A DNA stretch of 64,000 bases. Source: Bacteroides sp. ET71. Its GTDB lineage: Bacteria > Bacteroidota > Bacteroidia > Bacteroidales > Bacteroidaceae. Positions 1 to 64,000 of this stretch are shown here, in pieces (positions within the stretch are counted from its first letter, which is position 1; the number at the start of each line of letters is the position of its first letter). The stretch is from positions 1 through 64,000 of the forward strand of contig NZ_JAMBLS010000009.1 in assembly GCF_023336905.1 (NCBI RefSeq), written 5' to 3'. The notes beneath the pieces are model-generated. The model was not told the origin of the DNA. It saw nothing but the letters and a program-made list of their open reading frames with translations, and did no database searches. The translations under genes and the position numbers were made by a program.

Positions 1-189
1 AGCCGCGCCGACGTCGCAGGCTTCCTCGGCAAAAAAGCAGGACTCGGACGCGACGACCTCGGACGCATCGACATACTCCCCCACTTCGCCCTCGCCGCCA
101 TACGACGCAACCGCCTCCAACAGACACTCCGACTGGTGCAAGGCGAAAAAATCAAAGGCATGCACACACGCATCGAGCAGGCCAAGTGA
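1..189 (+). CDS. DEAD-box RNA helicase, C-terminal fragment (DbpA-type RNA-binding domain)
   Basis: The window opens inside a reading frame that runs in frame 1 to a TGA at 187-189 (62 codons). The peptide contains DVAGFLGKKAGL, then LGRIDILPHFALAAI and LVQGEKIKGM, which fits the small RRM-like domain at the C-terminus of DbpA-type DEAD-box helicases. This domain recognises a 23S rRNA hairpin during large-subunit assembly. The helicase core lies upstream of the window. The domain call rests on motif resemblance only; the family is probable, the exact substrate is not shown. Confidence 0.6.
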   Translation, partial: SRADVAGFLGKKAGLGRDDLGRIDILPHFALAAIRRNRLQQTLRLVQGEKIKGMHTRIEQAK

Positions 190-373
190 CAAACCCGCAC
201 TTTTCACGCCCGAAAACTGACAATTCCACCCACACCACCCCCACCCGCTTACAAAACGCATCCACCCTCCACACATTGGCACTTCCGCATAACAAATTGG
301 CACAGAAATCACCCATCCGACAATAAAACGAAAGGAAAAACACCCCATCCGCTGAAAAAGCAGCAGGAAAGAT

Positions 374-404
374 TTGGTTTACCGAAATATTTCCGTAATT
401 TCGC
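374..404 (+). promoter_or_regulatory. Candidate serC promoter (Bacteroides type)
   Basis: A TTG at 374-376 is followed 19 bases later by TAATTTCGC at 396-404. This matches the Bacteroides -33/-7 arrangement (TTG, about 19-21 bases, TAnnTTTG) with one mismatch. It lies 57 bases before the serC start codon. Confidence 0.5.
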
Positions 405-460
405 CCGGTCATAAGACACCAACTAATCAACAAAATGTGTAACTAAAAAACATTTTACCT

Positions 461-1528
461 ATGCAGAAACATAACTTTAATGCGGGACCCTCCATTCTGC
501 CCCGCGAGGTGATTGAGAAAACAGCCCAGGCCATCCTCGACTTTAACGGCTCAGGCCTCTCACTGATGGAAATCAGCCACCGTGCCAAAGACTTCCAACC
601 CGTAGTAGACGAAGCACGCGCCCTGTTCAAAGAACTGCTCGACATCCCCGACGGATACTCCGTCCTCTTCCTCGGCGGAGGCGCCAGCCTGCAATTCTGC
701 ATGGTGCCCTACAACTTCCTGGAGCACAAGGCAGCCTACCTCAACACCGGCACATGGGCCAAAAAAGCCCTGAAAGAAGCCAAAGGACTGGGTGAAACCG
801 TAGAAGTCGCCTCCTCGGCCGATGCCAACTACACCTTCATCCCCAAAGGCTACACCGTGCCTGCCGATGCCGATTACTTCCACATCACGACCAACAACAC
901 CATCTTCGGCACCGAACTGCGCACCGACCCCGACGTCAACGTACCCCTGGTAGGCGACATGTCGTCCGACATCTTCTCCCGCCCCGTCGACGTCTCCAAA
1001 TACATCTGCATCTATGGCGGCGCACAAAAGAACCTGGCACCTGCCGGCGTGACCTTCGTCATCGTGAAAGACGACGCCCTGGGCCGCGTCAGCAGATACA
1101 TACCCACCATGCTGAACTACAAGACACACGTAGACGGAGGCTCGATGTTCAACACACCGCCCGTCGTGCCCATCTACGCAGCCCTGCAGACCCTGCGCTG
1201 GATCAAGGCCCAGGGCGGCGTAACAGAAATGCAGCGCCGCGCCATTGAGCGTTCGGACATGCTCTACGGAGAAATCGACCGCAACAAGCTCTTCCAGGGC
1301 ACGGCCGTGCAGGAAGACCGCTCGCGCATGAACATCTGCTTCGTCATGGCACCCGAATACAAGGAACTCGAGGCAGACTTCCTGAAGTTTGCCACAGAGC
1401 GCGGCATGGTCGGCATCAAGGGACACCGCTCGGTGGGCGGATTCCGTGCATCGTGCTACAATGCCCTGCCCAAAGAAAGCGTACAGGCACTCATCGACTG
1501 CATGCAGGAGTTCGAACGTCAACATTGA
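461..1528 (+). CDS. serC: Phosphoserine aminotransferase
   Basis: SerC converts 3-phosphohydroxypyruvate and glutamate to O-phosphoserine and 2-oxoglutarate in cytosolic serine synthesis. It can also act in pyridoxal phosphate synthesis. The 355-residue protein has the usual length. It starts with the family hallmark FNAGPSILP (residues 5-13), and the pyridoxal-phosphate lysine is expected at K190 in [12 protein letters not shown]. The ATG at 461 directly precedes the conserved N-terminus. It heads the set serC-serA-DUF1015, all on the plus strand, but a 349-bp repeat array separates it from serA, so co-transcription would need read-through of that array. Confidence 0.97.
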
Positions 1529-1538
1529 TGAATCCTTT

Positions 1539-1855
1539 TTAGTTGACGAGGAGACAAGTTGACAAGTTGACGAGGCTACAAGTTAACGAGGGGACAAGTT
1601 GACGAGGATACAAGGACAGGAGTTATCCCTTGTCAACTCGTTCCCTTGTCAACTACAACAAGCCCCTGTTGACTCGTCAACTCGTTCCCTTGTCAACTAC
1701 AATAAGACCTTGTTGACTCGTCAACTCGTCCCCTTGTCAACAACAACAAGACCTTGTTGACTCGTCAACTCGTCCCCTTGTCAACAACAACAAGACCTTG
1801 TTGACTCGTCAACTCGTCCCCTTGTCAACTACAATAAGACCTTGTCAACTCAATA
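1539..1855. repeat. Array A1: inverted clusters of TTGACAAG/CTTGTCAA units, 44-bp period
   Basis: The whole serC-serA gap (349 bp, no gene) is built from variants of GTTGACGAG and GTTGACAAG in the left part (about 1540-1615) and their reverse complements CTCGTCAAC and CTTGTCAAC in the right part. In the right part a unit beginning GTTGACTCGTCAACTCGT recurs at 1668, 1712, 1756 and 1800, an exact 44-bp period. The two halves can fold on each other. Related clusters sit at 4064-4115, 28699-28878, 31512-31543 and 44771-44867. Confidence 0.9.
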
Positions 1856-1877
1856 ATCATTTAATCATCTTATCATT

Positions 1878-2801
1878 ATGAAAGTATTAGTCGCAACAGA
1901 CAAGCCGTTCGCCCAAGTGGCCGTAGACGGCATACGCAAAGAGATAGAAAACGCCGGTTACACACTGGCACTGCTGGAGAAATATGGCGAGAAGGCCCGC
2001 CTGCTGGAAGCCGTGGCCGATGCCGATGCCCTCATCATTCGCAGCGACGTGGTAGACGCCGAGGTGCTGGACGCCGCCAAGCAACTGAAGATTGTGGTAC
2101 GCGCCGGTGCGGGCTATGACAACGTAGACCTGGCTGCCGCCACCGCCCACGGCGTGTGCGTGATGAATACCCCGGGACAGAACTCGAACGCCGTGGCCGA
2201 GCTGGCCTTCGGCCTGATGGTGATGGCCGTGCGCAACCTGTACAACGGCACTTCGGGCACGGAGCTGAAGGGCAAGAAGCTGGGCATACATGCCTATGGC
2301 AACGTGGGGCGCAACGTGGCCCGCATAGCCAAGGGGTTCGGCATGGACATCCTGGCCTATGATGCCTTCCCCGCTGCCGTGGAGGCCATGAAGCAGGACG
2401 GCATCACGCCCGTGGACAGTGCGGAGGAGCTCTACGCGCAATGCAACGTCGTGTCGCTGCACATACCCGCCACGGCGGAGACGAAGGGTTCGATAGGCCA
2501 TGACCTGGTGGGACGGATGCTCAAGGGCGGTGTCCTTATCAATACGGCCCGCAAGGAGGTCATCGACGAAGAGGGGATGCTGAAGCTGCTGGGCGAGCGT
2601 ACTGACCTGAAGTATATGACCGACATCATGCCGGTGCGCCATGCCGAGTTCCAGGAGGTGGCCGCCGGACGCTACTTCTCTACCCCGAAGAAGATGGGGG
2701 CACAGACGGCCGAGGCCAACATCAACGCGGGCATTGCTGCCGCACGCCAGATTGTGGGTTTCCTGAAGGACGGGTGCGAACGCTTCCGGGTGAACAAGTA
2801 A
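1878..2801 (+). CDS. serA: D-3-phosphoglycerate dehydrogenase, short form with Lys in place of the catalytic His
   Basis: SerA oxidises 3-phosphoglycerate with NAD to 3-phosphohydroxypyruvate, the first step of serine synthesis. The 307-residue protein has the two-lobed D-2-hydroxyacid dehydrogenase fold only. Its NAD-binding glycines are in YGNVG (residues 140-144), and no C-terminal ACT regulatory domain is present, so serine feedback through ACT is not expected. Where most relatives carry a TPHxGG motif with the catalytic His, this one reads STPKKMGAQ, placing K271 at that position. That is the known type III-K variant seen in Entamoeba and some Bacteroidetes. DUF1015 follows 12 bases after the stop. 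Confidence 0.95.
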   Translation: MKVLVATDKPFAQVAVDGIRKEIENAGYTLALLEKYGEKARLLEAVADADALIIRSDVVDAEVLDAAKQLKIVVRAGAGYDNVDLAAATAHGVCVMNTPGQNSNAVAELAFGLMVMAVRNLYNGTSGTELKGKKLGIHAYGNVGRNVARIAKGFGMDILAYDAFPAAVEAMKQDGITPVDSAEELYAQCNVVSLHIPATAETKGSIGHDLVGRMLKGGVLINTARKEVIDEEGMLKLLGERTDLKYMTDIMPVRHAEFQEVAAGRYFSTPKKMGAQTAEANINAGIAAARQIVGFLKDGCERFRVNK

Positions 2802-2813
2802 GGAGGAGGGTGC

Positions 2814-4067
2814 ATGGCAACAATCAAACCTTTCAAGGGATTGCGCCCGCCCCGCCAGTTGGTGGAGCGGGTGGCATCGCGCCCCTACGACGTGCTGAAC
2901 TCGGACGAGGCACGCCGTGAGGCCGAGGGCAATGAGATGTCGCTCTACCACATCATCCGCCCAGAGATTGATTTCCCCGTGGGGACGGACGAGCACGACG
3001 AACGCGTGTACCAGAAGGCGGCCGAGAACTTCCGGCTGTGGCAGGAGCGCGGCTGGCTGGTGCAGGACAAGAATGCACATTATTATATATATGCGCAGAC
3101 GATGAACGGGCGGACGCAGTATGGCCTGGTGGTGGGGGCTTACGTGCCGGACTACCTGAACGGGGTCATCAAGAAGCATGAGCTGACGCGCCGCGACAAG
3201 GAGGAGGACAGGATGAAGCACGTACGGGTGTGCAACGCCAACATCGAGCCGGTGTTCTTCGCCTATCCGGACAACGAGGTGCTGGACGCGCTGGTGCGCC
3301 GCTACGTGGCGGGGCGCGAGCCGGAGTATGACTTCGTGGCGCCGGGCGACGGGTTCGGCCACACGTTCTGGGTGGTGGACGACGGGAAGGACATCGAGAC
3401 TATCACGCGGGAGTTTGACAAGATGCCTGCGCTGTACATTGCCGACGGGCATCACCGCAGTGCGGCGGCGGCCCTGGTGGGTGCGGAGAAGGCGCGGCAG
3501 AACCCCAACCACCGGGGGAACGAGGAGTATAACTACTTCATGGCTGTGTGCTTCCCGGCGGGGCAACTGACCATCATCGACTACAACCGCGTGGTGCGCG
3601 ACCTGAACGGGATGACGCCCGCCGGGTTCCTCGAAGCCTTGGGCAAGCACTTCACGGTGGAGGACCGGGGCGCGGACGAGCCGTACCGCCCGACGGGGTT
3701 GCACAACTTCGCGCTCTACGTGGACGGGCGGTGGTACAGCCTGACGGCACGCGAGGGGACGTATGACGATGCGGACCCCATCGGGGTGCTGGACGTGACC
3801 ATCTCGTCGCGCTACATACTGGATGAGTTGCTGGGCATACGCGACTTGCGCTCGGACCGGCGCATCGACTTCGTGGGCGGCATACGCGGCCTGGGCGAGC
3901 TGAAGCGGCGGGTGGACAGTGGCGAGATGGCCATGGCGCTGGCGCTCTATCCTGTCAGCATGAAGCAACTGATGGACATCGCGGACACGGGCAACATCAT
4001 GCCGCCCAAGACGACGTGGTTCGAACCGAAGCTGCGCTCGGGGCTGGTGATTCATAAGTTGGAGTAG
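2814..4067 (+). CDS. DUF1015 family protein (candidate serine-pathway enzyme)
   Basis: This 417-residue cytosolic protein has no signal peptide. It belongs to the DUF1015/COG4198 family, judged by the N-terminal IKPFKGLRPP and RPYDVLN segments and by IADGHHRSAAA (D211-R215 is DGHHR). The start codon lies 12 bases after serA behind AAGGAGGAGGG, a rare strong ribosome-binding site here, so it is translationally tied to serA. Function is unproven. The DGHHR motif resembles the ParB/sulfiredoxin-type active site of free-serine kinases, and no phosphoserine phosphatase (serB) lies in the window. A role in making or using phosphoserine is therefore a reasonable inference from context, not a demonstrated one. 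Confidence 0.85.
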   Translation: MATIKPFKGLRPPRQLVERVASRPYDVLNSDEARREAEGNEMSLYHIIRPEIDFPVGTDEHDERVYQKAAENFRLWQERGWLVQDKNAHYYIYAQTMNGRTQYGLVVGAYVPDYLNGVIKKHELTRRDKEEDRMKHVRVCNANIEPVFFAYPDNEVLDALVRRYVAGREPEYDFVAPGDGFGHTFWVVDDGKDIETITREFDKMPALYIADGHHRSAAAALVGAEKARQNPNHRGNEEYNYFMAVCFPAGQLTIIDYNRVVRDLNGMTPAGFLEALGKHFTVEDRGADEPYRPTGLHNFALYVDGRWYSLTAREGTYDDADPIGVLDVTISSRYILDELLGIRDLRSDRRIDFVGGIRGLGELKRRVDSGEMAMALALYPVSMKQLMDIADTGNIMPPKTTWFEPKLRSGLVIHKLE

Positions 4068-4115
4068 TTGACGAGGGGACGAGTTGACAAGTTGACAAGT
4101 TGACGAGTTGACAAG
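4064..4115. repeat. Array A2: short TTGACGAG/TTGACAAG cluster
   Basis: Five tandem variants of the unit GTTGACAAG follow the DUF1015 stop directly, the first overlapping its last codons. The array precedes the HU/DUF4469 gene and repeats the A1 family in one orientation only. Confidence 0.8.
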
Positions 4116-4176
4116 CTACCAACTACTAACTACCAATTACTAACTATTTTAATAACCTTATTAATACCCAAAGATT

Positions 4177-5031
4177 ATGGAAGAGAAGAACAGCCAGCGC
4201 AGTGTGCTGAACCTGCTGGCGCAAGAGAATCTATTGACAAAGGACATCGACAACGATTATTACCTGAGCATCAGGCGGCAGGACACGCTCGACATCAAGG
4301 CGCTGGCGAAGGAGGTGGCCCAAAACCACGGGGGGAAGACGGCCTCGGAGGTGGAGATGCTGACCAACGAGGTGCTGGAGCTGGCGGCGTGGTACCTGTC
4401 GAACGGCTTCAGCGTGAACACCCCGCTGGGCTATTTCCAGACCAACGTGCAGGGCATCGTGACGGCTGCCGAACTGGCCGCCATCGACACGGGCCGCATC
4501 AAGCTGAGCGTGGGCTACACCATGAGCCAGGGGATGACCGCGATGCTGGGCAACGCTAAAATCAACGTCGAGGTGGACAAGGCGAAGGTGGGTCCCGAAA
4601 TCTCGGCCGTCATCAGTTCGCAAGACGCCAAGAACCCCGCCGCCGTCACCCGCGGCGAGTCCGTCCCCGTCAAGGCCGGCGCAACCACCATCATCCGCGG
4701 TCGCAACCTCAAGGTGGACGGCCCGGCCGACTCGGGCGCAGGCATCACGCTGACCCGCGTGGACGAAGAGGCCGAACCCATCTTCATCTCCGCCACCGAC
4801 CTCTACCCCAACGAGCCGAAGGAAGTGGGCTTCATCCTGCCCGCATCGGTGCCCGACGGGTCGACGTGGTCGGTGACGCTCAAGACGCAGATAGGCGCGC
4901 GGCCCGGCGTCTTCCTGAAAGAGCCACGCGAGTTCACCCTCCAGAGCGCCTTCACCGTGGGACAGGCATCATCGCCCACCACCCCCGGCAGTGGCGATGA
5001 CGACGACAGCGGGCAGGGCACCTTCGGATAA
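4177..5031 (+). CDS. HU-like DNA-binding protein with C-terminal DUF4469 Ig-like domain
   Basis: This 284-residue protein has an N-terminal segment (about residues 20-125) resembling the Bvu_2165-type HU/IHF fold of Bacteroidetes, for example LAWYLSNGF-like and FSVNTPLGYFQT stretches. A beta-rich C-terminal part (about 150-265, with RGRNLKVDG and VSLVL-like strands) fits DUF4469. The tail is low-complexity, rich in Gly, Ser and Asp (SGDDDDSGQG). No signal peptide is present, so it is probably nucleoid-associated or an accessory DNA-binding protein. Its targets are unknown. It lies between a type-A array and a type-B palindromic array. Confidence 0.75.
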   Translation: MEEKNSQRSVLNLLAQENLLTKDIDNDYYLSIRRQDTLDIKALAKEVAQNHGGKTASEVEMLTNEVLELAAWYLSNGFSVNTPLGYFQTNVQGIVTAAELAAIDTGRIKLSVGYTMSQGMTAMLGNAKINVEVDKAKVGPEISAVISSQDAKNPAAVTRGESVPVKAGATTIIRGRNLKVDGPADSGAGITLTRVDEEAEPIFISATDLYPNEPKEVGFILPASVPDGSTWSVTLKTQIGARPGVFLKEPREFTLQSAFTVGQASSPTTPGSGDDDDSGQGTFG

Positions 5032-5040
5032 GGGAAAAAA

Positions 5041-5176
5041 CTCACCACCCCGTGAGGTAGCTACCTCACCACCCCGTGAGGTACATAGCTCACCACCCCG
5101 TGAGGTACATAGCTCACCACCCCGTGAGGTACATAGGTCACACCCCCGTGAGGTATATAGCTCACGGGGGTGTGAG
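5041..5176. repeat. Array B1: five 24-bp palindromic units closed by an inverted unit
   Basis: Units start at 5041, 5065, 5089, 5113 and 5137 with an exact 24-bp period. Each carries the near-palindrome CTCACCACCCCGTGAG plus a short linker (GTACATAG or similar). The sixth element, CTCACGGGGGTGTGAG at 5161-5176, is the reverse complement of the fifth core, so the end folds into a 15-bp hairpin with a GTATATAG loop. The array begins 9 bases after the DUF4469 stop and may act as a terminator. The same family recurs at 36339-36655. Confidence 0.9.
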
Positions 5177-5220
5177 ATTTTCAGGCCCCCACTCACATCC
5201 CACTCCCCCCTGGCTCCAGG

Positions 5221-5405
5221 TGAGATCCTTCGATTCCGCTACGCTCCACTCAGGATGACAGATGCCACATCCCCTCCCGACTTACGCCCCCCTCTTTCCT
5301 GTCATCCTGAGCGAAGCCCGAAGGGCGCAGTCGAAGGAGCTCCCTACGAGCACCTACAACGTAAGGGAGATGTTTCGACTGCGCTGCGCTCCGCTCAACA
5401 TGACA
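5221..5405. repeat. MITE-like inverted repeat (complete copy plus a solitary arm)
   Basis: Positions 5300-5405 form an imperfect inverted repeat with arms TGTCATCCTGAGCGAAG... and ...CTCCGCTCAACATGACA. A separate single arm (GAGATCCTTCGATTCCG to CAGGATGACA) occupies 5221-5260. The second complete copy in the window is at 46832-46948. The core CATCCTGAGCG...GTCGAAGGA is a repeat seen in many distant bacterial genomes, so mobilisation by a transposase in trans is likely; no transposase is present here. Confidence 0.85.
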
Positions 5406-5508
5406 GCTCCCTCTCCCTTCCTGAACTTACACCCCCTCCCCCTCGCTTTTAACACTTCACCCCTGCAAATAGTCATACTGTTGTAACATACATTTAAGTT
5501 ATATTGCT

Positions 5509-5517
5509 TACCTTTGC
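5509..5517 (+). promoter_or_regulatory. -7 element of the TonB receptor promoter
   Basis: TACCTTTGC matches TAnnTTTG exactly. It lies 69 bases before the receptor start, leaving a leader of about 60 bases. No well-placed -33 TTG is evident. Confidence 0.55.
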
Positions 5518-5586
5518 ACAACGAAACAGATGTTAACGATGCGTTAACAGTAAATATTCACTAATTATTCACTAAAACCAAACAGT

Positions 5587-8274
5587 ATGAAAAGACATCT
5601 TTTGCACATCCTGTTGTCAGCCCTGCTCTGCGTGGGCACCCTCACGGCCTACGCGCAGAACGTCAAGGTGAGCGGCCAACTGGTCGACGCCGAGACCGGC
5701 GAACCGCTCATCGGAGCCAGCGTCGTGGTGGAAGGCACCACACAAGGCAGCGTGACCGACATCGACGGCAACTTCCAGCAGACCGTCCCCCCACGCGCCA
5801 CCCTCGTGTTCACCTACGTCGGCTACAAGGAAATGAAGTACACCCTTGAAGACGGCAAAACCCAGCTCGGCACCTTCCGCATGCAGGCCGACGCCGTGCT
5901 GCTGGCCGACGTCACCATCACCTCCAGCGTGGCCGTCGACCGCCGCACCCCCATCGCCGTCAGCAACATCGGCCCCGCCTTCATCGAAGAGAAGCTCGGC
6001 ACACAGGAGTTCCCCGAACTGCTCAAATCCACCCCCGGCGTCTACGTCACTAAAGACGGCGGCGGCTTCGGCGACGCCAGCACCCGTGTCCGCGGCTTCA
6101 AGAGCGAAAACGTGGCCATGATGATCAACGGCGTCCCCATGAACGGCATGGAAAACCAGAAAGTCTACTGGTCCAACTGGGCCGGCCTCTCCGACGTCAC
6201 CAGCACCATGCAAGTGCAGCGCGGACTGGGCGCCTCCAAAGTATCCGTCCCCGCCGTCGGAGGCTCCATCAACATCATCACCAAGAGCACCGACGCCAAG
6301 AAAGGAGGCTCCATCTCCTACGCCATGGGCAACGACGGATACAACAAGATACTCTTCACCGTATCCTCCGGCCTCACCAAAGACGGCTGGGCCTTCACCC
6401 TGCTCGGAGCCAAAACCTGGGGCGACGGCTACATCCAAGGCACCGCCTTCGAAGGCTACAACTACTTCGCCAGCATCGCCAAGCGCATCAACGACAACCA
6501 CCAGCTCTCGCTGACCGTCTTCGGCGCACCCCAGACACACGACCAGCGCAACTACAACAACGCCCTCTCCATCAAAGAGTGGCAGCGCGTCAAACAATAC
6601 ATGGGCGACGACAGCCCCTACAAGTACAACCCCACCTTCGGTTACCGCAACGGCCAGGCCTACGTGTCCAACTTCAACGCCTACCACAAACCCCAAATCT
6701 CGCTCAACCACCTCTGGCAAATCGACCACAAGTCCAGCCTGAGCACCGCCGTCTACGCCTCCATCGCCCGCGGACACGGCAGCTACACCGGCGGTGACAG
6801 CGAACACCGCAACCTCTGGTACGGCGCCTCCAACGGCTACGTCAACAACACCTTCCGCCGACCCGACGGCACCTTCGACTACGACGCCGTCGACGCCCTC
6901 AACGCCGCCAGCACCACCGGCTCGAAGATGATCATAGGCAAGATGATGAACAACCACGAATGGTACGGCCTCCTGTCCACCTACACCACCAAGTTCGGTG
7001 AATACTTCGACTTCTATGGCGGCATCGACTTCCGCTACTACAAAGGCCTGCACCAGAACATCATCACCGACCTGTTCAGCGGCCAGTACTTCGTCGACAG
7101 CTACAACCGCTCCATCGTCTCGCCCGCCAACAACGCCGCAGCCGCCAACCCCGCTTTCGTCAACCAGAAACTCGGCGTGGGCGACGTCATCTTCCGCGAC
7201 TACGACGGCCACGTCATGTCCGAAGGCGTCTTCGCCCAGTTGGAATACAACCGCGACAAACTCTCCGCCTTCATCTCCGGCGGCCTGTCCAACACCGGCT
7301 ACTGGCGCTACGACCGCTTCTACTACGACGCCGACCACGCCAAGTCCGGCAAGAAGAACTACCTGGGCGGCAACATCAAAGGCGGCGTCAACTACAACCT
7401 GACCGACAAGCACAACGTCTTCTTCAACGCCGGCTTCATCAGCCGCGCCCCGATGTTCGACACCTCGTTCATCAACTCCCAGAACTCGCACGACCGCAAC
7501 CCCGATGCCCTCAACGAAAAGGTCATGTCCTTCGAAGTGGGCTACGGCTTCCGCAGCCGCGTCTTCGCAGCCAACATCAACGCCTACTACACCCAATGGA
7601 TGGACAAGAGCCTGTTCGACAGCCAAACCGGCCGCAGCGGCGAACGCTACACCCTCAACATGACCGGAGCCAACGCCAAACACATGGGTATCGAGCTCGA
7701 CTTCAACTACCGCCCCACCCGCTGGTTCAGCCTCGACGGCATGTTCTCCTGGGGCGACTGGCGCTGGGACGGACTGGCCACCGGCTTCTTCTACAACTCC
7801 TCAGGCCAAATCATGGACGTAGCAACCGAACAGCCGATAAAAGACATGGCTAACGTAGAACAATACCGCTACCGTATCCGCATGGACAACGTCAACGTAG
7901 GCGGCTCCGCACAGACCACCGCAGCCCTCGGCGTCACCTTCCGACCCATGGAAGGCCTCCGCATCGGCCTCGACTGGAACTTCGCCGCACGCCTCTTCGC
8001 CGACTACGACATCGAAGCCAGCTCAGCCAAACTGGGCGAAGAATACATCGTCGGCAAACCCTGGCAAGTGCCCTCCTACCACCTGTTCGACCTCAACGCC
8101 GGCTACACCTTCGACTTCGGCAAGGTGCGTGCCACCCTCAGCGGCAACGTCAACAACCTCTTCAACCAAGAGTACATCGCCGATGCCTGGGACGGCAGCA
8201 CGTGGGAAGACGTAGAGCGCGTGTTCTACGGCTTCGGACGCACCTACTCCGTGAGACTGAAATTCAACTTCTAA
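5587..8274 (+). CDS. TonB-dependent outer-membrane receptor with N-terminal CarboxypepD_reg domain
   Basis: This 895-residue outer-membrane transporter begins with a cleavable signal peptide (MKRHLLHILLSALLCVG, predicted cut after AYA). A carboxypeptidase-regulatory-like beta-sandwich follows (about residues 25-110, VSGQLVDAETGEPLIGASV), then a plug domain (about 120-240, STRVRGFKSENVAMMING and GLGASKVSVPAVGGSINI). A 22-strand-type barrel ends in SVRLKFNF. No SusD partner is encoded next to it. The following gene is a lipoprotein 18 bases downstream and the third gene is a nuclease lipoprotein, so the imported ligand may be derived from nucleic acid. Codons are strongly GC-ending, unlike the lipoprotein gene that follows. 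Confidence 0.95.
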   Translation: MKRHLLHILLSALLCVGTLTAYAQNVKVSGQLVDAETGEPLIGASVVVEGTTQGSVTDIDGNFQQTVPPRATLVFTYVGYKEMKYTLEDGKTQLGTFRMQADAVLLADVTITSSVAVDRRTPIAVSNIGPAFIEEKLGTQEFPELLKSTPGVYVTKDGGGFGDASTRVRGFKSENVAMMINGVPMNGMENQKVYWSNWAGLSDVTSTMQVQRGLGASKVSVPAVGGSINIITKSTDAKKGGSISYAMGNDGYNKILFTVSSGLTKDGWAFTLLGAKTWGDGYIQGTAFEGYNYFASIAKRINDNHQLSLTVFGAPQTHDQRNYNNALSIKEWQRVKQYMGDDSPYKYNPTFGYRNGQAYVSNFNAYHKPQISLNHLWQIDHKSSLSTAVYASIARGHGSYTGGDSEHRNLWYGASNGYVNNTFRRPDGTFDYDAVDALNAASTTGSKMIIGKMMNNHEWYGLLSTYTTKFGEYFDFYGGIDFRYYKGLHQNIITDLFSGQYFVDSYNRSIVSPANNAAAANPAFVNQKLGVGDVIFRDYDGHVMSEGVFAQLEYNRDKLSAFISGGLSNTGYWRYDRFYYDADHAKSGKKNYLGGNIKGGVNYNLTDKHNVFFNAGFISRAPMFDTSFINSQNSHDRNPDALNEKVMSFEVGYGFRSRVFAANINAYYTQWMDKSLFDSQTGRSGERYTLNMTGANAKHMGIELDFNYRPTRWFSLDGMFSWGDWRWDGLATGFFYNSSGQIMDVATEQPIKDMANVEQYRYRIRMDNVNVGGSAQTTAALGVTFRPMEGLRIGLDWNFAARLFADYDIEASSAKLGEEYIVGKPWQVPSYHLFDLNAGYTFDFGKVRATLSGNVNNLFNQEYIADAWDGSTWEDVERVFYGFGRTYSVRLKFNF

Positions 8275-8292
8275 TCCCTAACGCAACAGATT

Positions 8293-10770
8293 ATGAAACA
8301 TAAATACATACTATACAGTTTGTTTGCAGCCGCTTCGCTGACCGTGGCCAGTTGCGACTACAACGAGGACAACTTCCCCGGCTACGATGAACTGGCACAG
8401 CCCACTGACGTAAGGACAGACACCATTACGTTGGTTGCCAGCGACTATAGTGCCATCGCCAACTTGGAAGCCAACCGAGATACGGCATTATATCTAGATC
8501 CTGAAGGAGAAACCTATCTGAAAGCACTAACCGCCGTAGGTACCAACAAATATTTTACCGACGATGCACCCATCGCTACCTACATGCCGCCTTATTTGAA
8601 AACGCTGTATCCCTATTTGGACAATGACTCCAAAGTGACCGTAAACTACAACTACTATCAGGACCTGCCCGACTACGTCAAAGTATTCAACGGTACCACA
8701 GAATACCAGCTAAGCTCGTCGGATTACCGCAGCGTATGGGGCGAGTCAATATCGGCCACCTATCTTACGCCTTCTACCATAAGACAGATACCCAACATCC
8801 TGGCCAATGCAATCAACGAACCGGCCGACGGAACCATGAAACTGGTAAATTACGTATATTCGGAAACCGAACCCAGCACGGGAGGCGGTGAAACCGTTCC
8901 GATGGTTTATCGTAAAGTGGACGAACTGGATGCCACCGGCGGACGATATGTGATTGCAGCCCAAGCTCCGGATGGCACTTATTATCCTTTCGGAAAGCTC
9001 GATGACGAAAGCAGACCTTTCGGATATATGAATCCCGACCCCATCAATGTTACAGACGGCATCATCAGCAACGATGAGGGTGCGGAGCAAGTCATGGAAA
9101 TCAGTAAGACGGACAACGGCTATTCTTTGCTGAACACATGGGGACAATATGTCTACAACAGTGGTAACTATAACAACTTCAACGTCTCCACTTCATTCCC
9201 GTCCAGCGGTGGCGAATGGACCATTACTCCCAACGGAGACGGAACCTTTGCCATCAGCAATGTCACAACCGGCAAGACAGTCAAACTGTATCCTTACCAA
9301 GACAGCTACTCTTTTGCCTGCTATGCCTCTTCGGTATTTGAAGTCGCAACTTACTACAACGAAACGCTGGCAGAGGGACAAGGCGACCTTACTATACAAG
9401 ACATCTCACTGGGCGAAGGCATGAGCTATGCGTGGACCTATGACGATGGCTATAGTTGCATGAAAGCCGGAGCCTTTATCAACGGAGCAAACGTACCTTC
9501 AGAAAGTTGGCTGGTAACCCCAGAAATAGACCTTACCAACGCCAGCAGTCCGGTATTCTCCGCAGATATGGCCTTGAACTTCTTGAAAGGAGCCAACCGT
9601 GCAGACTTCGTATCGGTAATGGTTTCCACAGATTATGTAGATGATGTTACTACGGCAACATGGAAAGAACTGGAACTGCCGACTTGGCCGGAAGGAAACA
9701 ACTGGACTTTCGTCAACTCCGGTGAGGCCGACCTGTCTGCATACAAAGGTGAGAAAATTCACATTGCCTTTAAGTATGTCAGCACCACTGCTACTGCCGC
9801 TACATGGGAAATCAAAAACCTGCTCGTAAAAGAGCCGGGCCAGTCTAACTATTGGGATGTTTGCTTGTTCCAAGAAATGCCCGAAACAGAAGCAATGTCT
9901 GCCACAACTAAGGCAGCTACCCGTTCAGCTTCCGATGTAAATGCTTCGGCAGTTTACCGTTACGATGCAGCCAACGGCGTATGGAGCCAATACACCAACA
10001 GCGATGCTCAAATTGCAGTGGTACAGCCTGCTGACTATGCACAAATGGGCGAAGACTATGTATCAAGCCCCAGCAATATGCTGCCTACCTTCCTTAGCCA
10101 AAAGTATCCGTATGCACAGGCCGATGATGAAGCAGCCGTAATCTACTACAATAGCGACGGCGATATCGTAGCAACAGGATTTACATTCGACGGAGCAACA
10201 TGGACGGAAACGACCGTGGCAGCCCCGGCTGTAACGACATTCAAGAAGATGAATGGCTCATGGATCGAGGTTCTCGTCTATCTCGAATCGAGCTTGCTTG
10301 ATGGTGAAAGCGGCGGTTTTGTAGCCCAAGACGTGGAACTTTCAGGTCTGAATTATGTATGGACTCTGGATGCAAACTACGGATGGAAAGCTTCAGGATA
10401 TGCCAACTCCACAAACAACAAGACAGACAGTTGGCTGGTATCTCCCGAACTGGATTTGACGAAAGGCATCAATCCGCAATTAAGCTTTGACGTGGCCATC
10501 AATTACTTGAACGGCAACGACCGCTCGCAACTGTTCAATGTAGTGGTGCTGACAAACTATAACGGCGATGCTACTACCGCTACGCAAGAAGTGCTTGAAA
10601 TGGAAGGATGGCCTGAAGGTACGTCGTGGTCATTCACAACTATGGGTCCGGTGGACATGAGTGCTTATATTGGAAAGAAGATACGCCTGGCTTTCCACTA
10701 TGTTAGCACCGAAAGCGTAGCACCAACCATTGAAGTAAAGAATATCTCTTTCAAAGAGGTAGACGAATAA
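8293..10770 (+). CDS. Surface lipoprotein with two choice-of-anchor-J modules
   Basis: An 825-residue lipoprotein with lipobox VASC (Cys21) followed by acidic residues (DYNEDN), which in Bacteroides tends to favour surface display. The protein is internally duplicated. An N-terminal DYxxI...YPYLDNDSKV segment (about 50-130) is echoed at about 575-630 by DYAQMG...KYPYAQADDEA. Two beta-sandwich modules resembling choice-of-anchor-J/DUF5017 domains (about 365-515 and 675-825) share SWLVTPEIDLT/SWLVSPELDLT, WPEG and FxYVST motifs. It is probably the ligand-binding partner of the receptor 18 bases upstream. It carries no catalytic motif that I recognise. A terminator follows 16 bases after the stop. 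Confidence 0.8.
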   Translation: MKHKYILYSLFAAASLTVASCDYNEDNFPGYDELAQPTDVRTDTITLVASDYSAIANLEANRDTALYLDPEGETYLKALTAVGTNKYFTDDAPIATYMPPYLKTLYPYLDNDSKVTVNYNYYQDLPDYVKVFNGTTEYQLSSSDYRSVWGESISATYLTPSTIRQIPNILANAINEPADGTMKLVNYVYSETEPSTGGGETVPMVYRKVDELDATGGRYVIAAQAPDGTYYPFGKLDDESRPFGYMNPDPINVTDGIISNDEGAEQVMEISKTDNGYSLLNTWGQYVYNSGNYNNFNVSTSFPSSGGEWTITPNGDGTFAISNVTTGKTVKLYPYQDSYSFACYASSVFEVATYYNETLAEGQGDLTIQDISLGEGMSYAWTYDDGYSCMKAGAFINGANVPSESWLVTPEIDLTNASSPVFSADMALNFLKGANRADFVSVMVSTDYVDDVTTATWKELELPTWPEGNNWTFVNSGEADLSAYKGEKIHIAFKYVSTTATAATWEIKNLLVKEPGQSNYWDVCLFQEMPETEAMSATTKAATRSASDVNASAVYRYDAANGVWSQYTNSDAQIAVVQPADYAQMGEDYVSSPSNMLPTFLSQKYPYAQADDEAAVIYYNSDGDIVATGFTFDGATWTETTVAAPAVTTFKKMNGSWIEVLVYLESSLLDGESGGFVAQDVELSGLNYVWTLDANYGWKASGYANSTNNKTDSWLVSPELDLTKGINPQLSFDVAINYLNGNDRSQLFNVVVLTNYNGDATTATQEVLEMEGWPEGTSWSFTTMGPVDMSAYIGKKIRLAFHYVSTESVAPTIEVKNISFKEVDE

Positions 10771-10786
10771 TACATTTGTTTAATAT

Positions 10787-10828
10787 AAAAAGGAGTTACA
10801 GGATATAAAATCCCATAACTCCTTTTTT
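10787..10828 (+). terminator. Rho-independent terminator between lipoprotein and nuclease genes
   Basis: AAAAAGGAGTTA (10787-10798) pairs with TAACTCCTTTTTT (10816-10828), with an inner GGAT/ATCC stem. The T-run ends 13 bases before the nuclease start codon. Confidence 0.85.
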
Positions 10829-10841
10829 GTCCTTGTATACG

Positions 10842-12164
10842 ATGAAAAGAAACCTACTTATCTTCGTTATTGCAATGTTGGCTGGATTAGCTGGATGCGA
10901 TAACAACAACGAAAATTCCCTTCCCCCTTCGACCGACAATGACCAACCCACCATCAGCGGCTCTACGTTCGATGTAATGGAAGGATATGAGAGTGCCGCC
11001 CAAGGCTTCAACACACTCAAGCCGGAAGGCCTGTCCGACCCTCTGTATATACGAGAAAAAGCATTGGCAGGAGACGCCTATCAATTTGCCGGCACTGACA
11101 AGCAACGCTTGGACGAAATGACGGCAATACCGACAGAAACGGGCGACTGGCAGCCTACGGCCTCTATTGCCGAAGGTAAATGCTACTGGATACGCCACAC
11201 CTCTACTCTGCTCTACACTTACCTGAAACTGCGCATTGCCTACATCGAGGGTAACAACGTGGGCGTGGAATACATCATCGACAGTACGGAGCAACGCGAC
11301 CCCTCAGCCGAGAATACCAACGCCAACCAGCCGTTGGAAGGCTATCCTTTTGTCACAGACCTGTCCATCCCCCATCTTGATGCTGCCAACCAATACGTAG
11401 AGCATACGGTGAATTACAACGATAACGAGATTTTGAACTACGCCCTCGAATGGGTCGAAGACAAACGCCACGCCGCCTGGGTAGCCTTCAGTTTCGATGC
11501 AGAGACCAGCCAGAAGAACGTGAACCGCAGCGACGATGCCTGGATGTCCGACCCCTTCGTCCCTACCAGCCCGGAGGAAAGCGACCACAAGAGTGACGGT
11601 TTCGACAAGGGACATCTCTGTGCCTCGGAAGACCGCGTATACAACCGCACAGCCAACGAGCAGACGTTCTACTACACCAACATCAGCCCGCAGATGAATT
11701 CCTTCAACGGCGGCTACTGGATAACCTTCGAGAAGCTGTTGCAGTCTTGGGCGCGCTCCGGCAACTATGAGCATATCTACGTGGCCAAGGGAGGGACAAT
11801 GAACAACTTGCTCACCGACTTCACCGGTACACAAGAAGCTGCTGACGGACGACTCCCACAGACTGATGCCAACGGCCTGACCCGTCATGGACTGGCCTGT
11901 CCGGCCTACTACTTCATGGCCATCTTGGCACAAGAGGGCAACAATTACCAGGCCATCGGCTTCTTGGTGGAACACAAAGATGACTACGGGTATAGCAACA
12001 ATCACCAGGCACCTGTCGACGTGACACAGGCTCATGCGCTCAGCATCGACGAACTGGAGGAGGAGACGGGACTGGACTTCTTTTGCAACCTGCCGGACAA
12101 CGTGGAAACTGAGGTAGAAGCCAGCTATCAGGGAAATGAATGGCAATGGGTGATTACGGAATAA
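10842..12164 (+). CDS. DNA/RNA non-specific endonuclease, lipoprotein
   Basis: This 440-residue protein starts at the ATG at 10842. A TTG five codons earlier lies inside the terminator and is rejected. The signal peptide ends in lipobox LAGC (Cys19). The C-terminal half is a beta-beta-alpha-metal nuclease of the NUC1 family: D255-KGH-L carries the catalytic His258 (the usual DRGH has Arg, here Lys), and NISPQMN places the Mg-binding Asn at 286, followed by FNGGYW. The enzyme should cut DNA and RNA outside the inner membrane. It lies 71 bases after the lipoprotein gene, immediately behind a terminator, so it is expressed by read-through or from a promoter overlapping the hairpin. No clear TAnnTTTG element is visible there. 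Confidence 0.9.
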   Translation: MKRNLLIFVIAMLAGLAGCDNNNENSLPPSTDNDQPTISGSTFDVMEGYESAAQGFNTLKPEGLSDPLYIREKALAGDAYQFAGTDKQRLDEMTAIPTETGDWQPTASIAEGKCYWIRHTSTLLYTYLKLRIAYIEGNNVGVEYIIDSTEQRDPSAENTNANQPLEGYPFVTDLSIPHLDAANQYVEHTVNYNDNEILNYALEWVEDKRHAAWVAFSFDAETSQKNVNRSDDAWMSDPFVPTSPEESDHKSDGFDKGHLCASEDRVYNRTANEQTFYYTNISPQMNSFNGGYWITFEKLLQSWARSGNYEHIYVAKGGTMNNLLTDFTGTQEAADGRLPQTDANGLTRHGLACPAYYFMAILAQEGNNYQAIGFLVEHKDDYGYSNNHQAPVDVTQAHALSIDELEEETGLDFFCNLPDNVETEVEASYQGNEWQWVITE

Positions 12165-12216
12165 GTACTCCCCCTGAACGCCGGAACACACCATTAACGA
12201 GGAACCACAGATAAAC

Positions 12217-12332
12217 AAGGAACCACAGATAAAACACGGATAAAACAAGATAATCACTGATGCCAAGGGATGATTCCCTCCCTCAAGCTGCCGTGGAAAT
12301 CTGTTTTATCCGTGTTTTATCTGTGGTTCCTT
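12217..12332. terminator. Long perfect inverted repeat between convergent genes
   Basis: AAGGAACCACAGATAAAAC... at 12217-12247 is repeated as its exact reverse complement at 12302-12332 (31 bp, no mismatch, 54-bp loop). A further partial copy, GGAACCACAGATAAAC, lies at 12200-12215. It sits between the ends of the nuclease gene (+) and ettA (-), so a bidirectional terminator is the likely role. The ACAGATAA/TTATCTGTG wording resembles the hairpin at 36724-36832. Confidence 0.75.
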
Positions 12333-12352
12333 ATCTTTTACCGATTCTGCGT

Positions 12353-14047
12353 TTATTCCAACTTACGGTAACGCACCCGCGTCGGCTCTTCACGCCCCAG
12401 GCGTTTCAGCTTATTGGCTTCGTAGTCCGTATAAGAGCCCTCGAAGAAGAACACGTTCGAGTTGCCCTCGAAGGCCAGGATATGGGTACAGATGCGGTCG
12501 AGGAACCAGCGGTCGTGGCTGATGACCACGGCACAACCTGCAAAGTCTTCCAAACCTTCTTCCAACGCACGCAAGGTATTGACGTCAATGTCATTGGTCG
12601 GCTCGTCCAACAAGAGGACGTTGCCTTCTTCCTTCAGCGCCATGGCCAGGTGCAAGCGGTTGCGCTCGCCGCCGGAGAGGACGCCGCATTTCTTTTCCTG
12701 GTCGGCTCCGGAGAAATTGAAACGGGAGAGATAGGCACGGGCATTGATGTCACGTCCACCCATACGGATGAGTTCGTTGCCACCGGAGATGACTTGATAG
12801 ACGGATTTCTCCGGGTCGATGTCCTTGTGCTGTTGGTCGACGTAGGCCAACTTGACGGTTTCGCCCACCTCGAAGTCACCGCTGTCGGGCTGCTCCAAGC
12901 CCATGATAAGGCGGAACAGGGTGGTTTTACCGGCTCCATTGGGGCCGATGACACCCACGATGCCATTGGGCGGAAGGGTAAAGTTGAGGTCGTCGAACAG
13001 CAGTTTGTCACCGTATGCTTTGGCCACATGGCGTGCTTCGATGACCTTGTTGCCCAGGCGCGGGCCGTTGGGGATGAAGATTTCCAGCTTCTCTTCCTTC
13101 TCCTTGACGTCTTCATTCAGCAGTTTATCGTACGAGTTCAGACGGGCCTTACCTTTGGCCTGCCGTGCCTTGGGGGCCATGCGTACCCATTCCAATTCAC
13201 GCTCCAGCGTCTTGCGGCGCTTGCTGGCCACCTTTTCTTCCATCTCCATACGCTTGGTTTTCTGCTCCAGCCAACTGGAGTAATTGCCCTTCCAGGGGAT
13301 GCCTTCGCCACGGTCCAGCTCCAGAATCCATCCGGCCACGTGGTCCAGGAAATAGCGGTCGTGCGTCACGGCGATGACCGTCCCCTCGTATTGCTGCAAA
13401 TGCTGCTCCAACCAATCGATGGATTCAGCGTCCAAGTGGTTCGTCGGCTCGTCCAACAGCAGCACGTCGGGCTTCTGCAAAAGCAGGCGGCATAGAGCCA
13501 CGCGGCGGCGTTCGCCTCCGGACAGGTGCGCCGTCAGTTGGTCTTCGGGCGGACAACGCAGGGCATCCATGGCCCGTTCCAGACGGGAGTCCAGGTTCCA
13601 GGCATCGGTAGCATCAATCTGGTCTTGCAGTTCAGCCTGACGGGCAAAGAGCTGGTTCATCTTGTCCTCGTCCTCATAATACTCGGGCAACCCGAATTTC
13701 TGGTTGATTTCCTCATACTCGGCCAACGTATCCACAATGGGCTGCACACCTTCCATCACCACCTGCTTCACCGTCTTCTCGGGGTCGAGGTACGGCTCTT
13801 GCGGCAGATAGCCCACGCTATACCCCGGCGCAAACACCACTTGCCCCTGGTAAGAGGTATCCAACCCGGCGATGATTTTCATCAATGTCGATTTTCCCGA
13901 CCCGTTCAGACCGATGATGCCAATCTTGGCCCCATAGAAAAAAGAAAGGTAGATGTCCTTCAGCACCTGCTTGTTGTTCTGCTGGATGGTCTTGCTCACG
14001 CCGACCATCGAGAAAATGATTTTCTTGTCGTCCGTTGTAGTTGCCAT
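12353..14047 (-). CDS. ettA: Energy-dependent translational throttle ABC-F ATPase
   Basis: EttA is a ribosome-associated ABC-F ATPase that gates the first elongation steps according to ATP/ADP state. The 564-residue protein has two nucleotide-binding domains: Walker A GLNGSGKST and GPNGAGKTT, signatures LSGGERRRV and LSGGERNR, Walker B ending in DEPTNHLD and DEPTNDID. An Arg-rich linker (YSSWLEQKTKRM, RELEWVRMAPKARQ) lies between them, and there are no membrane segments. The start at 14047 (MATTTDDKK) was chosen because the upstream open frame crosses the promoter at 14093-14100 and has no family similarity. Confidence 0.95.
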   Translation of the reverse strand: MATTTDDKKIIFSMVGVSKTIQQNNKQVLKDIYLSFFYGAKIGIIGLNGSGKSTLMKIIAGLDTSYQGQVVFAPGYSVGYLPQEPYLDPEKTVKQVVMEGVQPIVDTLAEYEEINQKFGLPEYYEDEDKMNQLFARQAELQDQIDATDAWNLDSRLERAMDALRCPPEDQLTAHLSGGERRRVALCRLLLQKPDVLLLDEPTNHLDAESIDWLEQHLQQYEGTVIAVTHDRYFLDHVAGWILELDRGEGIPWKGNYSSWLEQKTKRMEMEEKVASKRRKTLERELEWVRMAPKARQAKGKARLNSYDKLLNEDVKEKEEKLEIFIPNGPRLGNKVIEARHVAKAYGDKLLFDDLNFTLPPNGIVGVIGPNGAGKTTLFRLIMGLEQPDSGDFEVGETVKLAYVDQQHKDIDPEKSVYQVISGGNELIRMGGRDINARAYLSRFNFSGADQEKKCGVLSGGERNRLHLAMALKEEGNVLLLDEPTNDIDVNTLRALEEGLEDFAGCAVVISHDRWFLDRICTHILAFEGNSNVFFFEGSYTDYEANKLKRLGREEPTRVRYRKLE

Positions 14048-14092
14048 AATTCTTGTTTCCTGATTTTGTTTAATGTAAGAATGAATCGGGCA

Positions 14093-14100
14093 CAAACTTA
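14093..14100 (-). promoter_or_regulatory. -7 element of the ettA promoter
   Basis: On the minus strand TAAGTTTG matches TAnnTTTG and lies 45 bases before the ettA start codon. It excludes the longer upstream reading frame as coding. Confidence 0.55.
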
Positions 14101-14190
14101 CGAAAAATTGGCGAGACCAGCAACGAATCCCCCACTTTGTCCCCGCCTCTCCCCCGGGATGAAGGCAGAAGACACGCCGGGCGACCTTAC

Positions 14191-14293
14191 CATCATGTAC
14201 GATGATGCCTATCATCATGTACGATGATCCTACCATCATATACGATGATGCCTGCCATCATATACGATGATGCCTGCCATCATGCATGATGAT
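14191..14293. repeat. Array C1: five 22-bp ATCAT-palindrome units
   Basis: Units CATCATGTACGATGAT and CATCATATACGATGAT start at 14191, 14213, 14234, 14256 and 14278 (period 21-22 bp), spaced by GCCTGC-like linkers. The array lies between the divergent ettA and rhlE promoters, in the 399-bp gap 14048-14446. The same core, read in the sense direction of the next gene, occurs at 60881-60962. Confidence 0.9.
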
Positions 14294-14393
14294 TCCCATC
14301 TGAAACCCGGGAAGAGGACAGGAAACTCCGGGGAAAAGCATACCTAAGACCACGGGAGAAGCCAGGCGGCCAGCCCTTTTGACAGCATACGCC

Positions 14394-14424
14394 TTGCACT
14401 TTCGCGGATTTATATTAACTTTGC
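14394..14424 (+). promoter_or_regulatory. rhlE-type helicase promoter
   Basis: TTG at 14394-14396, 19 bases, then TAACTTTGC at 14416-14424 gives a full Bacteroides promoter. The start codon follows 22 bases later, so the leader is very short. Confidence 0.7.
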
Positions 14425-14446
14425 GCTCAAATTGATAAAGAACCCC

Positions 14447-15694
14447 ATGAAGTTTTCCGAACTGAACCTGAACGACCAGGTGCTCGACGCCCTGGATGCC
14501 ATGCGCTTCGAAGAGTGCACCCCGATACAAGAGAAATCAATCCCCCTGCTGCTGGAAGGACGCGACCTGATAGCCGTGGCACAAACCGGCACCGGCAAGA
14601 CAGCCGCCTACCTGTTGCCCATATTGAACAAATTGTCCGAAGGCGGATACCCGTCTGACGCCATCAACTGCATCGTGATGGCACCCACGCGTGAGCTGGC
14701 ACAGCAAATCGACCAGCAGATGGAAGGCTTTTCCTACTTCATGCCCGTGTCCAGCGTGGCCGTGTATGGCGGCAACGACGGCATCCTGTTCGAACAACAA
14801 AAGAAAGGACTGACGCTGGGCGCCGACGTGGTCATAGCCACCCCCGGCCGACTCATTGCCCACCTCAGCCTGGGCTACGTCGACCTGTCGCACGTGTCGT
14901 TCTTCATCCTCGACGAAGCCGACCGCATGCTGGACATGGGCTTCTACGACGACATCATGCAAATCGTCAGCTACCTGCCCAAAGAACGGCAGACCATCAT
15001 GTTCTCCGCCACCATGCCCGCCAAGATACAGCAGTTGGCACAAAACATCCTGCACGACCCCGCCGAAGTGAAACTGGCCGTCTCCAAGCCCGCCGACAAG
15101 ATTGTACAGGCTGCCTACATCTGCCATGAAGGGCAGAAACTCGGCATCATCCAAAGCCTTTTCGCCGAACAAGTGCCCGAACGCGTCATCATCTTCGCCT
15201 CATCCAAGCTGAAAGTGAAGGAAGTGACCAAAGCACTGAAACGCATGAACCTGAACGTAGGAGAAATGCACAGCGACTTGGAACAGGCCGAACGCGAAGA
15301 CGTGATGTACCGCTTCAAGTCCGGACAAATAAACATACTCGTAGCCACCGACATCGTGGCCCGCGGCATTGACATCGACGACATCCGCCTCGTCATCAAC
15401 TACGACGTACCCCACGACAACGAAGACTACGTGCACCGCATCGGACGTACAGCCCGCGCCAACAACGACGGTGTAGCCCTGACCTTCGTCAACGAACAAG
15501 AACAAGGCAAGTTCCACAACATAGAAAAGTTTCTGGAAAAAGATATCTACAAGATTCCCCTACCCGAAGAACTTGGCCCCGCCCCTGAATACAAACCGGC
15601 CGAACGACGCAAAAGCAACGGTAAGAGCGGGCGACGAAACGGAGGGCGCGGTAACAACAAGGACAGAAGGAGGAACAGAAACAAAAAAGACTAA
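14447..15694 (+). CDS. DEAD-box RNA helicase, RhlE-like
   Basis: This 415-residue ATP-dependent RNA helicase is probably involved in ribosome assembly or RNA turnover. It has the Q motif (EECTPIQEKSIP), motif I AQTGTGKT, motif Ia PTRELAQQ, motif II DEAD in FILDEADRMLDMGF, motif III SAT, ATDIVARGID and motif VI HRIGRTAR. These are followed by a short basic tail rich in Arg, Asn, Gly and Lys. The ATG at 14447 is preferred to one five codons earlier because MKFSELNL is the usual family start and the promoter -7 box is only 22 bases upstream. RhlE is the closest type, but the exact paralogue is not certain. Confidence 0.92.
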   Translation: MKFSELNLNDQVLDALDAMRFEECTPIQEKSIPLLLEGRDLIAVAQTGTGKTAAYLLPILNKLSEGGYPSDAINCIVMAPTRELAQQIDQQMEGFSYFMPVSSVAVYGGNDGILFEQQKKGLTLGADVVIATPGRLIAHLSLGYVDLSHVSFFILDEADRMLDMGFYDDIMQIVSYLPKERQTIMFSATMPAKIQQLAQNILHDPAEVKLAVSKPADKIVQAAYICHEGQKLGIIQSLFAEQVPERVIIFASSKLKVKEVTKALKRMNLNVGEMHSDLEQAEREDVMYRFKSGQINILVATDIVARGIDIDDIRLVINYDVPHDNEDYVHRIGRTARANNDGVALTFVNEQEQGKFHNIEKFLEKDIYKIPLPEELGPAPEYKPAERRKSNGKSGRRNGGRGNNKDRRRNRNKKD

Positions 15695-15709
15695 AGGCCA
15701 TTGCCCCCC

Positions 15710-15781
15710 AATACACTAATTACGCGAACCACGCACTTACATCTTTTAAACAAGAAGTGCGCAATCCGCGTAATTAGTATT
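15710..15781. terminator. Inverted repeat between convergent rhlE-type and ugd genes
   Basis: Arms containing TAATTACGCG...CGCACTT (15710-15738) and AAGTGCG...CGCGTAATTA (15754-15781) pair with few mismatches. The position between two gene ends suggests a bidirectional terminator. A related hairpin lies at 52989-53056. Confidence 0.7.
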
Positions 15782-15801
15782 TTCAGGTGCAGAAAGACCT
15801 G

Positions 15802-17118
15802 TCAAGATTTCCCGATACAATGGTATTCAAACCCTAGCTCTTCCATCTCGGCACCATCGTAAATATTTCGCCCATCCAAGACCAAAGGCCTGCGCATCAG
15901 CTTTTTAACTACAGCCCACGAAGGCAAACGGAACTCCTTCCACTCTGTCACCAAGAGCAACGAATCAGCCTCAAGAGCAGCATCATACAAGTCCTTCGCA
16001 TAATACACATCATCACCCATCCGCCGGCGGCACTCGTTCATTGCTACCGGGTCATATACCCTGATATGACATCCAGCCTCTAGCAAACGCTTCATAAGAA
16101 TCAAAGAAGGAGCTTCGCGCATATCATCCGTTTCCGGTTTGAATGACAATCCCCACATAGCAACGGTTTTTCCTTTCAACTCCTTCCCAAGAAGCTTTTG
16201 CAATTTATCAAACAGCACTCCTTTCTGACGCTCATTCACTTCCTCAACAGCACGCAATACACGCATTTCATACCCATTCTGTTCTGCTGTCTTAATAAGC
16301 GCTTTCACATCTTTAGGAAAACAGGAACCACCATAACCAATGCCTGGATAAAGGAATTTACGACCAATACGGGTATCCGAACCAATACCACTGCGAACCA
16401 TGTTAACATCAGCGCCAACCAACTCGCATAAATTAGCAATATCATTCATAAAACTAATACGAGTAGCCAACATGGAATTTGCAGCATATTTCGTCATCTC
16501 TGCCGAAGGAATATCCATGAATATGACACGAAAGTTATTAAGAAGAAATGGCTTATATAACTTGGTCATCAACTTTCTGGCTCGCTCCGAATCAACCCCG
16601 ACAACCACACGGTCTGGGCTCATAAAATCGTTGATAGCATTGCCTTCCTTCAAAAATTCAGGATTAGAAGCCACATCAAACGGAATATCCACCCCTCTCT
16701 TACCCAACTCTTCAGAAATAGCCATACGCACCTTCTGCGCTGTCCCCACAGGCACTGTGCTTTTTGTCACCACTAATACATATTTCTGTAGGCTTCGCCC
16801 AATGGTATGCGCTACTTGAAGCACATAACTCAGGTCTGCACTTCCATCCTCATCAGGCGGGGTACCAACAGCACTAAACACCACATCCACCTCATTCAAA
16901 CATTCTTCCAATGAAGTAGTAAAACTCAGGCGGCCAGCTTTTGCATTGCGAGAAACCATTTCCTCCAAGCCATTTTCATAAATAGGTATATGGCCTTTTT
17001 GCAAAGCCTCAATCTTCGCCTTATTGGTATCCACGCAAATAACATGTACGCCGATTTCTGCAAAACACGTACCTGTCACCAAGCCAACATATCCTGTGCC
17101 AACTATCGCTATCTTCAT
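15802..17118 (-). CDS. ugd: UDP-glucose 6-dehydrogenase
   Basis: Ugd oxidises UDP-glucose twice with NAD to UDP-glucuronate, a precursor for capsule and surface glycans. The 438-residue protein starts with the NAD-binding GTGYVGLVTG (residues 7-16). The catalytic Cys is in GYGGSCFPKD. The central dimerisation helix and the C-terminal UDP-binding domain (TVAMWGLSFKPETDD) are present and the length is normal. It follows rfbC by 3 bases, so the two are co-transcribed in a small nucleotide-sugar operon outside any visible capsule locus. The genes are AT-richer than the helicase next door. Confidence 0.96.
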   Translation of the reverse strand: MKIAIVGTGYVGLVTGTCFAEIGVHVICVDTNKAKIEALQKGHIPIYENGLEEMVSRNAKAGRLSFTTSLEECLNEVDVVFSAVGTPPDEDGSADLSYVLQVAHTIGRSLQKYVLVVTKSTVPVGTAQKVRMAISEELGKRGVDIPFDVASNPEFLKEGNAINDFMSPDRVVVGVDSERARKLMTKLYKPFLLNNFRVIFMDIPSAEMTKYAANSMLATRISFMNDIANLCELVGADVNMVRSGIGSDTRIGRKFLYPGIGYGGSCFPKDVKALIKTAEQNGYEMRVLRAVEEVNERQKGVLFDKLQKLLGKELKGKTVAMWGLSFKPETDDMREAPSLILMKRLLEAGCHIRVYDPVAMNECRRRMGDDVYYAKDLYDAALEADSLLLVTEWKEFRLPSWAVVKKLMRRPLVLDGRNIYDGAEMEELGFEYHCIGKS

Positions 17119-17121
17119 AGC

Positions 17122-17670
17122 CTAGTCAAAACAAACAGCATCCTTAAAGGCAACGCCACAATTATCTTTTACCGACAATACCAATTGAGACATAGCAATA
17201 GGCCAATCAATCTTCAAATCCGGATCGTCATAACGAATAGAAGCCTCAGCCTGAGGAGCGTATATATTATCTACTTTGTAAGTAAACAAGGCTTCATCAC
17301 TTAACACCAAAAAGCCATGTGCAAAACCTCTGGGAATAAAGAACTGCCGCTTATTCTCATCACTCAACTCCACACTAACATATCGTCCAAAAGTAGGTGA
17401 AGAACGCCTCAAATCGACAGCTACATCAAGAACCTTCCCTTGCAATACACGTACCAATTTAGCTTGGCTATATTCTCCTTTCTGATAATGCAAGCCTCGA
17501 AGAACTCCAAAAGAAGATTTCGACTCATTGTCCTGCACAAAATGCACATCTCCTATATGTTCCCGGAATTCAGCTTCTTTAAATGCCTCCATGAAATATC
17601 CACGAGCATCAGCAAATACCTTGGGCTCTATCAGCCATACACCATTAATTTCTGTCTGTATGTAATTCAT
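17122..17670 (-). CDS. rfbC: dTDP-4-dehydrorhamnose 3,5-epimerase
   Basis: RfbC epimerises dTDP-4-keto-6-deoxyglucose at C3 and C5 on the way to dTDP-rhamnose. The 182-residue cupin has the family length, the RGLHYQ motif with the catalytic His, and the VLDVAVDLRRSSPTFG and FIPRGFAHGF strands. It is first in a two-gene operon with ugd. The next enzyme, RfbD, is encoded 21 kb away at 38437-39306, so the rhamnose pathway is split in this genome; RfbA and RfbB are not in the window. The start at 17670 has no competing upstream ATG. Confidence 0.96.
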   Translation of the reverse strand: MNYIQTEINGVWLIEPKVFADARGYFMEAFKEAEFREHIGDVHFVQDNESKSSFGVLRGLHYQKGEYSQAKLVRVLQGKVLDVAVDLRRSSPTFGRYVSVELSDENKRQFFIPRGFAHGFLVLSDEALFTYKVDNIYAPQAEASIRYDDPDLKIDWPIAMSQLVLSVKDNCGVAFKDAVCFD

Positions 17671-17725
17671 TTAACACTATATTTAAAATACGAGGCAAAA
17701 GTAGAAATATTTTTCCGAAAAATCT

Positions 17726-17734
17726 TATCTTTGC
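17726..17734 (+). promoter_or_regulatory. -7 element upstream of the Gfo/Idh/MocA gene
   Basis: TATCTTTGC is a perfect TAnnTTTG element 22 bases before the ATG at 17757. It likely drives the first of the forward genes that continue to 25.9 kb. Confidence 0.6.
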
Positions 17735-17756
17735 ACCAGAACCCAATGCAAGCATT

Positions 17757-18737
17757 ATGAAAAAATATAAAATAGGAATTATCGGAGCCGGACATATCGC
17801 ACACAAAATGGCTGTTACTGTAAACGAATTAGAAGAGACAGAAGCATACGCCATTGCTTCACGAGATGCAGAGAAAGCTCAACTATTCGCACAAAAATAC
17901 CAAATGTCCAAAGCTTATGGCTCATACGAAGAATTAGTTAAAGACCCCAATATAGATTTAGTCTATATCGCCACCCCTCACTCACATCACTATATGCACG
18001 CTAAATTGTGTCTGCAACACGATAAACCTGTATTGTGTGAAAAAGCTTTCACAGCCAATGCCCATCAAGCTGAAGAGTTAATAAATCTGGCTCGAACCAG
18101 AAATATATTTCTCACCGAAGCAATCTGGACACGCTTCATTCCTTTCTCTCAAACAATCCGCCAGCTAATCAACGAACGTATCGGCACTCCTATGACACTC
18201 ACGGCCAGCCTTAGCTATCCAATATTCGGGAAAGAACGTATAATGCGCCCTGAGCTAGCAGGCGGAGCATTACTAGACTTGGGGGTTTATCCTATCAACT
18301 TCGCTCTCATGACTTTTGGCAAAGATATTGAAAAGATTACTTCCACTTGTCTTAAAACGAATACAAATGTAGATGCACAAAATAGTATCACATTTTCATA
18401 TCATGATGGGCGTATGGCTGTAATGCAAAGCAATATATATTGTGCAGGAGACAGACAAGGAATTATTGCCGGAAACCAAGGATACATTATTATAGATAAT
18501 ATAAACAATCCACAAAGAGCAACTATATATTCTACAGATCACCAAGTTGTTGAAGAAATCTGCTGCCCACCACAAATCAATGGTTTCGAATATGAAGTTC
18601 TAGCATCTATTCATGCTCTGGAAAAAGGACAAATAGAAACCAATGAAATGCCACATGAGGAAACACTTTATGTTATGCGAATGCTTGATACGCTTCGCCG
18701 CAAATGGGAAGTATACTTTCCGGCAGATGATTTTTGA
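17757..18737 (+). CDS. Gfo/Idh/MocA family oxidoreductase
   Basis: A 326-residue NAD(P)-dependent sugar or polyol dehydrogenase-like protein. The N-terminal Rossmann fold shows GIIGAGHIAHKMA (residues 6-18). The family signature CEKAF (in KPVLCEKAF) supplies the catalytic-loop Lys. The C-terminal beta-sheet domain carries AGGALLDLGVYP. It has no signal peptide. It resembles dihydrodiol/xylose dehydrogenase-type members, but the substrate cannot be inferred. The gene stands 44 bases before the HU-SPOR gene and may share its transcript. Confidence 0.88.
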   Translation: MKKYKIGIIGAGHIAHKMAVTVNELEETEAYAIASRDAEKAQLFAQKYQMSKAYGSYEELVKDPNIDLVYIATPHSHHYMHAKLCLQHDKPVLCEKAFTANAHQAEELINLARTRNIFLTEAIWTRFIPFSQTIRQLINERIGTPMTLTASLSYPIFGKERIMRPELAGGALLDLGVYPINFALMTFGKDIEKITSTCLKTNTNVDAQNSITFSYHDGRMAVMQSNIYCAGDRQGIIAGNQGYIIIDNINNPQRATIYSTDHQVVEEICCPPQINGFEYEVLASIHALEKGQIETNEMPHEETLYVMRMLDTLRRKWEVYFPADDF

Positions 18738-18781
18738 AAAGAAAATTCATATATCTGAGATTTTTATAATATTTTTGTAAC

Positions 18782-19858
18782 ATGATAGAACTAGCTCAAC
18801 ATATAAAGACACTGCTTACAGACAATGATTGTGTCATCGTTCCTGAATTAGGAGGATTTATAGCTCATTATACACCTGCCATGTGGATGGAAGAAAGAAA
18901 TATGTTTTTACCACCCACACGAATGATTGGCTTTAATCCACAACTTAAAATGAATGATGGCCTGTTAGTACAATCTTACATGGCAGCAGAAAATCTCAAT
19001 TTCTCAAAAGCTTCACAAAGATTGCAGCATGAAGTTTCTCAATTGATATCTAACCTTCATACCAAAGGTGAAATCATACTAACAGATATTGGTTCTTTGC
19101 GCCTTTCAATCTACAATACATTTGAATTTATACCCTGTCAACAACAAATCCAAGCACCTGCTTTATTTGGGTTCGCTCCTCTTAACATACAAAAAATAAG
19201 TGCAACGCAACCTGTATCTAAACAAATACCTTTCCCGACTTCTTCCGTGATAAAGAATGATCGGAAACCAAACTTCAAAATATCTATAAATGCATCTTTT
19301 CTCTCTAACGCCGTTGCTATAGCAGCAATTGTCATACTTTTCTTCACTCTTTCTATCCCGGTAGAGAATACGGAAGTCATCAAAGGGAATTATGCTCAGT
19401 TATTCCCGACAGATATGTTCGAAGAAATAGCTCCACAATCATTAGCGATAACTCCTTTAGCTATTCACGAAACTCCCCCAACGACATACATCACAATTAT
19501 CCGCCCTACAGATAAGACAAAAGTAACAGATATAAATAAAAAAAATGAAAACAAAATTGCTCCACGCACAATAATGCCTTCGAATAAGCCACCAATGCCC
19601 AAAGTTACAGTTAATTACACTAAAGATTATCATATCATAGTTGCTAGTGTAGGTACAAAGTATGATGCCCAAAGTATGGCAGATGAATTGATAAAAAAAG
19701 GATTTTCAGATGCCAAAGCCATCATTGGAGACGGGAAAATGCGTGTATGCGTAAATTCTTACACCAACGAGACAGAAGCTTATCGAGCTTTGAACAAGTT
19801 ACGTCAAAATAAAAATTATAAGAATGCTTGGATTCTTAAGAAAAAGCAGGAACAATGA
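18782..19858 (+). CDS. HU-CCDC81 and SPOR domain membrane protein
   Basis: This 358-residue protein combines an N-terminal pair of CCDC81-like HU domains (about residues 1-125, NDCVIVPELGGFIAHY and GEIILTDIGSLRLS) with a single transmembrane helix (about 176-196, AVAIAAIVILFFTLSIPV). A low-complexity Pro/Lys/Thr linker follows, then a C-terminal SPOR domain (about 280-355, DYHIIVASVGTKYDAQ). SPOR domains bind peptidoglycan stripped of stem peptides at division sites. The HU part should lie in the cytoplasm and the SPOR part in the periplasm, which would link nucleoid and cell wall. The stop overlaps the next start (ATGA), showing translational coupling to the zinc-ribbon/FHA protein. Confidence 0.85.
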   Translation: MIELAQHIKTLLTDNDCVIVPELGGFIAHYTPAMWMEERNMFLPPTRMIGFNPQLKMNDGLLVQSYMAAENLNFSKASQRLQHEVSQLISNLHTKGEIILTDIGSLRLSIYNTFEFIPCQQQIQAPALFGFAPLNIQKISATQPVSKQIPFPTSSVIKNDRKPNFKISINASFLSNAVAIAAIVILFFTLSIPVENTEVIKGNYAQLFPTDMFEEIAPQSLAITPLAIHETPPTTYITIIRPTDKTKVTDINKKNENKIAPRTIMPSNKPPMPKVTVNYTKDYHIIVASVGTKYDAQSMADELIKKGFSDAKAIIGDGKMRVCVNSYTNETEAYRALNKLRQNKNYKNAWILKKKQEQ

Positions 19859-20394
19859 AACGAATACGCTGCCCTAAATGCGAAAATTATTTGACTTTCG
19901 ACGAAACGAAATACAAAGAAGGTCAATCATTGGTTTTCATATGCGAACATTGTAAGAAACAGTTTGCTATCCGTTTGGGAAAAACTAAAATACAAGCAAT
20001 TCATAAAGAAGAAAATCTGGATGAAAACAAATACAAAGATACTTTTGGATACATTACCGTCATAGAAAATTCTTTTGGTTTTAAACAAATATTTCCTCTA
20101 CGTGAAGGAGATAATATTATTGGCCGTAGATGCATAGGAAATACGATTCAAGTGCCTATTGAAACTTCAGACATGAGTATGGATAGATTCCATTGCATTA
20201 TTAATGTAAAACGTAATAAGCAAGGAGATTTGATATACACTTTGCGCGATGCTCCTAGCTTAACTGGAACTTTCCTAAACAACGAATTATTAGAGGATAA
20301 AGATCGCATCCGAATAGAAGAAGGTGCAATCATTACAATTGGTGCTACAACATTTATCTTGCACACATACACACCCCAAGCACCCAAAGAATAA
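19855..20394 (+). CDS. Zinc-ribbon plus FHA domain protein
   Basis: This 179-residue cytosolic protein has an N-terminal zinc ribbon (CPKC at residues 5-8 and CEHC about 25 residues later) and a C-terminal FHA domain (about 80-170, IIGRRCIG, SMDRFHCIINV, SLTGTFLNN). FHA domains bind phosphothreonine peptides, so a Ser/Thr kinase target is implied, but none is encoded in the window. The start overlaps the HU-SPOR stop by 4 bases, suggesting that the two proteins act together, perhaps in cell-envelope or division signalling. That role is inferred from context only. Confidence 0.82.
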   Translation: MKRIRCPKCENYLTFDETKYKEGQSLVFICEHCKKQFAIRLGKTKIQAIHKEENLDENKYKDTFGYITVIENSFGFKQIFPLREGDNIIGRRCIGNTIQVPIETSDMSMDRFHCIINVKRNKQGDLIYTLRDAPSLTGTFLNNELLEDKDRIRIEEGAIITIGATTFILHTYTPQAPKE

Positions 20395-20480
20395 ATCTTC
20401 AAAAAAGAAATATTCTCTCCAATCACAAAAGAAAGCTCTCTATTAATATTTCATCAGCTCTCATATATGTCACAGGTATT

Positions 20481-21647
20481 ATGATTCACTCTATTCTAGA
20501 TACAGATTTATATAAATTTACAACTTCATACGCCTATATCAAATTATTTCCTTATGCTATGGGCACTTTCAGTTTTACCGACCGTGACGACACAATTTAT
20601 ACAGAATTTTTTTTAGCAAAACTAAAAAATGCTATCGAGCATTTATCTCAGATTGTATTGACACCTGAAGAGTTGGAATATATGTCTGTTCATTGCCGTT
20701 TTTTACCTCGTGTATACTGGGAATGGCTGTCATCTTTTCATTTTCAACCTGAAAAAATTAAAGTACAATTAGATGAGAACTCTCATTTACACCTTGAAAT
20801 CACAGATTACTTGTACAAAGCAACGCTATATGAAGTACCTCTATTAGCCATAATATCTGAAATAAAGAATGAGTCATTGCAACGTATTGTTAATATGGAT
20901 TTAGTTATCCAAAAGTTGACTCAAAAAATAGAATTATCTAATGCCAATCGCTTATCATTTTCTGAATTCGGTACACGAAGACGTTTTTCTTTTGAGGTAC
21001 AAGAAAAAGTAATCAATTATCTTAAAGGACATGCTCATTATTGTACTGGAACATCCAATTGCTACTTTGCCATGAAGTATAATATAAAGCCAATGGGAAC
21101 ACATCCTCATGAATGGTTCATGTTTCATGGAGCTCAATTTGGATATAAGCATGCCAACTATATGGCATTAGAAAACTGGGTTAATGTATACGATGGTGAT
21201 CTAGGTACGGCTTTAGCAGATACATATACCACAGACGCTTTTCTAAACAATTTAAGTCGCAAACAAGCAAAACTTTTTGACGGCGTTCGTTGCGATTCTG
21301 GTGATGAATTTGATTTTACCAATCGACTTATTGAACGTTACCAAGAATTTGGTATCGACCCAACTACTAAGACTATTATTTTCAGCAATGCACTCGACTT
21401 TAATAAAGCTCTAGAAATACAAAAATATTGTGCTGGCAGAATCCGATGTGCCTTTGGTATAGGAACGAACCTAACTAACGATACAGGATTCAAGCCTTTG
21501 AATATTGTCATGAAGTTAACTCGATGCAAAATGAATACCCACCAGAAATGGCACGAATGCATCAAACTTTCTGATGACGAAGGCAAGCATTTAGGAAGCA
21601 TTACAGAAGTACAAGCTTGCCTCCATGACCTTCAATTGACAAATTAA
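20481..21647 (+). CDS. pncB: Nicotinate phosphoribosyltransferase
   Basis: PncB joins nicotinate and PRPP, using ATP, to give nicotinate mononucleotide for NAD salvage. The 388-residue protein has normal length. GTRRRFSFE lies in the PRPP-binding region, and the His expected to be autophosphorylated lies within MGTHPHEWFMFHG. The substrate strand VRCDSGDEFDF is present. It is an AT-rich gene in the forward run; 86 bases separate it from the FHA gene and 20 bases from the AmgK-RapZ gene. Confidence 0.95.
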   Translation: MIHSILDTDLYKFTTSYAYIKLFPYAMGTFSFTDRDDTIYTEFFLAKLKNAIEHLSQIVLTPEELEYMSVHCRFLPRVYWEWLSSFHFQPEKIKVQLDENSHLHLEITDYLYKATLYEVPLLAIISEIKNESLQRIVNMDLVIQKLTQKIELSNANRLSFSEFGTRRRFSFEVQEKVINYLKGHAHYCTGTSNCYFAMKYNIKPMGTHPHEWFMFHGAQFGYKHANYMALENWVNVYDGDLGTALADTYTTDAFLNNLSRKQAKLFDGVRCDSGDEFDFTNRLIERYQEFGIDPTTKTIIFSNALDFNKALEIQKYCAGRIRCAFGIGTNLTNDTGFKPLNIVMKLTRCKMNTHQKWHECIKLSDDEGKHLGSITEVQACLHDLQLTN

Positions 21648-21667
21648 AGAAAACAAATCCCAATAAT

Positions 21668-23095
21668 ATGATAAAAGAAACACTTACAAATCTATATACT
21701 AATTATACAGGAATAAAGCCTGAAAAAATTGATGAATTACCAGCTTCTGGTTCTAACCGACGCTATTTCCGCCTTACAGGGAAACCTACACTCATCGGAG
21801 TTTATGGAGAATCGTTTGAAGAAAATCGGGCATTCTTGTATATGTCTCATCATTTTCAACAGAAAAGTTTGCCAGTGCCACAGGTATTTGCTCAATCAAA
21901 TGACGGATTCTTTTATTTACAAGAAGATTTAGGAGACACACTCCTATTTAATGCCATTGAAAAAGCACGTCTTACCGGTGTTTTTGGTGAAGAAGAGAAA
22001 AAACTCCTTCGCAAAACAATTCGCTTACTACCTGCCTTACAAGTTTCTGGAGCCAAAGATATGGATTTCTCATACTGTTATCCTCGTTCCGAGTTCGATT
22101 TACGATCTATTTTTTGGGATTTAAATTATTTCAAATATTGTTTCCTAAAAGCTACTGGTCTTGACTTCCAAGAAGATCGCCTTGAAGATGATTTTCATAA
22201 GATGGCTGATATCTTATTACGTAACAATTCTACGACATTTATGTATCGCGATTTTCAAAGTAGGAACGTTATGATTAAAGATAACGAACCATGGTTTATT
22301 GATTTTCAAGGTGGGCGAAAAGGACCAGTATATTACGATATAGCCTCTTTTCTTTGGCAAGCTAAGGCCAACTATCCAGAAAGCTTACGCCAAGAATTAC
22401 TGAAAGAATATATAGATTCTTTGCGACAATATCAAACAATAGATGAAACCTATTTTCATGCACAATTACGTCACTTCGTCCTTTTCAGAATCTTACAAGT
22501 ATTAGGATGCTACGGTTTCCGCGGCTATTTTGAGAAAAAACCACACTTTATACAAAGTGTACCTTATGCAATCGAAAATCTACGGAAACTTCTACAAAAG
22601 CCTTACCCTGAATACCCTTATCTCAGCCAAATTTTAAAACAATTGACTGAATTGAAGCAATTTTGTCAATTACAAAAACATCGACTCATCGTCAGAGTAA
22701 CTAGCTTTGCTTATAAAAAAGGCATTCCAGAAGATCCGACAGGCAACGGAGGTGGATTTGTTTTTGATTGCCGAGCTATAAATAATCCAGGAAAATATGA
22801 TTGTTATAAGTCTTTTACTGGATTAGATGAACCTGTTATTCATTTTCTTGAAAAAGATGGAGAAATTTCATCATTTTTGGCCCATGCTTATGAGCTAACA
22901 GACGCAGCCATCAAACGTTACATAGAACGAGGATTCACCAGTCTGTCCATAGCTTTTGGCTGCACGGGAGGGCAACATCGTTCCGTCTATGCAGCACAGC
23001 ATATGGCTGAACATATTAATAATAAGTTCGATGTTCAAGTGAATCTCCTTCATCGTGAACAAAACATTGAACAAATCTTACAGCCTCAAAATTAA
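21668..23095 (+). CDS. AmgK-like amino-sugar kinase fused to a RapZ C-terminal domain
   Basis: A 475-residue fusion. Residues about 1-320 form an aminoglycoside-phosphotransferase fold like AmgK, the anomeric MurNAc/GlcNAc kinase: GSNRRYFRL, catalytic-loop YRDFQSRNVM (the usual H is Y) and metal-binding IDFQGGRKGPVYYD. Residues about 340-475 match the C-terminal domain of RapZ/YvcJ (SFAYKKGIPED, TGLDEPV, GCTGGQHRSVY at about 431-441), without the RapZ P-loop N-terminal domain. In E. coli that domain senses glucosamine-6-phosphate and binds small RNA. A MurU-like gene follows 12 bases on, supporting the cell-wall-sugar salvage role. The function of the fused domain is inferred. Confidence 0.85.
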   Translation: MIKETLTNLYTNYTGIKPEKIDELPASGSNRRYFRLTGKPTLIGVYGESFEENRAFLYMSHHFQQKSLPVPQVFAQSNDGFFYLQEDLGDTLLFNAIEKARLTGVFGEEEKKLLRKTIRLLPALQVSGAKDMDFSYCYPRSEFDLRSIFWDLNYFKYCFLKATGLDFQEDRLEDDFHKMADILLRNNSTTFMYRDFQSRNVMIKDNEPWFIDFQGGRKGPVYYDIASFLWQAKANYPESLRQELLKEYIDSLRQYQTIDETYFHAQLRHFVLFRILQVLGCYGFRGYFEKKPHFIQSVPYAIENLRKLLQKPYPEYPYLSQILKQLTELKQFCQLQKHRLIVRVTSFAYKKGIPEDPTGNGGGFVFDCRAINNPGKYDCYKSFTGLDEPVIHFLEKDGEISSFLAHAYELTDAAIKRYIERGFTSLSIAFGCTGGQHRSVYAAQHMAEHINNKFDVQVNLLHREQNIEQILQPQN

Positions 23096-23107
23096 AATCT
23101 TCGCACT

Positions 23108-23842
23108 ATGAAAGCTATGATATTTGCTGCCGGAATGGGAACACGTCTCCGCCCTCTAACCGACAATATCCCCAAAGCATTAGTACGCGTAGGAGGAATA
23201 CCCTTGTTACAAAGAATCATATTAAAATTGGCAGCATCCGGTTTTAATGACATTACTATTAACATTCATCATCGCGGGCAGCAAATCATTGACTTTTTAC
23301 AAGCAAACAAAAACTTTGGACAGCACATAAATATTAGCGATGAGCGCGGACAACTCCTCAATACAGGAGGAGGCATTCGTCATGCCCAACATTTTCTAAC
23401 AGGCGATGAACCTTTCCTGGTGCACAATGTAGATATTCTTACAGACGCAGATTTAAAAGCCCTTTGGCAACATCACCTATTACAAAAGTCGGAAGCGACT
23501 CTGCTTGTTGGAAAAAGACAAACAAAACGTTACCTTCTATTTGACAAAAACATGAATTTGCATGGATGGACCAATAAGCAAACAGGTGAGATTCGCCCAA
23601 CCAATTTAGCTGGCAATTACGAAGAATGGGCTTTTGCAGGAATCCATATCCTATCTCCCTCGCTTTTTCGGTACATGAATGATTCATACTGGCAAGAGGC
23701 TTTTTCAATCATAGACTTCTATCTCAATATTTGTCCTTACAACCCCATTAAAGGCGTACCCATCTGTGCGACCCACTGGTTTGATACAGGCACACCTGAA
23801 ACATTAGCCTGCGCAAACTCATGGTATGAACAATTGCACTAG
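23108..23842 (+). CDS. Sugar-1-phosphate nucleotidyltransferase, MurU-like
   Basis: This 244-residue nucleotidyltransferase carries the signature MIFAAGMGTRLRPLTDNIPKA at its N-terminus, split here as AAGMGTRLRPLT and NIPKALV. The metal-binding HNVDIL (Asp) and a GTPETL tail are also present. Its length and its place 12 bases after the AmgK-like kinase fit MurU, which makes UDP-MurNAc from MurNAc-1-phosphate in the fosfomycin-resistant recycling route. A generic NDP-sugar pyrophosphorylase is the alternative, and substrate specificity is not visible in the sequence. Confidence 0.85.
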   Translation: MKAMIFAAGMGTRLRPLTDNIPKALVRVGGIPLLQRIILKLAASGFNDITINIHHRGQQIIDFLQANKNFGQHINISDERGQLLNTGGGIRHAQHFLTGDEPFLVHNVDILTDADLKALWQHHLLQKSEATLLVGKRQTKRYLLFDKNMNLHGWTNKQTGEIRPTNLAGNYEEWAFAGIHILSPSLFRYMNDSYWQEAFSIIDFYLNICPYNPIKGVPICATHWFDTGTPETLACANSWYEQLH

Positions 23843-23885
23843 AATTTTCAAGAATACACTTACTGTTTTTTTAAATTATTATACT

Positions 23886-23894
23886 TAACTTTGT
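23886..23894 (+). promoter_or_regulatory. -7 element of the udk promoter
   Basis: TAACTTTGT matches TAnnTTTG and lies 21 bases before the udk start, in the 73-bp gap after the MurU-like gene. Confidence 0.5.
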
Positions 23895-23915
23895 CAAAAA
23901 TCATATCTTTAACCC

Positions 23916-24521
23916 ATGCTAATCATAGGAATTGCTGGCGGAACAGGTTCTGGAAAAACCACCGTCGTACGAAAAATAGTTGAAAGTCTACCGGCGAATG
24001 AAGTCGTTCTGCTCCCTCAAGACTCATACTACAAGGATAGTAGCCATATCCCCTTGGAAAAACGACAGAATATCAATTTCGACCATCCAGATGCTTTTGA
24101 TTGGACACTTCTTTCAGAGCATGTAGCCGCTTTGCGCCGCGGTGAAAGCATTGAACAACCGACGTATTCATACCTCACTTGTACACGCCAAGCAGAAACC
24201 ATTCATATAGAACCACGTGAAGTAGTCATCATTGAAGGTATTTTAGCCTTATGCGATCCTACTTTGCGAAACATGATGGATCTTAAAGTTTTCGTTGACA
24301 CTGATTCTGACGAACGACTGATTCGAGTTATTCAACGAGATATGCAAGAACGTGGTCGGACAGCCGAGGCTGTAATGGAACGGTACATCCGGGTACTAAA
24401 GCCAATGCATCAACAATTTATTGAACCATGTAAACGCTATGCAGACCTTATCGTACCTGAAGGAGGAAATAACCAAGTAGCTATTGACATTCTGACCATG
24501 TATATTAAAAAGCACCTTTAA
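23916..24521 (+). CDS. udk: Uridine kinase
   Basis: Udk phosphorylates uridine and cytidine with ATP or GTP in pyrimidine salvage. The 201-residue protein has the P-loop GIAGGTGSGKTTV (residues 5-17), LPQDSYYKD, NFDHPDAFDW and the Lid segment TDSDERLIRVIQRD. Length and motifs are normal. It has its own promoter-like box and is followed 11 bases later by the transglycosylase gene. Confidence 0.96.
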   Translation: MLIIGIAGGTGSGKTTVVRKIVESLPANEVVLLPQDSYYKDSSHIPLEKRQNINFDHPDAFDWTLLSEHVAALRRGESIEQPTYSYLTCTRQAETIHIEPREVVIIEGILALCDPTLRNMMDLKVFVDTDSDERLIRVIQRDMQERGRTAEAVMERYIRVLKPMHQQFIEPCKRYADLIVPEGGNNQVAIDILTMYIKKHL

Positions 24522-24532
24522 AGATAAAGACT

Positions 24533-25927
24533 ATGAAGCTAAACCATTACGTCCTCTTCATACTTATTCTATTTACTCTGCTTGGCTTGACAGGAGGATG
24601 CAAAGAGAGAAAAGCCAAAACTCTCAAAGCTACACCGAATGACTTGCCGCAGCTAAAAGACAGCGGACGATTGGTTGTATTGACTCTTTACAACTCCACT
24701 TCCTATTTCATTTACCGAGGCCAGGAAATGGGATTCCAATATGAACTGGCTCAGCAATTCGCCCAAAGTTTAGGCCTGAAAATGGAAGTAAAAGTTGCCA
24801 GGAATGTGGCAGACATGGAACGTAAACTAATTAACGGCGAAGGAGATTTGATAGCCTATAATCTGCCCATTACTAAAGAAGGAAAGAATAGAGTAACTTA
24901 CTGTGGAAATGAAATCATAACTCACCAAGTCATTGTACAACAAACAGGCAGACAGACCCGTCCCTTGAAAGACGTAACGGAACTGATTGGAAAAGAAGTC
25001 TATGTGAAACCAGGCAAATACTATGAACGACTCGTAAATCTTAACCAAGAATTAGGCGGAGGTATTCTTATTAAGAAAGTAACTTCTGACAGTATCGGAG
25101 TTGAAGACCTGATTGCACAAGTGTCAGAAGGGAAAATTCAATACACTGTGGCAGATAATGATATAGCCAGGCTAAATGCCACTTATTTCCCCAATCTCAA
25201 TATCCATTTATCCATCAGTTTTGACCAACGTTCTTCATGGGCAGTTCGCCGCGATTGCCCCCTTCTGGCACAAGCAGCCAACGAATGGCAAAAGAACAAT
25301 GCTACCTCACCAGCTTATACTGCCAGCATGAAACGATATTTTGAGACAAGCAAAAACCTCCCACATTCTCCTATTTTATCCTTGCGTGAAGGAAAAATCT
25401 CTCACTACGATGAACTATTCAAGAAATACGCCAAAGAAATAAACTGGGATTGGCGCCTTTTGGCTTCGTTAGCCTATAAAGAGTCTAATTTCGACACCAC
25501 GGCTGTTTCATGGGCCGGAGCCAAAGGGCTGATGCAACTAATGCCTTCGACTGCACACGCCATGGGAATGCCTCCCGGCAAAGAACAGAATGCAGAAGAA
25601 AGCATCAAAGCAGCCGTCAAGTATTTGGGAATTACCACTAAAAGCTTTATGCAAATTCCCGAACCCGAACGCATCCATTTCGTTCTGGCCTCTTACAATT
25701 CTGGCCTCGGACACGTATTGGATGCGATGGCTTTAGCCGAGAAATATGGCAAAAAGAAATATGTATGGAAAGACAACGTTGAAAAATACATACTCTTAAA
25801 AAGCCAGGAAGAATATTTCACCGATTCCGTATGCAAATATGGCTATTTCCGAGGAACAGAGACTTATACTTTTGTACGCGACATCATGGGGCGATACGAA
25901 CAATACAAGAAAAAAATCAAGCTCTGA
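24533..25927 (+). CDS. MltF-like membrane-bound lytic transglycosylase
   Basis: This 464-residue envelope enzyme cuts the MurNAc-GlcNAc bond of peptidoglycan to release anhydromuropeptides. The N-terminus has a hydrophobic segment ending at LTGGC (Cys23), likely lipidated. Residues about 45-275 form a family-3 solute-binding domain (LVVLTLYNSTSYF, MGFQYELAQQFAQ), and residues about 295-440 an SLT domain with the catalytic Glu in AYKESNFDTTA, then GAKGLMQLMPSTA and ASYNSGLGHV. The combination defines MltF. Its neighbours supply a MurNAc-type kinase and nucleotidyltransferase, so the cluster could both release and recycle wall sugar. Only 21 bases separate its stop from that of metH on the other strand. 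Confidence 0.92.
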   Translation: MKLNHYVLFILILFTLLGLTGGCKERKAKTLKATPNDLPQLKDSGRLVVLTLYNSTSYFIYRGQEMGFQYELAQQFAQSLGLKMEVKVARNVADMERKLINGEGDLIAYNLPITKEGKNRVTYCGNEIITHQVIVQQTGRQTRPLKDVTELIGKEVYVKPGKYYERLVNLNQELGGGILIKKVTSDSIGVEDLIAQVSEGKIQYTVADNDIARLNATYFPNLNIHLSISFDQRSSWAVRRDCPLLAQAANEWQKNNATSPAYTASMKRYFETSKNLPHSPILSLREGKISHYDELFKKYAKEINWDWRLLASLAYKESNFDTTAVSWAGAKGLMQLMPSTAHAMGMPPGKEQNAEESIKAAVKYLGITTKSFMQIPEPERIHFVLASYNSGLGHVLDAMALAEKYGKKKYVWKDNVEKYILLKSQEEYFTDSVCKYGYFRGTETYTFVRDIMGRYEQYKKKIKL

Positions 25928-25948
25928 CGCCCTTCATGAAGGCTATTC

Positions 25949-28681
25949 TCAAAACAGCTTTAAACGATTCTTACGCGCTTCTTCCAACGGTATTGTATCG
26001 GACTGCTTCCGCCCATATTTCAGCCGGAGGTCCGCATATTCCTTGTCCAGTTCCTTCATGAGAATGACTCGCTGAGCGGGATTCATCAACCGGGCAGCCA
26101 CACCTACATTCTGTGAGGCATCCTTCAGATGGACGACAGGGGCATGATAGACAGGGGCAATTCTCAATGCAGTATGAAGAAATGAAGTTGTGGCCCCACC
26201 AATCAACAGAGGAATGTCCAAACCAGCCTTTTCCAATTCTGTGGCAACGTGCACCATTTCCTCCAGCGAAGGCGTAATAAGTCCGCTCAGCCCTATCAAA
26301 TCAACCTTTTCATCCATCGCTTTCTGGAGTATTACTTCTGCCGGTACCATCACACCTAAATCAATAATCTCGTAACCATTGCACGCCATTACGACCGAAA
26401 CGATGTTCTTTCCAATGTCATGCACATCACCTTTGACCGTGGCCAACAGCACTTTACCCGCCGAAACTGTTCCACCACACTTTTCGGCCTCAATACTCGG
26501 CTGAAGTATGGATACAGCCTTCTTCATGGTGCGGGCCGTCTTCACCACTTGTGGAAGAAACATCTTTCCTTCTCCAAAAAGGTTGCCTACACGGTTCATG
26601 CCTGTCATCAAAGGACCTTCAATGATATCTACGGCTTTAGAATAATGCGGCAAAGCTTCAGCTAAATCTGTTTCTAGGTAATCGCTCACCCCCTTTATCA
26701 AGGCATATTGCAAACGCTCTTCCACCGAAGCATTTCTCCAATCGGCCACCTGGACATTGTCTTTCACTGACATGGACTGTAGAGAATGAGCCATTTCCAA
26801 CAGGCGCTCGGCAGCATCCGGACGACGGTTCAACACAACATCTTCCAAGCGCTCCAACAAATCAACAGGGATATCGGTATAAAGTACAGACGAAGCCGGA
26901 TTGACGATGCCCATGTCCATCCCGGCACGGATGGCATGGTAAAGGAAAACGGCATGCATCGCCTCACGTAAGTAGTTATTGCCTCGGAAAGAGAATGACA
27001 AGTTACTTACGCCTCCGCTGACATGCGCACCAGGCAAGTTACGACGTATCCAAGCAGCGGTCCGGATAAAATCCACCGCATAATTATCATGCTCGGGCAT
27101 ACCTGTGGACACAGCCAAGACATTAGGGTCGAATATGATGTCCTGCGGCTGAAAGCCGGCTTGTTCCGTCAGAAGGCGGTAAGCACGGGCACAGACCTCG
27201 ATACGGCGCTCATACGTGACGGCTTGCCCCTGTTCGTCGAAGGCCATGACTACCACAGCAGCACCGAGGCTGCGTATGGTACGTGCATGCTGTAAGAAGG
27301 ATTCTTCGCCTTCTTTCAAAGAGATGGAATTGACGATACCCTTCCCTTGCAGACACTTCAGGCCGGCCACTATCACTTGCCAGTCGGATGAGTCTATCAT
27401 GACCGGCACACGGGCGATGTCCGGTTCGGAGGCCAGCAGATTGAGAAAGTTCACCATCTCTGTACGGGCATCCAGCAGACCGTCGTCCATGTTGACGTCA
27501 ATCACCTGGGCACCATCTTCTACCTGTTTACGGGCAATCTCCAAGGCTTCTTCGTATTTCTTTTCATTAATCAGACGGAGGAACTTGCGCGAGCCGGCCA
27601 CGTTGCAGCGTTCGCCGACGTTGATAAAGTTGCTCTCGGGCCTCACTTCCAGCAGGTCGAGCCCGGAAAGGCACAGGAAGGATGGCGCCGGGACGGGGAC
27701 ATGAGGGGCGGCGTTCGTTGCCAACGATGCAAAACGAGAGATGTATTCGTCCGTCGTGCCGCAACATCCGCCTACGATGTTTACCAGGCCTTCGTCCAGA
27801 AACTCTTTCACTTCAGCAGCCATTTCGCCGGGGGTCTGGTCATATTGGCCCAGGCTGTTGGGCAGGCCGGCATTGGGATAGACGCTGATGTAATAAGGTG
27901 CACGGGCGGCCAGTTGGCGCAAGAAGGGTTTCATCTGGCGGGCGCCGAAGGAGCAGTTCAGGCCGATTGAGAAGAGGCCACCGTGGCTGACAGAAGCCAG
28001 AAAGGCATCGAGGGTCTGGCCGGAGAGCGTGCGCCCGGCTTGGTCGGAGATGGTGACGGAGAGCATCAGGGGCACTTCCCTGCCTGTGAGCGTCATGGCC
28101 TGGCGGGCGGCATAGATAGCGGCTTTGGCGTTGAGTGTGTCAAATATGGTCTCGACCAGCAGTGCGTCGACTCCGCCTTCGAGCAGGGCAGTCATTTGTT
28201 CGACATAGGCTTCGGCCAGGCTGTCGAAGGTGAGGGCGCGCAGGGCGGGGTTGCTGACGTCCGGACTCATGGAGCAGGTTTTGTTGGTGGGGCCGACGGA
28301 ACCTGCCACGTAGCGTGGTTTCGAGGGGTCGAGGGCGGTATATTCATCGGCCAGGCGACGGGCAAGGCGGGCGGCCTGGAGGTTGATGTCGCGCACGGCA
28401 TCTTCGGTATGATAGTCAGCCTGGCTGATGCGTGTGGCGTTGAAGGTGTTGGTTTCGATGATGTCGGCTCCGGCTGCGAGGTATTTGCGGTGGATGTCGG
28501 CTATGATGTCGGGGCGCGTGAGGCAGAGCAGGTCGTTGTTGCCTTTCAGTTGGCCGGGCAAGGAGGCGAAGCGTGTGCCGCGGAAGTCGGCTTCGGTCAG
28601 GGGGTATTGCTGAATCATGGTGCCCATGGCGCCGTCGAGGATGAGGGTGCGGGTGCGGGCGGAGGTTTCGAGAGTCTGCAT
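25949..28681 (-). CDS. metH: Cobalamin-dependent methionine synthase lacking the reactivation domain
   Basis: MetH transfers a methyl group from methyl-tetrahydrofolate to homocysteine. The 910-residue protein contains the homocysteine domain (about 1-325, DGAMGTMIQ, zinc cysteines in LNCSFGA and GGCCGTT), the pterin-binding domain (about 335-590, [13 protein letters not shown]), the cobalamin cap and the B12 domain with DVHDIG (H754 is the cobalt ligand). It ends at ARKNRLKLF, where E. coli MetH (1227 residues) continues with an AdoMet-dependent reactivation domain. The start at 28681 is the conserved MQTLET; the upstream frame lies in a repeat. GC content falls along the gene. No cobalamin riboswitch was found. 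Confidence 0.95.
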
Positions 28682-28698
28682 ATTAAGATATTTATTTA

Positions 28699-28878
28699 TT
28701 AGTTGACAAGGGGACGAGTTAACGAGACTACAAGGGGATGGCATACTTATTAACTTGTCTACTCCTCCACTTGTCAACTTGTTAACTTGTTAACTTGTCA
28801 ACTTGTTAACTTGTTAACTTGTTAACTTGTCAACTTGTCAACTCGTCAACTTGTTAACTTGTCAACTTGTCTACTCCC
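28699..28878. repeat. Array A3: AACTTGTTA/AACTTGTCA short tandem units
   Basis: The metH-smpB gap is filled with 9-bp steps AACTTGTTA and AACTTGTCA (about 28760-28875), plus inverted GTTGACAAG and GTTAACGAG units near metH. The A-family core is the same as at 1539-1855, but at 9-bp spacing. It would lie in the metH leader and at the smpB end. Confidence 0.88.
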
Positions 28879-28881
28879 AAT

Positions 28882-29328
28882 CTATCGTTTGAACATGCGT
28901 GCCATGTCTCGTTTGTCGTCTTTCTCGCGCAGGGACTGGCGTTTGTCGTATTGTTTCTTGCCTTTGGCCAGGGCAACGACAAGCTTGGCGAAGCCTTTGT
29001 CGTTGATGAAGAGGCGGACGGGGACGATGGTGAAGCCGGGGTCGCGCGAGGTGCGGAGCAGCTTGTCCAGCTCTTTCTTGGTGAGGAGGAGCTTGCGGTC
29101 GCGGCGGGCGGCGTGGTTGTTGTAGGAGCCGTAGAAGTATTCGGCGATGTGCATGTTCTTGACCCAGAGTTCGCCGTTGGCAAAGTAGCAGAAGGTGTCG
29201 ACCAGGCTGGCTTTGCCTTGGCGGATGGATTTTATCTCGGTGCCGGTCAGTACGATGCCGGCGGTGTAGGTGTCCAGCAGTTCGTAGTCGAAGGTGGCGC
29301 GGCGGTTCTTTATGTTGACGTTGTTCAT
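28882..29328 (-). CDS. smpB: SsrA-binding protein
   Basis: SmpB binds tmRNA and brings it to stalled ribosomes for trans-translation. The 148-residue protein shows the oligonucleotide-binding barrel: [42 protein letters not shown]. It ends in a basic tail ([14 protein letters not shown]). The start MNNVNIKN at 29328 is used because the longer open frame upstream is composed of out-of-frame sequence overlapping the YIP1 gene. The tmRNA gene was not found in the window. The YIP1 gene ends 2 bases upstream, so the pair is co-transcribed. Confidence 0.96.
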
Positions 29329-29330
29329 TC

Positions 29331-29906
29331 TTAATTTAACAGTACGGTTAGTTCGTTGAACACCCACTCGATGAGCCAGGGGCAGAGAATGAGCAGGAGG
29401 GTGCTGACGAGGGTGAAGCGCAGGCGGTCGGCTTCGACGATGTCCAGCAGGGCGCGGCTGCCTTCCCATACGATGTAGAGGGTGTAGAACTGGAGGAGCA
29501 GGGCGATGATTTGGAAGTCGGGCAGGATGCCGAGTATGATGCGCAGCAGGAAGAGGACGACGAGGGCGTAGCCCGAGAACTGCCAGATGCCGGGCAGGTC
29601 GGAGGGGCGGTGGAGGAAGCGGGTGCAGAAGGCGTTGATGAGCCAGGCGGCCAGGAAGTAGCCTCCGAACAGGGCGACGGCCACGGCGCAGCAGCGGGTC
29701 ATGGCGAGCTGGAAGCTTTGGGGGCCGCCCCAACCGTAGTCGACCAGGGTGCCGATGAAGACGCTGAGGCCGCACAAGCCTATCATAGGGTAGACGAAGG
29801 CGGTGAAGACGCGGCGCGGGTCGGTCTGCAAACGAATTTCCTCCCAGGCGCGGGCCGGGGAGGAAATCAGTCGTAGGGCTATTTGTAGGATGCTCTTGTA
29901 GTCCAT
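29331..29906 (-). CDS. YIP1 family membrane protein
   Basis: A 191-residue polytopic inner-membrane protein with about five hydrophobic segments ([76 protein letters not shown]). The arrangement and the short amphipathic N-terminus ([11 protein letters not shown]) fit the bacterial Yip1 domain. The biochemical role of these proteins is unknown. It lies between a NigD-like lipoprotein gene (14 bases upstream) and smpB (2 bases downstream). Confidence 0.78.
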
Positions 29907-29920
29907 CGGTTGCTAGTCCC

Positions 29921-30733
29921 CTATTCGGAAGGGGCCTTGTAAGTGACTGTATAATTGGTATATGTACTGGGCAGCACGGTGGTGGCAGCCTGCGACTCCT
30001 TGGCTTTCAGCACGATGCGCGTGGGATAGTTACCGGTCTTTGCGCGGAAGGATTGCACGGCCGTACTGACGTTGATGCCGCCGTAGAAATAGTTAGTGTA
30101 AGTCGTGCCTTCATCGCTGCCACGGTCGTGGCGCAGGTACAGGGTCATTTCGGTGCTGCTGGGGTCTACTTCCTCGTCCACGTAGGCCACGCGCACCCGG
30201 TGGTTTTGTAAGGATGACTCGCTGCCAACGAAGTAGCCGATGGTGGCCATCAGCATGGCGGAGTCGTACATGGCGGGGAAGCCGGAGGATGAGCTGCCAG
30301 CGTTCAGGGGCAGCAGGGGCGAGGTTTCGGGCATGCTGCTTTCCATCGTGGCTTGCGTGGAGGTGATTTCGGTGTCGTACACTTCTACTTCCTGGATGGA
30401 GAGCAGGTCGATGTTGTAGCTCTGTGTCAAAGTGGGGGTAGAGGCATCGGCGCTTTCAGAGTCGGGCCAAGAATAGTAGATGAATGCCATGCGGTAGCTC
30501 GACATATCGAAAGCAGGATTGTTGGCTTGGATGGCATTGAGGGATTCGGCGGTGGGGTAATAGATATTGCCCAAGGCATCGGCGAAGTAAGATACGCCCA
30601 TCGAGTGGCGCACGTAAACAATGCCTGCGCCGTCGTATCCTGTGCTGTCGCTGTCCGAATCCAAGCACGATGTCAGGGTCATGCCCACGAACAGTGCGAG
30701 GGCCAGTGTCAAGAATTTCATTTGTTTCTTCAT
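29921..30733 (-). CDS. NigD-like lipoprotein
   Basis: A 270-residue lipoprotein with lipobox LTSC (Cys23) followed by the acidic stretch LDSDSDS, a likely surface-export signal in Bacteroides. The first half (about 35-110, [19 protein letters not shown]) and the C-terminal part (about 185-268, [19 protein letters not shown]) resemble the N-terminal OB-like and C-terminal beta domains of NigD, first named beside the nigrescin gene in Prevotella. No enzymatic motif is visible and its role is unknown. The family assignment is by overall pattern. Confidence 0.65.
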
Positions 30734-30838
30734 TGTTCTTTACTAATTTTGGTTTGCAAATTTAGGTAATATTTCGCTTCGTAAACGGGTGAGGGGGCGG
30801 AATACTGCACGGGGGAAGCGATTTTAACATATTTTCAG

Positions 30839-31336
30839 TCAGACAACCTCGGCGAAGTCGCCCAGGTGCTGGTCGACGTGGCGGGCCACGGCCTCGGTGG
30901 CCTCCTCCTCGGCGTCGAGGAACTGTTCTTCCAGGGGGTCGAACTGCTCGTATTGCTCGTACATGGCCATGAAGTCGTCGTCCGAGCGTTCGCGCTCCAG
31001 GTCGGCGCGGTGCTGGTCGTAGATGCGGCGGGCGGCGTTGAGCACGGCGGGCACGGCGGGGATGCCCCACTCGCGGAGGGCACGTGCCACGGGGTTGTGC
31101 AAGATGTAGGGTCCCCATCCGTTCTGGATGAGTTGGCAGAAACCGCCCTCCATCAGTTCGTCGCGCAAGATGCGGTAGGCCAGCAGCGTGTGTTGCGGGG
31201 CGCTGAGCAGGGCCATGTTGTCGGCGGTGAGGGTGCCGCCCAGTGCGCCGAGGTAGGCGTCGGCAAAGAGGTTGATGAAGGCGTCCATGCCGTCGGCGGC
31301 GGCGCGGCGCAGGTCGGAGTCGGATAGCTGTATCAT
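30839..31336 (-). CDS. DMP19/DUF4375-like acidic protein
   Basis: A 165-residue, strongly acidic protein (tail segments DLERERSDDDFMAMYEQYEQ and LEEQFLDAEEE) with no signal peptide. The helical pattern, with FADAYLGALGG, GGFCQLIQNGWGPYIL and an ALREWGIPAVPAVL helix, resembles the DMP19/DUF4375 family, whose Neisseria member mimics DNA and binds an HU-type protein and a repressor. DNA mimicry here is inference from charge and family only. The start at 31336 was chosen because upstream codons lie in a gap with no conserved sequence. Confidence 0.6.
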   Translation of the reverse strand: MIQLSDSDLRRAAADGMDAFINLFADAYLGALGGTLTADNMALLSAPQHTLLAYRILRDELMEGGFCQLIQNGWGPYILHNPVARALREWGIPAVPAVLNAARRIYDQHRADLERERSDDDFMAMYEQYEQFDPLEEQFLDAEEEATEAVARHVDQHLGDFAEVV

Positions 31337-31511
31337 TTTAATGAAGCATGAAGAGTGAATAATGAAGAATAGGCAGCCCGGAGGGTTGCGGGCACAAAGG
31401 TAGGGAAAGTTGGGGAGATATATATAAATAAAGGTGGAAATATTTGGAGATGTCGGATGGGATGGGTATGAGCCCGAAGGGCGAAGTAGAAGCAAGCCCC
31501 CTCGTAGCCTG

Positions 31512-31543
31512 AAGCCTCGTCAACTTGTCAACTCGTCAACTCA
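31512..31543. repeat. Array A4: short CTTGTCAACTCGTCAAC cluster
   Basis: Three A-family units lie in the 330-bp gap 31337-31666, between the divergent DMP19-like and NifU-like genes and upstream of the promoter at 31599. Nothing else that I can name occurs in the gap. Confidence 0.75.
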
Positions 31544-31598
31544 TAGCTCGTAGCTAAAAAAATCCCCTCCCCCATAACCGATTATCAAGAAAAAACCT

Positions 31599-31607
31599 TA
31601 TCTTTGC
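31599..31607 (+). promoter_or_regulatory. -7 element upstream of the NifU-like gene
   Basis: TATCTTTGC is a perfect -7 box 59 bases before the ATG at 31667. No -33 TTG stands at the usual distance. Confidence 0.55.
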
Positions 31608-31666
31608 ACGCGGTTAAAGCCAACCACGTTACATTAATTATAATAACTAATTAATTCGAGCTGATT

Positions 31667-32368
31667 ATGACTTATTCACACGAAGTTGAACACATGTGTG
31701 TTGTAAAGAAAGGCCCCAACCACGGGCCAGCTCCCATCCCCGAAGAAGGCAAGTGGGTGAAAGCAAAAGAAATCGTAGACATCTCCGGCCTGACGCACGG
31801 CATCGGCTGGTGCGCACCCCAACAAGGCGCCTGCAAACTGACGCTCAACGTAAAAGAAGGCGTCATCCAGGAAGCCCTCGTTGAAACCATCGGTTGCTCC
31901 GGCATGACCCACTCCGCCGCCATGGCCTCCGAAATCCTGCCCGGCAAGACCATCCTCGAAGCCCTCAACACCGACCTCGTTTGCGACGCCATCAACACGG
32001 CCATGCGCGAACTCTTCCTGCAAATCGTTTACGGACGCACACAGTCAGCCTTCTCCGAAGGCGGCCTCATGATCGGCGCCGGACTCGAAGACCTCGGCAA
32101 AGGCCTCCGCAGCCAAGTAGGCACCCTCTACGGCACCCTGGCCAAAGGCACACGCTACCTCGAACTCACCGAAGGCTACATCACACGCATGGCCCTCGAC
32201 GCCGACAACCAAGTCATCGGCTATGAATACGTCCACATGGGCAAATTCATGGAACAAGTAAAAGCCGGCAAAGACGCCAACGAAGCCCTCAAAGCCGTCA
32301 CCGGAACCTACGGACGCTTCAAACCCGAACAGGGCGCAGTAAAATACATTGACCCACGTAAAGAATAA
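31667..32368 (+). CDS. NifU/IscU-like iron-sulfur scaffold-type protein
   Basis: A 233-residue cytosolic protein whose middle part resembles the IscU/NifU N-terminal scaffold fold: GIGWCAPQQGACKLTLN, ETIGCSGMTHSAAMASE and a helix containing LVCDAINTAM. Several cysteines could hold a cluster or metal, but the order is not that of canonical IscU (no third LHCSML-type Cys seen). The C-terminal extension (about 150-233, including GYITRMALDADNQVIGYEYV) is not found in IscU. The next gene follows 18 bases later and encodes its constant partner, a GGGtGRT protein. The client of this pair is unknown. Confidence 0.75.
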   Translation: MTYSHEVEHMCVVKKGPNHGPAPIPEEGKWVKAKEIVDISGLTHGIGWCAPQQGACKLTLNVKEGVIQEALVETIGCSGMTHSAAMASEILPGKTILEALNTDLVCDAINTAMRELFLQIVYGRTQSAFSEGGLMIGAGLEDLGKGLRSQVGTLYGTLAKGTRYLELTEGYITRMALDADNQVIGYEYVHMGKFMEQVKAGKDANEALKAVTGTYGRFKPEQGAVKYIDPRKE

Positions 32369-32386
32369 TGAAGGAGGACACAGACA

Positions 32387-33397
32387 ATGATTAGACCCGT
32401 ACAATTTGAAAGCCAAGACCGCCGTATCAAGCAAATCCTTGCTGCACTGAATGAAAACGGCATCAAAGACATAGAAGAAGCGAACGCCATCTGTGAAGCC
32501 GCCGGCCTCGACCCCTACATGACCTGCCAGGAAACACAAGGCATCTGCTTCGAAAACGCCAAATGGGCCTACGTCGTGGGTTGCGCCATCGCCCTGAAAA
32601 AAGGCTGCAAGAACGCAGCCGACGCAGCCGAAGCCATCGGCATCGGACTCCAGGCCTTCTGCATCCCCGGCTCCGTAGCCGACGACCGCAAAGTAGGACT
32701 GGGACACGGTAACCTCGCCGCCCGCCTCCTGCGCGAAGAAACACAATGCTTCGCCTTCCTGGCCGGACACGAATCCTTCGCAGCAGCCGAAGGCGCCATC
32801 AAAATCGCCGAAATGGCCAACAAAGTACGTAAGAACCCCCTGCGCTGCATCCTCAACGGCTTGGGCAAAGACGCAGCCATGATCATCAGCCGCATCAACG
32901 GATTCACCTACGTACAGACACAGTTCGACTACTTCACCGGCAAGCTGAACATCGTCAAGGAGACCCCCTACTCCGACGGTCCCCGCGCTAAAGTAAAATG
33001 CTACGGCGCCGACGACGTACGCGAAGGCGTAGCCATCATGTGGCATGAAAACGTAGACGTATCCATCACAGGTAACTCTACCAACCCCACACGCTTCCAG
33101 CACCCCGTTGCAGGCACATACAAGAAAGAGCGCGTACTGGCCGGCAAGCCCTACTTCTCCGTAGCCAGCGGTGGCGGCACGGGCCGCACACTGCACCCGG
33201 ACAACATGGCCGCAGGTCCCGCCTCTTACGGCATGACCGATACCATGGGCCGTATGCACTCAGACGCACAGTTCGCAGGTTCTTCATCAGTTCCCGCACA
33301 CGTGGAAATGATGGGCTTCCTCGGCATCGGCAACAACCCGATGGTAGGCTGCACCGTAGCTTGCGCCGTTAACGTAGCTCTCGCCCTGAGCAAGTAA
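32387..33397 (+). CDS. GGGtGRT family protein
   Basis: A 336-residue cytosolic protein named for its motif, here SGGGTGRTLHPDNM (about residues 262-275). It also has conserved Cys in NAICEAAGLDPYMTCQETQG, VVGCAIALKKGC and a C-terminal GNNPMVGCTVACAVN. It has no signal peptide and no known catalytic fold that I can name. The regular Cys residues and the tight linkage with a NifU-like scaffold suggest it binds or needs an Fe-S cluster. A terminator at 33421-33456 closes the two-gene operon. This is a genuinely uncharacterised pair. Confidence 0.8.
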   Translation: MIRPVQFESQDRRIKQILAALNENGIKDIEEANAICEAAGLDPYMTCQETQGICFENAKWAYVVGCAIALKKGCKNAADAAEAIGIGLQAFCIPGSVADDRKVGLGHGNLAARLLREETQCFAFLAGHESFAAAEGAIKIAEMANKVRKNPLRCILNGLGKDAAMIISRINGFTYVQTQFDYFTGKLNIVKETPYSDGPRAKVKCYGADDVREGVAIMWHENVDVSITGNSTNPTRFQHPVAGTYKKERVLAGKPYFSVASGGGTGRTLHPDNMAAGPASYGMTDTMGRMHSDAQFAGSSSVPAHVEMMGFLGIGNNPMVGCTVACAVNVALALSK

Positions 33398-33420
33398 TCT
33401 ATATTATACTTACTCTACCT

Positions 33421-33456
33421 AAATCCCTGTAACTCGATGAGTTATGGGGATTTTTC
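33421..33456 (+). terminator. Terminator after the NifU-like/GGGtGRT operon
   Basis: AAATCCC and GTAACTC pair with GAGTTATG and GGGATTT around a GAT loop, followed by TTTTT. Confidence 0.8.
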
Positions 33457-33637
33457 ATACATACCCTCCCCTCCCTCCAAAGTCCCCCATACAGCAAAGC
33501 GGAAAGCACCTGCCACACATCGACATATTGTCCGAAACTCCTCATACGTCCCTGACTTTTTGTCAGAACGAAGCCACTGGCAAATGTTTTGCATACAAGC
33601 TGGCGTATCTGAATAACGAAAAGAAAGGAGATAAAAT

Positions 33638-36232
33638 ATGAACTTCAACAACTTTACCATTAAAGCACAAGAAGCCGTGCAAGAAGCTGTGAACCTGGTA
33701 CAAGCCAGAGGACAGCAGGCTATCGAACCGGTACATTTGCTGGCGGGCGTACTGAAAGCAGGCGAAAACATCGTCAACTTCATCTTTCAGAAATTGGCCA
33801 TGAATCCCCAACAAATCGCACTGGTGCTGGACAAGCAAATCGACTCCCTGCCAAAAGTATCGGGAGGCGAACCCTACCTGAGCCGCGAAGCAAACGAGGT
33901 GTTGCAAAAAGCCATCGACTATTCGAAACAAATGGGCGATGAGTTTGTCTCGCTGGAACCGATACTGATGGCCATACTTTCCGTAAAAAGCACAGCATCA
34001 ACCATACTGAAAGATGCAGGCATGACGGAAAGCGAACTGCGGAAGGCCATTGATGAACTACGGAAAGGCGACAAAGTGACCTCCCAATCGAGCGAAGACA
34101 CCTACCAAGCCTTGGAAAAGTATGCCATCAACCTGAATGAAGCGGCACGAAACGGCAAACTGGACCCGGTAATCGGACGTGACGAGGAAATCCGCCGAGT
34201 ACTGCAGATTCTAAGCCGACGTACCAAAAACAACCCTATCCTGATAGGTGAACCGGGTACGGGTAAAACGGCCATAGTCGAAGGATTGGCCCATCGTATC
34301 CTTCGCGGAGATGTGCCCGAGAACCTGAAGAACAAACAGATTTACTCGCTGGACATGGGCGCACTGGTGGCAGGAGCCAAGTACAAGGGTGAGTTTGAAG
34401 AACGACTGAAGGCCGTCATCAATGAGGTGAAGAAATCGGATGGGAACATCATCCTCTTCATTGATGAAATACACACATTGGTAGGGGCCGGTAAAGGCGA
34501 AGGTGCCATGGATGCAGCCAATATCTTGAAGCCGGCCTTGGCAAGAGGTGAATTGCGGAGCATCGGTGCCACGACGCTGGACGAGTATCAGAAGTACTTC
34601 GAGAAGGACAAGGCCTTGGAGCGCCGATTCCAGGTAGTCATGGTCAACGAACCGGATACGGCCAGCACCATCTCTATCCTGCGTGGACTGAAGGAGCGGT
34701 ATGAAAACCATCACCATGTACGTATCAAGGACGATGCCATCATAGCTGCCGTGGAACTGAGCAACCGGTACATTACGGACCGTTTCCTGCCCGACAAGGC
34801 CATTGACCTGATGGATGAAGCGGCTGCCAAGCTGCGGATGGAGGTGGATTCCGTGCCCGAGGAGCTGGATGAGATTTCACGTAAAATCAAGCAACTGGAA
34901 ATCGAGCGGGAAGCCATCAAGCGGGAAGACGATACGGCCAAGCTGGAGCAGATTGCCAAGGAGCTGTCGGAACTGAAGGAACAGGAAAGCTCATACAAGG
35001 CCAAATGGCAGAGCGAGAAGACTCTGGTCAACAAGATTCAGCAGAACAAGGTGGAAATCGAGAACCTGAAGTTTGAAGCCGACCGTGCCGAACGCGAAGG
35101 CGACTACGGACGGGTGGCCGAGATACGCTACGGCAAGCTGCAAGCCTTGAACAAGGAGATTGAGGAGACCCAGCAGAAACTCCACCAGATGCAGGGCGAC
35201 AAGGCCTTGATTAAGGAAGAAGTAGATGCTGAGGACATTGCCGATGTCGTATCGCGCTGGACGGGCATCCCCGTCAGCAAGATGTTGCAAAGCGAGCGGG
35301 AAAAGCTGCTGCACCTGGAGGACGAACTGCACAAACGTGTTATCGGCCAGGAGGAAGCCATCGAGGCCGTGGCCGATGCCGTGCGCCGGAGCCGTGCAGG
35401 ATTGCAAGACCCGAAGCGCCCCATCGGTTCCTTCCTCTTTCTGGGCACGACCGGTGTGGGTAAGACGGAGCTGGCCAAGGCCTTGGCGGAGTTCCTGTTC
35501 GACGATGAGTCTATGATGACGCGTATCGACATGAGCGAGTATCAGGAGAAGCATACGGTATCCCGCCTGATAGGAGCGCCTCCCGGATATGTGGGTTACG
35601 ACGAAGGCGGGCAACTGACGGAGGCCGTGCGCCGCAAACCCTACTCGGTAGTGTTGTTCGATGAGATTGAGAAGGCGCACCCCGACGTGTTCAACATCCT
35701 GCTGCAAGTGCTGGACGACGGCCGGCTGACCGACAACAAGGGGCGCACGGTGAACTTCAAGAACACCATCATCATCATGACCTCGAACATGGGCAGCCAG
35801 TACATCCAGAGCCAGATGGAGAAGCTGAACACGGGCAACAAGGCTCAGGTTATCGAAGAGACCAAGCGCGAGGTGATGAACATGCTGAAGAAGACCATCC
35901 GCCCGGAGTTCCTGAACCGTATTGACGAGACCATCATGTTCTTGCCGCTGACGGAGACGGAAATCAAGCAGATTGTCAACCTGCAAATCAGCCATGTGCA
36001 GAAGATGCTGGCCGAGAACGGCGTAGAGCTGAGGATGACGGACAATGCCGTAAACTTCCTGGCCCGTGCGGGTTACGACCCCGAATTTGGTGCCCGTCCC
36101 GTCAAGCGTGCCATCCAGCACTACATGCTGAACGACCTGTCGAAGAAGCTGCTGTCGCAGGCAGTAGACCGCAACAGGCCCATCACGGTAGATGCGGACC
36201 CGTCGGGCAACGGACTGGTGTTCAGGAACTGA
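33638..36232 (+). CDS. clpB: ClpB disaggregase chaperone
   Basis: ClpB is a hexameric AAA+ ATPase that rescues aggregated proteins with DnaK. The 864-residue protein has the Clp N-domain, AAA1 (Walker A GEPGTGKT, Walker [11 protein letters not shown]), the coiled-coil middle domain (about 405-530, [19 protein letters not shown]) and AAA2 ([30 protein letters not shown]), with no ClpP-docking tripeptide loop evident. The start is supported by an AAAGGAG ribosome-binding site at 33624-33630. The gene is isolated between a terminator and a 611-bp repeat-rich gap; no CIRCE-like heat-shock operator is visible. Confidence 0.97.
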
Positions 36233-36258
36233 CACCCGCTGCAACGCATACTCCAGAG

Positions 36259-36293
36259 AGTGCTTCCCCCCCACGGGGGGAGGCACTTTTTTT
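36259..36293 (+). terminator. clpB terminator
   Basis: AGTGCTTCCCCCC pairs with GGGGGGAGGCACT, followed by a T-run. It begins 27 bases after the clpB stop. Confidence 0.85.
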
Positions 36294-36338
36294 GTACCCA
36301 CGCCCGGGGCGCGGCATCGCTGCATGTCACACATCCGC

Positions 36339-36655
36339 GACCTAACTATCTCACCCCCCCCGTGACCTAACTACCTCACACCCCCGTGACCTAACTACCT
36401 CACATACCCGTGACCTTACTACCTCACACCCCCATGATCCCCTTAGGCAACAGGTACTATTACAGTTTAAATAGCCACTTATTACAGCTTAAATACAAAT
36501 CTATTACAGCTTAAATAGAAAAATATTACAGTTATAATAGTTGACTATCTTAGCTAAAATAGTTTTCTATGTAAACCATAATAACACCTGTTGCCTAAGG
36601 GGATCATGGGGGTGTGAGATAGTAAGGTCGCGGGGGTGTGAGACGATAAGGTATA
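36339..36655. repeat. Array B2/G: nested inverted array with a 33-bp perfect inverted repeat
   Basis: Left: four 24-bp units GACCTAACTACCTCACACCC start at 36339, 36364, 36388 and 36412. A perfect 33-bp inverted repeat (36423-36455 versus 36586-36618; core ATCCCCTTAGGCAACAGGT) encloses an AT-rich array of four 22-bp units ATTACAGYTTAAATA at 36459, 36481, 36503 and 36525. Imperfect inverted copies (CTATGTAAACCATAAT) follow before the right arm. Right: two inverted 24-bp units (GTGTGAG at 36612 and 36636). The whole forms a mirror around about 36520. Together with the terminator and the hairpin at 36724 it fills the 611-bp clpB-prfC gap. Confidence 0.88.
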
Positions 36656-36723
36656 GGGTATGTGACCTATTGCACCCGGGGGATGAAGGTGTGCCGAAAT
36701 AAAAGAGTGTCAAATATAAAAAA

Positions 36724-36832
36724 GCACACAGATGACACAGATACAACAGATGACCGCCGATTGTATGTCATTGACGTACAATGAATCTGCGAGAATCTAT
36801 TTAATCTGTGTTATCTGCGTGCCAATATCTCA
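36724..36832. terminator. Long imperfect hairpin downstream of prfC
   Basis: Arms with GCACACAGATGACACAGAT and its imperfect complement ATCTGTGTTATCTGCGTGC flank an inner TTGTATGTCA/TGACGTACAA stem. It lies between the convergent clpB and prfC ends and shares wording with 12217-12332. Confidence 0.65.
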
Positions 36833-36843
36833 CTACGGAAGCG

Positions 36844-38418
36844 TCAGAACTCGCTGGTAAAGTGGAACTTGATGTGCTTGAAGTCGTTCTGCGCCATCTG
36901 GAGCACGTAGCCGCTGTCGGCCAGGAAGACGTCCCTCCCCTCGCGGTCGCGGGCCATGTACTGGTATTTGCGCTTCTTGAAGGCTTCCAGCTCGGCGGGG
37001 TCGTCGCTCTCTATCCAGCAGGCCTTGTAGAGACTCAGGGGCTCCCAGCGGCAGGAGGCGTTGTACTCGTTGAGCAGGCGGTACTGGATGACCTCGAACT
37101 GCAGTTGGCCCACGGTGCCGATAATCTTCCGCCCGTTGAACTGGTTGACGAAGAGCTGTGCCACACCCTCGTCCATCAGTTGGTCGATGCCCTTGGCCAG
37201 TTGCTTCTGCTTCATGGGGTCGGCGTTCTCAATGTACTTGAACATCTCGGGCGAGAAGCTGGGCAGGCCGCGGAAGTGCAGATGCTCGCCCTCGGTCAGC
37301 GTGTCGCCTATCTTGAACGTCCCGTTGTCCGGCAGGCCGATGATGTCGCCCGCCCAGGCCTCGTCGACGGTGGTCTTGCGCTGCGCCATGAACTGCGTGG
37401 GGCTGGAGAAGCGCATCGTCTTGTCGTGGCGCACGTGGTAGTAGGGCGCGTTGCGCACGAAGCGTCCCGAGCAGACCTTGCAGAAGGCCACGCACGAGCG
37501 GTGGTTAGGGTCGATGTTGGCCGTTATCTTAAAGATGAAGCCGGTGAACTTAGGCTCGTCGGGCTGCACCTCGCGCTCTTCGGCACGGACGGGACGGGGG
37601 CTGGGGGCAATCTCGACGAAGGTGTTCAGCAGCTCTTCCACGCCGAAGTTGTTCAGCGCCGAGCCGAAGAACACGGGGGCCAGGTGTCCCGCCAGGTAAT
37701 CCGCGACGTTGAAGTCGGGATATACGCCTTCAATCAACTCCAGCTCCGAGCGCAGCCGATCGGCCAGGTCGTGACCGATGCGCTTGTCCAGCTCCTCGGT
37801 CGCGATGTCCACCTCCACCTTCTCCGTCACCACCTGCTTGGAAGGCTGGAAGAGGTTGAGGTTATGTTCATAGATGTTGTAGACACCCTTGAAGCGGATG
37901 CCGCTCTCGATGGGCCAGGTCAGCGGCCGCACCTTGATGGCAAGCTCTTCTTCCAGCTCGTCCAGCAGGTCGAAAGGGTCTTTGGCCTCGCGGTCCATCT
38001 TGTTGACGAAGATGATGACGGGCGTGTTCCTCATGCGGCAGACTTCCATCAGCTTGCGCGTCTGCGTCTCCACACCCTTGGCGCCGTCGACGACGATGAT
38101 GACGCTGTCCACGGCAGTCAGCGTGCGGTAGGTGTCTTCGGCAAAGTCCTGGTGACCGGGCGTGTCGAGGATGTTGATTTTATATCCGTGGTAGTCAAAC
38201 TCCATGACGGAAGTGGTAACGGAGATGCCGCGCTGCTTCTCGATGTCCATCCAGTCGGACGTGGCGGTCTTCTTTATCTTGTTGCTCTTCACCGCGCCTG
38301 CCACCTGTATCTGACCGCCAAACAGCAGCAGCTTCTCCGTGAGCGACGTCTTACCGGCGTCAGGGTGGGCGATGATGGCAAAGGTTCTTCTTCTTTCTAT
38401 CTCTTGGTTATTGGCCAT
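36844..38418 (-). CDS. prfC: Peptide chain release factor 3
   Basis: RF3 is a GTPase that removes RF1 and RF2 from the ribosome after peptide release. The 524-residue protein has the G1 motif [14 protein letters not shown], the switch region [12 protein letters not shown]3 DTPGHQDF, G4 NKMDRE and the RF3-specific C-terminal domain ([20 protein letters not shown]). Length and order match the family. It is last in a reverse-strand run LysE-DUF4924-rfbD-prfC; 18 bases separate it from rfbD. Confidence 0.97.
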
Positions 38419-38436
38419 GATGGTTTCTTATGTAGT

Positions 38437-39306
38437 TTAATGTAAGTTCTTATCCCCCTCCAGACGGGCCACGCAGCGGGCCAGGCTCTCCTCCCAATGG
38501 GGGATGTCGATGCCCAGCGTGCGCTTGATTTTCGTCTTGTCCAGCACGGAGTAGTGCGGGCGCGGCGCCTTGGCCGGATACTCGTCCGTGTGCAGGGGGC
38601 TGACCTTGCACGTGCTGATGCCCGCCAGGCGGTGGATGGCTACGGTGAAGTCGTACCACGAGCAGACGCCCTCGTCGCTAAAGTGGTAGATGCCCGGCGT
38701 GACTCCCTGCTCGATGGCGGCGAAGATAGCCTCGGCCAAGTCGGCGGCATAGGTAGGCGTGCCGATTTGGTCGAACACCACACCCAGCGTCTCGCGCTCA
38801 CGCCCCAGGCGGAGCATCGTCTTGACGAAGTTGTTGCCATACTCCGAGTAGAGCCATGCCGTGCGGATAATCATCGCCCGGCGGCAACGGGCCATCACCT
38901 CACGCTCGCCCGCCAGCTTCGTGCATCCGTAGACGCTGTTGGGGCATGGAGCCACCTCTTCGGTGTAAGGCACATGCGCCGTACCATCGAACACATAGTC
39001 GGTCGACACATGAATCAACGCGGCACCCACCCGCTCGGCCGCATCCGCCAGCCCGGCGGGAGCCAGGTGGTTCAGGCGGTCGCACAAGTCGGCATTGTCC
39101 TCAGCCTTGTCCACAGCCGTATAGGCAGCACAATTCACAATAAGCTCGATACCGTTCTCCGCCACAAAAGCCTGCACAGCCTGCGCGTCGCAGATGTCCA
39201 GCTCCTGCACGTCGGTAAAGAAATAAGTATGTTGCGCATATTTTACAGCCAAATCGCGCATCTCATTGCCAAGTTGACCGTTGGCACCGGTTACTAAAAT
39301 CCTCAT
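38437..39306 (-). CDS. rfbD: dTDP-4-dehydrorhamnose reductase
   Basis: RfbD reduces dTDP-4-keto-rhamnose to dTDP-L-rhamnose with NADPH or NADH. The 289-residue short-chain dehydrogenase has the nucleotide-binding GANGQLGNEM (residues 8-17), HVSTDYVFDG, the catalytic YxxxK in SVYGCTKLAGE and RTAWLYSEYGNNFV. It sits 28 bases after DUF4924 and just before prfC, far from rfbC (17122-17670), so the rhamnose genes are dispersed. Confidence 0.96.
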   Translation of the reverse strand: MRILVTGANGQLGNEMRDLAVKYAQHTYFFTDVQELDICDAQAVQAFVAENGIELIVNCAAYTAVDKAEDNADLCDRLNHLAPAGLADAAERVGAALIHVSTDYVFDGTAHVPYTEEVAPCPNSVYGCTKLAGEREVMARCRRAMIIRTAWLYSEYGNNFVKTMLRLGRERETLGVVFDQIGTPTYAADLAEAIFAAIEQGVTPGIYHFSDEGVCSWYDFTVAIHRLAGISTCKVSPLHTDEYPAKAPRPHYSVLDKTKIKRTLGIDIPHWEESLARCVARLEGDKNLH

Positions 39307-39334
39307 AATCTATTGCTTGTTATACACTCATTCT

Positions 39335-39874
39335 TCAGTCCCAGTCCAGCTCCCCTTCCCTGTCCTTCTCATAATAACTGGCCAGCAACGAGATGAAACC
39401 GGCAATGCTCTCCATGGCCTTCGCCGTAGCCGGACTGATTTCCTTCTTCTGCAGACGCAGCAGCAAAATGCCATACAGAGCCTCGAAACAGGTCTCCAGC
39501 TCCGGTTCCTCCTTCTCACCGTTCTTATGCCGCAGCTCCACAATAAAAGGCAGCGCCTTGAAATAAGCAGCATTGTAAAACGGGAACTTCGTAGATGACA
39601 ACAAACGGGCATGCAAATCAGTCAAGTTCAGAATGACATTGCGGTTTATCTGCAAATGCCCCTTCTCGGTCACCCCCTCTACGTGCATCATGTTCACCAA
39701 ATCACCATACCATCGTTCCAGCCCGTCACGTTCTCCGACAGGGAAACGGTCAATGACATTCACCCGGAGCTTATCCAGATCGCAATCGTTTGCCCGGATC
39801 AAGTCCTCCACTTGCCACATATAAATCAGATATTCGGCAATGTTCTTCTCCTTCAGTTGTTGTGCGATTCTCAT
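39335..39874 (-). CDS. DUF4924 family protein
   Basis: A 179-residue, mostly helical cytosolic protein without signal peptide or known motif. The segments RIAQQLKEKNIAEYLIYMWQ, VEDLIRANDCDLDKL and ETCFEALYGILLLRLQKKE match the DUF4924 family, which is confined to Bacteroidetes and has no known function. It lies 28 bases after LysE and 28 bases before rfbD. Confidence 0.75.
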   Translation of the reverse strand: MRIAQQLKEKNIAEYLIYMWQVEDLIRANDCDLDKLRVNVIDRFPVGERDGLERWYGDLVNMMHVEGVTEKGHLQINRNVILNLTDLHARLLSSTKFPFYNAAYFKALPFIVELRHKNGEKEEPELETCFEALYGILLLRLQKKEISPATAKAMESIAGFISLLASYYEKDREGELDWD

Positions 39875-39902
39875 ACCTGCTTATATCCAGCTTGCTTATT
39901 CA

Positions 39903-40556
39903 TTAATAAAGAGACTCACCCATCAAAGTAAACGACAGTCCCAACAAAGACACTATCACCACGATGCTCCCTATGACCCGGTTCAAAATCCAGATGCCAC
40001 GCAAATTAAACTGCTTCCGCACCTTATTGACAAAATAAGTAATCCCGAACCACCAGGCTAAAGCACCCATGATAATAGCAACATAACCGGTCACCGTCTC
40101 AGACACCAAAGCCCCATTTCCCACAAATGAAAAACGAGCAAAGAGTCCCACAAAAAGAAAGATAACCAAAGGATTAGACAAAGTAACCAGGAAAGCCGTC
40201 ACAAAATTGTGCAAATAAGTGCCCTTGTTTCCCGAAGGAGGCCTCAGTGAACGAACCGGATTACTGCGAAACGTATAAATGCCAAACACCAATAAAAGAA
40301 TACTTCCAAAAAGCTGAAGATAGAAGATATTCTTATTGACATAATCGAAGACAAAACTCATGCCATACCCCGTCAACAAGGCATAACAGATATCACTCAG
40401 AGAGGCTCCGACACCAGTGACGAACCCATACCACCGACCCTTGTTCAGTGTGCGCTGAATACATAGCACTCCCACCGGCCCCAACGGTGCTGACACAATC
40501 ACACCGATGATAAAACCTTTCCACAATATATCAAGTATAGTCTCTATCTGAATCAT
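39903..40556 (-). CDS. LysE/RhtB family amino-acid exporter
   Basis: A 217-residue inner-membrane protein with six predicted helices. The N-terminal segment ILWKGFIIGVIVSAPLGPVGVLC carries the family hallmark PxGP, followed by RTLNKGRWYGFVTGVGAS. LysE proteins export amino acids or related compounds; the substrate is not evident. It is first in the reverse run that ends with prfC. Its start at 40556 lies about 200 bases from the ncRNA promoter on the other strand. Confidence 0.85.
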   Translation of the reverse strand: MIQIETILDILWKGFIIGVIVSAPLGPVGVLCIQRTLNKGRWYGFVTGVGASLSDICYALLTGYGMSFVFDYVNKNIFYLQLFGSILLLVFGIYTFRSNPVRSLRPPSGNKGTYLHNFVTAFLVTLSNPLVIFLFVGLFARFSFVGNGALVSETVTGYVAIIMGALAWWFGITYFVNKVRKQFNLRGIWILNRVIGSIVVIVSLLGLSFTLMGESLY

Positions 40557-40767
40557 GGGTGCAAATATCGTACTTTTTTATGAGATGGGAACTATCTTTA
40601 GCCCTTTTTCCTCTTACAGAAAGATTAAAAACGCACAATCTACTTTCGTAGCTCATGCTTCTATCAAAAACAGGAAGACTAGAGGTACAGAATTGTTTAT
40701 AAGTGCAAACAGGATAAGTCCAAATCAAAAACTATGTTATAAAACATATAAATCTACGGGCAACTAT

Positions 40768-40799
40768 TTGCCATTATCAAAAAAAGCCCGTATATTTGC
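40768..40799 (+). promoter_or_regulatory. Full promoter for a noncoding transcript
   Basis: TTG at 40768-40770, 20 bases, then TATATTTGC at 40791-40799 is a well-formed promoter. It is followed by no reading frame. Confidence 0.75.
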
Positions 40800-40805
40800 A
40801 TCGCA

Positions 40806-41048
40806 GTTGAGAAATTGCATGACTTAATACATTAAAGCATTTTCATAGGTTAAAGATTTGGATTAATAGGTAATTAGGTAAAGGTAAAAATTAAACAGAA
40901 AAATGAGTTTTCAGTATTAGGTAATTGAAGTTTGTTTTTAAAGGTAAAGTAAAGATTGATTTTAGGTAACATTTGGATGTAAAAAAGAAAAGCCATTTTG
41001 GCTTTTCTTCAAGAGGCGAGGGGTTCGTGAGAACTGACTCGTTTTTTT
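40806..41048 (+). ncRNA. Probable noncoding RNA, about 205-245 nt
   Basis: The 549-bp gap 40557-41105 holds a good promoter ending at 40799 and two consecutive terminator-like hairpins: AAGAAAAGCC/GGCTTTTCTT at 40986-41009, and CGAG...GTTC/GAAC...CTCG with seven T at 41017-41048. Between them every reading frame is closed within a few codons. The transcript would contain six GGTAA motifs spaced irregularly from about 40869 to 40971. I cannot assign it to a known RNA; 6S RNA or a Bacteroidales small RNA is possible. The start point is estimated. Confidence 0.55.
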
Positions 41049-41105
41049 GTTTTTGCCAGAAACACAAGCTCTACACCTTTTTAGATATACGATAATGGTA
41101 AATCC

Positions 41106-42689
41106 TTACCACGAATAGTTCAGACCAAAACCAAAGTTCTCATTGATTTGGAAATAAGAGCTATCCTCTGCCACTACTACCCCATCGTCGAATCGGCCAT
41201 ATACATAAAGCTTTGCAGACAAATAACGATTAAGTACAAAATTGAAGGTATTTTCCCACTCGATACGTACAGTCTTATAGCTGGTCAGATAGTCGAAACG
41301 AGACGTCACTGTAACAAACGATAAGGCATTCCACGTCAGATTGGCTTTCAATTGAGAACCAAAATCATGTTTCGTAGTTTTTCCTTCTTCCAGACCGAGA
41401 GAGGTTTCATTTACATCTGGATTCACGACCATTTTCATGGCATAAGTAAAAGGAGCTATCAAGACGGAGAGATTCACTTTGGGCTTGTTCAGTTTATAAT
41501 CCATACCGATGCCGACAGTCCAATCAGCAGGGGAGAGAAATGACGAACTCATCGTCTGGCTGTTGGCTCCATAGCCTTTGCAGAACTGAGTCTTAAATTC
41601 GGTAGTGACAGTATAGTACCATTTCGATATGGCTTGCAAGCCCAGTTTCGATGCAATGCGCAACTGGTCATTATTGATAAGGTACTTATGGTATTGATCC
41701 GAGGGAGCTGAAATGAATCCTAATTTTGCATCTAACAGATTTTCCCATTGTACTTTTTCGCGGTCATTGTAATTCGCATAGAGTTGTATGTTCCCTAAAA
41801 GGGAATGTGTGCTTTCTCCCCCGTTATACCAGTTGTCAGAGATATGGTTCTGAGCGAATTGCAAAGAGCCGCTGCCTCCTGTCACCCACCAGTTGGGCTT
41901 ATGTATGACGACTTCCGGTTCTTCACGCCTGACATGTTTCATGCTTTCGGAGGTGAACAATTTAAGGACGGAGGGACGTGATTGTTCTTCTTTTTCAATA
42001 TCGTCATGATAGATAGGCAGGGAGTCCACCTGCTGCCCGGTACGCACAACCAGGTTCGGACAATCGACATAGGCCGAAAGCATGGCACGGTCGACGGCTT
42101 GGGCGGCCTGCTCTATGCGGGTATAGGGGAGTGTATCGACGTGCAAGGGAGCGACGGGAGGAAGCATGAAGGAGGAACGGCCGGTGAAATGCCAGTGCAA
42201 CTGCGAGTAACGGGCCATGGGGCGTTCATAATAAGTGAAGGGAATGAACAAACGAAAGTAATAGGGGTCGTACTCAATGTAGCGCGCCGGAGAAGCCGGG
42301 TCGTTGAGGTAGGACAAGACGCCCAGATACTTTTCAAAGGCGACGGACACCGTATCCAACGTAAACGCATTGGTCTTGTCCGGACGGAGCTTCAGCACAA
42401 AATATTCCCGCAGCAAAGGGGACAAAGTCGGAATCGTAGCGGCTGCCGGAATCGTATCCATGCTTGCCGCTGACTGGCTTACTGTATCAGAGGAAAGGGC
42501 AAGTGTATCGGGGGCAACAACAAGACTATCGGGCGTAGCGGCAAGACTGTCGGACACAACGGCAAGGCTATCAGGCACAACGGCAAGGCTGTCGGACACA
42601 ACGGCAAGGCTGTCGGCAACGGTTTGCGCACCTGCCACCGAAGGCATCGCGAGCGACAGCAGGCATAACATGAGTTGTTTGGCTTTCAT
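41106..42689 (-). CDS. DUF3078 outer-membrane-type protein with an N-terminal DSLAVV repeat
   Basis: A 527-residue exported protein. The start at 42689 (MKAKQLMLCLLSLAMPSVAG) gives a typical signal peptide ending AGAQ, while the ATG 11 codons earlier would bury it. After cleavage an eight-residue motif of the DSLAVVSD/DSLAVVPD type is repeated about six times (roughly residues 25-75). The C-terminal half (about 260-527) is a beta-rich DUF3078 domain with GGSGSLQFAQNHISDNWYNG and many alternating aromatic strands, and it ends in FGFGLNYSW, as outer-membrane barrels do. Function is unknown. Confidence 0.8.
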   Translation of the reverse strand: MKAKQLMLCLLSLAMPSVAGAQTVADSLAVVSDSLAVVPDSLAVVSDSLAATPDSLVVAPDTLALSSDTVSQSAASMDTIPAAATIPTLSPLLREYFVLKLRPDKTNAFTLDTVSVAFEKYLGVLSYLNDPASPARYIEYDPYYFRLFIPFTYYERPMARYSQLHWHFTGRSSFMLPPVAPLHVDTLPYTRIEQAAQAVDRAMLSAYVDCPNLVVRTGQQVDSLPIYHDDIEKEEQSRPSVLKLFTSESMKHVRREEPEVVIHKPNWWVTGGSGSLQFAQNHISDNWYNGGESTHSLLGNIQLYANYNDREKVQWENLLDAKLGFISAPSDQYHKYLINNDQLRIASKLGLQAISKWYYTVTTEFKTQFCKGYGANSQTMSSSFLSPADWTVGIGMDYKLNKPKVNLSVLIAPFTYAMKMVVNPDVNETSLGLEEGKTTKHDFGSQLKANLTWNALSFVTVTSRFDYLTSYKTVRIEWENTFNFVLNRYLSAKLYVYGRFDDGVVVAEDSSYFQINENFGFGLNYSW

Positions 42690-42864
42690 AAGTTCCCTGT
42701 ATGTTTCTTTGTTCGGGTGCAAATTTACTTTAAATATAGATAGAAGACAACAAGCAACCAGGAAAAATGGCTATCCGACGAAGACTTACAGGCAATACGG
42801 CAGAAAAACAACTCCGCACCTACGAAAAAAGACACCACACTCGTACAAAACTCTAAACCAACCG

Positions 42865-44752
<1,888 letters not shown>

Positions 44753-44770
44753 CAAATAAATGAGTTTTAG

Positions 44771-44867
44771 TGGACAAGTTGACGAGTTGACAAGGGAACA
44801 AGGGCCGGAACGTTGCCCGGAGCACTCCCTGCCTCGTAGTCTCGTTAACTGGTCAACTTGTCAACTG
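44771..44867. repeat. Array A5: inverted TTGACAAG clusters in the pyrG-yidC gap
   Basis: GGACAAGTTGACGAGTTGAC at the left and CTCGTTAACTGGTCAACTTG at the right are inverted variants of the A unit, able to form a stem around a non-repeated loop (about 44800-44838). Confidence 0.8.
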
Positions 44868-44903
44868 ACATATAATGTAAATCAATCATAAGCATACGTT
44901 CCA

Positions 44904-46757
44904 ATGGACAAGAATACCATTACCGGGCTGGTGCTGATAGGCGTCTTGCTGGTGGGATTCAGCATACTGAGCCGCCCCAGCCAAGAACAACTGGAAGCCC
45001 AGCAACATTACTATGACTCTATCGCCCAAGTGCAGCGCGAGGCTGAACTGAAGGCCAAGGCAGAAGAGGCCCTCGCCAACGAAAGGGTCACGCGCAAAGA
45101 CTCGACGGCTCTGTTCTTCCAAGCCATGCAGGGGGCAGATTCACTGGTGACCATCGAGAACAACGTGGCCAGCCTCACCCTCAGCACCAAGGGAGGAAGC
45201 ATCTACAAGTCCGTGCTGAAGGAATACATGGAGCAGGACAAGGAGACGCCCCTGACGCTCTTCCGCGGGGGAGATGCCGAGCTGAACTTCCTGTTCTACA
45301 ACACACGGGAGACCATACAGACGAAGGATTACTACTTCACCCCCGTGCAGCAGACGGACAGCAGCGTGACGATGCGTCTCCAGGCAGACAGCGCGAGCTA
45401 CATCGACTTCCGATATACGATGCATCCGGACAATTATCTGGTGGATTTCGACATACAGGCTGTGGGCATGGACGGCAAACTGGCTTCCAGCAACAAGCAT
45501 GTGGATATCGAATGGAGTGAGCGTGCCCGCCAGATTGAGAAGGGATATACCTATGAGAACCGCCTGGCCGAGCTGACCTACAAGATGGAGGGTGAGGGTA
45601 CGGATTACCTCTCGGCCAACGGCAACGACGAGAAGGATGTGCCCGAACGTCTGGACTGGGTGGCCTTCAAGAATCAGTTCTTCTCGGCTGTGATGCTGAG
45701 CGAGGCGGGATTCGAAAAGACACATCTCGTCTCGAAGATGGACCAGGAGGGCAGCGGGTATATCAAGGATTACAGTGCCAGCATGAACACGGCCTTCGAC
45801 CCCACGGGGCAGACGGCCACACGGCTCTATTTCTACTTCGGACCGAACCATTACAAGACGCTGACGGCGCTGGACAAGGACCGCGATGAGAAGTGGGAGT
45901 TGAACCGATTGGTATATTTGGGCTGGCCGCTGTTCCGCTGGATTAACAAGTGGATTATCATTAACTTGTTCGACTGGCTGTCGGGCCTGGGCCTGAGCAT
46001 GGGCGTGGTGTTGCTGCTGCTGACGCTGATTGTCAAGGCCGTGGTCTATCCGGCTACGTGGAAGACGTACATGTCGTCGGCCAAAATGAGGGTGCTGAAA
46101 CCGAAGATAGATGAAATCAATAAGAAGTATCCCAAGCAGGAGGATGCCATGAAGAAGCAACAGGAAATCATGGGTGTATATAGCCAATACGGCGTCAGCC
46201 CGATGGGTGGATGCCTGCCGATGCTGATTCAGATGCCCATCTTCATCGCCTTGTTCATGTTCATCCCGAGCGCCATCGAGCTACGCCAGCAGAGTTTCCT
46301 GTGGGCGGACGACTTGTCGACGTATGACGCCATCATCACCTTCCCGTTCCACATCCCGTTCATGGGCAATCACCTCAGTCTGTTCTGCCTGCTGATGACG
46401 GTGACGAACATCCTGAACGCCAAGTTCATGATGCAGCAGCAAGACACGGGTGCCAACCCGCAGATGGCGGCGATGAAGTGGATGCAGTATCTGATGCCCG
46501 TCATGTTCTTGTTCATACTGAACAGCTATCCGTCGGGCTTGAACTATTACTACTTTATCTCGACCCTCATCAGCGTGGTGACAACCATCATCCTGCGCCG
46601 GACGACCAACGAAGAGAAGCTGTTGGCGCAACTGGAGGCCAATAAGAAAGACCCGAAGCAGATGCGCAAGACGGGCTTTGCCGCCCGGCTGGAGGCCATG
46701 CAGAAACAGGCCGAAGAGATGCAGCGGCAGCGCATGGAGCAGCAACGGAGGCGTTGA
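44904..46757 (+). CDS. yidC: Membrane protein insertase YidC
   Basis: YidC inserts and folds inner-membrane proteins, alone or with Sec. The 617-residue protein has an N-terminal anchor ([17 protein letters not shown]), a large periplasmic beta-domain (about 90-340) and a C-terminal OXA1 core (about 360-580). The core includes [16 protein letters not shown], the cytoplasmic loop, [17 protein letters not shown] and later helices. The tail is long, charged and coiled ([18 protein letters not shown]). Length and topology are normal for Bacteroidetes YidC. Confidence 0.97.
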
Positions 46758-46831
46758 CGCGGGGGGAGTGCACCGAACGAAAGGCCGTATCCCGTCTGCG
46801 GATGAGTGCCCGTCGCACGGCCCATTCCCGC

Positions 46832-46948
46832 TGTCATCCTGAGCGGAGCGCAGCGCAGTCGAAGGATCTCACGACATGCCGCGCGTGACATGCCACGCTC
46901 GTAGTGAGATGTTTCGACTACGCCCTGCGGGCTCCGCTCAACATGACA
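46832..46948. repeat. MITE-like inverted repeat, second complete copy
   Basis: Arms TGTCATCCTGAGCGGAGCGC (from 46832) and CCGCTCAACATGACA (to 46948) pair over about 40 bases; inner parts ATCTCAC/GTGAGAT also pair. Same family as 5300-5405. It lies in the 589-bp gap 46758-47346 after yidC. Confidence 0.85.
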
Positions 46949-47137
46949 GGGGGAAGAGGCGGGGCGAGGGAGGTTCTCCGCCGATGATACGGCCTTTCCC
47001 TTTCGCCTATTCTTGTAAACTATTTTCCAAACCCATCCCAAGCCTGCCCCGAAAAGGAGCCGAGCGAGGCCCCCGCGCGCCCCTTTCGAGCACCACCGGC
47101 CTCAGAAGGTATTCTGGAAGGGGTATGAGCGGTTGGA

Positions 47138-47294
47138 GGAATGGTACGGAACGATTCCGGGAATGGTACGGAACGATTCCCAGAATAGTAGGGAACCATT
47201 CCCCGGAAAGGTATATTACCTTTGCCCGAAAGGTATATTACCCTTCCCGGAAAGGTATAATACCCTTCCCCCAAAGGTAATATACCTTTCCCGG
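47138..47294. repeat. Array D: seven 22-bp palindromic units that drift in sequence
   Basis: Units start at 47138, 47160, 47182, 47205, 47227, 47249 and 47271 (steps of 22, 22, 23, 22, 22, 22). The first three read like GGAATGGTACGGAACGATTC; the last four like GGAAAGGTATATTACCCTTC. Period and symmetry are kept while the core changes, so the array is one structure with divergent halves. It ends 52 bases before the MATE gene. Confidence 0.9.
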
Positions 47295-47346
47295 CACCCA
47301 TAGGGATGTAAAGATTATTCATAACCAACGAAAACCATCAACCTAT

Positions 47347-48681
47347 ATGCAACAGACACGATACACCAACCGCCAAATCTGGCACATCGCCTACCCCATC
47401 CTCATCAGCCTCATTATGGAGCAGATGATAGGCATGACCGATACCGCCTTCCTGGGCCGCGTGGGCGAGGTCGAGCTGGGTGCGTCGGCCATCGCCGGCG
47501 TATTCTACATGGTCATCTTCATGGTAGCCTTCGGCTTCAGCATCGGCACGCAGATACTCATCGCCCGCAGGAATGGCGAGGAGAACTACCGCGAAATCGG
47601 CCAACTGTTCTACCACGGCATCTACTTCCAAGTGGCCCTGGCCGCCGTGATGTTCCTCCTGAGCTACTTCCTCTCGCCGCTGATTCTGGAACGCATCATC
47701 TCCTCACCCGCCGTCTGCCGGGCTGCCGAAGACTATCTGCACTGGCGCGTGTTCGGCGCCTTCTTCTCCTTTAGCGCCGTCATCTTCCGAGCCTTCTTCC
47801 TGGGCACGGTACAGACCCGCACCTTGACCCTGAACTCTGTGGTGATGGTGCTGAGCAACGTGGTGTTCAACTACATCCTGATTTTCGGCAACTTCGGCTT
47901 CCCGGCCATGGGCATCGCCGGCGCCGCCCTGGGTTCGTCGCTGGCCGAAGGCGTGTCGCTCCTGTTCTTCATCCTCTACACCCGCCGCCGCGTCGACACC
48001 CGCAAATATGGCCTCGACCGCATCCCCCGCTTCTGCCGCGGCGTGCTGCGCCGCATGCTGAACGTATCGCTGTGGACGATGATACAGAACTTCTTCTCGC
48101 TGGCCACGTGGTTCCTCTTCTTCCTCTACATCGAACACCTGGGTGAACGCGCCCTGGCCGTGACCAATATCGTGCGCAGTGCCTCAGGCTTGCTCTTCAT
48201 GGTCATGATGGCCTTCGCCTCCACCTGTGGCTCACTCACCAGCAACCTCATCGGCCGCGGCCATGCCTCCGAAGTGCCCCACCTCATCCACCAGCACATA
48301 CGCCTGGCCTACCTCTTCGTCATGCCCCTGGCCCTGCTGTTCGTGCTGTGCCCGCAACTCATCCTGGGCATCTACACCGACATGGCCGACCTGCGCGAAG
48401 CCGCCATTCCCTCGCTCTGGGTGATGTGCGCCTCCTACCTCCTGATAATCCCCGCCAACGTCTACTTCCAGTCCGTCTCCGGCACGGGCAACACCCGCAC
48501 CGCCCTCGCCCTCGAGCTGAGCAGCCTCGTCCTCTACACCGCCTACATCACCTGGACCATCCTCATCCTCCGTCTCGACGTAGCCCTGTGCTGGACATCC
48601 GAGATGGTTTACGGCATCTTCATCCTACTCTTCTGCTGGCTCTATATCCGCCGGGGACACTGGGCAGGCAAGCAAATCTGA
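47347..48681 (+). CDS. MATE family efflux transporter
   Basis: A 444-residue inner-membrane protein with twelve predicted helices in two symmetric halves. The MATE signature is in QMIGMTDTAFLGRVGEVELGASAI (cut here as GMTDTAFLGRVGEVELG), with PAMGIAGAALGSSLAEG and SVSGTGNTRTALALE later. MATE proteins export cationic drugs or metabolites with sodium or proton antiport; the substrate is unknown. It stands alone behind array D and ends 67 bases before the convergent Spy-like gene. Confidence 0.92.
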   Translation: MQQTRYTNRQIWHIAYPILISLIMEQMIGMTDTAFLGRVGEVELGASAIAGVFYMVIFMVAFGFSIGTQILIARRNGEENYREIGQLFYHGIYFQVALAAVMFLLSYFLSPLILERIISSPAVCRAAEDYLHWRVFGAFFSFSAVIFRAFFLGTVQTRTLTLNSVVMVLSNVVFNYILIFGNFGFPAMGIAGAALGSSLAEGVSLLFFILYTRRRVDTRKYGLDRIPRFCRGVLRRMLNVSLWTMIQNFFSLATWFLFFLYIEHLGERALAVTNIVRSASGLLFMVMMAFASTCGSLTSNLIGRGHASEVPHLIHQHIRLAYLFVMPLALLFVLCPQLILGIYTDMADLREAAIPSLWVMCASYLLIIPANVYFQSVSGTGNTRTALALELSSLVLYTAYITWTILILRLDVALCWTSEMVYGIFILLFCWLYIRRGHWAGKQI

Positions 48682-48748
48682 CACACAAAAACAAGATGGG
48701 GCGTACCGAAATAATATGGCACAACCGCGCCTCACTCAAGCAACGTCC

Positions 48749-49303
48749 TCAACGTCTGCGCTCGCTGTATGCCTTATACTGCTCCTCCGTCATAATCTTC
48801 TGGAGACTCTTCTCATAAGCATCGCGGGCATCGCGCCATTCTTCCATCTTCTTCTGGCGTTCGGCCTGACGCTTCTCCCGTTCCTCCTTGGACAATTGGG
48901 GGCAACGCTCCTCTCCGTAATACGGGCAATCGGCCACATGATGGCCATCGGCACAACCATCCCCGCAGCAATAATCAGCAGGGCGAGGGGCACCACAACA
49001 ACCACCCCGGCGAACATCCCGACGATGATGCCTCCGCCCGTCCCAACGCGGTGCACGGGCATCCCGGCGCCAAGCAGGCACATCACCCTGCTTCTGCAAC
49101 CACTCCAAGTTCGCCTCCGTCAATTCCTTCACCTGCTTCTCGTCCAGGCCATAACGCTCGGCCATGTCCAAAGCCATCCATTCGGCACGCAACTTCATCC
49201 GCTCTTCCGAATAATCACGACGCTCGTCTTGCGCCACAACGCTCCCCACACCGGCAAAGAAAGCCAGCAAAAGAGAAACCACAGTCAATTTCATTGTCTT
49301 CAT
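48749..49303 (-). CDS. Spy/CpxP-like periplasmic protein with a Cys/His-rich insert
   Basis: A 184-residue exported protein. The signal peptide (MKLTVVSLLLAFFAGVGSVVAQ from the second Met) is followed by long charged helices (EERMKLRAEWMALDM, LSKEEREKRQAERQKKMEEW, SLQKIMTEEQYKAY) like the Spy/CpxP/DUF4890 group of periplasmic chaperones. Between them is an unusual loop with CC, CCGDGC, GHH, C and C (about residues 100-132) rich in Cys and His, suggesting metal binding or disulfides. The gene lies convergent to the MATE gene. The metal-sensing idea is inference; the family resemblance is moderate. Confidence 0.65.
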   Translation of the reverse strand: MKTMKLTVVSLLLAFFAGVGSVVAQDERRDYSEERMKLRAEWMALDMAERYGLDEKQVKELTEANLEWLQKQGDVPAWRRDARAPRWDGRRHHRRDVRRGGCCGAPRPADYCCGDGCADGHHVADCPYYGEERCPQLSKEEREKRQAERQKKMEEWRDARDAYEKSLQKIMTEEQYKAYSERRR

Positions 49304-49392
49304 ACACTACTTATTAATTAAATGTTACGAGCTTATGACACCCAAGCATACAAAAAGTTTAAAGCTTCCCTCCGGCTTTAACATTAAATTAG

Positions 49393-49401
49393 TAACTTCG
49401 C
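49393..49401 (+). promoter_or_regulatory. Candidate -7 element of the S9 peptidase gene
   Basis: TAACTTCGC, the same variant type as the serC box, lies 19 bases before the ATG at 49421. Confidence 0.4.
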
Positions 49402-49420
49402 GCCATCAATATACAACCTA

Positions 49421-51679
49421 ATGAACATGAAACCCATCCATTTTTTGTGTATGTCTGCAATCATCTTAGCAGCGACCTCCGCCTGTGACGGAGGCAAAAA
49501 AAACAGTACAGATACCCCTGGCACAGAAGACAGCCTCCTCATCCGGCGCTCGGACATCCGGATTGAGAACAAACGGCTGACACCCGAAGCCTTGTGGGCC
49601 ATGGGACGCATCGGCGGCGTGGCCGTATCGCCCGACGCATCCAAAGTGGCTTATACCGTAAGCTATTACAGTGTACCGCAGAACAAGAGCAACACAGAAA
49701 TCTTCCTGATGAACGCCGACGGCAGCGGCAACACGCAACTGACCCAAGACGCCTGGCAGGAAAACCAGCCCGTATGGATAAAGGAAGGCAAGAAGCTGGC
49801 CTACCTGAGCAACGAGAGCGGCTCCACACAGGTGTGGCAGATGGACCCCGACGGGACGAACCGCCGCCAACTGACCGACTATGAGGGAGGCATCGAGGGC
49901 TTTGCCTTCAGCCCCGACGGCAAGAAACTGCTCTTCATCGCGCAAGTAAAGACGGTGAAGACCACGGCCGAGAAATACCCCGACCTGCCCAAAGCAAGCG
50001 GCATCATCGTGGACGACCTGATGTACAAGCACTGGGACGAGTGGACCACCTCGGCACCCCATCCCTTCGTGGCCGACTTCGACGGTGACGAAATCAGCAA
50101 CGTCCGCGACCTGCTGGAAGGCGAGCCCTACGAAAGCCCCATGAAACCTTTCGGCGGCATCGAGCAACTGGCATGGAGCCCCGACAGCAAGAAGATTGCC
50201 TACACCTGCCGCAAGAAGACGGGACTGGCCTATGCCGTGTCCACCGACTCGGACATCTATCTCTATGACCTGAAGTCGGACAGCACCCTCAACCTCTGCA
50301 AAGACCCGGAAATTAAGAAGATGGTACCCCTGGAGATAAAGAAAGCCTTGGCCGGAACCCCTGTCGTCAAGGGCGTCGGCCTCTCTCCCGAGGGAGACAA
50401 GAACGAAGGCTACGACACCAACCCGCAATTCTCGCCCGACGGCAAATACATCGCCTGGCAGAGCATGGCCCGCGACGGCTACGAGAGCGACCGCAACCGC
50501 CTCTACGTGCTCGACCTGGAGAAGAACGAGAAGTTCTGCGCCGATGCCGGTTTCGACACCAACGTGGACAGCTACGTCTGGGCGTCGGACTCCATGTTCT
50601 ACCTCACCGCCACGTGGCACGGCACTACGCAAATCTACCGCCTCGGCCTGAACGACTGGCGTGAAGGCAAACAGCCCGTCCGCCTGACCGAAGGCCTGCA
50701 CGACTACGGCAGCATCGCACTCTGTGGCAACAACCTCATCGCCACGCGCCACAGCATGAGCCAGGCCGACGAAATCTACGTCGTGGCACCCGGCACCGCC
50801 GCCCGCAACCAGTATGCCGAGAGCCGCCAACTGACACAGGAGAACCGCCACATCTACGACCAACTGGAGATGGGACGCGTGGAGGAGCGCTGGATAAAGA
50901 CCACCGACCAGAAGGATATGCTCGTGTGGGTCATCTATCCGCCCCAGTTCGACCCGAAGAAGAAATACCCCACCCTGCTGTATTGCGAAGGCGGCCCGCA
51001 AAGCCCGCTGAGCCAGTTCTGGAGCTACCGCTGGAACTTCCAGATGATGGCGGCCAACGACTACATCATCGTCGCCCCCTGCCGCCGCGGCATGCCGGGA
51101 TTCGGCACGGAGTGGAACGAAGACATCAGCGGCGACTACGGCGGCCAGTGCATGCAGGACCTGCTGACGGCCATCGACGAGGTGTCGAAAGAACCCTTCG
51201 TAGACCGTGACCACCTGGGATGCGTGGGCGCCAGCTTCGGCGGCTTCACCGTCTACTGGATGGCCGGCCACCACGAAGGCCGCTTCAAGGCCTTCATCGC
51301 CCACGACGGCATCTTCAACATGGAGATGCAGTATCTGGAGACGGAAGAGAAATGGTTTGCCAACTGGGACATGGGCGGCGCCTACTGGGACAAGGAGAAC
51401 GAGACGGCCCAACGCACCTTCGCCAACTCGCCCCACAAGTTTGTGGACAAGTGGGACACGCCCATCCTCTGCATCCACGGCGAACGCGACTACCGCATCC
51501 TGGCCAACCAGGCCATGGCCGCCTTCGACGCTGCCAAACTGCGCGGCATCCCGGCCGAGCTGCTCATCTTCCCCGACGAGAACCACTGGGTGCTCCAGCC
51601 GCAGAACGGAGTGCTGTGGCAACGCACCTTCTTCGCCTGGCTGGACCGCTGGCTGAAACCCGCCAAGGAAGGGGTGTAA
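49421..51679 (+). CDS. S9 family (prolyl oligopeptidase-type) exported peptidase
   Basis: A 752-residue serine peptidase. The N-terminus is a lipoprotein signal with TSAC (the true start may be the Met two codons later). Residues about 50-480 form a beta-propeller of PD40 blades (NTQLTQDAWQENQPVW, FAFSPDGKKLLFI, AWSPDSKKIAYTC). Residues about 500-750 form the alpha/beta-hydrolase domain with the nucleophile Ser in GASFGGFTVYW, Asp in HGERDYRI and His in DENHWVL. Such enzymes trim short peptides, often after proline, in the periplasm or on the surface. A GC-rich gene followed by an E-type array. Confidence 0.92.
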   Translation: MNMKPIHFLCMSAIILAATSACDGGKKNSTDTPGTEDSLLIRRSDIRIENKRLTPEALWAMGRIGGVAVSPDASKVAYTVSYYSVPQNKSNTEIFLMNADGSGNTQLTQDAWQENQPVWIKEGKKLAYLSNESGSTQVWQMDPDGTNRRQLTDYEGGIEGFAFSPDGKKLLFIAQVKTVKTTAEKYPDLPKASGIIVDDLMYKHWDEWTTSAPHPFVADFDGDEISNVRDLLEGEPYESPMKPFGGIEQLAWSPDSKKIAYTCRKKTGLAYAVSTDSDIYLYDLKSDSTLNLCKDPEIKKMVPLEIKKALAGTPVVKGVGLSPEGDKNEGYDTNPQFSPDGKYIAWQSMARDGYESDRNRLYVLDLEKNEKFCADAGFDTNVDSYVWASDSMFYLTATWHGTTQIYRLGLNDWREGKQPVRLTEGLHDYGSIALCGNNLIATRHSMSQADEIYVVAPGTAARNQYAESRQLTQENRHIYDQLEMGRVEERWIKTTDQKDMLVWVIYPPQFDPKKKYPTLLYCEGGPQSPLSQFWSYRWNFQMMAANDYIIVAPCRRGMPGFGTEWNEDISGDYGGQCMQDLLTAIDEVSKEPFVDRDHLGCVGASFGGFTVYWMAGHHEGRFKAFIAHDGIFNMEMQYLETEEKWFANWDMGGAYWDKENETAQRTFANSPHKFVDKWDTPILCIHGERDYRILANQAMAAFDAAKLRGIPAELLIFPDENHWVLQPQNGVLWQRTFFAWLDRWLKPAKEGV

Positions 51680-51695
51680 GACCCTGCACCCCGCT

Positions 51696-51760
51696 GGGTT
51701 ATAACCCCCATACCCCCGGGGGTTATAACCCCCCGTACCCTCCGGGGCATAACCCCCATG
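51696..51760. repeat. Array E: three 24-bp GGGTTATAACCC palindromes
   Basis: Units GGGTTATAACCCCC, GGGGGTTATAACCCCC and GGGGCATAACCCCC are spaced by 24 bases, a perfect palindrome in the middle unit. The array follows the S9 stop by 16 bases. Confidence 0.85.
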
Positions 51761-51787
51761 CCCCACCCGATAATTATGTTATAAAAC

Positions 51788-51842
51788 AACACGCCCGCAA
51801 GCACAGCGAACCGGTAAATTCGCTAACTTGCAGGCGTGTTTC
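51788..51842 (+). terminator. Strong hairpin before ald
   Basis: AACACGCC-C-GCAAG pairs with CTTGC-A-GGCGTGTT, with an inner AGCGAA/TTCGCT stem. It can terminate the S9 transcript, but it also lies only 19 bases before the ald start, so it may shape the ald leader. Confidence 0.65.
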
Positions 51843-51861
51843 ACTTAAATAACCAACTACC

Positions 51862-52965
51862 ATGATTATCGGAATACCCAAGGAGATTAAGAACAACGAG
51901 AACCGCGTGGGCATGACCCCGGCGGGCGTGGCCGAACTGACCCGACGCGGCCACCAAGTGTATGTACAGCACGAGGCCGGACAGAACAGCGGCTTTGCCG
52001 ACGAGGCCTACGTGGCCGTGGGAGCCGGCATCCTCCCCACCATCGAAGAGACCTATGCCCGGGCTGAGATGATTGTCAAGGTCAAAGAACCCATTGCCCC
52101 GGAATACGGCCTGATTCGCCCGGGACAGGTGCTGTTCACCTACTTCCACTTCGCCGCCGACCGCACCCTGACGGAAGCCATGCTGAAAAGCGGTGCCGTC
52201 TGCCTGGCCTATGAGACGGTGGAAAAAGCCGACCACTCCCTGCCCCTGCTGATACCGATGAGCGAAGTGGCCGGGCGCATGTCGGTGCAAGAAGGCGCCC
52301 GCTTCCTCGAACGGCCGCAAGGCGGCAAAGGCATCCTGCTGGGCGGCGTGCCCGGCGTCCGTCCGGCGCGCGTGCTCATCCTGGGCGGCGGCACCGTAGG
52401 CACCAACGCCGCATGGATGGCCGCCGGCCTGGGCGCCGAAGTCACCATCGCCGACATCAACCTGGACCGCCTGCGCTACCTCAGCGAGATTATGCCGAAA
52501 AACGTCACCACGCTCTACTCGTCCAGCCACAACATACGCACCGAACTGCCCACAACCGACCTGGTCATCGGCTCCGTGCTCATCCCCGGCGACAAGGCGC
52601 CCCACCTCATCACCCGCGACATGCTCCCGCTGATGAAGCCGGGCAGCGTGCTGGTGGACGTCGCCATCGACCAGGGCGGCTGCTTCGAGACCTCTCACCC
52701 CACCACGCACAGCGAACCGGTCTACACCCTGGACGGCATCGTGCACTATGCCGTGGCCAACATCCCCGGCGCCGTGCCCTACACCTCGACGCTGGCCCTG
52801 ACCAACGCCACCCTGCCCTACACCATCGCCCTGGCCTGCAAGGGCTGGAAACAGGCCTGCCAAGACGACCAGGCCCTGGCCCTGGGGCTCAACGTGGTGG
52901 AAGGCAAGGTGACCTACAAGGCCGTAGCAGACGTGTTCGGACTGCCTTATGAGCCGGCGCTATAA
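51862..52965 (+). CDS. ald: Alanine dehydrogenase
   Basis: Ald reversibly deaminates L-alanine to pyruvate with NAD. The 367-residue protein has the N-terminal [18 protein letters not shown] (residues 3-20), the pyruvate-binding HEAGQNSGF and [11 protein letters not shown] regions, and the NAD fold [19 protein letters not shown]. Length is normal. No amino-acid regulator is adjacent. The start codon is close behind a hairpin. Confidence 0.95.
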
Positions 52966-52988
52966 GCTCGTTTCAAAGCTACAAACTG

Positions 52989-53102
52989 ATTAGGCGCGAA
53001 CCGCATCGGGAATACACAGACCAAACTCTGTACAGCCGACGCGATTCACGCCTAATTCTTATCAATAAGGGGCTGCACCCGCAGAGGCAAGCCCCCTGAT
53101 AA
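52989..53102. terminator. Two hairpins between convergent ald and GH51 genes
   Basis: ATTAGGCGCGAACCGC (52989) pairs imperfectly with GCGATTCACGCCTAAT (53041-53056), with an inner ACAGA/TCTGT stem. A second hairpin TTATCA...GGGGCT/AGCCCC...TGATAA occupies about 53059-53102. Confidence 0.7.
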
Positions 53103-53106
53103 ATAC

Positions 53107-55089
53107 CTATTTCTTCAAGATATACACAGCAAAAGCATTAGGTCCCAAATCTACATGCAACGATTGCCCGGACACCTGTATTGCCTCTTCGCGCGGTGTA
53201 ATCAGCGACGGGTTGTCCAACGTATTGTCTGCATATACATCCGGTGTAGACAATGTGATACGACGTCCTGCTGAAAGCCGCTCACCCTTCTTCATCCCCT
53301 TCAGAATAAAGTCAATGCTCTGCGTCTTGTCAGACGTATTGGCCACCTTGACAATCACCTCATCCGTCAGCTTATTATAGACAGCACTGGCAAAAAGCCC
53401 ATCCTGCCCATCGGCACCCGTCACAGGCTTCCCATCCATAGTCAACGACAACACGTTCGTACCCTTGTTCAACGAATATAACTGCTGCACATAATAACTG
53501 GCAGTGCGCACAGAACGCAGATTATCATACCATATCATATCCGGACGCCACTGCCAACCTTCAACATGGGCAAACAACGGCGCGTATGTAGCCATATACA
53601 CAATATCAGCATTACGCTCCAACCCGGTCATAAATGCAGCCTCCAGCAAAGAAGCATGGAAATGATTCCACTTCCGCCCCACCCCGTGACATGCATACTC
53701 ACCGGCAAACACCTTAGGACCCTTCTTCCGGTCATATGTATCGTAACGTGCCCCTTGGCTCAAGAAGAACGATTCGGGACGATAAAAATGCTCGTCCACC
53801 AAATCCACTCCCAGATGCTTCATTTGCCCCCACAGGTAATCAAACTGCTTCCCTTCCGAGTCAGGCCCCGAACTTCCAATAATCTTTATCTCCGGATAAG
53901 CTTTACGAATGGCCTCAATAAATGGTTTAAGACGGACAGGATATTCCTCTCCCCATTGTTCATTGCCGATACCTATATACTTCAGATGAAAAGGTTCCGG
54001 ATGTCCCATGTCGGCACGCACTTTTCCCCACCGGGTATCCGTGCCTCCGTTGGCGAACTCTATCAAATCCAATGCATCCTGTATATAACCATCCAACTGG
54101 TCCACCGGTTGATGCGCACTCTCATCCGTATTCTGGAACTGACAAGCCAATCCGCAACTCAAGACAGGAAGCGGTTCGGCTCCAATCTCCTCCGAAAGCA
54201 CAAAGAACTCATAGAATCCCAATCCATAACTCTGATAATAATCAGGATACAGCCTATTGGGAAACGAATACTGCCAACGACTCTCATTCAAAGGACGGTT
54301 CTCCACCGGCCCTACCGAATTTTTCCAATTATAACGTGTCTCCAAATCTGTACCCTCGACAATACAGCCTCCGGGAAAACGGAAAACACCAGGCTTCAAA
54401 TCTGCCAAAGCCTGCACCAAGTCCTTACGCAAACCATTCTCATAGCCTTTCCACGTATCCACTGGGAATAATGAGATATGCTCTAAATCAACCGACTGCG
54501 GAGAAACCAAGGAAATACGAAGAACAGCCTTCTCCAGCGTCTCCTCCGGTTTCAATATCACCTGATACTTCTTCCATTCCTTCGAATCAACCACCAGCTC
54601 CTGGGTAGCAAATGCCTGATTCTCTCCCATAGATGCTGTATTTACCAATTCTACCCGAATCTTACTTGCAGTATCTCCCTCAGGGATACGTGCCCAGACA
54701 GAAAAACGGTATTCTTCCCCTTTCTTCACACCAATACCGAAGAAACCCTCGTTGTCCAACCCCGTCTGTTTATGCGGATGCCCAGCAGGAGCCAATCGGA
54801 CATAATGAGGATTACGATTAAAAGGCCCATCATCCATTAAGGAAACCTTGCCAAATACTTTCCAGCCTGTAAATGCCTGTGGGAACTCAAATGAGCGGTT
54901 CTTGATTAACTCCGCATACAAACCGCCATCAGCAGCAAAATTAATGTCCTCAAAGAACACACCATACATAGTAGGCTGAATCTCTGCACCTAGTTTTTTT
55001 GTTTGAATAACAAATTCATGCGTCTGTGCCTGTACTGTCATTCCCATGCCCATCAACAGAGCAGCTATTAATCCTTTATTTTTCATCAT
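53107..55089 (-). CDS. GH51 alpha-L-arabinofuranosidase, exported
   Basis: A 660-residue exo-enzyme that releases terminal arabinofuranose from arabinoxylan or arabinan. The signal peptide (MMKNKGLIAALLMGMGMTVQAQ) ends near residue 22. The N-terminal carbohydrate-binding-like region precedes a TIM barrel with the acid/base Glu in YIGIGNEQWGEEY and the nucleophile Glu in VFAGEYACHG; a C-terminal beta domain ends the protein. The start at 55089 (55086 is possible) excludes an upstream extension that overlaps hisB. It lies 37 bases after the hisB stop on the same strand, so it may be read as the last gene of the his operon. No SusC/SusD pair is near. Confidence 0.92.
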   Translation of the reverse strand: MMKNKGLIAALLMGMGMTVQAQTHEFVIQTKKLGAEIQPTMYGVFFEDINFAADGGLYAELIKNRSFEFPQAFTGWKVFGKVSLMDDGPFNRNPHYVRLAPAGHPHKQTGLDNEGFFGIGVKKGEEYRFSVWARIPEGDTASKIRVELVNTASMGENQAFATQELVVDSKEWKKYQVILKPEETLEKAVLRISLVSPQSVDLEHISLFPVDTWKGYENGLRKDLVQALADLKPGVFRFPGGCIVEGTDLETRYNWKNSVGPVENRPLNESRWQYSFPNRLYPDYYQSYGLGFYEFFVLSEEIGAEPLPVLSCGLACQFQNTDESAHQPVDQLDGYIQDALDLIEFANGGTDTRWGKVRADMGHPEPFHLKYIGIGNEQWGEEYPVRLKPFIEAIRKAYPEIKIIGSSGPDSEGKQFDYLWGQMKHLGVDLVDEHFYRPESFFLSQGARYDTYDRKKGPKVFAGEYACHGVGRKWNHFHASLLEAAFMTGLERNADIVYMATYAPLFAHVEGWQWRPDMIWYDNLRSVRTASYYVQQLYSLNKGTNVLSLTMDGKPVTGADGQDGLFASAVYNKLTDEVIVKVANTSDKTQSIDFILKGMKKGERLSAGRRITLSTPDVYADNTLDNPSLITPREEAIQVSGQSLHVDLGPNAFAVYILKK

Positions 55090-55126
55090 ATTAGCTATAT
55101 AATAAATACTATTGTTAACTGATTTA

Positions 55127-56254
55127 CTACAACATTCCTTTCGAACTGGGCAATTCAAAGTGATAGATATCCCGTTTCACTGCCATTTTCATTGCACGCG
55201 CTAGAGCCTTAAAAATACCTTCTATCTTATGATGCTCATTTTTCCCTTCAGCCTTAATATTCAAATTCATGCGGGCAGCATCGCTCAGCGACTTAAAAAA
55301 GTGCAAAAACATCTCTGTGGGCATTTCGCCAATCTTCTCACGTCTGAACTCTGCATCCCAAACTAACCACGGACGACCACCAAAATCCAAACAAACCTGG
55401 CAGAGACAGTCATCCATAGTAAGAGCATAACCATAACGTTCAATCCCTCTTTTACTGCCAAGAGCTTGATAAATACACTCCCCTAAAGCTAAAGCCGTAT
55501 CTTCAATCGTATGATGTTCATCTACCTCCATATCTCCTTTTACAGAAATCTCAAGATCCATTCCTCCATGTTTTCCTATCTGCTCCAACATATGGTCAAA
55601 AAAACCTAAACCTGTATGAATGTGGCAATATCCACTCCCATCCAAATTTAAAGTTACATGGATATCTGTTTCCTTCGTGGTACGTCTGACTTCTGCTCTG
55701 CGTTCACCAGCAAAAAGAAATTCAGCAACATGGTCCCAATCTTTGGACGCAAGGACACAGACATTTTCCAAATTTTTATCTCCCTGCAAAATAGATTTAT
55801 CTTCTTGAAGAAGAATAGCACAGCATCCCAAATTATATGCCAACTCAACATCTGTCATACGGTCACCAATAACAAAACTATGCAATAAATCATAGTCGGG
55901 GCTATTGATATATTTTTTCAACATTCCTGTTCGCGGCTTACGAGTCGGGGCATTATCAGCCGGCATGCTTCGATCAATGCAGATATTATCGAAAGTAACT
56001 CCCTCACCAGCCAGAGTTTTGAGTATTAAATTATGAGAAGGCCAAAAAGTTTCTTCCGGAAAAGCTTCCGTACCTAAACCATCTTGATTGGTAACCATAA
56101 CAAACTCAAAATCCAGCTTAGAACGAATAAAGCTTAAATTGCGTATGACTTTAGGATAGAACTCCAATTTTTCCAATGAATCCAATTGATAATCTTCTGG
56201 AGGTTCTATTACTAACGTACCATCACGATCGATAAATAAAACTTTCTTTTTCAT
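55127..56254 (-). CDS. hisB: Bifunctional histidinol-phosphatase / imidazoleglycerol-phosphate dehydratase
   Basis: A 375-residue fusion that carries out two steps of histidine synthesis. The N-terminal HAD phosphatase (about 1-165) has [15 protein letters not shown] and [10 protein letters not shown] and a zinc site. The C-terminal IGP dehydratase (about 185-375) has [18 protein letters not shown] and the metal His motif [15 protein letters not shown]. The bifunctional form is usual in Bacteroidetes and Enterobacteria. It follows hisC by 7 bases. Confidence 0.97.
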
Positions 56255-56261
56255 AGGCTAA

Positions 56262-57296
56262 TTAGTATTTCTTTAAAGCCCTTATCAATGTCTCATTTTC
56301 CATCTTCGTACCTACTGTAATACGTAAGCAATTTCCACAAAGGGCAACTGTATGTCGGTTACGCACAATAATGCCTTCTTCGACCAAGTATTTGTAGATT
56401 TGCACAGCGTCTGTTACTCTTACCAAAAAGAAATTTGCGTTAGATGGAAAGACCTTTTGTACACAAGGTAATTTAAGAAACTCTTTTTCTAAATGATCAC
56501 GTTCTTCCTTCAACGTAGTAACCCAACGTTCTATTTCATAATACCGATGCAACATCTCCATAGCTTGTTGTTGCGTTAATTGATTTACATTATAAGGGTA
56601 TTTTATCTTAGTAAGGACGCTAATAATATCGGCCGAAGCAAATGCCATACCTAAACGAATAGCTGCACATCCCCATGCCTTAGAAAAAGTTTGAAGCACA
56701 ATAAGATTAGAGAAATCATCCAATCGCTTCAAAAACGAAGGCTGCTCTGAAAAATCATTATAAGCTTCATCCAATACCACAATACCATCAAAACGGTGAA
56801 GCAAGCGTTCTATCTCAGAATGATTCAAATCATTACCTGTTGGATTATTAGGCGAACAAAGAAATATAAGTTTGGTATGTTCATCCGCCGCATTTAAGAT
56901 TTTATCAGCAGAGAACTGGAAATGTTCATCCAACAACACCTTACGATATTCCACTTCATTTATCTCCGCACAAACCAAATACATCCCATACGTCGGTTCT
57001 ATAGCTACCACATTGTCTTCCCGTGGTTCACAAAAAGCGCGAAAAACGAGATCAATAGCTTCATCGCTTCCATTACCTAAAAAAATTCGCTCTGGAGCAA
57101 CACCTTTCAATCGAGAAAGGCTTTTCTTCAGATCCCACTGTAATGGATCCGGATAACGATTGTTGGGACCATTATAAGGATTTTCATTAGCATCAAGGAA
57201 AACAGAAGCTGATTTCCCTTGATATTCATCTCGAGCTGAAGAATAAGGTTTTAATGCCCAAATATTAGGACGAGTCAATTCTTGTAGTGTCTTCAT
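56262..57296 (-). CDS. hisC: Histidinol-phosphate aminotransferase
   Basis: HisC transfers an amino group from glutamate to imidazole acetol phosphate. The 344-residue PLP enzyme has [16 protein letters not shown], the aspartate of [10 protein letters not shown], and the PLP lysine in [15 protein letters not shown]. The start overlaps the hisD stop (ATGA-type overlap), so translation is coupled. Confidence 0.96.
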
Positions 57297-58585
57297 AATC
57301 TTCTTTTCAAGTTCTCCATTCTTACTGTTACTGCATTTTTATGTGCATCCAGATGTTCATTTGCAGCCATCTCCTGTATGGAAGGACCTATATGTTGCAA
57401 TCCAACAGGACTAATCTCTTGAAATGTAATTTTACGAATGAAACTATCCAAACAAACACCACTATAAGCACGAGCATAACCATTAGTTGGCAAAGTATGA
57501 TTGGTGCCTGAAGCGTAGTCACCTGCACTTTCAGTTGAATATGATCCCAGAAAAACAGAACCTGCATTGATGATTCGTTCCGCAATAGATCTATACTCAT
57601 TTGCCTGGATAATGAGATGCTCAGGTGCATAAGCATTGACTAAATCCACAGCCTCATCCATATCATGTACCACAATCAATTTACTATGCTTCAGCGAGCA
57701 AGCAGCTATATCATGACGAGGCAAAAGAGACAATTGACATTCAATCTCTTCCATAACTGCCTGACGCAATATTGGAGAAGTGGTAATCAAGATTGCTTGA
57801 CTATCCACTCCATGTTCTGCCTGGCTCAACATATCAGCAGCTACAAAAACTGGATTTGCAGTTTCATCTGCTAATACCGCAACTTCCGACGGTCCTGCTG
57901 GCATATCAATAGCCACATCACGTAAACTGACCAATTGCTTAGCCGCAGTAACAAACTGATTTCCGGGACCAAATATTTTATATACTTTAGGAACAGTCTC
58001 CGTGCCATAAGCCATCGCTGCAATAGCTTGCACACCTCCAGCTTTAAAAACATATTTTACACCTGCTACTTTTGCAGCATACAAAACCGCAGGATGTACC
58101 TTCCCATCTCTCATTGGTGGAGTACACAATATAATATCTTTACAACCTGCAATTCTAGCTGGTACAGCCAACATTAATACCGTAGAAAACAAAGGCGCTG
58201 TTCCACCTGGTATATATAAACCTACTCGTTCTATAGGCACCGCTTTCTGCCAACAGACTACCCCAGGTTGAGTTTCTACTCGGCATCCCGCAAAACGCTG
58301 TGCAGCATGAAAAGCATGAATATTTTGAGCAGCTAAATGAATAGCGTTCTTCAGGCTTTCAGTTATCAAATCTTCTGATAACTTCATTTCCTCCTCAGTT
58401 ACTGCCAATGATGATAACTTGACTTTATCAAAATTCCACTCATAGTCCAATACCGCACTGTCACCTTCCGCCTGTACTCGTTGAAGAATCCCTCGTACCG
58501 TATCAAACAAGCTTTCTACATTCATCACCGGCCGCTTTAATACATCAGGCCACAGACTTCGATCCGGATAATCAATCTGTATCAT
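57293..58585 (-). CDS. hisD: Histidinol dehydrogenase
   Basis: HisD oxidises histidinol twice with NAD to histidine and is zinc-dependent. The 430-residue protein has normal length, with [19 protein letters not shown], the NAD-linked region [21 protein letters not shown] (seen here as [14 protein letters not shown]) and the zinc-site segment [13 protein letters not shown] frame-overlap of 4 bases with hisC and a gap of 11 bases from hisG mark the operon. Confidence 0.97.
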
Positions 58586-58596
58586 AAATATTTATC

Positions 58597-59448
58597 TTAA
58601 ATAATCATTTTCTCAATAGGTAGTACTAATATACCTTCGGCTCCCAAAGCTTTCAGTTTTCCAATAATTTCCCAAAAGCATTTCTCATCTAACACTGTAT
58701 GTACAGAACACCAGCCATCCTGTGCCAAAGGCATTACCGTAGGACTCTTCATTCCAGGTAATACAGCCAAAATCTGCTCTAATTTGCTTTTAGGAGCATT
58801 CATTAAAACATATTTTTTATCTTCAGCCATTTTCACAGCATTCATACGAAATAGCAGTTCTTTTAAAATCTCCTGCTTTTGGTCATCCAAAGATTTATTA
58901 CCAATAAGTAGAGCTTCAGACTTCATAACCACTTCCACCTCTTTTAAGCTATTGCTCACTAAAGTTGAGCCTGAACTTACAATATCAAATATAGCATCAG
59001 ACAATCCAATGCCAGGTGCTACCTCAACAGAGCCTGTAATCACATGAATTTCTGCATTCACATTCTGCGCTGCTAAATAGGCAGATAAAATATGCGGATA
59101 AGAAGTAGCTATTTTCTTCCCTTCAAACCATTGAACACCAGAATAGTCTATATCTTTTGGCAAAGCCAAAGACAAACGGCACTTACTATATCCCAAACGT
59201 TTTATAATCTCAGCATCTTCACCTTTCTCTACGAACTCATTTTCACCAACGATACCGATATCAGCTACACCTGTGGCTACAGACTGCGGAATGTCATCAT
59301 CCCGAAGAAATAGTACTTCCAAAGGGAAATTCGTCGACTGCACTAATAATGTGCGTTTAGTTGGACTCAATTTAATATCAGATTCTTCCAAAAAGGACAT
59401 GGTTTCATCATAAAGCCGCCCTTTAGCTTGTACTGCGATTCTTAGCAT
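58597..59448 (-). CDS. hisG: ATP phosphoribosyltransferase, long form
   Basis: HisG joins ATP and PRPP in the committed step of histidine synthesis. The 283-residue long form contains the two catalytic lobes (RIAVQAKGRLYDETM, GVADIGIVGENEF, DAIFDIVSSGSTLVSN) and a C-terminal regulatory ACT-like domain (about 215-283, PTVMPLAQDGWCSVH). That domain usually gives histidine feedback inhibition, so no HisZ is needed. It is first in hisG-D-C-B, 37 bases behind an attenuator. Confidence 0.97.
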   Translation of the reverse strand: MLRIAVQAKGRLYDETMSFLEESDIKLSPTKRTLLVQSTNFPLEVLFLRDDDIPQSVATGVADIGIVGENEFVEKGEDAEIIKRLGYSKCRLSLALPKDIDYSGVQWFEGKKIATSYPHILSAYLAAQNVNAEIHVITGSVEVAPGIGLSDAIFDIVSSGSTLVSNSLKEVEVVMKSEALLIGNKSLDDQKQEILKELLFRMNAVKMAEDKKYVLMNAPKSKLEQILAVLPGMKSPTVMPLAQDGWCSVHTVLDEKCFWEIIGKLKALGAEGILVLPIEKMII

Positions 59449-59485
59449 AATTGTAATATTTTTATTAATATCATCTTAATAACAT

Positions 59486-59528
59486 AAAAGCGAGACTTTC
59501 CGTTACAAATCGGTAAGCCTCGCTTTTT
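59486..59528 (-). terminator. his attenuator terminator
   Basis: On the minus strand AAAAGCGAGGCTT pairs with AAGTCTCGCTTTT with one A-C mismatch, plus an inner CCG/CGG stem, and ends in a T-run. It lies 27 bases after the leader-peptide stop and 37 bases before hisG. Confidence 0.8.
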
Positions 59529-59555
59529 ATTATATCAGTCCATTGCCCACCGAAT

Positions 59556-59606
59556 TTACTCGCCGGAAAAATGATGATAATGGCAATGAATGATACTAAT
59601 TCTCAT
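59556..59606 (-). CDS. hisL: His-rich leader peptide of the his operon
   Basis: A 16-codon frame encodes MRISIIHCHYHHFSGE, with four His among six consecutive residues (7, 9, 11, 12). It lies between the promoter at 59627 and the terminator hairpin, the classic layout of ribosome-mediated attenuation: stalling at His codons when histidyl-tRNA is scarce would prevent the terminator. An alternative pairing (antiterminator) was not resolved by eye. The layout is seen directly; the mechanism is inferred. Confidence 0.75.
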   Translation of the reverse strand: MRISIIHCHYHHFSGE

Positions 59607-59626
59607 AATTCTTATATTCAATGCGA

Positions 59627-59657
59627 CAAAAATAAAGCTTATATCTGGAAAAAACAA
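59627..59657 (-). promoter_or_regulatory. his operon promoter
   Basis: On the minus strand a TTG (59655-59657), 20 bases, then TATTTTTG (59627-59634) form a good Bacteroides promoter, 20 bases before the leader peptide. Confidence 0.65.
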
Positions 59658-60330
59658 AAAAATATTACGGAAAAGAGTTTTTCTCTATCAACTATTTTAT
59701 TCGGAAAGCACAAGTAACATTTGGTAAACCCGCCGAAAAATAAAATAATATCAGATTTTTCATGTATTCAGAATAAAAAGATTAACAGTTCCTGTCTACA
59801 ACCATATATAGCGTAAGATTGTTTATCATTGAAAAAACATTCAGCCATACGGTCAACATATCAAGTTCGAACTCGTATACTTTGACTACGTTTTTTACTG
59901 GATCTTCAAAAAATATTATCGAACAATGCATATTAATATCTGTTTTCAGTGTACGTAACCTCCTCTTGAAATTAATATTCTCGACAATGGAAGTAACTTC
60001 GCCAATTCATGAACTTGAAGCCGACTTCATACCCCGTTACCGTCCACCCGAAAGAAAACCTGCACGTCTGTTATCTGATTTTATCCGTATCATAAACCAT
60101 TTGATCTCGTGAATGTGGTAAACTTTGGACAGAAGAGTTCCTAAAACATTACAGCATATCCAAGTTATGACAAACACTGCAGCGATTGTCTGCGCTAAAG
60201 GGGCAGCAAAAGGGAACTTGGATTTCCGTATATCCACCAAATATCCACCAAAAGAGAATCTTCCGCATTAATGCCTTCTTGCCATATCTACGCTAACTTT
60301 TGGAGTCCGTAAAGCAAGCCGTTTTCCACC

Positions 60331-60411
60331 GAGCTAGACAAAGAGGATTGTGGCATAGCCTACTTGGTTGTTCACATCGGAAGCCGTAATTTAGGAAAAC
60401 AAGTGGAGTAA
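60331..60411 (+). pseudogene. Fragment of an rtcB RNA ligase gene
   Basis: Frame 60331-60411 encodes ELDKEDCGIAYLVVHIGSRN followed by LGKQVE and a stop. This matches the RtcB segment IELDKD...YLVIHSGSRNLGKQV, with the functional Ser of HSGSRN changed to Ile. Only about 26 residues survive, with no start or flanking RtcB sequence and a stop 2 bases before the HU-like gene, so it is a decayed remnant. The rest of the gap 59658-60330 contains no gene I can support. Confidence 0.6.
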
Positions 60412-60412
60412 G

Positions 60413-60814
60413 TCATTTCTTCACCATTCCCTCCAGCTCCGTCCATTCCACCCGCGAGGGGACGATGGTGCGTTTCTTCACCCGGCTGTTCTGCGCACGG
60501 CTGTATTCGGGAATGAAAGCCACCGTTACCTTGCGGAATTGCTCCGGACTGACTTCCTCGGGCGTATCCACTCCTTGCCCGTTGGCGTTGCCCACCAAGT
60601 AGAAGGTGCCCAACCCGTCCAGTTTCACCGTGTTACCCATCTCCATCATGTCGCCCAACACCTCGCCCAATCCCATGAGAACGGCATAGGTGTCGCCTTT
60701 GCTCACCGTCGACATTTCCGACAAACGCTCGGCCACGTCCTTCGTTCCATACGTGCCTGCCGTAAACGAGCGGGGATACCATTTCTTCCCAATCTTCTGC
60801 TTTTTGTAATACAT
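60413..60814 (-). CDS. HU family DNA-binding protein
   Basis: A 133-residue basic protein (about twice as short as the DUF4469 version) with an IHF/HU-like core of the Bvu_2165 type: KDVAERLSEMSTVSKGD, YAVLMGLGEVLGDMMEMG and VKLDGLGTFYL, then FIPEYSRAQNSRVKK and a basic tail. It lacks the canonical HU PXXR arm motif. The start at 60814 is chosen over an upstream Met because the protein family starts at MYYKKQK and the intervening bases belong to the leader. The promoter at 60972 would place a four-unit palindromic array in its leader. It may bind structured DNA. Confidence 0.75.
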   Translation of the reverse strand: MYYKKQKIGKKWYPRSFTAGTYGTKDVAERLSEMSTVSKGDTYAVLMGLGEVLGDMMEMGNTVKLDGLGTFYLVGNANGQGVDTPEEVSPEQFRKVTVAFIPEYSRAQNSRVKKRTIVPSRVEWTELEGMVKK

Positions 60815-60880
60815 ACTAACGTCCTTTCCTAAGTTAAGTCCATAGATGATCCTGGCTGAGTGCGGCAGCCAGGTGAGCAT

Positions 60881-60962
60881 CATCATGCATGATGCCTAGG
60901 ATCATCGTACATGATGCCTACTATCATCGTATATGATGATACCCATCATCGTGCATGATGAC
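60881..60962. repeat. Array C2: four ATCAT-palindrome units in the HU-gene leader
   Basis: Units near 60881, 60901, 60923 and 60945 contain ATCATCGTATATGATGAT-like cores, with steps of 22 for the last three. As read toward the HU gene the core is CATCATATACGATGAT, exactly that of C1 (14191-14293), so array and orientation are shared. The array lies between promoter and start codon and would be transcribed. Confidence 0.88.
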
Positions 60963-60971
60963 TACCTGGAT

Positions 60972-61003
60972 GCAAAGATAAGGTTTGCTCACAATATATG
61001 CAA
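60972..61003 (-). promoter_or_regulatory. HU-like gene promoter
   Basis: On the minus strand TTG (61001-61003), 20 bases, then TATCTTTGC (60972-60980). The leader would be about 150 bases and contain array C2. Confidence 0.65.
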
Positions 61004-61030
61004 GCCTTCCTTTCTCCGTCAGTCAACTTT

Positions 61031-61062
61031 GCATGTGTTTAACAACACATGCCCCCCTCTTT
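61031..61062. terminator. Hairpin downstream of the sulfhydrylase gene
   Basis: GCATGTGTT and AACACATGC form a 9-bp stem with a TAAC loop; a T-run follows on the plus strand only. It could end transcription from either side weakly. The 325-bp gap 60815-61139 holds this, array C2 and the HU promoter. Confidence 0.45.
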
Positions 61063-61139
61063 TTTACTGCCTGTTCGCTTCCTTGATGCTCCACAGCGAT
61101 ACGTGTTCGTTACGGTAGCCTTCTTCGGTGACCGGGCTT

Positions 61140-62459
61140 CTATTCAATGCCCGTAGAAAGTTGGTCATTTCCCGCTTTTTCCAAAGCTTGCTCCAGGTCG
61201 GCGAGCAAATCCTCGATATGCTCCGTACCGATGGAGAGCCGGACGGTGGAAGGGGTAATATGCTGGGCTGCCAATTCTTCGGATGAGAGTTGTGAGTGTG
61301 TGGTGGTGGCAGGATGGATGACGAGGCTTTTCACGTCCGCCACATTCGCCAATAAAGAGAAAATCTGCAACGAGTCGATAAACCGCCAGGCGGCGTCCTG
61401 CCCGCCTTTTATCTCGAAAGTAAAGATGCTTCCTCCTCCGTTCGGGAAATAGTGTTGATAGAGCGCATGGCAAGGATGCTCCGGCAGAGAAGGATGATTC
61501 ACACGTTCCACTGCGGGATGACGGTGCAGGAATTCCACCACCTTGAGCGCATTAGCCACATGCCGTTCCACACGGAGCGAAAGTGTTTCCAGGCCTTGCA
61601 AGAGCAGAAAGGCATTGAGGGGAGCCAATGTCGCCCCGGTATCCCGCAGCAGCACGGCACGAATGCGGGTGACGAACGCAGCCCGGCCTGCCACATTGGT
61701 GAAAACCGCCCCGTGATAGCAAGGTTCGGGATGTGCCAGCGTGGGGAACTTGTCCGGATATTCCGCCCAGGGAAACCTGCCTCCGTCTACAATCACACCG
61801 CCAAGCGTCGTGCCATGACCGCCGATAAATTTAGTGGCGGAATGCACCACAATGTCCGCCCCGTGTTCGATGGGACGGATGAGGAAAGGTGTGCCGAACG
61901 TATTGTCTATGAGGAGCGGTACATGATGGCGGTGAGCCACTTCTGACACGCCCCGGATATCCGTCACCTCCGAGTTGGGATTACCGAAAGTCTCGGCAAA
62001 CACCACTTTCGTTTCCGGACGGATGGCAGCATCAAGGGCAATGAGGTCGTTTATGGAAACAATGGTATGGTTGATGCCCATAGCTGCTAACGTGTGTACA
62101 ATCAAGTTATACGACCCACCGTACAGATTGTCTGCCGCCACGATATGATCGCCAGGACGTAGGATGTTCTGCAAGGCATAGGTTATCGCCGCGGCACCGG
62201 ATGCCACGGCCAACGCAGCCACGCCGCCTTCCAAGGCTGCCATACGGGTTTCAAACACGGCCTGTGTGTCATTGGTCAGACGGCCATAGATATTCCCCGC
62301 GTCACGCAGGGCAAAGCGGTCTGCCGCATGTTTCGCATCGCGGAATACATACGAAGTGGTCTGGTAAATGGGTACGGCGCGTGCGCCGGTCGTGGGGTCG
62401 GGCTGTTCTTGTCCCGCATGCAACTGTAATGTTTCAAAATGAAGTTTCGTATTATCCAT
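61140..62459 (-). CDS. metY: O-acetylhomoserine sulfhydrylase (MetY-type)
   Basis: A 439-residue PLP enzyme that makes homocysteine from O-acetylhomoserine and sulfide. It has [20 protein letters not shown] near the N-terminus, [24 protein letters not shown], the PLP-lysine motif [15 protein letters not shown] and NHPSLPEHP. The length of about 430 and the second active-site region fit MetY rather than the shorter cystathionine gamma-synthase group; that choice is an inference. It provides homocysteine for MetH. It is divergent from an Lrp-type regulator gene 162 bases away, a likely controller. Confidence 0.9.
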
Positions 62460-62520
62460 AATTCATAATTATTTGTTCCATGCAAAGGAATAAAACATAG
62501 GCAAATCACACAATATGTAT

Positions 62521-62550
62521 TTGGATTTTAGAAAATATATCTATTTTTGC
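62521..62550 (+). promoter_or_regulatory. Promoter of the Lrp-type regulator
   Basis: TTG at 62521-62523, 18 bases, then TATTTTTGC at 62542-62550. The gap between the divergent genes is short, so the regulator could bind here and affect both. Confidence 0.6.
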
Positions 62551-62621
62551 ACTAACTATTAGATGAAATGCATAGTAAAACAACCCATTCTGCACATGTG
62601 GCAGAATAATATTCTTCGGCA

Positions 62622-63083
62622 ATGGATACATTAGACAAAACCGATTTGCAGATTCTCCGTACTTTACAGGAGAATGCCCGATTGACTATGAAGGAACTTG
62701 CTGCCCGTGTCAGCCTGTCTTCCACTCCCGTATTCGAACGTCTCAAACGGTTAGAAACTAACGGATACATCAAGAAATATATCGCCGTGCTCGATGCGGA
62801 GAAACTTGGCAAGGGATTCGTTATCTTCTGTCACGTCAAGATGGCACGACTCAACCGGGAAATAGCGCAGGAGTTCGCACAAATCATCCGTGGAATTCCG
62901 GAAGTAACCGAGTGCTATAACATCTCCGGCAGCTTTGACTATCTGCTCAAGATTCATGCACCGGACATGAAATATTACCAGCAGTTCGTGCTGAACGTAT
63001 TGGGAACCATTGAGCATCTGGGTTCGTTGGAAAGCGTTTTCGTGATGGATGAAGTCAAACACGAATATGGGGTGAATGTGTAA
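62622..63083 (+). CDS. Lrp/AsnC family transcriptional regulator
   Basis: A 153-residue DNA-binding regulator. The N-terminal winged helix-turn-helix (about 5-60, DLQILRTLQENARLTMKELAARVS, then SSTPVFERLKRLE) is followed by an effector-binding RAM/AsnC domain (about 65-150, GYIKKYIAVLDAEKLGKGF, SGSFDYLLKIHAPDMKYYQQF). It probably senses an amino acid and controls itself and the divergent metY-type gene. No repressor site is named because the consensus for this member is not known to me. Confidence 0.92.
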   Translation: MDTLDKTDLQILRTLQENARLTMKELAARVSLSSTPVFERLKRLETNGYIKKYIAVLDAEKLGKGFVIFCHVKMARLNREIAQEFAQIIRGIPEVTECYNISGSFDYLLKIHAPDMKYYQQFVLNVLGTIEHLGSLESVFVMDEVKHEYGVNV

Positions 63084-63092
63084 CAGGAGAGC

Positions 63093-63995
63093 TCATTTCC
63101 GGTTTTCTTCCCAGAAACGGACTGCCCCGTCAATCCATCCTTCGGCACTCGTCCCGATGCCCAGTCCGAAACCGTGGCGCAAGTTCGGACACAGGTGAAA
63201 CTCTGCCGGGATGCCGATGGCTTTCAGGGCTTCCGTGCGGCGGCGCATCGTGTTCGGATTGGCTATGCCGTCGTTGCTCCCCACCACCGAATAGGTAGGC
63301 GGATCTTGCCGGGTGTATTCACTATGTCCCGTATAAGCCATTACCACTGTGCGCGGACGGGGAAGCTGTGCCGCTCCGAAAGCCGCCGTCCCATAAGAAC
63401 CGATATACGCCGCCATCCGAGCTCCTGCCGAACTGCCCCACACGGAATAGCCTGCCGTATCGACCTGCAACTCCGTGACGTGGCGGAAGATGTATTCGAT
63501 GCCTGCAGCCAAGTCCTCGCACGCCGTCTGTGCGCTGCCCGTCTGATACTGGATGACGAAGGCATTGTAACCCATCCGGCTCAACGCCAAGGCGTGTGGG
63601 AATCCCTCATGGATGGAGCCGACATACGAGAATCCGCCTCCGGGACAGATGACGGCGAAGGGTGCTCCGGGCCGTCCGCGGAAGAAAAACAGCCCGGCAT
63701 CGCGCCGCCCCAAGTCGTAATAAATCTTGCGCCCAGCCGCCACGGAGTCTATCATCTGGTTGATGTAGCCCACGCATCGGCCGGCATCGATATAATTATG
63801 GTAAGGCAATAGCCGAGCCACCTGCGAAAGTGGCATCGCCTCGTCATAGCCCCATTCCAACGGAAGGATGTACTGCGCAAAACCCTCGAAAGCCGGGTGA
63901 GCCAGAACATCGGCAATGGTACTACGGGTAGTAAGATGTCCCGTTGCAGCGGATGGCGTGGATAAATTCACTTTGCAGAACGTGGCGAACAGCAT
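63093..63995 (-). CDS. Alpha/beta hydrolase (esterase/lipase type), probably 5'-truncated by the window edge
   Basis: At least 300 residues of an acetyl-esterase/lipase-like hydrolase. The oxyanion segment ICPGGGFSYVGSIHEG, the nucleophile elbow VWGSSAGARMAAY (Ser in GSSAG), the Asp in VVGSNDGIANP and the His in LRHGFGLG are all present in the right order. The reading frame stays open to the window end, and the Met at 63995 is not clearly a start, so the real gene may begin beyond the window. It lies 9 bases from the Lrp gene end in convergent orientation. Substrate unknown; acetylated or feruloyl-type glycan ester is possible. Confidence 0.8.
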   Translation of the reverse strand: MLFATFCKVNLSTPSAATGHLTTRSTIADVLAHPAFEGFAQYILPLEWGYDEAMPLSQVARLLPYHNYIDAGRCVGYINQMIDSVAAGRKIYYDLGRRDAGLFFFRGRPGAPFAVICPGGGFSYVGSIHEGFPHALALSRMGYNAFVIQYQTGSAQTACEDLAAGIEYIFRHVTELQVDTAGYSVWGSSAGARMAAYIGSYGTAAFGAAQLPRPRTVVMAYTGHSEYTRQDPPTYSVVGSNDGIANPNTMRRRTEALKAIGIPAEFHLCPNLRHGFGLGIGTSAEGWIDGAVRFWEENRK

Positions 63996-64000
63996 GATGA

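Follow-up and report, generated by a model that had tools for sequence, protein, structure and literature searches.

Tandem arrays beside HU-type genes in Bacteroides: putative cognate sites with cores private to each paralogue

The 64,000-nucleotide stretch of DNA analysed here (the window) carries short intergenic tandem arrays that share a period close to two helical turns and differ in the sequence of their cores. What holds the period nearly constant while the cores are unrelated? Textbooks present HU as a packaging protein that acts independently of sequence, and a preliminary description of the window had named HU-like proteins, DNA shape and RNA hairpins as possible common factors. We find that the arrays adjoin genes for HU-type proteins, that their cores are private to paralogues and, like the period, co-vary with the protein, that the same cores are dispersed through the genome, and that a conserved core is joined to a free spacer. 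These observations suggest that each HU-type protein has its own predicted landing sites on the chromosome.

Arrays and HU-type genes of the window

Array detection with TRF confirmed that all seven families of the preliminary description (A to G) are present, although D consists of two adjacent arrays with different cores and A is an element of another type. The arrays lie in gaps overall, as had been stated, except that C and C2 overlap over-long ORF starts. The features are as follows.

1541..1845, no strand: family A, inverted arms composed of 8-bp repeats (AGTTGACA), with expansion at a 44-bp period
4177..5031, plus strand: HU-DNA_bdg + DUF4469 gene; PF14848 40.9 bits (cut-off 30; 4216-4572), PF14734 51.1 bits (cut-off 22.6)
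5041..5175, plus strand: array B, 24 bp x5 and an inverted last unit, 10 bp beyond the stop codon of the HU-DNA_bdg gene
14188..14300, plus strand: array C, 22 bp x4.9, sharing the core of C2
36327..36445, plus strand: array B2, 24 bp x4.6, B-like core CTCACACCCCCGTGA (36327-36437 by TRF)
36458..36540, plus strand: array G, 22 bp x3.8
36603..36670, minus strand: inverted B2-like units, identified by eye
42865..42930, plus strand: array F, 21 bp x3
47138..47213, plus strand: array D1, 22 bp x3.4, GGAATGGTACGGAACGATTCCC type
47195..47294, plus strand: array D2, 22 bp x4.4, GGAAAGGTATATTACCC / AAAGGTATATTACCTTT type
51688..51769, plus strand: array E, 24 bp x3.4, degenerate (71% matches)
60413..60886, minus strand: HU_rel / HU-HIG gene (ORF); PF18291 60.6 bits (60500-60790); likely start near 60814, 133 aa
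60878..60966, minus strand: array C2, 22 bp x4, core ATCAT-CGTAC-ATGAT

Family A, whose 44-bp array (1632-1845, 4.9 copies by TRF) is surrounded by 8-bp stretches, is a different kind of element, made of 8-bp repeats in inverted arms, and stands outside the HU system. Array B2 scores 12 against B, one under the match threshold of 13, and one core string is common to both. Array G is enclosed by a 17-bp inverted repeat (36439-36455 / 36586-36602) together with the inverted B2-like units, giving an inverted-flank score of 42 against 16 for the highest control.

Three HU-like genes, two of them beside arrays, had been described; both genes that we found adjoin an array, and the PF14848 and PF18291 models yield these two only, with no third. 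The product of the 60413..60886 gene scores 89.4 bits with TIGR01201 (HU_rel), above the curated cut-off of 68.6, which is exceeded by six of eight proteins tested, the two without a match being of the DUF4469 type. Its AlphaFold2 model contains helices at 24-34 and 39-58 followed by strands at 63-65, 69-77 and 93-102, a predicted order that may correspond to that of HU (mean pLDDT 68, residues 105-133 under 50). A profile built from 43 HU_rel sequences (A1) identifies solved structures of HU and IHF, with 30 distinct chains at E <= 0.001 and 5eka as the top match (E 2.7e-11); the window's single HU_rel sequence gave no match to solved HU/IHF structures. The product of the 4177..5031 gene matches PDB 4fmr by sequence. 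PF18291 has 1 to 30 matches per genome among 31 genomes, and HU-HIG is reportedly the subject of a 2017 paper by Burroughs.

Array C2 lies upstream of the likely HU_rel start, at a distance of about 64-152 bp, and a TAnnTTTG box ends 6 bp before the array. Array C is dispersed and separates a minus-strand gene from a DEAD-box helicase gene. The 60413..60886 gene is the best candidate owner of family C (centre CGTAY), and the 4177..5031 gene is a candidate owner of B and B2.

The period and its association with HU-type genes

Among intergenic arrays with a score of at least 60 and at least 2.5 copies, the period is exactly 22 bp in 13 of 32 from our sample of the window's own genome (461 kb) and in 46 of 69 from 80 loci of relatives. 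Lag 22 occurs in 50 of the 618 intergenic regions of relatives, as against 1, 0 and 4 for lags 19, 20 and 21 and 0-4 for each lag in the ranges 19-21 and 25-30. This enrichment at 22 bp, greatly in excess of chance and combined with unrelated cores, bears out the earlier claim of a near-constant period. Copy number changes by whole units between relatives. The relatives' loci were fetched via the CTP synthase gene, and a genic peak at lag 66 was set aside as coming largely from that gene. Lag 22 is found in seven other genera of the family (13/153 regions) and is rare outside it (1/81, 0/76 and 0/94 regions, the second set holding one 22-bp array by TRF, L155); in 50 kb of E. coli it occurs in 0 of 17 regions.

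HU_rel and HU-DNA_bdg genes have neighbouring arrays much more frequently than other genes do, which strongly supports the proposed involvement of HU-like genes. In the window's genome, an array lies at most 350 bp upstream of 15 of the 19 HU_rel/HU-HIG genes tested (four of the 23 PF18291 matches are outside this set) and of 32 of 290 others (p = 1.6e-10); without the two genes known beforehand, the window's and that of L234, the count is 13 of 17 (p = 4e-9). For HU-DNA_bdg + DUF4469 genes the array is downstream in 10 of 12 (9/11 without the window's own gene, which was the original finding; p = 7e-7); L295 is excluded for lack of a called HU gene. Across six genomes, an array lies within 350 bp on either side of 62 of 73 distinct HU_rel genes (17/20, 13/13, 13/17, 5/6, 10/11 and 4/6) and of all 18 genes of the DUF4469 type, compared with 44 of 291 for the remaining genes in the own sample; for G100-G102, G163 and G164, a single HU_rel protein served as the similarity query that located the HU loci. 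Three of the 20 HU_rel genes of the window's genome have no array, none adjoins two short HU matches (L296 and L297), and in a wider sample of the family only 11 of 35 HU genes have an upstream array, four of them at lag 20 only. The stretches from other classes and orders were selected for being near HU matches. Outside the family, 13 of 21 HU genes have an array; the corresponding counts are 6 of 447 for genes from other genomes and 2 of 57 for the remaining genes at these loci. L155 was known before this count and is also one of the six background genes, and leaving it out gives 12/20 and 5/446. The titles and abstract starts listed by searches of the PMC library contained no report of a link between HU genes and arrays.

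The period also follows the protein: on the protein tree it changes 4 times against 9.0 when shuffled (0/200), the HU protein tree contains a 21-bp clade (100/99), and the nearest protein neighbour has the same period in 19 of 24 cases. Neutral minisatellites, arising where hairpin-prone DNA slips and mechanically favours 22 bp, would shift by whole units and track the intergenic base count, as the arrays do. Two-copy young repeats, however, show no strong peak at 22 (0/11, 3/27 and 2/12), and neither the tracking of HU clade by period nor the adjacency to HU genes agrees with a neutral origin; nor does the clustering of variable columns (z 6.2), which reflects a conserved core and a variable spacer at fixed total length. 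We find this origin hardly credible.

Cores, paralogues and dispersed copies

In a set of 53 genes, core similarity reaches at least 12 in 11 of the 13 pairs with protein similarity of at least 0.8 and, as protein similarity falls below 0.8, in 10/18, 3/55, 1/137 and finally 0/1155 pairs (<0.4); for pairs below 0.5, similar cores occur in 1 of 1292. A first comparison of cores and proteins with 28 genes was not significant (139/2000), and a Mantel test on the larger set gave 4/2000 with a small rho of 0.13. Common descent can partly account for the cores shared by orthologues.

Cores recur away from the HU genes as well. Fifteen of 28 non-HU arrays of the window's genome match an array of an HU gene in the same genome, against 0.2 expected, with a threshold of 13 and a highest null score of 17; two of the 15 are A-type 8-bp stretches and two form one composite at L004, and L018, L020, L021 and L234-L238, fetched for core C, were left out of this count. 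The remaining 13 have no matched owner, including array E (best score 9 among same-genome HU-gene arrays), of which a 12-mer, GGGTTATAACCC, lies inside a called gene in L253 and was left uncounted. With incomplete HU sets, 8 of 27 arrays match an HU array in G100 (five of them A-type) and 2 of 15 in G101 (one a dispersed repeat); for the yidC-MATE cores of L032 and L025, no owner was seen by eye among the HU arrays obtained from their genomes.

Within the window, array C matches an HU-gene array with a score of 17, and the cores of D1 and F, the latter together with its period, match arrays upstream of HU_rel genes at C20:13602 (score 21) and C21:58681 (score 18), respectively. The core of G matches the array upstream of an HU-DNA_bdg gene of the same genome at C9:79626 (score 13, at threshold). 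The D2 type is found also at C2:208947; its owner is uncertain, with weak matches to the L017 and L250 arrays and a similarity by eye to L316 of G101. Family C falls into two subfamilies, and in either of them one array lies upstream of an HU_rel gene; the place of array C is taken in G100 and G101 by the other subfamily (centre TGCCG). Paired with the window's 60413..60886 gene is the core ATCAT-CGTAY-ATGAT, and with its paralogue at C9:72218 the core ATCAT-TGCCG-ATGAT. At the place of D1, G100 has a different core with the period unchanged. Array B has about three units in G100 and array F has two.

Since the cores differ by paralogue, are common to close relatives and recur within a genome, they point to recognition of sequence. 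The shape-based function proposed earlier, with HU-like proteins binding any phased repeat whatever its sequence, is consistent with the constant period and the nearby HU genes; it is not supported by cores that are private, common mainly to close relatives and found again across a genome, and we give it almost no credence.

The earlier statement that all units are quasi-palindromic was too strong, as 29 of 103 arrays have clearly palindromic units; by shuffling of the window's arrays, with C itself left out, p is 0.005 for E, 0.025 for C2, 0.045 for D2, 0.055 for D1, 0.06 for B, 0.075 for B2, 0.58 for F and 0.84 for G. Those 29 arrays, and the 14 of 55 upstream arrays that begin at the presumed transcription start, agree with control at the RNA level, where hairpins in a transcribed leader or trailer would regulate the adjacent HU gene. 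RNA hairpins would tolerate G.U over A.C on the transcribed strand, whereas the mismatches of co-directional palindromic arrays are A.C 23 and G.T 11 (A.C 2 and G.T 7 in other contexts, where the strand is arbitrary). Most units are not clearly palindromic, arrays also occupy divergent and convergent gaps, hairpins need no fixed 22-bp period, and Rfam gave no match at gathering score in the window. These data disfavour the hairpin ladders suggested previously and make RNA-level control very unlikely.

Co-directional, convergent and divergent gene contexts number 15/3/3 in the own sample, 33/10/10 in relatives and 18/5/4 in the near set. Dispersed arrays have no promoter or gene-orientation preference and their numbers track intergenic bases, on which ground we rejected a terminator or promoter role for all arrays. 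In 11 of 55 HU_rel genes the array start is preceded, at a distance of 6-15 bp, by the end of a TAnnTTTG box (other 10-bp bins, 0-3); no such box stands just before or after the array in 36 of the 55. Given these 36 genes and the lack of promoter preference, simple operators do not fit all arrays.

The orientation data, a gene flanked by its own repeat, copies between other genes and lineage-specific families would also be expected of REP/RAYT-like dispersal, in which HU gene and repeat co-evolve because the gene helps to spread or maintain the repeat, and the arrays have no regulatory role. A few arrays do lie inside inverted-repeat elements, 4 of 103 having flanks above the highest control score of 16; with so few, we rejected a larger mobile element around the arrays, and terminal inverted repeats of the BrickBuilt type (see below) are not a general feature. 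Pfam found no transposase-type domain in the two window proteins, nor did NCBIfam in eight proteins. Moreover, several arrays occupy a conserved position across species and differ there by entire units, and 14 of 55 HU genes have a TAnnTTTG box immediately ahead of the array. Dispersal of this kind thus appears unlikely.

Proposed explanation and known systems

Taken from the sequence patterns, the explanation that we consider probable is that HU paralogues are sequence-specific, each with private, putative cognate arrays of 21-24 bp. The arrays would be the sites of a large paralogous HU-type family (TIGR01201/HU-HIG; HU-DNA_bdg + DUF4469), with one core per paralogue, and HU dimers may bind next to one another along them, about two helical turns apart. 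The ruler would then be the protein, with the subclade setting 21, 22 or 23 bp. The array beside a paralogue's gene is usually upstream in HU_rel, where a quarter of the arrays begin just after a putative -7 promoter box, and usually downstream in the DUF4469 type. A core beside the gene of its own paralogue fits autoregulation, and the recurrence of that core between other genes, at anything from one to about a dozen places, would mark the targets of the protein. We infer binding, repression or other regulation and the role of the dispersed sites.

If correct, sequence-specific paralogues would explain the twenty or more HU_rel genes of some Bacteroidales genomes and the 22-bp arrays with unrelated cores in about 8% of relatives' intergenic regions. 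Binding sites would become predictable for each paralogue from sequence alone, and the family would offer a natural series for learning how the HU fold gains specificity. Much more tentatively, tens of HU paralogues per cell might each polymerise on their own barcode arrays and bring together the dispersed loci marked with that word, so that the Bacteroidales nucleoid would be folded or insulated by sequence. In such an address code of the chromosome, barcodes would diversify with gene duplication, and loci could change address, as the C and D1 places would have done between species.

Plasmid iterons are direct repeats of about 22 bp, close to two helical turns, with unrelated cores and autoregulation by the binding protein, whereas the arrays described here lie on chromosomal contigs, are dispersed, have many cores per genome and have an HU-type partner. 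No Rep family is among the Pfam matches listed for the 20 window proteins scanned. REP elements, which are dispersed through the genome as intergenic palindromes flanking, and co-evolving with, a single gene, have RAYT transposases as partners; here the partner is an HU-type protein and the units stand in fixed-period arrays. To our knowledge, no private code for each HU paralogue has been described. IHF is a sequence-specific HU homologue, and autoregulation of hupA is reported in E. coli (PMC3969353). The HU_rel profile attests homology to both HU and IHF, but the E. coli proteins come from few genes and use single sites, in contrast to tens of paralogues and tandem 21-24-bp arrays. BrickBuilt of Porphyromonas gingivalis is described as a minisatellite/MITE with intergenic 23-nt tandem repeats that change by whole units (PMC4596501). 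That paper lists BrickBuilt_14 beside a PF00216 DNA-binding protein gene, and the words histone, HU family and nucleoid are absent from its main text. As described there, BrickBuilt resembles our arrays in its 23-nt intergenic tandem repeats, in its whole-unit changes and in belonging to a relative of the same order, and differs in having a single family of cores and in its leader, tail and terminal inverted repeats, where the arrays reported here have unrelated cores.

Period and unit structure of the intergenic arrays

The seven array families proposed in the preliminary description are all present in the window, except that family D comprises two arrays with different cores, D1 and D2, and not one. 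The quasi-palindromic character ascribed there to all units is restricted to a subset: 29 of 103 arrays are palindromic at p<0.05 in a shuffle test, versus 15 of 309 random 22-mers. The window belongs to contig 9 of its genome. Sampling covered 20 stretches of the window's own genome and 80 loci of relatives (CTP synthase relatives, mostly named Bacteroides or Mediterranea), with genes called using a simple codon model. The period is exactly 22 bp in 13 of 32 intergenic arrays of the own genome and in 46 of 69 of the relatives. A lag test performed without TRF on 618 intergenic regions of the relatives was positive in 50 (lag 22), 37 (lag 44) and 18 (lag 66), versus 0–4 at lags 19–21 and 25–30. 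Seven other genera of the same family showed lag 22 in 13 of 153 regions, and the peak was absent from other families of the order (1/81 regions), other orders (0/76), other classes (0/94) and 50 kb of E. coli (0/17).

Copy-number comparison by eye with G100, a species with 85–93% identity to the window genome in larger matches, showed whole-unit changes at orthologous places with the arrays kept (units in window/G100: A 5/1, B 5/3, C 5/2, E 3/4, F 3/2). D1 has three units in each genome, with a different core. Across 60 loci, the yidC–MATE gap holds 22-bp arrays with differing cores in many species and mostly just a terminator-like hairpin in more distant ones. Variable columns cluster inside arrays (748 same-state neighbours versus 666 ± 13, z 6.2, using 49 of 81 arrays; z 4.5 for palindromic, 2.5 for non-palindromic, 1.2 for genic arrays and 1.6 for other periods). 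The unit thus consists of a conserved core and a free spacer, with a fixed total length.

A second kind of repeat, made of inverted arms of 7–8-bp tandem repeats, occurs in the window and, with other words, in gaps of other species; at site A the inverted-arm architecture is constant across species and the words differ.

Inverted-arm repeats of the AGTTGACA type in the window
1541–1845
4066–4115
28745–28875
31516–31542
44769–44867

At two loci of another genome, G102 (L199 and L202), GGAGATATCT arrays lie within an element ending CCCGTTGGCGGAATT ... AATTCCGCCAACGGG. A dispersed repeat of the GTCATCCTGAGCG... type (window 5299–5406 and 46820–46950) has many copies in the own and related genomes.

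HU-type genes adjoining arrays

The own genome has 40 copies of the ATCAT-n5-ATGAT core, versus 3 for the control, and most of them fall into two discrete subfamilies. One array of each lies directly upstream of an HU_rel gene (PF18291; window 60413–60886 and C9:72218), and 15 further HU-HIG loci (TIGR01201) were therefore sampled. A 21–23-bp array was found within 350 bp upstream of 15 of 19 HU_rel/HU-HIG genes, versus 32 of 290 other genes (Fisher 1.6e-10), and of 13 of 17 without the two HU_rel genes known beforehand to have arrays (p 4e-9). Genes of the second HU type (PF14848 plus DUF4469) carry the array 3' of the stop codon in 10 of 12 cases, versus 36 of 296 (p 1.2e-7); the remaining two have it upstream. 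Counting either side in six genomes, an array adjoins 62 of 73 distinct HU_rel genes and all 18 genes of the second type, versus 44 of 291 other genes (own sample).

Outside the family, 14 of 22 HU_rel genes examined adjoin a 21–23- or 43–44-bp array (7 upstream, 7 downstream). Without L360, which is own-genus, 13 of 21 do so, versus 6 of 447 genes that carry such an array within 350 bp in further genomes from beyond the family (p 7e-16); other genes at the same loci have one in 2 of 57 cases. One locus, L155, comes from a different order within the class. In a sample of 35 HU_rel genes taken across the family and picked by best PF18291 score, 11 have an upstream array, four of them at lag 20 only, so some subtypes lack one.

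Core, period and protein

Among 53 HU genes with arrays, we scored a core as shared at 12 or more. This was the case for 11 of 13 pairs with protein similarity of at least 0.8, 10 of 18 at 0.6–0.8, 3 of 55 at 0.5–0.6, 1 of 137 at 0.4–0.5 and none of 1,155 below 0.4. Array period goes with the clade to which the protein belongs: on the tree of 24 proteins with 21-, 22- or 23-bp arrays it changes 4 times, versus 9.0 when shuffled (0/200 as low), and the clade with 21-bp arrays has support of 100/99. The columns that best separate 25 same-core from 176 different-core pairs, which are not independent, are Q108, R15 and Y104 (window protein numbering), with N109 close behind; we regard their tie to core choice as a lead only. 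In the AlphaFold2 model of the window HU_rel protein, prediction is poor from residue 105 onwards.

The cores also recur away from HU-type genes. Loci not picked for core C hold 28 non-HU arrays, of which 15 score above the 99% null level against an HU array of their own genome, versus 0.2 expected; these include two A-type stretches (inverted arms of 8-bp repeats) and two that form one composite. The corresponding numbers are 8 of 27 in G100, five of them A-type, and 2 of 15 in G101, one being a dispersed repeat.

Window arrays and same-genome HU arrays
C: matches C2, a second array like C
D1: matches the array of HU_rel gene C20:13602
D2: weak match
E: no match
F: matches the array of HU_rel gene C21:58681
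G: matches the array at C9:79626, score at threshold
B2, a second array like B: similar to B, the array beside the window's HU-DNA_bdg gene, with a score of 12, one short of the threshold

By eye, yidC–MATE cores of several species resemble HU_rel arrays of other genomes (L325, L335, L251/L019, L316); for those of L032 and L025, no owner, that is, an HU-type gene whose adjoining array has that core, was found by eye among the sampled HU loci of their genomes. At window 36327–36670, B2 arrays and a 17-bp inverted repeat form the arms of a large inverted structure, and G lies in its loop; sites belonging to two distinct HU owners may thus be nested here. An array pair of the GATGAGTATAATAGTCATC type beside the AAAGGTATATTACC type occurs in two unrelated places in two species (G000:C2:208861–209043 and the yidC–MATE gap of L024). 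Close to one contig end (L003, 1093–1407), 13 copies of a 24-bp unit form an array that weakly matches the one of L286, an HU gene of the DUF4469 type (score 12, under the threshold).

Putative mechanism and relation to known systems

On solely comparative grounds, HU-type proteins would recognize the sequence of their arrays. The five-sequence AlphaFold2 model of the window HU_rel protein, of modest confidence (mean pLDDT 68, pTM 0.53), has two helices and strands in an HU-like order. As two helical turns span about 22 bp, adjacent dimers would lie on one face of the DNA.

In 14 of 55 HU_rel genes a TAnnTTTG box, the Bacteroides -7 element, has its end at -30 to +5 relative to the array start, versus 5 of 55 for a window of equal size farther upstream. 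Eleven genes have this end 6–15 bp 5' of the array start, and other 10-bp bins hold 0–3; in 36 of 55, no box was found either directly 5' of the array or in the stretch from the array to the start codon. A protein filament covering the transcription start would repress the gene that encodes it, which would make autorepression the simplest reading for the box-bearing group. Dispersed arrays showed no promoter preference, so that insulation, silencing or bridging would be as likely for them as classical repression.

The tail SGQGTFG ends 9 of 19 HU_rel proteins of the own genome (L017, L251, L247, L244, L240, L006, L010, L245 and L243) and 4 of 30 in other genomes; similar tails (GTFG, GSFG, TPLG) also occur. 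The SGQGTFG tail may be a tag for docking to a common partner.

Published descriptions have HU binding with no sequence specificity (PMC5683647) and IHF as its sequence-specific homologue (PMC3969353). Our search of the PMC literature found no paper linking HU-type genes to their own tandem arrays. The passages covered of the report on BrickBuilt, a 23-nt repeat of P. gingivalis (PMC4596501), contain no HU link; one BrickBuilt copy is listed there next to a PF00216 DNA-binding gene, and the repeat looks like a sister case of the arrays described here.
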